NCBI GenBank assembly: GCA_964035545.1
Contig: OZ037773.1
Location: 8,892,751-8,956,750, forward strand
Reading direction: 5' to 3'
Length of the DNA: 64,000 bases
From: Bugula neritina
Taxonomy: Eukaryota > Bryozoa > Gymnolaemata > Cheilostomatida > Bugulidae
Shown: positions 1 to 64,000 of the stretch, piece by piece
Numbering within the stretch: the first letter of the stretch is position 1
Layout of the letters: every line of letters starts with the position of its first letter
Notes under the pieces: model-generated
What the model saw: the letters and a program-made list of their open reading frames with translations, nothing else
Database searches by the model: none
What the model was told of the DNA's origin: nothing
Position numbers and translations under genes: made by a program

Positions 1-105
1 TTAAATTTTTTTAGAAATTTAAAACAATTCACGAGTCATTTGTTTAGTCTAAAATTTAAAGTTGTCATCCAAATATATACTCAAACACTGCTATCATTTT
101 TGCAG

Positions 106-3100
106 GCTTGTAATGAATATCTACAACTCTCTTTAACTGCAGATGAGTAGAAAATGGTATTCTCACAGTATGACAGGTATTGTAAGACAATAAACAAGCT
201 GTTATTACTCAGCGTAGCTCTTGCAATATATGGACTTGGCTGAAATATGTACATGTATAATATAATCTACATGTATAATATAGGCAAATCAACAGTTACA
301 CTCTCTGAAATGAAAAGTATAGTTGGTTATTTGATTAAATATAAGCTATTATGCTTAATTCAGAAAATTATATTTATGTCGCTTATTACTAGAAAGTTTT
401 CTTGTGACTTTTTACTATTCCTTCCCTAAAACTCAGATATTTTCAATTCGTTTCAGCAGCAATAATAACTGTTTCTTGAAAAAATAGCTGTGGCAGTTTT
501 AGTCAAAATCCACAAACTAATAGTGCTAAAATATTTTCTTCTCCACTTCAGAATTATCACAAATATTGACAACACTGATGGAGCTAAGACAGAGGAAATC
601 AATCTTTTAGCAAAGTAAGATTTTGAGCCATTATTAAATATTAATATCTGGTCTCAGTGTGACAATTATTTACTTATAATAATTTACAAGTTTCACTATT
701 CTGAGGCCATAGTTCAAGTTGTATCTGGTTGTAGTGAACAGTTCAGTTTATGGAAGAAGACAAATCAGTTGCTGGGAGATTCTATTGAAATACCAAACAT
801 ATTTGCTGACATAAAACCCATCTACAAGGTAATTGACAACTATAGAGCAAAGCAAATTGTTCTACTATAGTTATATACTACTAGCTCTAGTACAAGTAGC
901 AGTTGTAGCAGTTGTATTAGTGATGGTGGTGGTGGTGGTGATGGCGATGCATGGCGGTGGCGCTGACGGTGGCGATGGCGGTGGTGGTGATGGTATCATC
1001 AGCAGTAACCATTTAAGGATATAGCTTAGTTGCTTTAGTTGGTCTGACCAGAATAGCTGAAGAAATATTATATCATGTGCTTTATATGATTTGATTGCTT
1101 GGTAAATTATCTACCTTGATGGTTCCATTCATGTTTTTGTTATTCCTTGTACTATTTATAGAAGAAAGATGAATATTCAACACAAGTTGGAGGAGCTGTC
1201 CGATACAGCATCTCTCAACTTGAAGGTATGACTATGATGGAGAATCTGAATCTAAGTGAAGGAGCTGCCGGAGACAGCATCTTTCAAAGTAAGGGTGTGA
1301 CTATGATGTATAGGATGTTAAGTAAAACTATTTAAGTTAAATGAAATAGAAATGTTAAAAAATTCATTACTTTACATATTATATTAAACCTACAAACTGA
1401 AAATCACTTTGGCTGTGTAGTTCTATAATATGTAGTATCCCTATATCGAGAGTTGTCCGTTATGGTTGCTGTGTAAAGTAATGATACTACAGTTACTAGT
1501 CATATACAATAAACAATATGTCACTATACCAACATTTGACAAAATGCTTTTTTTGATAATATTATATGTGTATTTTATACATATCCTTCTATTTGAGTAT
1601 ATAGTACTTATTTATGGAATTTGTTTCACAGCTTTATATTTTTTATAATACAATCTAGTAATATATGTAATGTTGCAGCTGGTACAGAACTTCAGTACAG
1701 TCTGAGTGATTACTCTGTTATCTTGAGAGGGTCCTACTCTGATGTAACTAATAGTGGAGGGCATACTATACTAGCTAGTAGAGAGGGAGGGTTTGATGTA
1801 TTGGATACTAGTAAAGTATCTGAATCTAACAGTAGTGAAGGAGGGAGGGGATATGAGAGGGTGAAGTCTGTCCCAATAGAAATGGGTGGTTCTGTTGAGT
1901 CAATACAGAGATATGAGAATTGTATATATACTCTGTGTAGAGTAAATTATCAGCTAAAAGTAGTAGTGTTTGATGCTAACACATATGTTGAAGTAAAGAG
2001 ATGGTCTGTACCAGAGCTTGTATCACTTCTTACTAGACTAGCTGTGTGTGATGAGAAGGTCTATATGGTAGATCTCATACATAAACAGCTAACTGTATTC
2101 TCTACAGATGGTAAACACCTCACTAATATTACACATTCTAGTATCATTGAGCTCTCTGCCCTCTCTGTATGCCCTCCACACAGTATCATCATATGTGACT
2201 TCTCAGCTGACAGAGTACATAAACTAGACACTACAACACATGACATCATATGGAGTTCTACCGCAGTGAAGAGACCTTTAGCAGTATGCTGTGACCACAC
2301 ACGTGAAGAAGTGTGGGTGTGGTCTCATTATACTGGCTCTATGTACATTCTAGACTCCAATACAGGTATGTAGTTACCATACTGTATGATAGGTAAATGT
2401 CATTTGTTAGATACTGTTTTAATTCAAACAATGATTGTGAGCTAACCAGGTTTCAAATCTAAACTTTCTGCACTGTTTTATATGGTTAATAATTTTGATA
2501 AACCATGCATATATAGCATATGGGATAATAACAATTCAACTTCTGAAAATATATAGTTTTATAATTTCTATATACCCAACTTAATGCATACTTGACTACA
2601 TTAAATTTCAATCACTTTTTATTATTGCAAACAGGCTTAATATAATCATATTTTGGTCCTTTTTGTTTATGTGCTAATTTTCCCATTCTCCCAAGAAAGT
2701 TCTCTAAACATAATGGCAGTTTTATTCCATTCTGTTAAAAAGTTGAACATTCTTCAACACACAACCATATGTCCCCAAGAGCCCTGCACCATGTGGTTAT
2801 TGAGTCTAAATGCATGTATAAAATGTCACAAGGTTTAGTCCATATAAATATGTAATCAAACATTTTAGGGTAGACTGTAGAGTTATCTCATCACAACAGT
2901 TGGAAAACTTTATGGTAATAACTGCTGCAGCATCTCAGCTAAACATTCTAATCATGAAATCAATCAACTTTTGCAAACCGTATGAATAATATCTAGATTT
3001 TAGAATACAGATTATTATTTTATTTTTCATGGAAAATAGAGAGGGCAACTTCTTGTAACAAATATGGAGACAGTACACAAATTATAAGTTATTTATTATT

Positions 3101-3303
3101 TTCATGCAAGGGTAAAACTTGAATTTGCAAATTAATAAAGTATGCATGTTGTAGGAAAGCAGAGGAAGATAGTAGGCAATACCCAAGACTTGCGCCACCT
3201 TCTAAGGCAACCTGTTCCTGCTGGTATGTGTGTAGTGGAAGGACAACTCTGGGTAACACCTTTCTTCCGCGGACTAATAAAATTTAAAATTAAGCAACAA
3301 TAA
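106..3303 (+). CDS. Copy A of the twin-module/propeller gene, 3' part only, possibly inactivated
   Basis: Seven exons line up one-to-one with exons 7-13 of the complete copies B and C: 106-176, 552-614, 735-828, 1162-1288, 1679-2365, possible microexon 2900-2914, and 3155-3303 (stop TAA). The first three encode the tail of the second helical module. Exon 1162-1288 is a serine-rich linker. Exon 1679-2365 is a 229-residue beta-propeller-like domain with repeated V-x-V-F-D and S-T-D-G-K strands resembling NHL or WD-type blades. The last exon encodes the conserved G-M-C-V-V-E-G-Q-L-W-V segment. Splice phases close. In exon 106-176 the codon that is TGG in B and C is TAG (148-150), so a transcript using this exon would be truncated before the propeller. 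One extra codon (F) sits in exon 735-828. Function is not recognised; the propeller suggests a binding or scaffold role. The 5' exons lie outside the window. Confidence 0.75.
896..1000. repeat. GGT/GTR trinucleotide microsatellite in an intron of copy A
   Basis: A purine-rich run dominated by GGT, GAT and GGC triplets lies in the intron after exon 735-828. The same run, shorter, occurs in the matching intron of copy C (about 32461-32520) but not at the corresponding place in copy B, where a transposon has inserted. It can be read as a glycine/valine-rich peptide but is not conserved as coding. Confidence 0.7.
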
Positions 3304-4687
3304 TTGTGTTCTGTTTGCAGTGTACATGTCTTGTGGAAACAAAATTGTGTATTAAGTGACTTCTATGTTACGTGTTGCAATTTACACTGTGTAGTTTAGT
3401 TGACACTCTGCTGTATAGTACATTTTATACATGATTTATAGGTCATTAATGTGACAACAACAATTACCTTTCACAGTTATTTGCCTTTTTTGTATCGAGA
3501 TTTTAGAGTTGTCTCCTTTTTCAACCTATTGATTCCTAATATGTTCAGTAACTTATATAGAAATATCACCTTAACTATGATAATAACAAACTCTCTAGAT
3601 GTAGACTGTATGGGATGAACTTTTTTAAATGCATGAAGATGATTATACTATTCAGGTCAGAGTCTATAGTTCACATTATATCCCATGTGTGTCTCATAAA
3701 TTAGTTGTATGCACTGTTTTGTAATCAAGGAATCAATTTGAATCTAGATTTATAGTAGCTAGTATTATTTAGTTGTAGTAGTATTATTTAGTTGTAGTAG
3801 TATTATTTAGTTGTATAGTAGTATTATTTAGTTGTAGTAGTATTATTTAGTTGTAGTAGTATTATTTAGTTGTAGTAGTATTATTTAGCTGTAGTAGTAT
3901 TATTTAGTTGTAGTAGTATTATTTAGTTGTAGTAGCATTATTTAGTTGTAGTAGTATTATTTAGTTGTAGTAGTATTATTTAGTTGTAGTAGTATTATTT
4001 AGTTGTAGTAGTATTATATTGTTGTAGTAGTATTATTTAGTTGCTAATAATAAAAATGATAAAATCCAAACAGTTGTGAAATCATCTAGCAATGTGCTAT
4101 ATTAATATAAAACTCATGCAAAGCTATAATTGATGAGAGAAGAAACAGCAAGTCTATAGTTGGACACAGAGATTGAGCTAACTGATTATTGCAAAAGTTA
4201 CCAGTGTTGAATACATAATTTTATATATATTTATAGTATATTGAATTGTCTTCCCCTTGACCTACATGTACCATGTACCTCTACATGTCAACAAAGTAGT
4301 AGTTCTCTTACTTCGATCAGCATACTAAAACATAGAGGCCATGCAGTGACTTCCTGTAAACTAGTAATAATAGTGATGACCCTGCAGGAGGAGAAAACAC
4401 CTCTGAATACAACTGATATATAATTTATATAGTCAGCACGTAGCTGGGAACTGGGACTAACATATTCAACAGTTATAAGCTCAGTTACACCCTTCTAGAA
4501 TATTCTATTCTTATATCACACTTATAGTTGACAGTCACTCTGTAAGGTGGAAATGTACTCATGTGTCTTATCTCGTTTATTTGTATTAACATAGCTACGG
4601 AGATGAAACTGGAAGATGACTACTAAACAGTGGGGAAGAACTGGGAAAAACCTAACATGCAGTCACGTGACCATATACTCTTGAGTA
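3304..4687. other. 3' flank of copy A, homologous to the flanks of copies B and C
   Basis: No gene is seen. The stretch aligns in patches with the sequence following copy B (24108 to about 24960) and copy C (35209 to about 36330), including the shared run ending in the TTCTAGAATATTCTATTC block near 4494 and 36239. It therefore belongs to the duplicated unit. It contains a 19-bp minisatellite described separately. Confidence 0.65.
3755..4045. repeat. 19-bp minisatellite, core ATTATTTAGTTGTAGTAGT
   Basis: About fourteen tandem copies of a 19-bp unit follow copy A. The same unit recurs in about five copies at the matching place after copy C (35655-35755) and as a single unit-like remnant after copy B (near 24597). 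Length therefore changed after the genes were duplicated. Confidence 0.9.
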
Positions 4688-6017
4688 GGGGTAACGGGGG
4701 CACAACGGGCCGAATTTTGCATTTGTTGCTCTCATTCGTCTGTTTTTCAAGTTACTAGTTCAATAATTTCTGGTCTTAATGCTTCATCTGTTGTCTATTA
4801 CAGGTACCAGTTTGTTGTTTCTATCTCTTTCACAACTTTCAGAATAATGAAATTTTCATGACGAAAAAATTGGCCCATTGTGCCCCGGTACCGGGGTACA
4901 ATGGGCCACTGGGTAGGACACAACAAATATATTGAAATTTTGCGTATTTTGTTACATCTGATCTTTATTTATTTAATATTACAAATAAATAAAGATACTC
5001 TTTCAGATCTACAGCAAAATTCATGTTTTAGCTGTACAGTTTGTGCCACGACAGATAGCAGAGGAAGGCAAAATCAAACACACGTCACTAGGTTATGCAG
5101 TGCGATTATCATTACTGTTTAGAACTAAAAATGTTCTGTTATTTTCACTTCAGAGGAACGTTTATTAAAAAAACTTGTAGTAACAGTAGTAACATGTATT
5201 ACAAAATTCCGAGTGGACTTTTTTTTATGAACTGTAGCTAAGATGCATGCATGGCTGAGGTTTGTGACTGGAGTGCGGAAGGGAGAGGGGAGAGCAAATG
5301 AGCGAATCACAATTTATTTCAGTCAAATACATGTATATTCCCTCAATGGTGTAATATATAATGATTATCATGACTATATCTACTATAAGTAGCAACAGCA
5401 GAGTGTTTTGTATTATGTATAAAATGGCAAAGCTTTAACCTCACCAGATGTATATATTAGGGGAGCTTCAACTTGTAGTTTCGTAGTCTTACCATGATGA
5501 CTTTGATATTTTACAAAAAGGTCAGAAATGGCCATGTCTATAAATTTTAGTAACATTTCAACCAACTTTTTGGGCACACAAACTAATAACAGTGATCAGG
5601 GTGCATTAATCAGGTGGCCCATTGTGCCCCGGTCAGTGTGGCCCATTGTGCCCCGGATGGCTAAATTGAAAATAAATGTGCCTCAAGGAAAATTTATTTC
5701 AGTGTTTGCTGTTATACTTGTTAAGCAATGTAGAGACAAGCAATGGCAACCATATTAGTAAAATATAGGCTTCTTGCCTTTGAGTGTAAAAAATTATAAA
5801 GCTTTAACGACATCCTAAAAAATTTACAAAAAGTAGGTAAAAACAGTTTTTCACTCGCCTTTTTAACACATATGTTCCGCAAGTGTTGAAACTACAAACG
5901 CTGAATAATTATGTCAATATCTTTTTAAGAAAAAAAAATCACAACTCTAAGTCAATAAGTTCTCTCACAATTACGCCGGCTTTTTGTACCCCTATGACCG
6001 TTGTGCCCCGTTACCCC
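4688..6017. mobile_element. 1.33-kb TA-flanked non-autonomous DNA transposon (type 2), first copy
   Basis: The element begins GGGGTAACGGGGGCACAACG and ends with the inverted counterpart (TTGTGCCCCGTTACCCC), with TA on both sides (4686-4687 and 6018-6019). This is the target signature of Tc1/mariner-type elements. No transposase is encoded; the only open frames are short and include the palindrome. The motif GGCCCATTGTGCCCC occurs near 4871, inverted near 4893, and twice near 5613 and 5640, and the terminal repeats carry a related GGGCACAACGGGCC. A second copy lies at 19141-21807. Family placement is inferred from ends and TA flanks only. Confidence 0.85.
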
Positions 6018-6019
6018 TA

Positions 6020-6499
6020 TTATCATTTATACTGTAGCAAGAAAGCAACTGCCTGATTTAAGCTAATCTCTAATAGGCTCTTTTATTAGGAGAAAATATC
6101 TTAGGCACCCAGCTGAAATGCACATATAAACCTTACAGAATTTAGTGAATTTCGTATATTATTGATTGGAATCTTACTCATTGTCAGATCACCACTTATT
6201 TTCACTACATACTAACTCAATGTCTTATTAACAATGTTTATCATAAGTATACTATTTCGTTTTATCAGCCAATTGAACAGTTGAACAGATATGATCTTCA
6301 ATTTTTTTTCCACAGGTTGTAAAAGCACATAATTATGTTAGGAAAAATATCAGAAGTATACAATGCTTACTTTCAACCCCTATTATAGCTTTAGATCAAA
6401 CTTTTTTTAGTTTTCCTTTAATGACTTTCAGAATGGCAGCTTGCAGCTAGCTAGAGAATTTCTTTTTAATTTACTTAAATGAAAGCATTTCAAAAAGCT
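6020..6499. other. Intergenic, nothing recognised
   Basis: AT-rich sequence between the type 2 element and the duplicated upstream block. I see no gene, RNA or repeat that I can support. Confidence 0.5.
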
Positions 6500-7216
6500 G
6501 TGAAGTTCACATGATAATATATGAATTATCTAGCAAATTTATAGATTACGAATTTCATAAGAATCAGTCAGTATGTATATCTGTAATGTGGGAATATAAA
6601 AAACCTGTCAATTCACTACATACTTCTACTTGCATGTTTAGTATGTAATACATTGACATACAGAGTCACAGCTAAAAATAGGAGTTATCAGTACACCAAC
6701 ATAATACTTGGTGGAAAAGAAATTTGTTGTGAGTTCTATGAATTTGTTTGCTTAAACTTGAGCAAAAGTTGCTCATTAAATATATATTATTATTTCAGTT
6801 ACAAATGTGTCAAAATGGTAGCATATATTTAATGAATATATAGGTAAATACAATATAATATAGTTATAATTTTTAGGTTTGTATGTGGGTATTTTTGTAT
6901 GATCCAATTGGCGCATTGTAGACAGTTACGTAAACTCCAAATGATTATAGCGTGAGAATAATAATAATATGATAATGTGTATCGTTTATACAAGATACAA
7001 TAATAAGAAAACTTTACATCAGTCAGAAAGCTAATGCAATTGTTTACACAAGTGTTTACTGTTAGCCCAGCTAGTCCTTTCTGACACCTGAGAATATTTT
7101 CCCTCGTTACCGTAGGCTAGCCTTCATCCCGTTTGGAGAATTGAGGAGCAGTCGCACATCATCAGCCACGTGGTCGCTGTATGACAAACGGGGCAATATA
7201 GGAAAACGCTATGACT
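6500..7216. other. Start of the duplicated upstream block of copy B
   Basis: From about 6503 this stretch is nearly identical to the sequence upstream of copy C beginning near 25736, marking the left edge of the repeated unit. The two blocks remain colinear to about 7225 and 26460, where B carries about 3 kb of inserted sequence. No coding region is supported. Confidence 0.75.
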
Positions 7217-7224
7217 AGTCACCA

Positions 7225-7435
<211 letters not shown>

Positions 7436-7442
<7 letters not shown>

Positions 7443-7636
7443 GAAATAAAATGAGATTTGATTAATATAATGGCATTTATTACTAGTAGTTTCGTACACA
7501 AGAACGATGTGCACTCGTCAGATAAATTAGCCACATAGTGGCTAATTTATCTGACGAGTGCACATCGTTCTTGTGTACGAAACTACTAGTAATAAATGCC
7601 ATTATATTAATCAAATCTCATTTTATTTCTTCTAAT
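7436..7636. repeat. 201-bp perfect palindrome (99-bp arms, 3-bp loop)
   Basis: Bases 7436-7534 are the exact reverse complement of 7538-7636 around a central ATA at 7535-7537. Pairing fails at the next base outward. It abuts the TA array on the left and is absent upstream of copy C. It may be a fold-back element, half of a larger inverted insertion, or an assembly or amplification artefact at the TA-rich end. Confidence 0.9.
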
Positions 7637-7705
7637 GTTTACGCTCTAGATTTATTTCTATAGAGCACTCTAGTAACGTTTTATAAACACTCATTTTACT
7701 ATATA

Positions 7706-10263
7706 CACAGTTAGTTTAAGGTCATTACTTTCCACATTCAGGCACTGCTTTATGTTATATATAAACGGTTTCCAGGGGATAGCTCGAACAGTTTTTGTCT
7801 CACATTAACAAATTTTACATGAAAAGATAGCTCTTGCATTCCTCTTTCATATACTTTTTTAATTTTTCAATAAAAAATTTTCTGAGAAAGTTGTTGCATA
7901 ATAAGTAAAATTTTACACCCTCCATGTTCCACTGCTGTAGCACAGGGGATTCATTTTATAAAGTCTAAAAGTTAAACTTGACATTCCTTAATATGTTTTC
8001 TCTAATATACTTTCTTTGTTTTTTGAAATTCTGTTTATGCTCTTCACAATTTGGTAAAAACATACACCATTTTGCAAGTTTCACTGCAATTATCTAAATT
8101 CTTCATATGGTGGTTCTAGCTACGCTCCTGTGACTAATTATAACATTCCTAGTACGTTTGCCGCTCTGCGCTATCACAATAACATATAGTACCCTCTCGC
8201 ACAAATTGGCAATCTATTGGATTTCTGCCAATATAATGTTCCCTGTTTTACATTAGCACTTAGCTGAATCATCTCACTATGTTACAATCTATTGACAATG
8301 CCTCAGCACAACATAATTCTTTGTTTGTTTGGCAGAGTTAATTTCAGCTAAATCACTTCACTTTGCAGTCTTGTCAGTAAAGGTCTGTCTATAGTGCAGC
8401 AGTTGTACTTCCAGTTTCTCTAATTCACATATGATTATTTTAAGTACATTGTATTCTATAAGATCAATTTAAAGTTTAGCCCAGTGTTCAGTAGCTAAGT
8501 ATTATGCATGTATGTTGTCTTACTGTTGAACAAAAGTTAAAAAAAACTTTACAATTATAGCCATATTTATTATACATGCGTAGGATTTGCATAAATTGAC
8601 AAAAAAAAATGCAGCATAATAGGATTGAACCATGACCAACCAGCTTCTCGCTGACGCCTTTAACCTCTGGACCACGCAGTCATCGTTAAAAAATTGCCAA
8701 CTATATGAGTAACTATGAGTACATAAATATTTTGCGCGCAAATGGGTTATAATTATTAGGCTGTCAATTCATGTTGATAGCAGTCAACTGTTGCAATAGT
8801 CTCGGGTTACTAGCAAAGCTAATGGTTTTGAACAAATAACCCAAAAGTTTAAAAATAAGTAGCTTGCGTATTACTAGCTACAAAAACAGGTCTGAAATAG
8901 ACTGGTAAAGCAAGCTCTTATTGTAGAGTTTGCAGATGTGCTCTAAAATAAAACTTAAACTGTATGCTATTACATAAGTATTTGTATGCGAGAGATATAA
9001 ATGGACATTACTGAGTTTCTGGAAAACAACATACTTGAAGTTAACTTTGACAATGGTGTTTTCTTTTCATCATAGCTAGCCTATAGCATAAATCTCTAAT
9101 CATATGAATCTTTATGAAGCCCACAGCTCATGTAAGGGTGGCAATGTAATTTGAAACGAACAATTATGTTGCTGCATTGTGTCTAAGGTATATTAGAGAG
9201 CAGAATTTGGTTTTACTAGCCTACCCCAACGGCATTCTACAATGCAGCTTATATGCTGGCAGTTGTAATAAGTACAGCCGATAGCAAGGTTACTATCACT
9301 GCTAGCTCTGTGCAGTATGTAACCTCTTGAATAATTGCGCCAATTTTAAACTCTTGGAAGTTGGCCAAGTTATCATATCGCAGCCAGCCACCGGAGACAA
9401 AGCATCAGAGCTATTCATATAATATTATACTGATGCACTTGGTAGCAGAGTGGCTAATCTAATATAGTTCATAGTTCAACACCCTTTACTTTGGGAATAC
9501 AGCCTCTTTTTTTAGGTTTACCTTACAAAGCATGAACATATCTAAACTGATATTCTGATAATTTAGAGGTACATTTTGAAAACTAGGTTAATTGCACTTG
9601 TTTGCACAACAACAATAATAAAATAGATATTATGCAGTATAATAAAAACACACATAATACTATATAATATATTATAATGATAATAATATAATATTATAAG
9701 TACCATTACTGCATTTTATAAATCACATGGTTGCCAAAAAAATGTATCACAAATTTTGTAATTATACATCAAAAATAGAACTATAGCTAGGCAGCAGGTT
9801 AGAATAGAGTAAATTTTTAAAACATGAAATCATGATTTGACTATTGTTTTATTTAGGCCAACCAACCTAGGAATACAAGATTGGGTTTTAGCTGACAGTT
9901 TATAACATTTAGCTTTTGAGCCAGCAGCACTGGCACTTGTGAAGTATAGGCAAAGTTAGTGAAGCGAGACTAACAAGCACTCAAATACAAGGCATATTGA
10001 GACACAATAACAAGTCAGGAGCGTATAAATTGAAAAGAATGTGGAAGGGGGACTATGTTTTTCAACAAGCTATAACTTAAACATGAATTGGCTTTTGAAA
10101 AAAATAAAAAAGTATATTGGAGAACATAAGTTTCTTTATCTTTTCATATTTTTTTTGTTCCTGTGACATTCAACCTGTTCGAGCTATCAGTGGAACATTG
10201 TTCATATAGAACATAAAGCACCTGGCAAAGAGCCAGAAAATGAAAAGTGTGACCTTAAACTAA

Positions 10264-10268
<5 letters not shown>
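7706..10268. mobile_element. 2.56-kb TA-flanked non-autonomous element (type 1), first copy
   Basis: Both ends carry the inverted terminal sequence CACAGTTAGTTTAAGGTCA and are flanked by TA (7704-7705, 10269-10270). Similarity between the two ends continues imperfectly for about 170 bases, including shared GATAGCTCGAACAG and GCTTTATGTT blocks, so the inverted repeats are long. No transposase-sized reading frame exists. A tRNA-like segment lies inside on the minus strand. The second copy, in inverse orientation, is at 15543-18118. The matching place upstream of copy C lacks the element. The ends and TA flanks fit a mariner/Tc1-type or similar TA-targeting transposon. Confidence 0.88.
8606..8690 (-). 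other. tRNA-like segment inside the type 1 element
   Basis: Reading the minus strand, a box-A-like TGGTCCAGAGGTTAAAGGCG is followed about 40 bases later by a box-B-like GGTTCAATCCT and then a run of T. This resembles the tRNA-derived head of a SINE. The flanking acceptor-stem pairing is poor, so I do not call a functional tRNA. The matching segment in the second element is at 17136-17219, where box B is slightly decayed. Confidence 0.45.
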
Positions 10269-10341
<73 letters not shown>

Positions 10342-10345
10342 TCAC
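10269..10345. repeat. (TA)n array to the right of the type 1 element
   Basis: A run of TA dinucleotides joins the right end of the element to the ATATATCACCTC sequence that resumes colinearity with the region upstream of copy C (near 26500). The element inserted within or next to a TA array. Confidence 0.9.
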
Positions 10346-11650
10346 CTCGAAGTTCCATGACCCATTACAATATAGGTAAATTAAAATAGCTGCTATAATA
10401 TAATACTACAAGTACAATGCAGTGTAAGTGGTTATTATTTAATAGACAAAGGTATTTAATATAGACTAATATTTATGTGTGGACCTGCAGTAGATGAGAA
10501 ATACAAGATGACTTGTAAGTCTGTACAGGATGTGATGTCACAGAGCAACAGGTATATTATGGTAAATCTTGCGTTACTTTCTCAATACTTTGGAGTTGTC
10601 TTCACACACAGTGTGAAATAAAATACGATTTAAATGAGTCTACATAGTATAATCCTGTGTAATAGTTAATTTTTACAAACATATCGGATTAAAAAGTAAA
10701 TGAATTTTTTCTGAATGAGTGGTTTTTATTCATGTCACAGCCTTTACTTGTCTTATTGTTTGGCGTCTAAGAACACAGCTTCTTGAAGCAATTAATTCAG
10801 TCTAATGAATGAGAATAGTCTGTTGGCAGATTATAGAGGCGTAGAACCAAAGACATTATGGTACTAAGGCTAATCATAACTATACTTAGATTTAACTATT
10901 TGAATATAATTATTATACTAAACAAAGCACTACTTAGCCTGAGAATATGAAGGTACTGAAGCTATAATGTTGATGAATGAGTTGGTTTTGATTTCTAAAG
11001 CTGCGAGCAAATGAATCAAAAATGCTTAATTTACTGGTCAACAACTGTGCTGTTATTCTGAAATGAGAATGTATATAAATTGTTTTCTTAACATTCAATA
11101 TAAGGTTTTGCTGAGCTGCTCAGTCTATGCAATCACAATTATCAAAACATTGTTATGGGTTTATTTAAAAAAGTCTACCAATACACTAATTACAGGCTTG
11201 ATTGGCTTTTGCTTTTAAAATTTTAGACTTGAGGCGAAAGAAAACAAAAGTGAAGCTTAGCATGAGAAATCTTATACAAACATTAGTATGACAAAAGCTT
11301 AAGTTTAGTTTTTGTAAGGGTTTTTCAGAAGTTTTGATTAGCTATTGTAGACTAAATTATTGTTTTAATTATGTTGGGTGCAACTTGTTGAAAGTAACTG
11401 TGAAGGGTAATGACAAAAGCAGTAAGCAGTCAATTGTTGTATAGGCATTACAATTTGAGTATAAAGAACAAATCGATGAGAGGGAGAGTCTATATTATAG
11501 CAGCTAGTAGCTGCATGAGTGCTATTTAGTATTCAATATCTGATTGTTGAATAGGCTTCAAACGTGTATATAAGTTTCTAAGAATCCTCGAATACGTCTG
11601 GCAGATGAGTGTATTTTAATTATTCTTTACATATTATATACATTGTGGCA
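10346..11650. other. 5' flank of copy B, colinear with that of copy C
   Basis: This stretch aligns with 26505-27708 before copy C, with small insertions and deletions. No convincing upstream coding exon is seen. It contains TATA-like sequence near the 3' end, listed separately. An in-frame ATG at 11609 precedes the chosen start but is not shared with copy C. Confidence 0.6.
11565..11574 (+). promoter_or_regulatory. Possible TATA box of copy B
   Basis: GTATATAAG lies about 80 bases upstream of the chosen ATG at 11651. At the aligned place upstream of copy C the sequence reads GTATAACTT, so the match is weaker there. Assigned by motif and position only. Confidence 0.3.
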
Positions 11651-14600
11651 ATGGAACAAGCAGTATCAGAAAGCTCTGGATCTGTGGACTTTAAAGGATG
11701 TAGTGACATACCACTCTGTGTTCTGGTTACAAGTAGAACTACTACTCTGCTTAAACGTGGCATAGCAACTCTTCTAGTGAGAAACACTCAATTTGATGCA
11801 GCAGACCTGTTTCACAATATTGTGAAGTTTCACTCTGATGGTTTGTCTGTAGCTGTTTTAAAAGAGATCAACATTATTGCTACTGTTTTGTCAAAGTTGC
11901 ATCACCCTAACCTTGTGGATATCCAAGGAATTCGTCTTGACATCTCATGGGATCATAAAAATAGAGTCCTCCAAAATGTGCCAAGTTCTTCAAAAATCCA
12001 GCTAAAGAACATTGAAGACAATCTAATACAAGAGATAAGCTCTGGTATCCAACTTCTGGAAGATGACATCATCAAATCTTCCCCAACTGTAGACACCCTG
12101 ACATTTGTAGAAGAAGCTATGACGAAACTCCAGTCCCCCACACCAGCTGAACAGAGAGAAGCCATAGAAGGTCTGGTGGCAGGACTAGTGGCTGGTGTCC
12201 TTGATAAATCTCCTCTCAGTCTGACACGTCTGAGAGACATGTTCCAGGGTGAATTTCCAGAAACTGTAAATGAGTGTCTTCAATATATAGACAGTAGTCA
12301 CTCTCAAATATTGGATAATGGTGGAAAGCTTGAAGGAGATCATGAAATACAAGAACTTCTGGCTCAATACAAGAGATGTGTGAAATTCTTTGTTGGTGAT
12401 TTAAGATGTCTTCCATTCAAATCATCAGATATTGTAAGTTCTTCCTATTAGAAGTCTACAACATAAATAAATGAGACAAAATCATAATAGTATTTGCAAA
12501 GCTTATAAAGAGTTTGCTATTATTTAACTATTTACAAGCTTGCAATAATTTTTAATATTGCAAGCACCTAAAAAGATTATTTCTATAAGCAAGCACTAAA
12601 AGTTTTACACCTATAGCTACCATCTTTGAAAATAAGTATAATCATACAAATGACCTTGATTTTGAAATTAAAATTTCTCATCAGTCTACTTGTTGTTTAG
12701 ATGTTTGAACTGTTTGACAAACTTTTCCTCAATGCTGAAAGCTGTAATGCCATATTGTAAAACTCCGACCAATTCTTTATCATTGTATAATTTTACAGAT
12801 CACCAAAGATCTGGTGGAGATGAGGCCAACTGCTGAAGAGTTGACACTCATTATTACAGGATATGATTGGTGAGTGACTCAATATGTACACCAGTTTAAC
12901 TACCTTCTGTTCTCTTACTTTGCAGAGTAGATAAACATATTGGCTCCTACTGTAATGTACACTAAAATATAATATTCTCCTCTGTCAGGGTGATTTCAAG
13001 AAGAAAGAGCTCTGATAACACAGACACAGATAGAATCAACTTGCTGGCAAAGTAAAATACTATATATTTATATCCTAGTGTTCATTGTGGTGTTAGCTAA
13101 CTTTATATATTTTGCCAGTTTCAAATAGTCCAAAGCTTTATACAGACTATACAAAGTAATATGGTGATTACCAGGATGTTTATATGTTTCCAGAGAACAG
13201 CATTCTATCTGGAGACAAGCCAACCACCATCTGGCTGGTTTATTAGATGGTAAGGAGTCTGGTGCCTTAGATGAGACTCCTGGAGACACTGAAGAGCTGC
13301 AAGAGAAGGTAACTCTATAAGTAAATCATAACTATTAGCCTAGGGCCACACGGTGCGTATTTTCGCATGCAAAAATTGAAATCACGAGCAAAGGTGTCCA
13401 CTGTGCGCGTTGAGAAAACGATCGCACTTGTTGCTCTGCATTCTCAACGCAAGTGCGAATCGTCTCTGTCGTCGTCACCTAATTGGCTGGTATAGTTATT
13501 CAGCGAGCCCAATTTTTTTATTTTAGTGCTACATTCCAGTAAATTGCGTTTTATTAAAAGCGAGTGCAATTTAAAAATGAAAGCTTTATTTATCACGCAT
13601 CACTGACGCTACAGTGGACACCTTTGCTACTTGTGATTTCAATTTTCCCATGTGAAAATACGCACCGTGTGGCCCTAGGCTTAGTTTATAATCTTGATGC
13701 TGATAATCAATACTCTATAACACATGTCATTAACCATGCTAGGGATTTTTTGATAAGCTTTGAAATGCTTTCAACTCAAACCAAATACAGTTTATGAACA
13801 TGGATAATGTATATATGTTACTGGAATGAGTTATAAAACTAACTGTAGCCATTGTATGAAATAGCATGCCATTAAAGCAATCTTTGAGGCCAAAATGAAT
13901 TTTATTTTATATTTTTATAGAATACTGATTTGACTACACAAGAAGTAAACAGTCCTGCACAAACCTCTTCTCAAAGTAAGTACAATAAACTTGTGCTCCA
14001 GTCATTTTTCCCGAATTATGATTAAGTATCAGTACTGATACCAGAATGCTGTTTGTAACAGTGTATTGGGTCTTCTATGAGTTTATTTCATTACGGTCTT
14101 TTATTAGCAATTGCTCTTTACTAATGAGATATTTTATTGTACATATTCTGACTAATACTAACAAAATAGTAATTGCTAGTATACGACAGTTTCATTTTAG
14201 ACAATATGCATTACACCTAGACAAAACTACTCAAATTATGATTATTTTGATGCATCTATAAGACCTACAGATTAATTTCCCCTTAAATTATTTTTTTTAT
14301 TATGAGCAGGAGGAATAAATTTCTTCATTACAGAAAAATTAGTTCACTTATAAAAGGCATATTTTCATTATTAGCCTTTTATTTCAGCTACACCCACTTC
14401 AAAGCATCTGGGTGGCCTTCAAACAGTTCCTTCAGATGTCCCACTGTGTGTTTTGATTGTGAACAGAATTAGAACATTGTTGGTGAAAGCATTAGCCTTT
14501 CAGTTGGTTAGAAAATCAGAATACAACATGGCCGACCTTATTGATGGACTTTCTTCAGTACTTCCTGCCGATTATGGTAAAACCAGCATCAAAGAGCTCA

Positions 14601-17600
14601 ACATCATTGCTAAAATCATATCAAAGATTCAACCTAGAGAAGCAGTAGAAGGTCAGAAAACTCCCGGCATCATTAAATGGGACAACAAATACAACAGATT
14701 GAAAAACGTTCCAACAGGGTTGAGAGTTCAACTGGCAAGTCTTCCATCTTGGTCACTAAAAGTCCCTTGCTTGAACATCTCTTTATTAGAAAAAGACATC
14801 ATCAAATCTTCTCCAACAGTAGAGACATTGACACTTGTCGAAGAAGCTATGAAGAAACTGGAGTCTCCCACACCAGCTAAACAGATAGAAGCCATAGAAG
14901 GTCTGGTGGCAGGACTAGTGGCTGGTGTCCTTGATAAATCTCGACTCAGCTTGACACATCTGATAGACATGTTCCAGGGTGAATTTCCATCATATGTCAT
15001 AAACCTCCTCAAAACTATCAACAATAACCAAGTCCAGATAATGGATAGTGGCAAGAAGATTGAAAATATGGAGTTGAGAGAAGACCTTATCACTGCATTC
15101 AATGATTGTGTGACTTTTCTTATAAAAGACTTCAAGTGTCTCCCAGTCACAGCACCAGAAGAGGTTAGTATGTTAACATAGCATGTTTTGTTTGCTGCTT
15201 TTAATAGTCATGAAAAGTGGTAGATTTTAGAAAGACAATACAGATATTTAAAGTAGCTATTATAATTTTTATTTACATCTCCAAAATTTTATTTTGTGGC
15301 TATAGATACTGTAAACTTCAATCACAGTCGCTATCTCCCTGATAATCCCTGATTGAAAGTTGTTTTCAAGGTGTTGAAAACTTTTTTCTATTGTGGCTAA
15401 TGCCTTTTCTAACATATAACATTTGCTGAGATTAAACTCATTGACATTCACTTATAAGCCAGTGCTCTAACTACTAGACTACTGCTGCTCTTGTGAGCAG
15501 TGTGGAGCCACCATAACTTCTTGGTTTGTAAACAGAATGCTACACAGTTGGTTTAAGGTCATACTTTTCATTTTCTGGCTCTTTGCCAGGTGCTTTATGT
15601 TCTATATGAACAATGTTCCACTGATAGCTCGAACAGGTTGAATGTCACAGGAACAAAAAAATATGAAAAAATAAAGAAACTTATGTTCTCCAATATACTT
15701 TTTTATTTTTTTCAAAAGCCAATTCATGTTTAAGTTATAGCTTGTTGAAAAACATAGTCCCCCTTCCACATTCTTTTCAATTTATACGCTCCTGACTTGT
15801 TATTGTGTCTCAATATGCCTTGTATTTGAGTGCTTGTTAGTCTCGCTTCACTAACTTTGCCTATACTTCACAAGTGCCAGTGCTGCTGGCTCAAAAGCTA
15901 AATGTTATAAACTGTCAGCTAAAACCCAATCTTGTATTCCTAGGTTGGTTGGCCTAAATAAAACAATAGTCAAATCATGATTTCATGTTTTAAAAATTTA
16001 CTCTATTCTAACCTGCTGCCTAGCTAGTTCTATTTTTGATGTATAATTACAAAATTTGTGATACATTTTTTTGGCAACCATGTAATTTATAAAATGCAGT
16101 AATGGTACTTATAATATTATATTATTATCATTATAATATATTATATAGTATTATGTGTGTTTTTATTATCCTGCATAATATCTAATTTATTATTGTTGTT
16201 GTGCAAACAAGTGCAATTAACCTAGTTTTCAAAATGTACCTCTAAATTATCAGAATATCAGTTTAGATATGTTCATGCTTTGTAAGGTAAACCTAAAAAA
16301 AGAGGCTGTATTCCCAAAGTAAAGGGTGTTGAACTATGAACTATATTAGATTAGCCACTCTGCTACCAAGTGCATCAGTATAATATTATATGAATAGCTC
16401 TGATGCTTTGTCTCCGGTGGCTGGCTGCGATATGATAACTTGGCCAACTTCCACGAGTTTAAAATTGGCGCAATTATTCAAGAGGTTACATACTGCACAG
16501 AGCTAGCAGTGATAGTAACCTTGCTATTGGCAGTACTTATTACAACTGCCAGCATATAAGCTGCATTGTAGAATGCCGTTGGGGCAGGCTAGTAAAACCA
16601 AATTCTGCTCTCTAATATACCTTAGACAAAATGCAGCAACATAATTTTTAGTTTCAAATTACATTTGCCACCCTTACATGAGCTGTGGGCTTCATAAAGA
16701 TTCATATGATTAGAGATTTATGCTATAGGCCCTATCTGTGCTAGTGTATGATGAAAATAACACACCATTGTCAAAGTTAACTTCAAGTATGTTGTTTTCC
16801 AGAAACTCAGTAATGTCCATTTATCTCTCGCATACAAATACTTATGTAATAGCATACAGTTTAAGTTTTATTTTAGAGCACATCTGCAAACTCTACAATA
16901 AGAGCTTGCTTTACCAGTCTATTTCAGACCTGTTTTTGTAGCTAGTAATACGCAAGCTACTTATTTTTAAACTTTTGGGTTATTTGTTCAAAACCATTAG
17001 CTTTGCTAGTAACCCGAGACTATTGCAACAGTTGACTGCTATCAACATGAATTGACAGCCTAATAATTATAACCCTTTTGCGGCGCGAAATATTTATGTA
17101 ATGATAGTTACTCATATAGTGCGCATTTTATTAACGATGACTGCGTGGTCTAGAGGTTAGAGGCGTCAGCGAGGAGTTAGTTGGTTATGGTTCACCCCTG
17201 TTTTGTCGCAATTTTTTTTGTCAACTTATGCAAATCCTACGCATGTATAATAAATATGGCTATAATTGTAAAGTTTTTTTTTAACTTTTGTTCAACAGTA
17301 AGACAACATACATGCATAATAATTAGATACTGAACACTGGACTAAACCTGAAATTGATCTTATAGAATACAATGTACTTAAAATAATCATATGTTAATTA
17401 GAGAAACTGAAAGTTCACCTGCTGCTCTATAGACAGACCTTTACTGACAAGACTGCAAAGTGAAGTGATTTAGCTGAAATTAACTCTGCCAAACAAACAA
17501 AGAATTATGTTGTGCTGAGGCATTTTCAATATATTATTGTAACATAGTGAGATGATTCAGCTAAGTGCTAATGTAAAACAGGGAACATTATATTGGCAGA

Positions 17601-20600
17601 AATCCAATAGACTGCCAATTTGTGCGAGAGGGTACTATATGTTATTGTGATAGCGCAGAGCGGCAAACGTACTAGGAATGTTATAATTAGTCACAGGAGC
17701 GTAGCTAGAACCACCATATGAAGAATTTAGAAAATTGCAGTGAAACTTGCAAAATGGTGTATGTTTTTACCAAATTGTGAAGAGCATAAACAGAATTTCA
17801 AAAAACAAAGAAAGTATATTAGAGAAAACATATCAAGGAATGTCAAGTTTCACTTTTATACTTTATAAAATGAATCCCCTGTGCTACAGCAGTGGAACAT
17901 GGAGGGTGTAAAATTTTACTTATTATGCAACAACTTTTTCAAAAAAATTTTTATTGAAAAATTAAAAAAGTATATGAAAGAGGAATGCAAGAGCTATCTT
18001 TTCATGTAAAATTTGTTAATGTGAGACAAAAACTGTTCGAGCTATCCCCTGGAAACCGTTTATATATAACATAAAGCAGTGCCTGAATCTGGAAAGTAAT
18101 GACCTTAAACCAACTGTGTAGAGTTCTATCAGAGAAAGTAAAAGTGTTCCTGAAAAAATTAAAATGGACTTACGTTTGTAGCTATAGTAGAACATCAAAC
18201 CATCTGCTCATTTCTGAGCATTTTTATTCATAGTTCTTGATATTTGAATGTTTAGCTTGCTCTGAACTTTAACAGTGCTATCATTGTTGCAGGCATGTAA
18301 TGAATATCTACGGCACTCTTTAACTGCCGATGAGTGGGAAATGACATTCTCACAGTATGACAGGTATTATGAGGCTATAAGTATTTTTTGTTATTTAAAT
18401 TAAATATCTTTAGCAAACATATATGAAAACATTGATGTTGTATTGTTTAATGTTCTTCACATGTTAAGAGAATTTGCATTTTGCTTTAAGACTTTTATAT
18501 AATGTATTTTTCCTACTAATTATAACTTACCAATAATATGTGCAAACCAATCAGCTACATTTGTAAAGTATGAGAATCAACACGAAAAATATTGAAAGCA
18601 TAGTTGGCCTGATTAAATGCAAGCTAGGTTTGCAGAGAAATGATATTTATATTGCTCATATCTCTAAAACGCTTTCTCGTTACTTGTAGCTACACTCCCT
18701 CCAAAACTTAGATGTGTTTAATTCTTCTCAATGACAATGTGTATGTGATTCTCTCCTCAAAAACAAACAGTGGCAGTTTTTGTCAAAATATGGCAAACTG
18801 AAAGTGCTAATTTTTTCTTTTCTCAACTTCAGAATCATCAGAAATATTGACAACACTGATGGAGCTAGGACAGAGGAAATAAATCTTTTAGCAAGGTAGG
18901 ATACTGGACGATCCTTAGCACACTTTCTCAGTGTAATCAGTTTTACTGATATAAATAAGCTCATTGTATGCATTCACAAGTTTCACTAATCTGAAGCCAT
19001 AATACAAGTTGTATCTTATTTTAGTGAACAGTTCAGTTTATGGAAGAAAACAAATCAATTGCTGGGAGATTCTATTGGAGTACCAAACATTGCTGACATA
19101 AAACCCAGCTACAAGGTACACTTCAAAACAGTCTTCTATAGGGGTAACGGGAGCGCAACGGGCCGAGTTTTGCAGTTTTTGCTCTCATTCGTCTGTTTTT
19201 CAAGTTACTAGTTCAATAATCTCTAGTCTTAATGCTGCATCTGTTGTCTATTACAGGTATCAGTTTATTGTTTCTATCTCTTTCACAACTTTCAGAATAA
19301 TGAAGTTTTCTTGACGAAAAAATCGGCCCATTGTGCCCCAGTACCGGGGTACAATGGGCCACTGGGTGGAACACAACAAATATATTGAAACTTTGCAGAT
19401 TTTGTTGCATCTGATTTTTATTTATTTAATATTACAAACAAATAAAATTATTCTTTCAGATCTACAGCAAAATTCATGTTTTAGCTGTACAGTTTGTGCC
19501 ACCACGGATAGCAGAGGAAGGCAAAATCAAACGAACATCACTTGGTTCTACGGTGCCATTATCATTACTGTTTAGAACTAAAAATGTTTTCTTTTACACT
19601 CCAGAAAAACTTTTAATAGAAAAAAACTTTAGTAACTTGTACTACATAAGTCTGAGTGGACTTTTTTCTATGAACTGTAGCTTATAAGGTGCATGGCTTC
19701 GGTTTGTGGCTAGAGTATGGAAGGAAGAGGGGGGAGCAAATGAGCAAATCACAATTTATTTTAGTCAAATACATCTATATTCCTTCAATGATATAAAGTA
19801 TAATAAATATCATGGCTATCTACTAGTAGCAACAGCAGAGTGTTTTGTATTATGTATAAAATAGCAAAGCTTTAACCTCACCAGATGTATATATTAAGGG
19901 AGCTTCACCTTGTAGTTTGGTAGTCTTACCATGATGTCTTTGATATTTTACAAAAAGGTCAGAAATGGCTATATCTATAGATTTTAGTAACATTTCAATC
20001 AACTTTTTGGGCAAACAAACTAATAACAGTGATCAGGGTACAATAATCAGGTGGCCCATTGTGCCCCGGTCAAGGTGGCCCATTGTGCCCTGAATGGCCA
20101 AATTTGACACAAACGTGCCTTAAGAAAAGTTTATTTTAGAGTTTGCTGTTATACTAGTTAAGTGTAATAGTATTATATTTAAAGGATTGCTCTATCTTAG
20201 TTTATTACAATCACATTATAATTATGAACTATAATCTAATGTGTATGCAAACAATTGTGACTTTGCAAAGGGATATATGCCTAGAAAACAGCTTTTCAAA
20301 ATTCCAATTTTGAGGGAGGTAAAATTTTCAGCCATGAAAAAGAATAGCCTAATACGTGACGTGTGAACGCCAGTAACTATGCTGCACGTGCTAACTATAA
20401 CGCTAGTATTCAAGGTTGCTGAGCGCAACATCAACCAATAACGCTCAAGCAGTTACAGTGCGCTATATAGGTCAGCTTTGGTGGGCCCGTAATATTGCAC
20501 AATCTGACCTAGTTTAGATCGATCGCAGGCATTCATCCTAAAGAATGCATGTTTTTGCAATGCTTTTTTCTATGTTTACAAGCAAAATATGGCCTAATGT

Positions 20601-23600
20601 TATCACATACATGTTATTAAACATGTCAAAAAACTATAGATTGAGATAATTCACATTTGCACTTCTATAAATATACAAATTACGAGCTGAAAGATCACAT
20701 CTCACAGTCATATTTCTATAGTTATTCATTTGTATAGTCACGTGACCAGCAGGAATGCTGGCGCTGTTACGTCACATTTCCCAGCTCATTTCAAAATCGG
20801 CGTTTTGGCTGTTACCAATCTACACCCTCAACTTCAACTAACTTTTTCTACCTTTGGTCAAATGCTTTTTGTCAATGCATGTTTAGAAAAACACAATAAT
20901 ATGTGTGTTTGACCTAAATGGCCATTTATTAGACAAGATAGAGCAATCCTTTAAAGTTCACTAAAATATCTTTATTTGGAAATCACAACTGATCACTACG
21001 AACACATATCTAAAACTGACAATATATACAAACAAAAAGGATAAAGAGATTTAGAACACAAAGGAACAAAGCACAACTATATTAATATTTATAAAACAGG
21101 TTACATAACTGCGTGCACATTACATTAAGCAATGTAGAGACAAGCAATGGCAACAATATCAGTAAAATCTATGCTTGTTGCTTTTGAGTGTAAAAAGTTA
21201 TAAAGCTATTTTACAAAAAGTAGGTAAAAACGGTTTTTCACTCGCCTTTTCAACACTTATGTTCCGCAAGTGTTGAAACTACAAAGGCTGAATAATTATG
21301 TCAATATCTTTTTATGAAAAAAAAAAATCGCAATTCCAAGTCAATAAGTTCTCTCACAATTTGGCCGGCTTTTTGTACTCCTATGACCGTTGTGGCCCCG
21401 TTACCCCTGTAGTGAATTTCCCAATTCACTATATTATGTGAGTCTACTTATACAAAGCTACTGCACCAGGTTGATCACGTTATTATTTACAAAGGTACAA
21501 TAAATGAACTACTACTAAATTAATTGCACGATTACATAATACTGAGCACTTTGTACGCAACTACTCTATGCCAAGTTCCAAGCTGCTCTGCCCGGCTAGC
21601 TACTTAGCTTGCTTCCACTATGAGTAGCTAGCTCCACCTGATATCAATTAACAGTCCTTCCTGATTGGCTAGTATTAGTCGTGCCACTGTCGACCATAAG
21701 ATGCATGTCGGCTGGGAGTCGATGCCTCCACAATAAGATAACATAGAGTCGACCCTTTCGATATATAAACTAGACCACTAATTGCATTACTAAATCCACT
21801 ACACCCCTACTACAGTTATTATACTATAGTGGCAGTAATACATAGCACAAGTATATAGTAGTGATATGCTATCTTATTCTTTGTACTATATTTATAGAAG
21901 AAAGATGAATATTCAACGCTAGTTGGAGAAGCTGCTAGCTACAGCAGCTCTCAACTTGAAGGTATGAGTCTAATGGAGAATCTGAAACTAAGTGAAGGAG
22001 CTGCCGGAGACAGCAGCTTTCAAAGTAAAGGTATGACTATATATGATGTATATAACATGTTAAGTAAAACTATTAAAGTGTAGTGAACTAGAAATGCTAA
22101 ATAATTCATTACTTTACATATTATATTTAACCTACAAACTTGAAATCACTTTGATTGTGTTGTTTTATACATAGTATCTTTATATATAGAGGGTTGCCTA
22201 CAGTTACTAGCTATATACATTAAACAATATGTCACTAATAACATTTGATGAAATGCTTTTTTTGATAATATTATATGTGTATTTTATGCATATCCTTCTA
22301 TTTGAGTATATAGTATTTATTTATAGAATTTGCTTCACAGCTTTATATCTATTTATAATATAATCTAGTAATATCGGTAATGTTGCAGCTGGTACAGAGC
22401 TTCAATACAGTCTAGGTGATTACTCTGTTATCTCTGGAGGTCCCTACACTGATGTAACTGATGGTGGAGGGCATAATATACTAGTTGGTAGAGAGGGAGG
22501 GTTTGATGTATTGGATACTAGTAAAGTATCTGAATCTAGCAGTAGTGTAGGAGGGAGGAGATATGAGATAGTGAAGTCTGTCAGAATAGAAGGGGTGGGT
22601 TTTGTTTGGTCAATACAGAGATATGAGAGCTGTATATATACTCTGTGTAGAGTATATGATCAGTTTCAAGTAGTAGTGTTTGATGCTAACACATATGTTG
22701 AAGTAAAGAGATGGTCTGTACCAGAGGTTGTATCACTCCTTACTAGACTAGCTGTGTGTGATGAGAAGGTCTATATGGTAGATCTCATACATAAACAGCT
22801 AACTGTATTCTCTACAGATGGTAAACACCTCACTAATATTACACATTCTAGTTTCATTGAGCCCTCTGCCCTCTCTGTATGCCCTCCACACAGTATCATC
22901 ATATGTGACTACCCAGCTAACAGAGTACATAAACTAGACACTACAACACATAACATCATATGGAGTTCTACTGCAGTGAAAAGACCTGTAGCAGTATGCT
23001 GTGACCACACACGTGGAGAAGTGTGGGTGTGGCCTTATGATACTGACTGTCTATCCATTCTAGACTCTGAGACAGGTATGCAGCTAATCGTGTTGTGTTT
23101 TTAGTTAGTGTCATTACTAACTCACAGTCTATATATAAGGTTTTAGTTCAAACAATTCTTGTGAGCTACCAGGTTTCAACTAATATTTTGTGCACTGTTT
23201 TGTGGGCTAATAATTTTGCTAAACTATGACACATGAAACAATAACAAAGAAACGTATAAAATTGTAGTTTTATAAATTCTATATATCAATATGCCACTTG
23301 AATTCGTTATAGATTTTACTAACTTAATGTTATTACAAACGTCTAATATACCTTTATATTTAAAGTCCTATGTGTTGACCTAGTTTTCTCATTAGTCTTG
23401 AAAAATTTTTCAAATGTAACAGGTAGTTTTATTCAACATTGAAAAATTTTTGAGTACTGTACCGTGTGGTAAAATTACAACTAAGTATATATTTGTATGA
23501 AATTTGTATAAGGTTTACTTTATATAAGTATAAAATAAAACGTAATATTATTAGATGGTATAAAGGGAAAATGTGGTTACAATTGGTGTGTACACTATAG

Positions 23601-24107
23601 AGTTATCTCATCACAACAGTTGGAAAACTTTATGGTAATGTCCGCTGCAGCATCTCAGCTAAACATTCTATTCATGAAATAAATCAACTTCTTGCAAATT
23701 TAACAGAGACCTAGATTCTAGAATCAAATAGAATCTTTGATTTTCTGGTGCAATTGAAAACAGAGAGGGTAACAATATAATATATGGAAAATAGAAAGGG
23801 TAACTAGATGTAATGGATATTGAGAGAAAAACTCCATGTAGTGGATAGAGAGAGGGAAACTCTATGTAATGAATTAGGAGGGTACATGAATTTGAGTTAT
23901 TTAATTTTTTCAGGTGCGAAACTTGAACTTGTAATTTAATCAATAATACATGTTGTAGGACAGCAGAGGCAGATAGTAAGGGATACTCGACCCTTGCGCC
24001 GCTTTGTAATGGAAAGTCTTCTTCCTGGTATGTGTGTTGTGGAAGGACAACTCTGGGTAGCATCTTCATCTCGTGGACTAGTAAAGATTAGAATTAACAG
24101 ACACTAA
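11651..24107 (+). CDS. Copy B: twin HEPN-like-module protein with C-terminal beta-propeller (unrecognised family)
   Basis: Exons: 11651-12433, 12799-12869, 12989-13051, 13194-13308, 13921-13975, 14388-15163, 18293-18363, 18833-18895, 19025-19115, 21898-22024, 22389-23075, optional 23620-23634, 23959-24107; 1,016 residues without the microexon. Residues 1-344 form module 1 and 363-696 module 2. Both have a D-[IV]-P-L-C-V-L strand near the start, a G-L-V-A-G-L-V-A-G-V helix and a C-L-P end, followed by the same three small exons with the same phases. Residues 739-967 are a beta-propeller-like domain. The site aligned with the R-x4-H of gene D reads H-S-Q-I-L-D in module 1 and Q-V-Q-I-M-D in module 2, so the modules look catalytically dead if they are HEPN folds. 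The start at 11651 is chosen because it matches copy C and has a good AATGG context. No signal peptide or membrane span is visible; probably cytosolic. Introns hold a MITE and two large transposons. Role unknown. Confidence 0.82.
13338..13680. mobile_element. 343-bp Harbinger-like MITE in intron 4 of copy B
   Basis: The ends are inverted copies of GCCTAGGGCCACACGGTGCG and continue for more than 25 bases, with a second inner inverted block (CAAAGGTGTCCACTG). The element is flanked by TTA on both sides (13335-13337, 13681-13683). The same intron of copy C lacks it. A 3-bp TTA duplication is typical of PIF/Harbinger elements. No protein is encoded. Confidence 0.88.
15415..15500 (-). other. SINE-like, tRNA-related segment in intron 6 of copy B
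   Basis: On the minus strand a box-A-like AGTCTAGTAGTTAGAGCACTGG is followed by a weak box B (GAGTTTAATCTC). The matching intron of copy C has the same sequence near 31170-31235, so it predates the duplication. It could be a decayed tRNA-derived SINE; RNA structure was not tested. Confidence 0.35.
15543..18118. mobile_element. 2.58-kb TA-flanked element (type 1), second copy, inverted, in intron 6 of copy B
   Basis: This is the reverse complement of 7706-10268 over its full length, with ends CACAGTTGGTTTAAGGTCA and TA on both sides (15541-15542, 18119-18120). The uninterrupted site is readable in copy C near 31507, where GAATGC-TA-TAGAGTTC lacks the insert. The two copies differ by scattered substitutions and small indels, and the long TA tract is outside the element. 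No transposase is present. Confidence 0.9.
17136..17219 (+). other. tRNA-like segment inside the second type 1 element
   Basis: Box-A-like TGGTCTAGAGGTTAGAGGCG at about 17146 and a box-B-like GGTTCACCCC at 17189, followed by a T run at 17212-17219 that could terminate RNA polymerase III. Same segment as 8606-8690 on the other strand. Probably a SINE captured by the transposon rather than a tRNA gene. Confidence 0.45.
20164..21124. mobile_element. 961-bp insertion within the type 2 element, flanked by TTAAG
   Basis: The first type 2 copy runs straight through TTAAG-CAATGTAG (near 5722). In this copy TTAAG is duplicated at 20159-20163 and 21125-21129, with the insert beginning TGTAATAG and ending CACATTACA. 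TG...CA ends with a 5-bp duplication suggest a solo LTR or a TIR element. It contains a second, nested element. Confidence 0.7.
20184..20950. mobile_element. 767-bp element flanked by TTAA, nested in the previous insertion
   Basis: AGGATTGCTCTATCTT at the left is matched by AAGATAGAGCAATCCT at the right, each next to TTAA (20180-20183, 20951-20954). TTAA targets suggest a piggyBac-type MITE, but the family is inferred only from the target site. No coding potential is evident beyond short frames. Confidence 0.65.
21408..21803. mobile_element. 396-bp LTR- or MITE-like element at the end of the type 2 copy
   Basis: It begins TGTAGTGAATTT, ends AAATCCACTACA, and is flanked by CCCC on both sides (21404-21407, 21804-21807), the duplicated bases being part of the terminal repeat of the type 2 element. 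A TATATAAAC stands about 40 bases before its right end. A relative lies at 38546-38899. The TG...CA ends suit a solo LTR; the 12-base inverted ends also suit a MITE. Confidence 0.75.
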
Positions 24108-25735
24108 TGATTTTCTGTTTGCTCAGTGAAGACAAAATTCTGCATTAAGTGACTGCTATGAAACTTTTTGTCATTTAGAATAACTAGTTTAATTATTTTT
24201 CTGCTGCAGCAGAAATTCAACTAAACTATATATATTGCATTTTACATGATTTACCAATCATTTATATATTAAACGTAATAAAATAAAGACCTTTCAAAAT
24301 AGTTTTTCTATAGTTTCTGTATTTTAGAGCTTGTTTTATCAACTAATTGAACTATCAGATATTCAGTAATTCATATAGAAATATAACCTCAAATTTGATA
24401 ATAATAAACTGTATAGATATAGATATACTTACTGCATAGGATTAATATTTTATGTAAATACATAAAAATAAACTTCTACCATCCAGTGTGTGTCTAATTG
24501 TCCATAATTCACATTATATTTCATGTGTGCGTTTCATGTGCTCGTAAATTATAGTTGCATATTGTTTTGGTGTCAGGGAATCAATTTGAATCTAGACGTA
24601 GTATAGTGTAGTTTAGTTTCTAATAATAAAAACGAGAAAATTCCAAAAGTTGTAAACTTTATTTTTTAAAATATTTTATTGAGCAAAGTAATATAAAATT
24701 ATTAAAAAAAGTATAAAAAAAATAATAAGAAATATGCAAAAATAAAAATTATGCAAAGCCATAATTGATCAGAGAAAACAAAACAAGTCTTCAGTTGGAC
24801 ACAGAGATTGAGCTAACTGATTATTGCAAAAAGTCACAGGTGTTGAATACATTGAATATATATGTATTATAGTATACTGAATTGTCTCTCCTTTAATCTG
24901 AATGTGCCATGTATCTCTACATGTCAACAAAGTAGAAGTTCACTTACTCCCATATATATACTAACATCACTGTGAGAGACCTGTATAAGCTGGCTATAGC
25001 TAGACTTGTGGTCGCCTGTCACATTAAACTCAATTTTAAAATAGAAAATATCAATAATATATGCTTGTAATCTGTCAGCATCTAATAATGGCCAAGTATT
25101 CACACAACTAAAGGATATTAATTGATGAAGGATCCAACAACCCTGGTGCTTCAGATAGTCTTTTGGAGACTGTCAAGAGATTCCTGGGAAAGCAACTCCA
25201 TATGTGTAGCATAGAGGTAGTGAGATGTCCATACTTTATAAAACATTGTATTAATGGCTATATATCCCAGAGAGCATGGTATCATTTGATAGAATGTTAC
25301 TTCGACTAGTTGCATAACATTTCATGAGACTTAGCCTTTATAACTGCGCAATTTAGCATATGGTATAAGCCATGAGGTAATAATGTGTCTGCAACACGTA
25401 TGTGTGAACTGTAGCGAAATTTTATATTATTTCCTGCAGCAGATCAACTTAACATAATTTTGATTTTTAAAATTGAAGCAAATTTTTCCTTTCCCGTAAA
25501 GATGACACACTGCTTAGATTTTCAATTGACACATGATGAGTTTTTAAATGTATGAGAATAGAATTTCTATCTGGTGTATGCCCTAGTCCTTGTTTACTTA
25601 ATATATTTTATAACTCCATAAGTTAGTTGTGTGCTGTCATGGTTTTGAAAAATCAATTTTAATCTACAATTTAGATAGTAATGTTATTTAGTTTTCAACA
25701 ACAAAACTGAAACAATTTGAACAGTTGTGAACTTC
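24108..25735. other. Region between copy B and the copy C unit
   Basis: No gene is seen. The left part resembles the 3' flanks of copies A and C, with a possible AATAAA near 24283. The right part up to about 25735 is AT-rich without recognised features. Confidence 0.55.
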
Positions 25736-27708
25736 ATGATATATGAGTTATCTAGCAAATTTATAGATTACGAATTTCATAAGAATTGGTCAGTATGTAT
25801 TTCTGTAATGTGGGAATATAAAAACCTGTCAATTCACTACATACTTCTACTTGCATGTTTAGTATATGTAATACATTGACATACAGAGTCAAAGTGAGAA
25901 ATAGGAGTTATCAGTCCACCAACGTAATACTTGGTGGAAAAGAAATTTGTTGTGAGTTCTATGAATTTGTTTGCTTAAACTTGAGCAAAAGTTGCTCATT
26001 AAATATATATTATTATTTCAGTTGCAAATGTGTCAAAATGGTAGCATATATTTAATGAATATATAGGTAAATACAATATAATATAGTTATAATTTTTAGG
26101 TTTGTATGTGGGTATTTGTGTATGATCCAATTGGCGCATTGTAGACAGTTACGTAAACTCCAAATGATTATAGCGTGAGAATAATTATAATATGATAATG
26201 TGTATCGTTTATACAAGATACAATAATAAGAAAACTTTACATCAGTCAGAAAGCTAATACAATTGTTTACACAAGTGTTTACTGTTAGCCCAGGTAGTCT
26301 TTACTGACACCTGAGAATATTTTCCCTCGTTACCATAGGCTGGCCAGCTTCATCCTGATTGGAGAATTGGGGAGCAGTCACATCATCAGCCACGTGGTCG
26401 CCTTATGACAAACGGGGCAATATAGGAAAACGCTATGACTAGTCACCACCCATGATATATATAATATTATATATATATATCACGGGTGGTGATATATGTA
26501 TAATATATATCACCTCAAAGTTCCATGACCCATTACAATATAGGTAAATTAAAATAGCTGTTATAATATAATACTACAAGAACAATGCAGCGTAAGTGGT
26601 TATTATTTAATAGACAAAAGTATTTACTCTGGACTAATATTTATGTGTAGATCTGCAGTAGATGAAAAATACAATTAGATGACTTGTGAGTCTGTACAGG
26701 ATGTGATGTCACTGAGCAACAGGTATGTTATGGCAAACTTTCCTTTACTTTCTCAATACTTGGGAGTTGTCTTCACACACTTAAGGCACAATAAAATACA
26801 ATTTAAATGAGTCTACATAGTATAATAATGTGTTATAGCAAATTTTTTACATAAATAGAATTGAAAAGTAAATGATGTTTCTCAGCGAGTGGTTTTTAGA
26901 CACAGCCTTTACTTGTCTTAGTTTAGAGTCTGGAGAACACAGCTTTTTGTAGCAATTAATTCTGTCAAATAAATGAGAATAGTTTGTTGGCAGATTATAG
27001 AGGCGTAGAACCAAGGACATTATGGTACTGAGGCTAATCATAACTATACTTTGATTTTACTGTTTTAATATACTGGTATTATACTAAATAAAGCACTACT
27101 TAGCCTGAGAATATGAAGATACTGAAGCTATAATGTTAAAAAATTAGTAAGTTATTGATTTCTAATGCTGAGAGAAAGTGTATCAGAAATGCTCATTGAA
27201 TTACTGAGTAACAATTGTGTTGTTATTATTAAATTGTTTGATCATCATTCTATAGATGTTGCTGAGCTGTCTATGCAACTGCAAGTGAAAACATAAGGTG
27301 CAGCTTATATATTTGAAAAAAAACTTTATACATACATTAGGATGACAAAGCAGGGCCTTCAAAGGAGTTGATTAGCTGTAGCAGAATATAATAAGACTAG
27401 GATCAGATGTATTGATTTCATTTTGGTACCTTTTTTCAACTAATTGTGAGAGATTAATCAAAACAAAAGCAGAAGGCAGTCAATTGTTTCATAGGCATAA
27501 CAATTTGGGTCTAAAGGATCAATAAAGGGGAAAGACAATCTATATCTAAACTAGCAGATGAGTACTAGCATTCAATATCTGTCAGGTAAATAGATCTTTT
27601 GCTTGTATAACTTTCTAGAATCTGCATAAAAAACTATTTCTTTTTTGTATGACTATGTCTCACGGATTACTGTAGTTTAACTACTTTTTACATATAAACA
27701 TTGCGGCA
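25736..27708. other. 5' flank of copy C, the uninterrupted version of the copy B flank
   Basis: Colinear with 6503-11650 except that the TA expansion, palindrome and type 1 element are missing. At 26446-26520 an inverted pair (CACCACCCATGA and TCACGGGTGGTG) encloses a short TA run and continues directly into ATATATCACCTC, showing the empty site. No upstream exon is supported. Confidence 0.75.
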
Positions 27709-30700
27709 ATGGCACAGGCAGTATCAGCAAGCTCTGGATCTGTGGACCTTAAAGTATGGAGTGACATACCACTCTGTGTTCTGGTTACAAGTAGAACTAC
27801 TACTCTGCTTAAACATGGCATAGCAACTCTTCTAGTGAGAAACAGTCAGTTTGATGCAGCAGACCTGTTCAACAATCTTGTGAAACTTTACCCTGATGGT
27901 TTGTCTGAAGCTGTTTTAAAAGAGATCAACATTATTGCTACTATTTTGGCAAAAGTACATTATCCAAACCTTTTGAATATCCAAGGAATTCGCCTTGACA
28001 TCTCATGGAATCATGAAAATAGAGTCCTCCAAAATATGCCAAGTTTTTCAAAGGTCCAGCTAGAGAACATTGGAGATAATCTAATACAAGAGATCAGCTC
28101 TGGTATCCAACTTCTGGAAGATGACATCATCAAATCTTCTCCAACAGTAGAGACACTGACACTTGTAGAAGAAGCTATGAAGAAATTCCAGTCTCCCACA
28201 CCAGCTGAACAGAAGGAAGCCATAGAAGGTCTAGTAGCGGGACTAGTGGCTGGTGTCCTTGATAAATCTCCACTCAGCTTGACACATCTGCTGGACATGT
28301 TCCGTGGTGAATTTCCAGAAACTGTAAATGAGTGTCTCCAGTATATAGACAGTAGTCACTCTCAAATATTGGATAATGGTGGAAAGCTTGAAGGAGATCA
28401 TGAAATACAAGAGCTTCTAGCTAAATACAAAAGATGTGTGAATTTCTTCATTGGTGATTTAAGATGCCTTCCACTCAAATCATTAGATATTGTAAGTTCC
28501 TTATATTGGAAGTCTACAACATAAGTAAATGAGACAAAAAATATAATATTATTTGCAAAGCTTATGAAGAGTTCGTTATTATTTAACTATTTACATTCTT
28601 GCAATAATTTTTTATGTTGCAAGCACCTAAAAAGATTATTTCTAAGCAGGCACTAAAAGTATTGCACCTATTGCTACCATTTTTGAAAAAAGGTATAATC
28701 ATACAACTGACCTTGACTTTGAAATTAAATTCCTCATCAGTCTACTTGTTGTTTAGATGTTTGAATTGTTTGAAAACCTTTTCTTCCATGCTGAAAGCCC
28801 GAGGTGCTATATTGTACAACTCCAACCAATTGCATATATCATTGTATTTTTCAGATCACTAAGGATCTGGTAGAGATGAGACCAACTGCTGAAGAGTTGA
28901 ACTTCATTATCACAGAATATGATGAGTAAGTGACTCAATATGTACACCAGTTTAACTCTTTCTATTCTCATACTACACAATGTAGGTATAAGTGTATAAG
29001 CTATTACTATAACACTAAAATATAATATTATATTCTGTCAGGGTGATTTCAAGAAGAAAGAGCTCTGATGAAAGAGATGCAGATAGAATCAACTTGCTAG
29101 CAAGGTAAGAGACTATGTATGCATATCCTAGTGTTTACTGTGGTGTTAGCTAACTTTATATAATTAGTCAGTTTCAAACTGTCCAAAGTTATGAAAAGTA
29201 ATATGGTGATTACTAGATTTTTTATATGTTTCCAGAGAACAGTATTCTATCTGGAGACAAGCCAACCACCATCTGGCTGGTTTATTAGATGGTAAGGAGT
29301 CTGGTGCCTTAGATGAGACTTCTGGAGACACTGAAGAGCTGCAAGAGAAGGTAACTCTATAAGTAAATCATAACTAGTAGTCTATAATCTTGATGCTGAT
29401 AATCAGTACTCTATAACACATATCATTAAGCAAACTAGGGATTTTTTGATAAGCTTTGAAATGCTTTCAACTCAAACCAAATACATTTTATGAACATGGA
29501 TAGTGTATATATCAGTTACTGAAATGAGTTATAAGAATAGCTGCATGCGTGTGCCATTGTATGAAATAGCATGCCATTAAAGCCATCTTTGAGGCTAAAA
29601 TAAATCTTATTTTATATTTTTATAGAACACTGGTTTGACTACAAAAGAAGTAAATACTTCTGCACAAAGCTCCTCTCAAAGTAAGTACAATAAACTTGTG
29701 TCTCAGTCATTTTCCTAAATTATGATTAAGTTCTAGCATTAGTACCAGAGTACTATTTATAACAGTGTATGAGATTTTCTATGAGGTTATTTTATAGCGG
29801 CCTTTTGTTAACAATTGCTCTTTACTAATGAGATATTTTATTGTACATATTATACTAACTAATACTAACAAAGTAGTAATTGCTAGTATACCCCAGTTCC
29901 ATTTTAGACATTATGTATTAGACTAAGTCAAGGCTACTCAAATCATGATTATTTTGATGCTTCTAAGACCTACAGATTGATTTTCCTTTAAATTATTTTT
30001 CTTGTGACATTATTTTATTGTGAGCAAATCATAGCTTAAATTTTTCATTACAAAGAAAGTAGTTCACTTATAAAATGCATGTTTTCATTATTAGCTTTTT
30101 TATTTCAGCTACACCAGCTCCAAAGCATCTGGGTAGTCCTCAAACAGTTCCTTCAGACATTCCGCTGTGTGTTTTGATTGTGAACAGAATTAAAACATTG
30201 TTGGTGAAAGCATTAGCTCTTCAGTTGGTTAGAAAATCAGAATACAACATAGCCGACCTTATTGATGGACTTTCTTCAGTACTTCCTGCCGATTATGGTA
30301 AAACCAGCATCAAAGAGCTCAACATCATTGCTAAAATCATATCAAAGATTCAACCTAGAGAAGCAGTAGAAGGTCAGACAACTACCGGCATCATTAAATG
30401 GGACAACATAAACAACAGATTGGAAAACGTTCCAACAGGGTTGAGAGTTCAGCTAGCAAGTCTTCCACTTGGGCCACTAAAAGTTTGTTGCTTGAACATC
30501 TCTTTATTAGAAGGCGTCATCATCCAAACTCTACCAACCGTAGAGACATTGACACTTGTAGAAGAAGCTATGAAGAAACTCCAGTCCCCCACACCGGCTG
30601 AACAGAGAGAAGCCATAGATGGTCTGGTGGCAGGACTAGTGGCTGGTGTCATTGATAAATCTCCATTCAGTTTGACACGCCTGATAGACATGTTTTGTAG

Positions 30701-33700
30701 CGAGTTTCCACCATCTGTCATAAACCTCCTCAAATTTATCAACAATAACCAAGTTCAGACAATGGAAAGTGGCAAGAAAATTGAAGATATGGAGCTGAGG
30801 CAAGTACTTGTCGCTGCATTCTATGACTGTGTGATTTTCCTTATCAAAGATTACAAATGTCTCCCAGTCACAGCACTAAAAGAGGTTAGTATGTTAACAT
30901 AGCATGTTTTGTTTACTGATTCTAATAGTCATGAAAAGTGGTAGATTTTATGAAGACAATACAGATATTTAAAGCAGCTGTTATAATTTTTATTCACATC
31001 CCCAAAAGTTTATTTTTTGGCTATAGATACTGTAAACTTTCATTACAATTGCTATCTCCCTGAGAACCCCTGATTGAAAGTTGTTTTCAAGGTGTTGAAG
31101 ACTTTTTTCTATTGTGGCATTTATGACAGAAATCCTTTTTTAACATCCAACATATTTTGCTTCAATTAGACACATTGACATTCACTTATAAGCCAGTGCT
31201 CTAACTACTAGACTACTGCTGCTCTTGTGAGCAGTGTGGAGTCACCAGAACTTCTTGGTTTGTAAACAGAATGCACGAGTAGTTCTATCAGATAAAATAA
31301 AAGTGAATTCTTGGTATAATTAAAATGTTGGAACGTCTGGTAAAAAAAGGTTTTCATCATGGGGCTAGAGATTGTTTTTTTATTCTGGCATTTATGTCAG
31401 CATGCCTTTTGTAACATCACTGATGGTTTTTAATAAGAGTAGACTCACTGACGTTCACTAAGCCACTAAGCAATGTGGATCTATCAAAACTTTTTGGTTT
31501 CTATCAGAATGCTATAGAGTTCCATCAGATATAAAAAAGTGAATTTTTGGTAGAATTAAAATGGACAGATTTGTAACTATAGTAGAGCATGAATCCATCC
31601 GCTCATTTCTGAGCCATTTTATTTAGTTTTTAATATCCGATTGCTTAAAGCTTGCTCTGAACTCAATCACTGCCATCATTGTTGCAGGCTTGTAATGAAT
31701 ATCTACAACTCTCTTTAACTGCAGATGAGTGGAAAATGACATTCTCACAGCATGACAGGTAATATGAGACAATACACAAGCTATTATTCCTCATCACAGC
31801 TCTTGCAATATATGGACTTGGCTGAAATATGTATATGTAAATAATCTACATGTATAATATAAGTAAATCAACAGTTACACTCTCTGAGATGAAAAGTATA
31901 GTTGGTTATTTGATTAAATATAAGCTATAATGTTTAATTCAAAAAATTATATTTATGTCGCTTATTACTGGAAAGTTTTCTTGTGCAACTTATTACTATA
32001 CTTTCCCTGAAACTCAGATATCTTCAATTCTTTTCAGCAGCAATAATAACTGTTTCTTGAAAACATAGCTGTGATAGTTTTAGTCAAAATCCACAAACTA
32101 AAAGTGCTAAAATATTTTCTTCTCCACTTCAGAATTATCACAAATATTGACAACACTGATGGAGCTAAGACAGAGGAAATCAATCTTTTAGCAAAGTAAG
32201 ATTTTGAGCCATTATTAAATATTAATATCTGGACAATTGTTTACTTATATTAATTTACAAGTTTCACTATTCTGAGGCCATAGTTCAAGTTGTATCTGGT
32301 TGTAGTGAACAGTTCAGTTTATGGAAAAAGACAAATCAGTTGCTGGGAGATTCTATTGAAATACCAAACATTGCTGACATAAAACGCATCTACAAGGTAA
32401 TTGACAACTATAGAGCAAAGCAAATTGTTCTACTATAGTTATATACTACTAGCTCTAGTACAAGTAGCAGTTGTAGCAGTTGTAGTAGTGGTGGTGGCGA
32501 TGGCGGTGGTGGTGATGGTATCATCAGCAGTAACCATTTAAGGATATAGCTTAGTTGCTTTAGTTGGTCTGACCAGAATAGCTGAAGAAGTATTATATCA
32601 TGTGCTTTATATAATTTGATTGCTTGGTAAATTATCAACCTTGATGGTTCCATTTATGTTTTTGTTATTCCTTGTACTATTTATAGAAGAAAGATGAATA
32701 TTCAACACAAGTTGGAGGAGCTGTCGGATACAGCAGCTCTCAACTTGAAGGTGTGACTCTGATGGAGAATCTGAAACTAGGTGAAAGAGCTGCCAAAGAC
32801 AGCATCTCACAACGTAAAGGTATGACTATAATGTATAGCATGTCGTAAAACATTTTAAGTAATATGAACTACATTTATGCTAAATAATTAATTAGTATAA
32901 TTGGGGTATTGAACCTGCAAATTTGAGATCAGTTAGATTGTCTTATTCTGAGCAAGAGTCTTTGTGTGATGGTTAGCGAACGTATATACTACTCTCACGT
33001 GTTGGGCATCCAATAAGACTGAAGCACGTGATTACCCCTTCCGGAACAGGATGCTTCAGTAAGACAGATAGAGTAGTTAATTAGTAGGAGCGCGTTAGTA
33101 AATGTAGTAGGCTTGTATTAGATTGTAAATGTATTTTCGACACTGGATGTGTCTCTCTTTATTTTATATGAGTACAACAAATATAGTTCATTGTGTCACG
33201 CTACCAACAGAGTAATTCATCTAGTTACTAAGTGAATCCACCATCATTGCACACACGCAGAACCCACCCTAAGATGATAATTGGCAGAATTATTACATTT
33301 GTATACAGAGTTGTCTTCTTAGCTGCTGTGTAAAGTAATGATACTACAGTTAATTGCTATTTCTGCAAATTGAATGCAAACAACCATGAGTGTACAAATT
33401 GCTTTATATAATATTTTATGTGTATTTTATACAATATTGAGTTATAATACATTAAAGCATTCATTTATAAAATTTGCTTAAAAGCTTTATTCATTCTAAT
33501 ATATTCATTTATAATATAATCTGTTAATATATGTATTGTTGCAGCTGGTACAGATTTTCCGTACAGTCTAGATGATTACTCTGTTATCTTGGAAAGTTAC
33601 TGCTATGACGTAGCTGATGGTGGAGGGCATACTATACTAATTAGTAGATGGAAAGGGTTTGATGTATTGGATACTAGTAGTAAAGTATCTGAATCTAGCA

Positions 33701-35208
33701 GTAGTGTAGGAGGGAGGAGATATGAGATAGTGAAGTCTGTCACAATAGAAGAAAGTGGTTTTATTCGGTCAATACAGAGATATGAGAGCTGTATATATAC
33801 TCTGTGTAGAGTAAATGGTCAGCTACAAGTAGTAGTGTTTGATGCTAACACATATGTTGAAGTAAAGAGATGGTCTGTACCAGAGATTGTAGGATACCTT
33901 ATTAAACTAGCTGTGTGTGATGAGAAGGTATATATAACAGATTACAGACATAAACGGCTAACTGTATTCTCTACAGATGGTAAACATCTCACTAATATTA
34001 CACAGTCTATAAGTTTCATTGAGCCCTCTGCCCTCTCTGTATGCCCTCCACACAGTATCATCATATGTGACTTCTCAGCTGACAGAGTACATAAACTAGA
34101 CACTACAACACATGACATCATATGGAGTTCTACTGCAGTGAAGATACCTGTAGCAGTATGCTGTGACCACACACGTGGAGAAGTGTGGGTGTTGTCTTGT
34201 TATACTGACTCTCTGTTCATTCTAGACTCTGAGACAGGTATGCAGCTAATCATGTTTATTGTAAGTTTAATGCCACCACATACTATATATATAGTTTGAT
34301 GTATATGTTGTTTCGGTGTAAATAGGGCCTGTAATACGGACAGGTTTCAAATCTTAACTTTGTGCAATTTTTATATGGCTAATAATTCTGCTAAACCATG
34401 CAGCATATGAGACAATATGAGACAATAGTAATACAACTTCTGAAATTATAGCCTTGTAATTTCTATATACCCAACTTAATGCATACTTGACTACATTAAA
34501 TTTCAATTACTTTTTATTATTGCAAACAGGCCTAATATAATCATATTTCGGTCCCCTTTGTTAGGCTAGTTTTATCATTCTCCTAAGAAAGTTCTTGAAA
34601 CATAATGGCAGTTTTACTCCATATAAGCTACATTCTGTTTAAAAGTAGAACATCTCCTTCAGCATAGAACCTTGTGTTCCAGAGAGCCCTGCACCATGTG
34701 GTTATTGAGTCTAAACGCATGTATAAAATTTAATATAGTATATAGTCCATATAAATATATAATTAAACATATTAAGGTAGAAGTTAATTGTATATTTGCA
34801 ATAAATGTGTAGACTGTAGAGTTATCTCATCACAACAGTTGGAAAACTTTATGGTAATAACTGCTGCAGCATATCAGCTAAACATTCTAATCATGAAATG
34901 AATGAAATTTTTTTCAACTCATATGAATTCTAGATTCTAGAACAAACATTACTATTTGACTTTCTGGTGCCATTTATATGGAAAATATAAATTATAAGTT
35001 ATTTATTATTTTCATGCAAAGGTAAAGCTTGAATTTGGAATTTAATAAAATATATATACTAATACATTTTGTAGGAAAGCAGAAGCAGACAGTAAGCAGA
35101 AGAGAAGACTTTTTATCTTCTCCTTTTGGTATGTGTGTAGTGGAAGGACAACTCTGGGTAGTATCTTCCTTCAGCGGACTAATAAAACATAAAATTGTCA
35201 CCCACTAA
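27709..35208 (+). CDS. Copy C: twin HEPN-like-module protein with C-terminal beta-propeller (unrecognised family)
   Basis: Exons: 27709-28491, 28855-28925, 29042-29104, 29236-29350, 29626-29680, 30109-30884, 31688-31758, 32133-32195, 32306-32396, 32687-32813, 33545-34237, optional 34839-34853, 35075-35208; 1,013 residues without the microexon. Exons 1-10 have exactly the same lengths as in copy B; the propeller exon is two codons longer and the last exon five codons shorter. Domains follow copy B: module 1 with H-S-Q-I-L-D at the motif site, module 2 with Q-V-Q-T-M-E, linker, propeller with V-F-D-A-N-T-Y-V-E-V and S-T-D-G-K-H-L blades, and the G-M-C-V-V-E-G-Q-L-W-V tail. No stop codon or frameshift is seen in this model, so it looks functional. 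ATG at 27709 is in a favourable context. The protein's activity is unknown; an innate-immune or RNA-sensing role would be a guess from the HEPN-like fold and tandem expansion. Confidence 0.85.
31170..31235 (-). other. SINE-like, tRNA-related segment in intron 6 of copy C
   Basis: Counterpart of 15415-15500. A second, more decayed copy of the surrounding 250 bases follows at about 31340-31600, so this part of the intron was locally duplicated in copy C. Confidence 0.35.
32950..33290. mobile_element. Insertion of about 330 bp in intron 10 of copy C, possible solo LTR
   Basis: The matching introns of copies A and B run from the upstream flank straight to the GTAAAGTAATGATACTAC block, whereas C has extra, less AT-rich sequence. 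It contains near-inverted ends (TGATGGTTAGCG and CGCTACCAACA) and a promoter-like TTATTTTATATGAG. I could not find a clean target duplication, so the exact ends are uncertain. Confidence 0.4.
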
Positions 35209-38200
35209 CTGTGTTCTGTTTGCAGTGTGCATGTCTTGTGGAAACAAAATTTTGTATTAAGGGATATCAATGATGCGTGTTGCAACATAGAATAGATAGT
35301 TTAGTTGATTTTCTGCTGTATTGCGTTTTATACATGATTTATTCGTCTTTCATACATCATATGTAACAAACCAATGACTTCAATGTTATTTATCTTTTCT
35401 AGTACCTGCATTTTAGAATTGTCTCATTTTTCAACCTATTGAATCATAATATGTTCAGTAAATTGTATAGATATATCACCTTAACTATGATAATAACAAA
35501 CTCTCTATAGATGTAGACTGTATGGGATGAAAGTTTTTAAATACATACCATCCAGGTTTAAGTCTACAATCAGCACATTATATTCCATGTGTGTATTTTA
35601 TGTCCTCACAATTTAGTTGTATATTGTTTTGGTGTCAGGGAATCAATTTGAATCTAGATGTAGTAGTATTATTTAGTTGTAGTATTATTATTTAGTTGTA
35701 GTAGTATTATTTAGTTGTAGTAGTATTATTTAGTTGTAGTATTATTTAGTTGCTAATAATAAAAATGATAAAATCCAAACAGTTGTGAAATTCATTTTTA
35801 GAAATCATCTAGCCAATGTGCTATATTAATATAAAACTTATGCATAGCTATAATTGATGAGAGAAGAAACAGCAAGTCCTCAGTTGGACACAGAGATTGA
35901 GTTAACTGATTATTGCAAAAAAGTCACAAGTGTTGAATATATTGAATATATATTCACAGTATATTGAATTGTCTTCCCCTTGATTTACATGTGCCATGTA
36001 CCTCTACATGTCAACATAGTAGTTCTCTTACTTCAACCAGTATACAAATAATAGATGCCAGTGGTCCCCCCCCCCCCCCCCCCCCGTAAACTAATAATAA
36101 TAATAATATTTGTCCTTCATTGATGACCTCGCAAGAGAAGATAACACCTCTGAATACAGCTGATATATGATTTATATAGTCAGTACGTAGCTGGGAGCTG
36201 GGATTAATAGATTCAACAGTTATTAGCTCAGTTACACCCTTCTAGAATATTCTATTCTTATATCACTCTGTAATGTGGACATAAACTCATGTTCCTTATA
36301 GATTATTTGTATTACACATAGCTATGAAGATGAAATTGGATTAGGATATGATTATTTCTTCTAACTCTCTACTCTACTCAATAATAGAATAGAAAAGATT
36401 ACTTTCCATCAACTTCACTAGTTGTAACAAAATGAATGCTTGACTCTTGAATCATCAACAGCCTGTTATAACGCCTCTAGCATGTTAGACATTGTATAGC
36501 AGTAATGTTGATATTTTAATTTGGTTTCTCTATGAAGTGCATGTAAAGTATTATTAGCTTGAAGCTCCATCTAGAATTGTACCTTATACAAATAGGTGAT
36601 GTAATACTCACAAGCTGACATGCCTCAATAAATAAAAATTGTAATATGTTTTTCAATATAAAAAGGAAAAGGTAGCTTTAAATGTATCAAACCTTGCTTC
36701 AAACAAAATATATTGGAATGTTGCTCACAGTAAAGATTCAATATAAAAGATATGTAGGTCTTTAAGATGTGAATTGACTTGACAATTTCTACCAATTGTT
36801 CTTAATTTCACCATATCATAACCTTTGCAATCACAATGGCTCATTTTCTACTCATACTCAATAGCTCCTTTTAGTTTGCATGTCCTTATCTTGCAGCTAG
36901 TGGTTCCTTGAAAATCTCCAATTGTGTTTTAACAATTGCTTGCAAAACTTACTCTTAGCCAGCATGCAAAACATATAACCCAAGTAGAAGATATTGTCTA
37001 GCAAAACATAATTATAAACAAAGGTGAAGATATTGTCTACTTCTATAGAATGTAGATCGTCATATACATTGATGCACAATAAGGTTTTGAATATTACGTT
37101 GAATATAAGCTAAAGTCGAAGGGTTGAATATGCCAATAAGCTGGCGGAAGTATAAGTCAGAGAGGAAAGTATTTAAACTGATATCTAGCTTCTAATGACT
37201 AGTTTTTACTGGCAAATATAAGCGTTTTGATACATACTGTATATCTGCTTGCAAAAGCAACATGCCTACTTGCCTTTACCCACTAAAATGAAATAGTGTA
37301 CTAGACGTAAGAGGTTGGCGCATCAATACATGTTGTGGGATCACTAGAAGTAGCACAAAGTGCAAGAGTTACTGAGTGTAACATTAATTTTATTTACACG
37401 TGGTTTGTCCAAACTCCAACGGTCCAACTCTAAACCCTGTGCTGCATCTAGCATACCTCCTACAACTAAACGGTTAGATATAATATTATATGCAGTGATC
37501 TGGCTCCCATCTAGTTTGATGGATATTATTTGATTGGCTGTTTGGCGCACGTGTTATTGTTGATGTCTGAGAAAGTCGCTGTGCGCGTCGACTCAACGTA
37601 CACAATAATTATAATATATCGCTGCATACGCCTAAAGTGGCCATCATTGCAACCATACTTAGTTCTATTTTAAATTTTAAAGTTGTTTATTGCTTTAAAA
37701 GCATCATCAATTAAGTTACAGTAAGATGTTGTAGAGGTTGTAATGACTTTATCATTATGATGATCGATTTCGAGAGCACGCGTACGCCATGACGTTCAAG
37801 GGCGTTAAAAAAATATCGTGCACTTTTAATCAGTAAGCCAATCAGAGACGCTACCTTATCAGCCAATCAGAAAATATCCAGCAACTGAGTGTCGAGCCAG
37901 ATTACTGCATATAGAAACTTCCCAACTAAACAAGGTCCGGCTGTAGTTCGTAGTTACGAAATCTAATAGTAATACTGATAGTAATTGCATTATTGCTTAT
38001 TTTACTTTATTTTCATTTAGTCAGCCGTAATTCGTAATTATTGGCAACTTACCACTAAAATGTAGTAAATCACAGTTTTAGTGGCCTTTACTACTTTGGA
38101 CTAGCCTAAACTCAACAGTGCCACTGCCAGTTTAAGTTTTACTTTTGAATTTTTTTTCAGTTTGAGTTTCACGTTCAGTTTGAGTTTCACATTCTGATTC

Positions 38201-38545
38201 ACTCATTCTGATTCTCATTGTCATTCACATTCTTATTGATTTTGAATTTCAATTTCAACTCGCTATTCTAATTTATATAGCTATTGAATGTGAATATGGA
38301 TATATTTATACTTATACTTTAACTTAATTCTTATAATTATACTTATAGTTAATCATAATGTTATACTTATACTTATACTTATAGTAAATGGAATTGTTGT
38401 TGGATTGAATTTGATATTGAGGTTGATAATGATATTGAGTTTCAAAATTTAATTTATATTATTACTATAGTATCAATATTACTACTAGTACTACTATTAG
38501 ATTTAGTATAAGTATTAGTATTACTGTTACTATCAGTTTTAGTAT
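35209..38545. other. 3' flank of copy C and intergenic DNA before gene D
   Basis: The first 1.1 kb matches the flank of copy A and holds about five copies of the 19-bp minisatellite (35655-35755) and a pure run of 20 C at 36066-36085. From about 36400 to 38545 I see no gene. From 38150 on, the sequence is cryptically simple, with repeated TTCAGTTTGAG, ATTCTGATT and TTATACTTATACTT patterns. Confidence 0.6.
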
Positions 38546-38899
38546 TGTAGTGAATTTCTCAATTCACTATATTATGTGGGTCGACTTATACAAAGCTACT
38601 ACACCAGGTTATTTACGTTATAACAAGTTTATTATTTACAAGATACAAGAATTGAATTACTACTAACATGAATTGTACGATTACATAATAATGAGCACTT
38701 TGCACACAACTACTCTAAGCGAAGTCCCAAGCTGCTGCTTCCACTACGAGTAGCTAGCTCCACCTGCTATCAATTAACAGTCCTTCCTGATTGGCTGGTA
38801 TTAGTGGTGCCGCTGTCGACCATAAGATGTAAGTCGGCTGGAAGTCGACCCTTTCGATATATAAACTAATTGTTAATTGCACTACTGAAATCCATTACA
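38546..38899. mobile_element. 354-bp LTR- or MITE-like element, second copy
   Basis: Clearly related to 21408-21803 along its length. It begins TGTAGTGAATTTC, ends GAAATCCATTACA and is flanked by GTAT (38542-38545, 38900-38903). The 4-bp duplications of differing sequence at the two loci show independent insertion. Confidence 0.8.
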
Positions 38900-38903
38900 G
38901 TAT

Positions 38904-40471
38904 CACTAATAATTTTTAAATACTTTAGGTTTAACTTTTACTTTACTTTAGGTTTAAGTAGAACTAAAATTCACGAGTTTGAGTTCATTTGACTTTCAAG
39001 TTTAGTTTTATGAAAAGTAAAACCATTAATATGTTAACAATAGCAGTTGAATTTGATGTTATATTGTTATTAATATTTAAAGTTTTTCTAAGTATAATAA
39101 TGATTTTGATATTCATATTTATATTATTATTAATATCATTATCATTATGAGTATAATATTGTGTTAAATATTAGAGTTACCCTGCCTTGTTACACACCAC
39201 CATAAGAACGCCAATCTAACAGTAACTATTATAAATAGCATTGCCCTTTTCCCTCTTCTAATTATACACTTGGTTGAGACTCATTTTTGTTGACTCATGT
39301 GAACCGACAGTTGGACCGAGTGCGGCTCGTGGATGCCAACAGACCGAATGTCAGTTACCGACATGACCAGTGTCGGTTACCTACATGACGAATGTTCGGC
39401 CCAAGGTTCTGGAAGCCCTTTGTTCTGTTAATATAAAAGGAAGCCCTTTTCGCGCTTCAGTCGCTTGAAGACTGGAGCTCGGACTGGAAGGATCAAGATT
39501 ACAATAAGGATACAACACACATACTATTTCAACACTCTCTCTTGTCTCTTCTATAACAAAGAGTTATTTTCTCTGCCTGATTCCAATCAATAACCCACAA
39601 ACTAATACAACATGTTTTTTAATTTAGCTCAGACTGAAGCCACACAAACTAACGCTGCTGTGCTATATGAATGTTTTATGTTAGTAGCACAATACGTTTT
39701 TTGGAAGAATGACTTTTTTGTGTTTAAAATAAACCTGACTTAAAATTTGCATTTTACTTTATCATTATGGTTGCCACTGCAGCATGGTTAACTAGGCATG
39801 TGCAGAGCGGAAGTCATGGACACCTATGAAGCTAGTTCAAACTATACCAACATTTTCAAAGTACATGTTGTATCGAAATAGTAATTTTAATAATCAGACC
39901 TCATAAAAGTTTTAGTATTATTGTGTGTAAACAGTTTTAAGTTGATGTATTTATAGCAATAACGTGCATAATTTAGTAAACTTAATTTAGAGTTTAGGCA
40001 ATGCTCATAGAGCTTATTACCTTATTGTCACTGTGGCGATATTCAGATAGAATAGAGTTGCCCTGCGTGCAAACCAACATGATATTTAATGTATTACTGT
40101 ATTAGGTGTGGGGAAGTGTTGAAGGAATTTTTTAAATTTAATCAATTTTAAAATAAAAATGTCTAATAAATTGTGCTGTAAAATATTTCTAAGCACAAAA
40201 GAACTATATGCTATTAAGCATTGCAATATTATGCAGTTTTTGATTTAATTAAGTCTGCCCTACACACATCAACTTCAGAGCTACGAATTATTCTGATTTT
40301 TTATTCGATCTTCTGTATATAAATTCCTTTATTGTTTAAGGCACCATTTCATTTCAATATTTTGCTTCGTAAGGTGTTTTAGCTTTAAACATTTGGGTGC
40401 AATTTATGATTTTTTAGCCTAGAGTTCTTGCCCTAATTTATTCTAGTTTCTTTTTTAGATATTTATGAGAA
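38904..40471. other. Intergenic region upstream of gene D
   Basis: No gene is supported. A less AT-rich patch at about 39190-39615 with repeated ACCGACATGA-like words, an ATATAAAAGGAAG TATA-like box near 39430 and an ACAACA end resembles a solo LTR, but no target duplication was found. The rest is AT-rich. Confidence 0.45.
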
Positions 40472-43400
40472 ATGGCCATCAGAACAGATGCTAGCTATAA
40501 TGACATAGGATTCTGTGTGCTGGCTGGTTGCAACACTGAAGCTGTTCTTCGCCAGTCCATAGCCTCTGTGTTGATCAGAGAATTGGATTCAAACTATCAT
40601 CGATTAGCAGATGTGGTGGGGCGAAGGGTAAACTTTCAAGATGACAATGACTATATAGATCAAATAATCCAAGTGGCCAACACTATTACTGGAGAGCATT
40701 CCGTGGAAGATTGGGAAAACTTAAAAGGTAAAATTCTTGGAAAATTTACAAGACCCAAGTCGTTATCATGCGTTCATCTGTCAGAACTGATTGACGCTGT
40801 GGAGAAAAGCTGGAGTGTTGACCATCGAAGTTGTGTAGATGAGTTGATCTTCGGGTTACTACAGCTTGCTCTTCAAAGTAAAACACTCGACAGGCGATAC
40901 CGTTACACTTTTGCTGATTTGATCAAAATGGTGTGCCCTGGTAAAGCTGATACTGTTGGTTTACCGCTGTTTGCCAACTCTCCCATTTCTAATCCTATGA
41001 CCCCAGGAGTATGTGGTAGACTGCACAATGTCAAAAAAACTCGCAATAACATAGTTCATGAGGTTCTTCATTTTACTAGTGAGAGAAAAGAGTTTGAAAT
41101 CAATTACACACGTGCTGTGAATTTCTGTGTTACAAATTTCAACTGCTATCCACTAATAAAAGAGGTAAAATATTATAGCATGTTGGAAATATAGTTGAGT
41201 GATTTTGTTTAGCTTTTAATATTATAAACACATGTTGATATATGTTAAATGACAATTATTTATACATTTTGTATTGTAAAAGAAAGCCTGAAGTTTCTGT
41301 TGTAGACTGTGTTAGATGACCTTCAAAATATTACACTAAACCTACCTGGCTATGGCGCGATTAAAGATGCTTATGAAATGTAAGTAGATGAAATGCAAAT
41401 GAACCAAACTTTGGACCGTTTGCTATAACTTTGAGGTTTTGGATAAACCTTGTGCTATGTAAGATTTTGTAGTATCTACTTGTAGTTAGACTGAGAGTAA
41501 TACTATAGTATCTACTAGTAGTTAGACTAAGAGTAATACTATAGTATCTACTAGTAGTTGGACTGAGAGTAATACTATAGTATCTACTAGTAGTTGGACT
41601 AAGAGTAATACTATAGTATCTACTAGTAGTTAGACTAAGAGTATAGTATATACTAGTAGTTAGACTAAGAGTAATACTATAGTATATACTAGTAGTTAGA
41701 CTGAGAGTAATGCTATAGTATATATTAGTAGTTAGACTGAGTGATGCTATAGTGTCTACTAGTAGTTGGACTGAGTGATGCTATAGTATATACTAGTTGT
41801 TAGACTGAGAGTAATACTATAGTATCTACTAGTAGTTAGACTGAGAGTATAGTATCTACTAGTAGTTAGACTGAGAGTAATGCTATAGTATCTACTAGTA
41901 GTTAGACTGAGAGTATACTATCTACTAGTAGTTAGACTGAGAGTAATACTATAGTATATACTAGTAGTTAGACTGAGCGTAATACTATAGTATCTACTAG
42001 TAGTTGGACTGAGTGATGCTATAGTATATACTAGTAGTTAGACTGAGCGTAATACTATAGTATCTACTAGTAGTTAGACTGAGCGTAATACTATAGTATC
42101 TACTAGTAGTTGGACTGAGTGATGCTATAGTATATACTAGTAGTTGAACTAAGAGTAATGCTATAGTATATACTAGTAGTTAGACTGAGAGTAATGCTAT
42201 AGTGTCTACTAGTAGTCGGAGTTTAGCTCTCTTGTTGACTCTGTTGTAGGTCAGCAGCACAAAAAGGTCTATCTGCAGGAGAGATCAAGTCTCGTTTAAA
42301 GTTAGTCTCTTTTATTATCTTCTAATCTAGTGATCAGTCAATAAGATTATGAATTTGTGTCGATTGGTAGCAGAGTTTGGTTACATGAAGCTGATTTACT
42401 AATGAAACTATTTGTGAGAAATTGGTAACTTACAACTTGACAGAATTGAATTGCTCTCTAAATCGTAATATATTGGATATTGTTAAACTGATTTTATAAA
42501 TCTCTAGCCTATTAATTAGAAATCTGGAAAATTATCTAATAAGTACAAACAATGTTTATGTTCAAGCCAATGGGAACACCAATATAATGCCTAATATTAC
42601 CTCAATATCTTCTTAACTTCCTCTCAATATTTCCACAACGTCCCCTCCTATATTTCAAGAATTTTCCCGGCATGATTCTTGCATAGAAAGCGTTTAAGGC
42701 AAATGTTCTCAAGAAAAGCAACTTTTGCTGAGCTTAGAAATTTGCTCAATTTCGTTGGACCCCCAGTTTGTCTCGATTTTTATTCAATTTTAATTCTTTC
42801 TTCCTGGTAACGTTACCAAGCATAAGCTGCTCTACAAGGGTCATTCTTTACACGGATACACTGAAATAGAATGTGCTTCATGAAGGTGTAGTTTTGGTAA
42901 TGGTTTGCATTTATTTGGTAACTATTTTGTTTGTAAGTTTGTAAGAAATCAGAAATATTTATTTGTGATTAGCTATAAGTAGTTGAAAAGTTATTGATTT
43001 TAAAATGTTTTATTCTCGCAGGAAATATGATATGTGATGCGTGAATTAAAAGGCTTATGCTGTTTAGAAAAAGGATATAAATTAGCACTTTGCTTTGACT
43101 GGCATGGTTATCTTATTCTACCTTACTATCACCTGCAGACAACTGGAAACTTTACAACGGAGAGCTAATAAGGCAGTTGAGAAACTTGATAAGGCTATTC
43201 GGTATCAGGAAAGAGGAGATTTACCTCGATCTCGAGCTGAAATGTTGGAAGCAAAAGGACTCCTGACTGCAGGTATAATAATCAATTGCTTTGTTCAAAC
43301 ATTAAGTACAGTTTAGCATTTTTACTGTTCTGCTTTCAGCCCTATTTCACTCTGTACTCTCTATTTCACTCTGTACTCTCTATTTCACTCTGTACTCTCT

Positions 43401-43922
43401 ATTTCACTCTGTACTCTCTATTTCACTCTGTACTCTCTATTTCACTCTGTACTCTCTATTTCACTCTGTACTCTCTATTTCACTCTGTACTCTCTATTCC
43501 ACTATGTACTCTGTATTTCACTATGTACTCTCTATTTCACTATGTACTCTCTATTTCACTCTGTACTCTCTATTTCACTCTGTACTCTCTATTTCACTAT
43601 GTACTCTCTATTTCACTATGTACTCTCTATTTCACTCTGTAATCTCTATTTCACTCTGTACTCTCTATTTCACTATGTACTCTCTATTTTACTCTGTACT
43701 CTCTATTTCACTATGTACTCTCTATTTCACTCTGTACTCTCTGTTTCACCCTATAAACTCCTAATACATTACTGTTGGTCTCAGGAATATAGTATTGGTT
43801 ACCCGCTTTCTAAAAATAGACTGAATGTTGAGAAAGGGCAGAAAACTCCGACAATAACTTGTGGTACTTTATAATATATTCTAGTTTTGTATTAATTTTC
43901 AGGTGGAAATACACACAAGTAG
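40472..43922 (+). CDS. Gene D: single-module HEPN-like protein with R-x4-H motif
   Basis: Five exons, 40472-41164, 41306-41379, 42250-42300, 43139-43272, 43903-43922, give 323 residues with all phases closing. Exon 1 (231 residues) aligns with the large module exons of copies B and C: D-I-G-F-C-V-L near the start matches D-I-P-L-C-V-L, and the end F-N-C-Y-P matches L-R-C-L-P. The next exons have matching phases and a helical R-R-A-N-K-A tail like W-R-Q-A-N-H. Near the end of exon 1, T-R-N-N-I-V-H-E (R191, H196) fits the R-x4-6-H active-site motif of HEPN ribonucleases, and its context resembles the DZIP3-type HEPN subfamily. If correct, it is a metal-independent RNase or RNA-binding domain in the cytosol. 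It lacks the second module and the propeller. A possible AATAAA is at 44542. Unlike B and C, it is clearly diverged in sequence. The HEPN call is by motif and pattern, not by search. Confidence 0.75.
41455..42215. repeat. 36-bp-type minisatellite filling intron 2 of gene D
   Basis: Tandem units built from AGTAGTTAGACTGAGAGTAA and CTATAGTATCTACT, with shortened variants lacking parts, occupy about 760 of the 870 intron bases and stop about 35 bases before the acceptor. Confidence 0.92.
43340..43765. repeat. 19-bp minisatellite CTCTATTTCACTCTGTACT in intron 4 of gene D
   Basis: About 22 head-to-tail copies, many identical, others with A for C in the CTCTG word. It is pyrimidine-rich on the coding strand and so resembles a long polypyrimidine tract. 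It opens long artificial reading frames in all three plus frames, which I reject as coding. Confidence 0.93.
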
Positions 43923-45083
43923 TTTAAAGAGAAGTGATTTAGACAGCCAGCTGTTATATAACATTTCCAGCCTACAAGGATAATGCACTGGTAACTACGA
44001 ACTGGTAACTATGCAGTGATAACTACGCACTGGTAACTATGCACGTAGGGAGATAGTTTGCATCCATTAGATTATTTTATAGTTTTACAATGTATTCCAC
44101 ACTTTGCATTTATACTGCAGTTTTGTAACACCTTTTTATTAGATTTTTTATTATTTCCTAATTTTTTATATGCACTTGTATTGTGAATTTATCACTTGCA
44201 AGAACTTTGTATAAATTTCTGTAGATTAAACATCTTCAGTTTTGTAGATGTTACACTTTCAAGTTCTATAGTTTTTACCCTCTTTACTAAAACCAACTAA
44301 AATTGAATATTTTTAACATATATTTATTCTTAGTATCAACTTGGTACAACTTTTTACTCAGTAATCAAGCTGTATAGCCTTAAATCACACATTGAATAAT
44401 ATTATTATATATTTTGTAAAAATGATGCGTTCTACATCAAATGTTTTCACATCCTCTATTATGCCTTTTGCTTTGTTCAAGTAGGAAAATTTAAATCCTA
44501 GTTTTTTCCATTTTAGTTTGATTTTGTAAGCCGTTATATTAAATAAAATTAGTTAGTTGATCTCTTCTACCTTGATTCAAGTTTATTCATAGACTCAGGG
44601 CTGACTACACTCATAATGAGTTAAGGCAATTGGACAGAATGTATCATAGATGGTTGGCAATAAATAAATATACCCAAAAGGAGGATTTTACATTTCCCTA
44701 CCTTTTAGATGCATCGAAATCCTAAAACTTACAGAAAAAGTACTGCGTACTAAACCTGTTTTTGACAAGGTCATGGTATAGAAGGGAGGGAAGAAGGGCA
44801 AGTAGTGGAGAGGGGGGTAGTGGGAGAAGAGAGGGGGAAGGGGGTAGTAATGTTTGATAAACAGTAAAGGCTGTTGATTTTGCCAAGAACCTGCTAACTT
44901 TATTTCAACTATGCAGAGAATATAAGAAAACTTACATCTGAAATATAGTTTCTAAAAATAAAGAAGTTCGCACACTACATACATTAGAAAGTATCCTACC
45001 ACAAGTTAAGTAAACAATACATCATGCTGCAGGCTAAATAGACAATCTGGAATAAAATATTATGTCGTCACATAGACTAAGGT
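43923..45083. other. 3' flank of gene D and of the ACP6-like gene
   Basis: The two genes converge here. It contains AATAAA for gene D (44542-44547), its minus-strand counterpart for the phosphatase gene (44899-44904), a short repeat CTGGTAACTAYG near 43990-44040, and a G-rich run GGGAGAAGAGAGGGGGAAGG near 44820. No further gene is seen. Confidence 0.6.
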
Positions 45084-48000
45084 CTACATCCCAACAGGGG
45101 TGTCTCCTGCTTTAGCTTCAGTATCTTCCTCACTGATGTCTAGCTTAGAGCCTTCGCCATGAGTTGAATATTCAATACGGGGCACATCCATGCCAGCCTA
45201 GAATATAGTAACGTAGAGCAACAAATCCTACACTTCTTTGAATCTTGATTGAAATGAAATGCACACATAATAGTTGGCTGCTTTTAGGGGCTAAAGTATA
45301 TACAAACATAAGTTCCTATCAAACGCACCAGACAGTCTAAGTACAACCAATAGAATTGAATCTCATAGTATTAACTCGGATACTGTTAAAGAGAGAGAAA
45401 CTATGACAACTCACCCGCGCATTTTCACACAAATATTTGAAGTTTCCAGGATCAACGGTGAAAGGTTTGACTATTTCCCTAAACTCCTCGTATGATAGGA
45501 GAACGTTGGGTTTACCAGCTACTTTCAGCTCCTGTAATAATCAACACTGTGCACTACAATGAGCTATACATAGTACGGGCATAGCCATGTTTCCAGACTG
45601 CATTATATTAGGGCCAGGGGAGGGGGGTACGTGGAAGTCAGTGACAGCCTGACAGCTGTAGCAGTGGCCATTTTACGTTTAAGCTTTGAGAAGGCCGCAT
45701 TTGAAGCGTTACTTCATATACAACAAATACTTATCTATTCAAACAATGACACTCCCTGCATATCACAAAGTTACAAATGTTGAAGATAAGACATTCCCGC
45801 TGCCCACAGATGCTGCCTCTAGATGCTGCCAGTTACGTACCTTCTGATTGAAGAGTACTTTGACAAAGTGTTTGTTGCTGGAGTTATCTTTCCACAGTTC
45901 ATACGCAATAGAAGACGCATACGTCGGCCAGTTTCCGTCGAAACAGCCGAGAGAAAGGAGTAAAGGCATTATCATCGTGTCGTGACTAGAGTAAAGGCAG
46001 AGCTTGGGAACTCTTGTACTACCTGCAACATTACTCTACTACATACAACACTAACTACAACATTACTCTACTACATACAACACTAACTACAACATTACAT
46101 TACTACATTTTACGCAACAGGAAAACAGACTGTATTTCAATCATAGAGCTTCCTTGTAGTTTGAGTGTCACAGGTTATTATAATTTTTAAGCTTTTGGTA
46201 ACCACGGTGACAGTTCAGAGGTGAAGTCTTGCTGATACAAAGTAGAGCATCTACCATACTGTTGAGCTTATTATACTCTAACTAGAACAGACAGACAGCC
46301 TGTGCTGGTTGGTCACTGGCCAATCAGGAAGTAGCTGCTGCTAGAAAGTCAGCGATTAGAAAGTCAGTGACTGACCTTTGAGTGCCTCGTCCATCCTACT
46401 CAGCACGGTGTGGTTGAAAGGACCAACAGCAAGTTTCAGTCCCATCGGCCGGTCACTTGGTGTGCCTGTGATGCACTGTATGAAGTCAAGCTGAGCCTGG
46501 AGTAGACATCATTGCATAGTGAGATAGACCTCAATATATAGAGAGATACACATCATTGTATAGTGAGACAGACATCATTGTATAGTGAGACAGACATCAA
46601 TGTATAGAGAGATAGACATCAATGTATAGAGAGATAGACATCAATGTATAGAGAGATAGACATCATTGTATAGAGAGACAGACATCAATGTATAGTGAGA
46701 CAGACATCAATGTATAGTGAGATAGACATCATTGTATAGAGAGATAGACATCAATGTATAGTGAGATAGACATCAATGTATAGAGAGATAGACATCAATG
46801 TATAGTGAGATAGAAATCAATGTATAGCGAGATAGACATCATTGTATAGAGAGATAGACATCAATGTATAGTGAGATAGACATCAATGTATAGAGAGATA
46901 GACATCAATGTATAGTGAGATAGAAATCAATGTATAGCGAGATAGACATCATTGTATAATGAGATAGAGATCAATGTATAGAGAGATAGACATCATTGTA
47001 TAGTGAGAAAGACATCAATGTATAGAGAGGTAGACATCATTGCATAGTGAGATAGATATCAATGTATAGAGATGTATCATAGTGAACCAAGCAAAAGGTG
47101 TACCTGACGTAGAATTCCGTCGTAGAGATGCTCAAACTCGCGAGGGAGAGGCAGGCCATGAGCTTCTCGGGTGAAGATGTTGTCCTGTACATTTATTATA
47201 TTCCAGCCATGATCCTCGGGGAAGTCCACCCACTGATTCAGCTTAGCCATTAACTTCTGCAAAGCAACCAATAGAACGCTGTGTTATATATGTATGGATG
47301 TAGAGCCAATAGAACGCTGTGTTTCATATGTGTGACTGTACAACCGGTAGAATTCACTGTTTGTAAAACATTATCATAAACAGAGCGTATCTTCAGCTAC
47401 TCCTCCTAACCTTTTTAGACTGAGCTCTAAGACTTTCCAGGTGATTTGAAAATCATAGAGTTTTTATAACGTTCTGACTCTTGGAGAGAATATAACAAAA
47501 TTCACAAAATTTATCTTTACGACTTGACAAATTGCCAGATAATGAATTATGAATCCCGTCAGCATCACACATAGAAAACTAATATGCTACAAGTTCTGAT
47601 ATTGTAGGATGAAAATATTGATTGAGGATGCAAATGTTAATTTTACATGACATTTGCAAGTAGACGAACTGCATACAAAGAGATGTAGAGAACTACATAC
47701 AAAGAGACCTACAGTACTACATCCTCTAATGCCGCACTCCGAAACCTTTCCTGTGTGGTCAAAATAATGGAGCTAGTAGCAACTGCTTCAAATGATAGCA
47801 ACCATGAAATTATGCAAATTTGGCATTCATGTATTAAATTAGCTTAGATAAGTTGGTTAAACTATTTTTAGATAATTCAAATTAAAATAGCATGCTTGTT
47901 ATTATCAACACGGATCAACAGGCATTGTTTCCACTGCTCTATTTAAATATAATTTTGGTTATGTAACTCTAGAATTTCACATCGTAGCCTAGTTATACAG

Positions 48001-51000
48001 CTGGTAATGAATCATAAATTAGACAGCAGAAATTAGAAGACTGTCCGACTCTGCCTTGAAGTTTTTTTTTGTAAAAAAATCATTTCAATTGAACCTACGA
48101 AGCTGATTCTAAATATTAATACTACAGCTCTGTAACAAACTATTGATCAGTTGATCAAATATCTTAATTTTGCAATAAAATTCAACACTCTCTGCTACCT
48201 TTTATAACAAACTTAACTACATATTATCAAAAGATGAGTGTAAAACATAACAGACAGCCTAACGTGTGCTTAGAAATTACATAATGTGAGAGAAAGTAGC
48301 AGAGTTAGATCAACACAAAATTGTAAGAACTATTGGCAACAGAAATTAATAGAATAGTTACAAGGATTTCATTGTTTCCCAATTTATTGCTGATATTACC
48401 TGAAGCAAGCTTATTTCAATTATCTATCAACCAATGGCCAGCAGAGTACTAGCACCACTTGACAATCAACATAACACCATTGGGCATATTATTCTATTCA
48501 CAATATTCTCACACTGACATATCACAAGCTACTGTAAAAAAGAGAAAGCAACTCTACTCACAGCTCTCTCGGCGCTGGTGTCGTTGAGGTGAGTAACTCC
48601 GTGAGAGCAGATGTCCTTCAGACACTGACAACAACCAACGTTGGGGTAGATAGACTCCTCCGTGTAATACTCTATGTGAAACTTAGGCTAAAAAGTAAAC
48701 CCATCAAAGATAGGGGAGTGAATGATAAACATTAATTCCACTTGTGACCCAAACAGCATAGTAATGGTGGTACAGCAACATGGTGGAGAAAAATATGTTG
48801 ATACACGCATTAACTAATAACTGGAAATTTAAAAAATAATTTGGTTGACATTTTCTATGCTCTTATGTTACGAGGTTTACAATTTATTACCTGCAAACTA
48901 ATCATTAAACTACTAGCATCCTAACAGTTATCGCCACATTATGGTCACAGTTACAGTATGACCACAGTTACAGTATAGTCACAGTTACAGTATAGTCACA
49001 GTTACAGTACAGTCACAGTTACAGTGTAGTCACAGTTACAGTCTAGTTACAGTATAGTCACAGTTACAGTCACAGTTACAGTATAGTCACAGTTACAGTA
49101 CAGTCACAGTTACAGTATGGTCACAGTTACAGTGTAGTCACAGTTACAGTATAGTCACAGTTACAGTATAGTCACAGTTACAGTATAGTCACAGTTACAG
49201 TGTAATCACAGTTACAGTCTAGTGACAGTTACAGTATAGTCACAGCTACAGTATAGTCACAGTTACAGTGTAATCACAGTTACAGTCTAGTGACAGTGTA
49301 GTCACAGTTACAGTATAGTCACAGTTACAGTATAGTCACAGTTACAGTATAGACACAGTTACAGTATAGTCACAGTTACAGTGTAGTCACAGTTACAGTG
49401 TAGTCACAGTTACAGTGTAGTTACAGTTACAGTGTAGTCACAGTTACAGTATAGACACAGTTACAGTATAGTCACAGTTACAGTGTAGTCACAGTTACAG
49501 TATAGTCACAGTTACAGTATAGTCACAGTTATAGTGTAGTCACAGTTACAGTATAGTCACAGTTACAGTATAGTCACAGTTACAGTGTAGTCACAGTTAC
49601 AGTATAGTCACAGTTATAGTGTAGTCACAGTTACAGTATAGTCACAGTTACAGTATAGTCACAGTTACAGTGTAGTCACAGTCATAGTATGCTCACAGTG
49701 ACCTTCACCTTAGTATTCAGTCCCCTCAGATGCTCAGCGCTGAACATTCCGGCCACAACCCCCTGAAGAGACTCCAGAGTTCTCTTGATGAATGTAGACC
49801 TCAGGTAGACGTCGTCTGCGTTGAACTCGTTCTGCAGCAACTTGTGTTTGTGAATGTATCTACGCCGGAGGTCAAGGCCGAGATTGTAGCAGTGAGTCAT
49901 GCCTACAGATGTGAGTTGTCCCCCCAGCATACCACCCTTAAGGAGAGTGGACCCATATCTACAACACCAAGACGATGAGAATCTCTTAGGGCTGGGTGCC
50001 TTACCTAGAAACTCCATTTTTTCAATACCCAACAATTTTAGCTTTTCATTGGTTGGCTGCTTTATGTTGAAACTTAATTTTTCTCAATACCCCAAAACCT
50101 TTTCTGACTTGCTTATTGGTATAACAAACTAGAATGTATGAAGATCTCATTAAAACAGGAAGACATAAAGAGAGAACACAACTCTCACCTCTTGTTCACG
50201 GGTGACTTGTCGAAGCCCACAGCCGGGTTGTCCTCCAAATCTACGATGTCAAAGTCGAAGTCTGTGTGAGGGAGTATCGCCTGAAAAGATCTCCGGTCAT
50301 AAGACGCCTCTTTGATACCTGGTGTGAGCCGTATCGGAGTTCTAGCTCCGTGCCGGAACACCACCTGAGAAATACACAGCTCTTTGTTCTATCATAACTA
50401 TCAACTCTATTACCTACGAGCTACAGTATAGTTTAGATTTATCAACTTTGTTGAAAGATGCTGAAGAACATAGATACTCATTGCCTGGACATCCCCAACA
50501 AGAATTTGATGCAGGTGGTATGAATTAAAGTAAATAATTTAATTACTGGACAAAAGAAAGAGAAGCAGAGGTCATCTATTGGCAATCACATATCTCTCTT
50601 GGAAGTAGTGAAGTTGAAACTATATTTAGAGTCCATTTATGTAAATGTAAATCAAGTGCCTGGTGTTGTGTATGAGCATTCAAATCTAATCACAATATTC
50701 TATTGTGTTTAGAATAGAGGCCAGCATATAAAACTCTTGAAAGTAACTTTAGAAAAACTAATTTTAAGTATCAGCATACCAGGGCTGCAGGTAACAACAT
50801 AGATACTCACTATTTAAGCATAAAACTATAGAAAATATCTGATATCAAAGTTCTGAAGTTAATGACAAATGACTAACCTGAGATTGAATGAGGGTGTAGC
50901 CTTCTGTAGAACTTTCAAAAGGCATGGGAGCTGATCCACATGTTCCTACGTCCAACCCTAAAGCTAGGATAGAGCTGCTTAGCCCTTTCTTTGCTTTCTC

Positions 51001-51570
51001 GTATAAACCTTGCAACCGGTTGCTCAGGAGACTGCACACGACTTTGCAGTTGAATATTGCGTGATGACTTGTAGTTGTACCATTGTATTTGTTGCCATGA
51101 CTTTGACACAAATTGAAATATGAGCTATTACATGCAGTTTCAGTTACATAATCATAATTCTTTGACCTAAGGCTAATGGCATAATCATTGCAATCACTAC
51201 CAGTATCACTATGTGCTTCAAGTTGAAGCTCATTGGCATTACTCTTAGTCTTACTCTGACTATTGATGTGACTCAGAGTCAGACTGTGATTTGAATTAGA
51301 ATAGGCGTCGGGTACCGGTATATCAACGGGATACTTATGCTGGTGTTGAGCTTGAGCTTGAACTTGAAGTTTGACTTTATGTTCATGTTGATATTGATCC
51401 AGACTTAGATTGTCCAACAGCAACTGATACTCACTCTGACTCTCATGGTGAGTTAGTCTACTCAACTCTTCATCTTGGTATTGAGGTGAAAAATCATAAC
51501 ACCAAAAAGGTGAACTCCACCGGCACAATTTCGTTTTAGTGCATTCTTGTTTGCACGTTGATTTGCTCAT
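45084..51570 (-). CDS. ACP6: Lysophosphatidic acid phosphatase type 6-like histidine acid phosphatase
   Basis: Nine exons in transcript order: 51570-50878, 50364-50189, 49958-49709, 48687-48562, 47256-47104, 46496-46376, 46022-45841, 45531-45415, 45197-45084; 643 residues with all phases closing. The histidine-phosphatase signature R-H-G-A-R-T-P is at residues 235-241 and the second catalytic element S-S-H-D-T has H520 and D521. Segments T-L-L-K-G-G-M-L-G-G-Q-L-T, I-M-P-L-L-L-S-L-G and W-P-T-Y-A match the ACP6 subfamily of mammals. The family hydrolyses lysophosphatidic acid and related monoesters, in mammals in mitochondria. Human ACP6 is about 430 residues, so the first 231 residues, all in exon 1, are an extension. 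It is rich in S, Q, H, N and Y, apparently disordered, and has no clear targeting signal. The same strand order and 0.6-kb gap place it downstream of PSMC6. Confidence 0.93.
46497..47095. repeat. 22-bp minisatellite occupying intron 5 of the ACP6-like gene
   Basis: About 26 units of AGACATCAATGTATAGAGAG(AT) type, with G/T variants, fill nearly the whole 607-base intron. On the transcribed strand the last unit ends only a few bases before the acceptor of exon 6. Confidence 0.93.
48945..49690. repeat. 17-bp minisatellite CAGTTACAGTATAGTCA in intron 3 of the ACP6-like gene
   Basis: More than forty units with GTG/GTA variants span about 745 of the 1,021 intron bases. On the transcribed strand they start about 20 bases after the donor of exon 3. 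Confidence 0.93.
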
Positions 51571-52173
51571 AATTAGAAAATATCCCCTTAAACTTAAATT
51601 GAAGAGGGTCTAAATTAGTAAATAGCCATTACTGATTACATTTACTAACTAACCGTAGTCTAGAGTAGGCGTAGCCAAAGATCTGTGGAGAAACACGGTA
51701 GATCACGCATCAACTCACAAATCAATACCTGCTAGCAACAATTCCTAGTTTCCACGAGATGTGGGTACCCAACACTCTCGTATATAAAATGTTCGCAAAA
51801 CTTAATTCCAAGGCTACACTATTTTTTTAATATTCAAGGTGTGAATTGTCTCCTCTCGAACAGCTAGCGTTGTAACATGACACCCAGGTAACCTTGAGTT
51901 TAACCAAAATAATTTTCCTTTTTATTTTATTGACTGAAATTCGTGCCATCTTTAAAATTAATATACACAAACTGTTATATACCAAATGGAAAGTTTATGA
52001 ATTGCGTACAGATGAAACTGAGTGTTATTATTTTGTAATGGTGGCAATTTGAATTTTGTACTATTATCGAACATAAGACAGGTTGACTTCACTATCAAGC
52101 GCATATATTTTATTAATGTCGTTAACAATATATATAATACATATAACTTATTATAACTGTTCTAAATTGTCTT
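51571..52173. other. Spacer between PSMC6 (3' end) and the ACP6-like gene (5' end)
   Basis: Both genes are on the minus strand. A minus-strand AATAAA at 52109-52114, about 60 bases past the PSMC6 stop, is the likely poly(A) signal. The remainder must hold the phosphatase promoter; I see no clear TATA box. Confidence 0.6.
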
Positions 52174-56156
<3,983 letters not shown>

Positions 56157-57445
56157 TTTTATTTTTTCTACTGTCCTACAATCGGCGAAAAAAATACGTG
56201 ATTTTTGAAAAACATGACAATGTTTTATCACCGAAAGAAAACGGCGTGTAAGAGACAACATTATATTTAATTTACAAAAGAGCACAACTCTAGTCTACTG
56301 TGATTTCACTCTGAACTTGTAATGGGAAATCTTATACATGAATAATGATATCTATAAATTATGGGTATAACAAAAAATTATGCAATTATCGACAATTGTG
56401 ATCATAATACATAACATTGAAAGTTTTCTCGAGCTTAATAAACTTTATTTCGAAACAAGTAACTTGTACATAATATGTATAAATATATATGCCAAAAAGC
56501 TAAATGACTTCATTGGTTCAGACTTCTAAACGTTCAAAAGGCGCCTGAAATGATATCGTGATCGATAATATTGATTATCAAGAATGAAGAACGGGGAATT
56601 TTTGTCACGTGAGAGTCACGCGGTACTATACAAACCGAAACTACACTAATAAAAGTGCAATGGCAACGCAAGCATTTGTAACTTCGAGGCTAATCAAGTA
56701 ATTGTAGTAATTGCATTGTGTAACTACCAAGCCAAACACCAATAGTAGATTAACCGTCTATTTTTAAACCAGTACGACAATTAAATTAGCTGTAAGCTAA
56801 AGCATACTACCAAGTTGAAGTTGCGCCTCAATCAATACTGGAAGTGCCTGCAACTGCACTGGTGACTGTAAGTGTAAGTATGCATTAGTGATTAGACTAG
56901 TCTTACTCCTGGAATTAGATTTACTTTTACTTTTTGTGATTAGTTTCAAATTTAATTATTACATATCTATATTATTAGTATTACAGTTTAAATTTCAAAG
57001 TAGTTTTTGATTATATTTACTTATTAGTCTTAGATTTTATTTTAATAATTAATTTACTTTATCAGTTTTAGTTTATGTTAATCAGTTAAACTCACGTTAA
57101 AACTTAATACAATGTTAGTGTGATTGATGATTACTGATTAGCCTCAGCTTTAGGCTTTACTCTTAGCCCTTAGCCTTAGGGTTTAGGCATTACTAACACA
57201 TCAACCTCAAGTTTAAATTGAGCAAATAATTCTTGACCATTTAATTTTAATGTAAGTGTAATCATAAAGACCACTAGTACTAATAAACTTCAACTTAATT
57301 TAAAATTAATTATAAAGATTAATAATTGACTTAAACTTTAAGTTAAAGTTAATCATAATGATTAAAACAACAAAACTTCCAACATCATTTTTTCTATTTC
57401 TTATTAAACTTTTTAATGAAAATGAAATAAAAAACTGTTTCAATT
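56157..57445. promoter_or_regulatory. Divergent intergenic region between PSMC6 and the DENN gene
   Basis: The two genes are transcribed away from each other. A CACGTG E-box (56608-56613), with a CACGCG close by, and a less AT-rich patch at 56530-56660 are the best promoter candidates. The part from 56880 to 57440 is cryptically simple, with TTAGT/TTAAT words. No additional gene is seen. Confidence 0.4.
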
Positions 57446-57535
57446 TTGATGATGTTCAATGAACTTTTAGCTGTTTCGTTCTCCAGCAATTTACAAGACC
57501 TCTACTATGCACCAGCCTATCTAATACCTATCAAC

Positions 57536-60500
57536 ATGTCTTCGGATCTCAAGCTAAACAACCTTGTTGATCTGCTTTTGGTCATCGGCTCTGACCCTAG
57601 CTCTGGGCTTGAGCTGTTGAAGAGTTCCAGAGCCTTTCAATCCAAGAGTAAATCGAGAGAAAATGAAGCCAAATATGATAGCAGTAGCCAATCTTACAAT
57701 GGTAGCATGACAAGCTCGAATGACATGAATGCAAACAGTGTTGACCTCCCAGGTGAAGATGACGATCTGATGATGAAACTTACCGATCCAGAGGCTAATT
57801 ATGACGCTAAGGTGAGTTCTGTCTGTCAGAGGTGAGTTCTGTCTGTCAGAGGTGAGTTCTGTCTGTCAGAGGTGAGTTCTGTCTGTCAGAGGTGAGTTCT
57901 GTCTGTCAGAGGTGAGTTCTGTCTGTCAGAGGTGAGTTCTGTCTGTCAGAGGTGAGTTCTGTCTGTCAGAGGTGAGTTATCTCCGTCAGCTCACTTTATT
58001 TAAAAGGATTTTTATTAGGAAAAATATTCTTACAGTTTTGTCTCTTCAATAAATAGTTTGTGTAATTGCTCTAATCATTACTTATTCACTCACTCTGACT
58101 ATACTACTCATATACTCCAACTATTATTATAGGTCTTGCAGATGTTCAGCGCTAAGTTAGCCTCATATCCACACAGGGGAGACGACGAACAGTTGGTTGG
58201 TTACCCACATCAATTGCTAACTTCCTGTGTCCCCTCGCAGTACCAAGGCTCAGATGAACTGGATGAGGAATATGACGAGTTTGACAGTGCTTCACCATCT
58301 CTTTACCTGAAGAAGTCAGTGTATACAAGTATCTCTTCTACGTGGTTTCCATCATGGCCTGCTGTTATCATCATTATCATCTTATTATCAAATTGATTGT
58401 GATGTCCCTAATGGGTGCCAGGCTGGAAGAGTGTGCAGCATTTAGTAGTTTTATGATCACCTTTCCTTTCCCGCCGTGGTCCTGAGTGGATGGCGGATTA
58501 ATGCCTCCCCCCTCTCCCTCCTGGTCTCATTAATTCACTCAGTCATTTAAACCCAACTGCCCATTCTCGGTGGGCTACACTCTACACCAACAACTCAACA
58601 TGTTGATATGATGCCTAGTTTGCTGTATAGTAATAGAGTGAAAGTTGATTACTACAGATATGAGTGACAAGACTATGTCTATTTTTCATCCATTCCTGTG
58701 CGTTATATTGTTGATCACATCACAACTAACCTAGTCAAGAGACTCTATATTATCCCCTCCATGTCCTCCCCTCCACATACTCTTCATATTATCTCCTTCA
58801 TACCCTCTCCATGCGTTCTTGTCTGTTCTTCCTTGTTGCTCTCCGTTTTTATATAATTTGAAACAAGGGACTTCATTGAGTTTCCAACTCTCTTCTGTCT
58901 TCCAAATGTACATCTGAAATTTCAAAGCATTGAATGATGAAAGTGTCTAAATATTCTCCAAGGCTCAATAAATAAAGCTTTTTGATCATAACAATTGTAC
59001 AATCTACACATTTTTTTAATTATTTTCATCTAGCTAAGTAATATTTGAATCATAATTTTATATTCCACATCTGATGTTTGTTGGTGTTAGTATAAGCAGG
59101 TAGTCACACCTCTATATAATCATGGTTATCTTTCTCAACAGGTCTCCAATTTACAGTTTAGTCTGTCAAGTGGTAATAAATATATTATAGTGCATAACCC
59201 CATCTGCCTGTGTGTCTGTCAGTTTATCTGTCTATTAGTACATTGTGGTAGGGTTAAACTAAAACAGAGTGTAACTTGCTAAGGATTGTGGGAAAGCTTT
59301 TTTGTATTACCACTTACCCTGAAATGATGTTAACAGATTGGTAATGAGTTTTTGTGGCTTATAAGGGATATTAGTGGTAGTTTAGAGCTGTATTAATATT
59401 CACTGTGTTGTCAAAAAGCAGTTAGTAATTGAAATGACTTGACGAAAGGTGTTCTATTTTTAGGATGGCTCATGGAATCCTGAAAAAAACCATCACTAAT
59501 TTTTCATTGTTTATTAGTATACCCTGCCAATGCACTACAAAACATGTTTCCTGCAGTGTCTCAATCATGTTGTATATCATCTTGTCTATTTTATCTCTCT
59601 TTTACATTAATTTATCTTAGTGACTCATTTTTATTAGAGTATCAAAGTTTTCGTGACTTTGATAAGATAATAATGACATATATTTCAGTTTATTATGATG
59701 TTAACACTAGTTGAGTTCAAGGTAAATGCAATGACTAACTACTAGCCACAGTTGGAGTTATTATATCTTGCTTCGGTTACACTAATTATCATTAGGTATT
59801 GGAAGAGGAAACTGTTTAGTTACCTCTTTAAGGCTAGAGCTATTGGTTGTTATACTTGATAAATGCAAGGAAAGTAGCCCTATTTAGTTGTAAACAATTT
59901 TTAATTTAATGACTCTAATTGTTTGAAAATCAGTGCAGCACTAGATCATCTACTGACTCACTACTGACTATGATTTACGGACTATGAGCTACTGACTATT
60001 AGTTACTGGCTGTGAGTTATTGACTGTAAGTCACTGACTATTAGTTACTGACTATTAGTTACTGACTATTAGTTACTGACTGTGAGTTACTGACTGAGAG
60101 TTATTAACTGATTCTAGTAAACTCAGACGACAATCTCATCAAGCTCTGAGGAGACGTGGTGGAATACAGACCCTCACTGAGGAGATAACTCCCCATGAGA
60201 AGCTGTACCGTAGCAGTTCTCTTAGTGTTGCAGGGCTGGGTGCAGGTCAGTAAGTCCAATCAGTGAAGGTTTTACATAACAAGTTGATTCTCTGGCTTTC
60301 CCATACCAGAGCTCTGATCTGCTGCAGATAGGCTCTGATCTGCTGCAGATAGGCTCTGATCTGCTGCAGATAGGCTCTGATCTGCTGCAGATAGGCTCTG
60401 ATCTGCTGCAGATAGGCTCTGGTCTGCTGCAGATAGGCTCTGATCTGCTGCAGATAGGCTCTGGTCTGCTGCAGATAGGCTCTGATCTGCTGCAGATAGG

Positions 60501-63500
60501 CTCTGATCTGCTGCAGATAGGCTCTGATCTGCTGCAGATAGGCTCTGATCTGCTGCAGATAGGCTCTGATCTGCTGCAGATAGGCTCTGATCTGCTGCAG
60601 ATAGGCTCTGATCTGCTGCAGATAGGCTCTGATCTGCTGCAGATAGGCTCTGATCTGCTGCAGATAGGCTCTGATCTGCTGCAGATAGGCTCTGATCTGC
60701 TGCAGATAGGCTCTGATCTGCTGCGGATAGGCTCTGATCTGCTGCGGATAGGCTCTGATCTGCTGCGGATAGGCTCTGATCTGCTACAGATAGTTGCAGC
60801 TAACTAGTCTAAATCAGTGTTGACTAGGACCCATGTTGAGTATTGAGTAATATCTTGTAGACTGTATGTTCCAGGAAGTTCTGGTAGTACTTAACTGTTC
60901 ATATTATAACTAGTCTCATAATATTTCCTCTATTTGTAAGGTTAGTGTATAATATGTATGTAGGAACTTGCAATATCTTCTGCTGTAGTTAACCTTTCAG
61001 CGTTGGATAGATTTTGTTTACATATGTATGCTTCTTTTAGGAGTTTAAAGAATGTCTAAATTCAATTACTACTTACTTCATTTTCATAGTTTTCTGACTA
61101 TTCTAATTTTTTGAAACTCTTTTTTATGTATCTAATATTCAAATCACTTTTTCTTAAATAATTCAGCCGAAGTCATTCATTCTACCATGGTTTAGGCGGC
61201 AGACGTTTTTCTAAAGTTGCTAGACGTCAATCTTACCAGTCCCGCCGACCTTCGGCTGCCGTGACGATGCTCAAGAGTAAAGCTCCAGAGCTGCCTCTGG
61301 CCATGGACCAGATATCAGCTCTCTGTAACCTCTGCTACCCAGCCGGCTTTAGGTATGATGTCACTGGGGCATGTAAGAAGGTGTGATGTCACTGGGGCAT
61401 ATGTGTGTAAATGTGATGTCAATGGGGCATGTTTATAGGTATGATATCACTGAGGCATGTAAAAAGGTGTGATGTCACTGGGGCATATGTGTGTAAATGT
61501 GATGTCAGTGAGGAATGTTTATAGGTATGATATCACTGAGGCATGTAAAAAGGTGTGATGTCACTGGGGCATATGTGTGTAAATGTGATGTCAGTGAGGA
61601 ATGTTTATAGGTATGATGTCACTGAGGCATACATGTAGTTATGATTTCACTAGGGCATATATATGTAGTTGTGTTATCACTGGGGAATATATGTACTGTA
61701 TGGTATTACAAATATATATTTAATTATAATATCACAAAGTATATAAGTGCAAAGTCAATAAATTAAATATAAGTATGGTGTAACTAAGCCAGATGCAGCT
61801 ATGATTTTACAATGTTACATAATGATGAGACTTCACAGGCTCTCTGTTACATGAGGTAACCTGCATGAAAGATGCATTATTTGTGTTCCAAGCGCATGTC
61901 TATGCAGGTAAAAGGGTGTATAGCTTACTACTGTTATGTGGTGCTACTGTTTGTGGGGTGTGAGTAGAATGGGACTATGCAGACATGGCACATCTTGGTA
62001 CTTCTGATTGGCTATTTGTCATGAAAGTCAAACTAGGTCATGAAGGTCCAGCTGTGTCAAATTGAAATACTGGTTACTACAGCTTGTCTTGAGGATTATA
62101 AACTACATAGCAATGTCATCAGGCAGTTTGATGTGTAATAAACGTAGTACAATAGAATAGTCTTGTGATACAGGGGGCTTTATAATCATGTGAATGCATA
62201 AAGTTCGCTTGAATGTGTTTAAACTTCATCTAGCTATACTGGGCTTTATTGCATACAAACATGTCCTAAATCACATTCCACAATCTACAAAGGTTCAAGT
62301 ATGTACACAAACAAAATTCACTCTTATTTAGTTTCACTAGTATCATTTCATTGGTAGTTTTCCTCCCTTATTTGTTGAAGAAATATTTTCTAAGTTACTT
62401 TTTGAATACTTGTCATAGGCTTAAAGATCCAGGTCAATCACTAACTAGGTCAACATCTCTTTGCCATGAATGGGTCAAGGTCTTTTGTTACAGGTGTTCT
62501 GAATCTTCCCACAAACCATCTGTGATCACATACGTTCTCACCGACGTCGATGGAAACAGGTTTTACGCCGTCTCCCTCACTTTCTACAAGAAGTACACGG
62601 TCACCGCTCTGGAGAGTGACCCGGATGTTGGTGCTCTGCCAAGTTAGTCTGGTCTACGAATAGATTGTATTTTGGAAAACATTGTCTGTCTGTGTGAATA
62701 TATCTTAGTTAAGTGCAGTGATAGAGGAATTGGGAAAAGCAATTTATTTTTTATGGGAAACACAACAAATGAAGTTATGTCCCCAACCTTCCGCGAAATT
62801 CATAAAAGCATTTAGAAAACATGGGCTAATAAAATTTCTCAGTTACTGCACATGAATGTTATTTCTTTAAAGGTTTAGTGCTATGCCCTACAGCCAAAGC
62901 TGTCTATTTGGTGTTATGGTGTTTTGGTAGTCTATGGGCAAGTTTCACTTGTGTTAATGTAACCAAAGTTCCTACTGTGGTTAGATGTGCTCCCCTTGTC
63001 TCTCCTAAACTTTAGGATATACCATTAATTAGTCTATTTAAAATAGCTCGTCTGGCTTTCCCTTTGTAGGATACAAACTAATCGATCCTGATGGCGCTGT
63101 TTCCATGAACACAAATAGTGATGACATGAGTAAATGTGCAGATGTCTTTATACCTACTTGTGTGGTCCTTGTTACATCATTCCCTTACTACAATACCTTG
63201 CATGTAGGTACATTACCTTACTACAGTACCTTGCATGTAGGTACATTACCTTACTACAATACCTTGCATGTAGGTACATTACCTTACTACAATACCTTAC
63301 ATGTAGGTACATTACCTTACTACAATACCTTACATGTAGGTACATTACCTTACTACAATACCTTACATGTAGGTACATTACTTACTACAATACCTTGCAT
63401 GCGTGTAGGTTCTTCATTACTTTACTCTGCTGTAAATTCTGATGCTGAAACTTTATCTATATCGCACTCCGTCATTTCAACATTTTTGATCCTAATTTTG

Positions 63501-63929
63501 TGACCTAATTAACACTTTATTATATCAAGTACGTAGCCTCATTTCCTCAAGGTTTGTTGCAAATTATTCAAGGGAAAGGGCGGGTGCTCACCACCCTTAG
63601 ATTATATATTTGCTGCGCCTTTGCTTGATGGGATTGAAAATGTCATCTAATCTTATCAGATTAATAAAATGTCTCTTTTAACTTCTACTTTATTCTATCT
63701 GAAGCTGTTATACTGTATTTCATTCACCTCATAGCCTCTGTTCCCTTCTGTAGTGACGTTTGTATAACACTATAGCCCCTGTTCTATGCTGTAGAAATGC
63801 CTCTCCGAGTTTTACACAGCCATACAGCCCAACTTCACCTCACTTGATGAGCAGGTCAAGCAACTAGCGTCTGCTATTACTAACATTCCAGTGCCTCCCC
63901 CTGGTGGGGACCTTTCCCTGACATTCAAG
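57536..63929 (+). CDS. DENN-domain protein (uDENN and start of DENN), 3' part beyond the window
   Basis: Exons 57536-57811 (an in-frame ATG also exists at 57446), 58133-58320 (donor weak), 60127-60245, 61196-61352, 62494-62642, 63070-63203, 63795-63929; phases close and give 386 residues so far. The start L-V-D-L-L-L-V-I-G, the ISALC-N-L-C-Y-P-A-G-F segment, Y-V-L-T-D-V-D-G-N-R-F-Y-A-V-S-L-T-F-Y, the P-T-C-V-V-L-V-T-S-F-P-Y-Y stretch and the closing I-P-V-P-P-P-G-G follow the uDENN-to-DENN pattern. The 'F-P-Y-Y ... C-L-S' and 'P-P-P-G' context is nearest, from memory, to DENND3/DENND5-type proteins, but the subfamily is not settled. DENN proteins act as guanine-nucleotide exchange factors for Rab GTPases on endosomal membranes. 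An acidic and R/S-rich insert lies between the start and the uDENN part. Three introns begin with tandem copies of their own donor. Confidence 0.85.
57812..57991. repeat. 20-bp minisatellite made of 5' splice sites (DENN intron 1)
   Basis: The unit GTGAGTTCTGTCTGTCAGAG starts exactly at the intron's first base. AGGTGAGTT or its equivalent occurs nine times at 20-base spacing from 57811 to 57971, the last unit being diverged. Each unit also ends in a pyrimidine-rich CTGTCTGTCAG that resembles an acceptor. Confidence 0.97.
59945..60115. repeat. Degenerate TAGTTACTGACTAT-type minisatellite before DENN exon 3
   Basis: Around ten irregular units of 13-17 bases, variants of TTACTGACTATTAG, end about 15 bases before the proposed acceptor at 60126. 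Confidence 0.85.
60305..60795. repeat. 21-bp minisatellite GCTCTGATCTGCTGCAGATAG (described by its core CTGATCTGCTGCAG)
   Basis: About 23 nearly identical units in DENN intron 3, starting about 60 bases after the donor. Variants are GGTCTG and GCGGATAG. The low divergence indicates recent expansion or homogenisation. Confidence 0.95.
61353..61690. repeat. 86-bp minisatellite whose period starts at the DENN exon 4 donor
   Basis: AGGTATGATRTCACTGRGGC occurs at 61351, 61437, 61523 and 61609, that is at exact 86-base spacing, the first being the real exon-intron junction. Within each period TGATGTCACTG-type words repeat two to three times, and the array decays into degenerate copies to about 61690. 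Confidence 0.93.
63204..63415. repeat. 33-bp minisatellite reiterating the end of DENN exon 6 and its donor
   Basis: CATGTAGGTAC recurs at 63201, 63234, 63267, 63300, 63333 and 63366, with a diverged seventh (CATGCGTGTAGG) near 63398. Each unit copies the exon's last eight codons approximately (L-P-Y-Y-N-T-L-H) plus the GTAGGT donor. The units remain in frame with exon 6 until a 1-base deletion near 63379. Confidence 0.96.
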
Positions 63930-64000
63930 GTGATTCTAAGTCTTAGCTGCTAGATATAGTCCAATATAGATACCAGATTACGCGTAGATATGAAGTCTTT

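Follow-up and report, generated by a model that had tools for sequence, protein, structure and literature searches.

A tandem array of genes in the bryozoan Bugula neritina may encode a two-part intracellular recognition family built on a divergent HEPN module, in which receptors with a catalytically dead HEPN dyad stand beside active HEPN effectors, a reading to which we assign roughly even odds (about 0.5). The array lies in a stretch of 64,000 nucleotides (contig C9:8892751-8956750 of a 216-Mb assembly), here termed the window, and judged by its sequence it appears to be a hitherto undescribed system for intracellular recognition. A literature search yielded no relevant paper combining bryozoan, TRIM, immune and NHL.

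Gene structure of the array

Gene models were assembled manually from splice sites and homology (Table 1), and every intron in them is of the GT-AG type. Genes B (11651..24107, 1018 aa) and C (27709..35208, 1015 aa) comprise 12 exons each, and the proteins are identical at 824 of 1020 aligned positions (81%). Exon phases are common to both, and ten of the 12 exons are equal in length (783, 71, 63, 115, 55, 776, 71, 63, 91 and 133 nt), the exceptions being the propeller exon (687 nt in B vs 693 nt in C) and the last exon (149 vs 134 nt). The tail of gene A consists of six exons (106..3303) with the lengths found in B, except for the third (94 vs 91 nt). The gene models thus bear out, with few length exceptions, the claim of an earlier note that the A tail, B and C share exon lengths and phases, and in B and C also its description of a full copy as two modules, a linker and a propeller: two helical modules of approximately 260 aa with matching linker exons are followed by a propeller-like end. 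Each module exon precedes one exon series (71 and 63 nt, followed by 115 or 91 nt). The repeat thus comprises a module together with its linker, and occurs twice in B and C and once in gene D.

Table 1. Exons and motif of genes A to D, in window positions
Feature	Position	Strand	Remarks
Gene A linker exons after module 2 (106-176 with in-frame TAG, 552-614, 735-828, 1162-1294)	106..1294	+	homology to B/C, GT-AG introns
Gene A propeller exons (1679-2365, 3155-3303)	1679..3303	+	
Gene B module 1 exon	11651..12433	+	
Gene B linker 1 exons (12799-12869, 12989-13051, 13194-13308, 13921-13975)	12799..13975	+	
Gene B module 2 exon	14388..15163	+	
Gene B linker 2 exons (18293-18363, 18833-18895, 19025-19115, 21898-22030)	18293..22030	+	
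Gene B propeller exons (22389-23075, 23959-24107)	22389..24107	+	
Gene C module 1 exon	27709..28491	+	AlphaFold model pLDDT 81.0, pTM 0.81
Gene C linker 1 exons (28855-28925, 29042-29104, 29236-29350, 29626-29680)	28855..29680	+	
Gene C module 2 exon	30109..30884	+	
Gene C linker 2 exons (31688-31758, 32133-32195, 32306-32396, 32687-32819)	31688..32819	+	
Gene C propeller exons (33545-34237, 35075-35208)	33545..35208	+	
Gene D single-module exon	40472..41164	+	
D motif R-N-N-I-V-H, residues 191-196	41042..41059	+	
Gene D linker exons (41306-41379, 42250-42300, 43139-43272) and inferred last exon (43903-43922)	41306..43922	+	P0005 reads across the exon 1-4 junctions

The two modules of A map immediately upstream of the window (L013, L019). 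Its exon 106-176 contains an in-frame TAG at a position held by a tryptophan codon in B and C, and therefore A could have become a pseudogene recently, or could yield a protein of two modules that lacks the propeller. Five loci on C9 carry module 1, and propellers 75-100% identical to that of C lie at five places near these loci. The five array copies, Y and Z (both upstream of A), A, B and C, are in line with the proposed tandem expansion of the A-C type. Module 2 was detected in three of them (A, B and C); in Y and Z (C9:8863266-8884616; L014, L015, L035, L038) module 1 and the propeller were present and module 2 was not found. The array is flanked by single-module genes, D2 at 8858944, D at 8933222 and, on the opposite strand, D3 at 9019150, and more modules are found on contigs C1, C5, C6 and C8. 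Protein searches yielded 11 proteins, and the three named ones (P0001, P0004, P0010) are all hypothetical proteins of B. neritina, and P0001 is 82% identical to C over 56% of C.

Elsewhere in the window, the minus strand harbours an AAA ATPase exon (53701-54135, Pfam AAA E 3.1e-30, with more exons nearby by eye), presumably of a proteasome regulatory subunit, and two histidine phosphatase branch 2 exons (45766-46035 and 49685-50083, Pfam E 5.3e-10 and 4.9e-12).

Single-module genes and the proposed relationship to HEPN

Gene D (40472..43922) codes for 323 aa, its last exon being inferred from phase, and contains the exon series once with lengths of its own (693, 74, 51, 134 and 20 nt). The entry phases of exons 2-4 (0, 2, 2) equal those of B and C, while the last exon is entered in phase 1, not 0. 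Profile comparison shows D to be homologous to the modules (hhalign probability 98.7, E 4e-16, 199 columns), and a further single-module gene, E, is located at C1:20587462. The public protein P0005 (317 aa) is 81% identical to D exon 1 and runs on D-like across the junctions of exons 1-2, 2-3 and 3-4. As it spans these junctions and its contig measures 1110 bases, P0005 looks like the cDNA of a D homologue, or possibly a retrocopy; its continuity, together with purifying selection on module 1 (see below), argues that the gene structures are more than chance. Minisatellite-like tandem repeats occur at window positions 41423-42220, 43247-43854 and 60222-60807, the first two mainly in D introns.

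D indeed consists of one module with the R-N-N-I-V-H motif noticed earlier. In an alignment of 22 modules from this genome, which excludes L028 (C8:7184198) because of its TAG, both R and H are retained in three (D, D3 and E), R alone in D2, and neither at the aligned positions in the other 18. R, N and H are present in all nine D-, D3- and E-type sequences, including homologues from other sources, with variable residues in between, and R191 and E124 are invariant across all ten rows, D2 included. At the motif position the first modules of A-C read HSQI[LM]D and the second modules QVQ[TI]M[ED]; R-x4-6-H with a polar residue after R is absent from all six, and from D2. The earlier view of A-C as catalytically dead relatives of D stands as regards homology and motif loss, and on that basis the six modules are predicted to be inactive. 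Among the modules on C6 and C8 without the aligned motif, L022-L027, L029 and L030 have R and H offset downstream by several residues, mostly as RDGHRF, perhaps a displaced site.

The proposed HEPN relationship draws support from the D motif, its position and the top structural matches, and the fold is a putative one. No curated HEPN profile in Pfam-A scored over cut-off in the modules, their homologues or whole C and D. The motif maps to positions 217-222 in the model of C module 1, a motif-less homologue with a helix at 204-222, a loop and a helix at 230-250, and thus to a site that closes helix 3 and is followed by helix 4, as in HEPN. The three best-ranked structural matches are HEPN proteins, RC3H2 (Roquin) being the first. 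In the portions of PMC3710099 available to us, the superfamily shares with the D type an R-x4-H with N after R, a motif that closes the penultimate helix and is followed by the last helix, and a conserved acidic residue within an earlier helix; inactive versions are known, e.g., the HEPN dyad of Swt1 (PMC3710099, Anantharaman 2013). In contrast, the module (approximately 240-260 aa) exceeds the 100-120 aa usual for HEPN, and the propeller fused to it in A-C is not among the architectures described in the same portions (PMC3710099). The module might instead be a helical domain peculiar to this lineage and without relation to HEPN, with a coincidental R-N-x3-H, and the array an expanded scaffold or adaptor family. 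We consider this rather unlikely, because three divergent types retain the motif, because the model places it where HEPN proteins have theirs, and because all three top-ranked structures are HEPN proteins.

The HEPN_DZIP3 (PF18738) profile, which the earlier note had suggested as a check, gave no match over cut-off in the window or in whole C or D; its single match over cut-off in this genome (C6:308951, L001) is on a different contig from the array. Animal HEPN_DZIP3 proteins form expanded families joined to NACHT, CARD, DEATH and similar domains, according to the available part of PMC3710099. For the RING, ROQ and zinc finger domains of Roquin, no Pfam match was obtained in C or D.

Origin and diversification of the propeller

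Scanned alone, the C propeller contains one NHL repeat (21.6 bits vs a Pfam cut-off of 20), which within the whole protein falls below that cut-off (16.3 bits). Scoring of 150 among 248 candidates gave at least 148 propeller matches at E up to 0.001, counted as exon pieces and not as genes; the exons cluster and represent a very large family across contigs C1-C9. One relative (L043, C9:8059414) adjoins a RING-like exon pair (zf-RING_2, E 5.6e-5, 23.8 bits vs a cut-off of 27.3), joined manually over a guessed intron; taken separately, the pieces did not match RING. Judged by this probable RING neighbour, the propeller is probably of TRIM-like origin. TRIM-NHL proteins (Brat, Lin41, Mei-P26) likewise end in an NHL-like propeller, but bear RING and B-box domains at the N-terminus, where C has its two modules, and no RING or B-box match was found in whole C at E up to 1. 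Among the matches listed, the propeller closest to modules elsewhere is approximately 180 kb away on C5, and none is near the modules on C1, C5, C6 or C8; within the 150 scored candidates, the module-propeller fusion therefore seems confined to the array. A reverse-transcriptase-like open reading frame adjoins, by eye, the propeller paralogue at C5:561553 (L039).

In the five C9 copies, module 1 evolves under purifying selection (omega 0.46; omega 1 rejected, 2 delta lnL 23.1). The propeller exon of the same copies has an omega of 1.63 (GY+F3X4; 2 delta lnL 6.3, p 0.012 vs omega 1), with kappa set on a coarse grid and a tree-based value that conversion can disturb. Pairwise, dN exceeds dS in nine of ten propeller comparisons (ratios 0.92-2.07; Fisher tests below 0.05 in two of ten), and in none of ten for module 1 (0.19-0.67) and none of three for module 2, the pairs sharing branches and hence not being independent. 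For the spliced B and C genes, dN/dS is 0.34-0.51 in modules and linkers, vs a dN of 0.153 and a dS of 0.099 in the propeller part.

Variable propeller sites make up 42 of 63 positions in the DA and BC loops, 9 of 45 in the AB and CD loops and 31 of 111 in the strands, counted without 13 N-terminal positions (4 variable) on blades drawn by hand and by eye after the variability had been seen. Among 232 circular shifts, the unshifted arrangement alone reaches the observed loop count, and pN/pS summed over pairs amounts to 2.24 in the DA and BC loops and 0.92 elsewhere. We take these loops to lie on one propeller face, where the changes would then be concentrated. Between C and Y, the propeller DNA is 99-100% identical in four 26-codon segments and 81-97% in the other four; this tract of approximately 100 codons (C9:8874152, L035, vs window 33545-34237) is a gene conversion. 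Among pairs with dN < 0.35, three of the six formed by four C6 propeller exons have an omega of 1.08-1.21 and three of 0.44-0.54, and the six formed by four close C3 exons range from 0.56 to 0.92. Fast propeller evolution is thus in part characteristic of the family at large.

A putative recognition mechanism

In the two-part reading, D, D3 and E are probable metal-independent HEPN-type RNases with R-N-x3-H as putative active site. A-C would act as receptors: two catalytically dead copies of the module would form a HEPN pseudo-dimer, fused to a propeller that derives from a family of the animal itself, probably a TRIM-like one. One face of the propeller would bind a rapidly changing target, most likely a molecule of a pathogen, and the dead dyad would relay recognition, most likely by pairing with an active single-module protein. 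Such pairing might recruit, hold back or release the RNase. The fullest version, put forward tentatively, is an animal immunity based on HEPN pairs, in which single-HEPN RNases are switched through HEPN-HEPN pairing by dyad receptors, whose TRIM-derived propellers are diversified on one face by selection and conversion.

Alternatively, A-C could be Roquin-like regulators that tune RNA of host or viral origin and have no nuclease as partner, the dyad binding RNA and the propeller binding RNA or an RNA-bound partner. The HEPN domain of RC3H2, the top-ranked structural match, contacts duplex RNA, and RNA binding via the top surface is described for the NHL domains of Brat and Lin41 (PMC9070667). 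Yet, the propeller omega above 1 and the conversion tract better fit a target that changes back than host RNA, and D-type genes retain R-N-x3-H, which renders this account quite unlikely. Bryozoans are colonial, and variable propellers from a tandem array with a conversion tract might mark or read genotype in self/non-self recognition between colonies, but B and C, read by eye, have no signal peptide or membrane helix, which suggests intracellular proteins and makes this role most improbable.

If the two-part recognition reading is true, B. neritina possesses an animal receptor family that joins a diversifying propeller to HEPN, a means of controlling RNA-cutting immunity. The propeller would then have been transferred from one kind of receptor onto a new signalling part.
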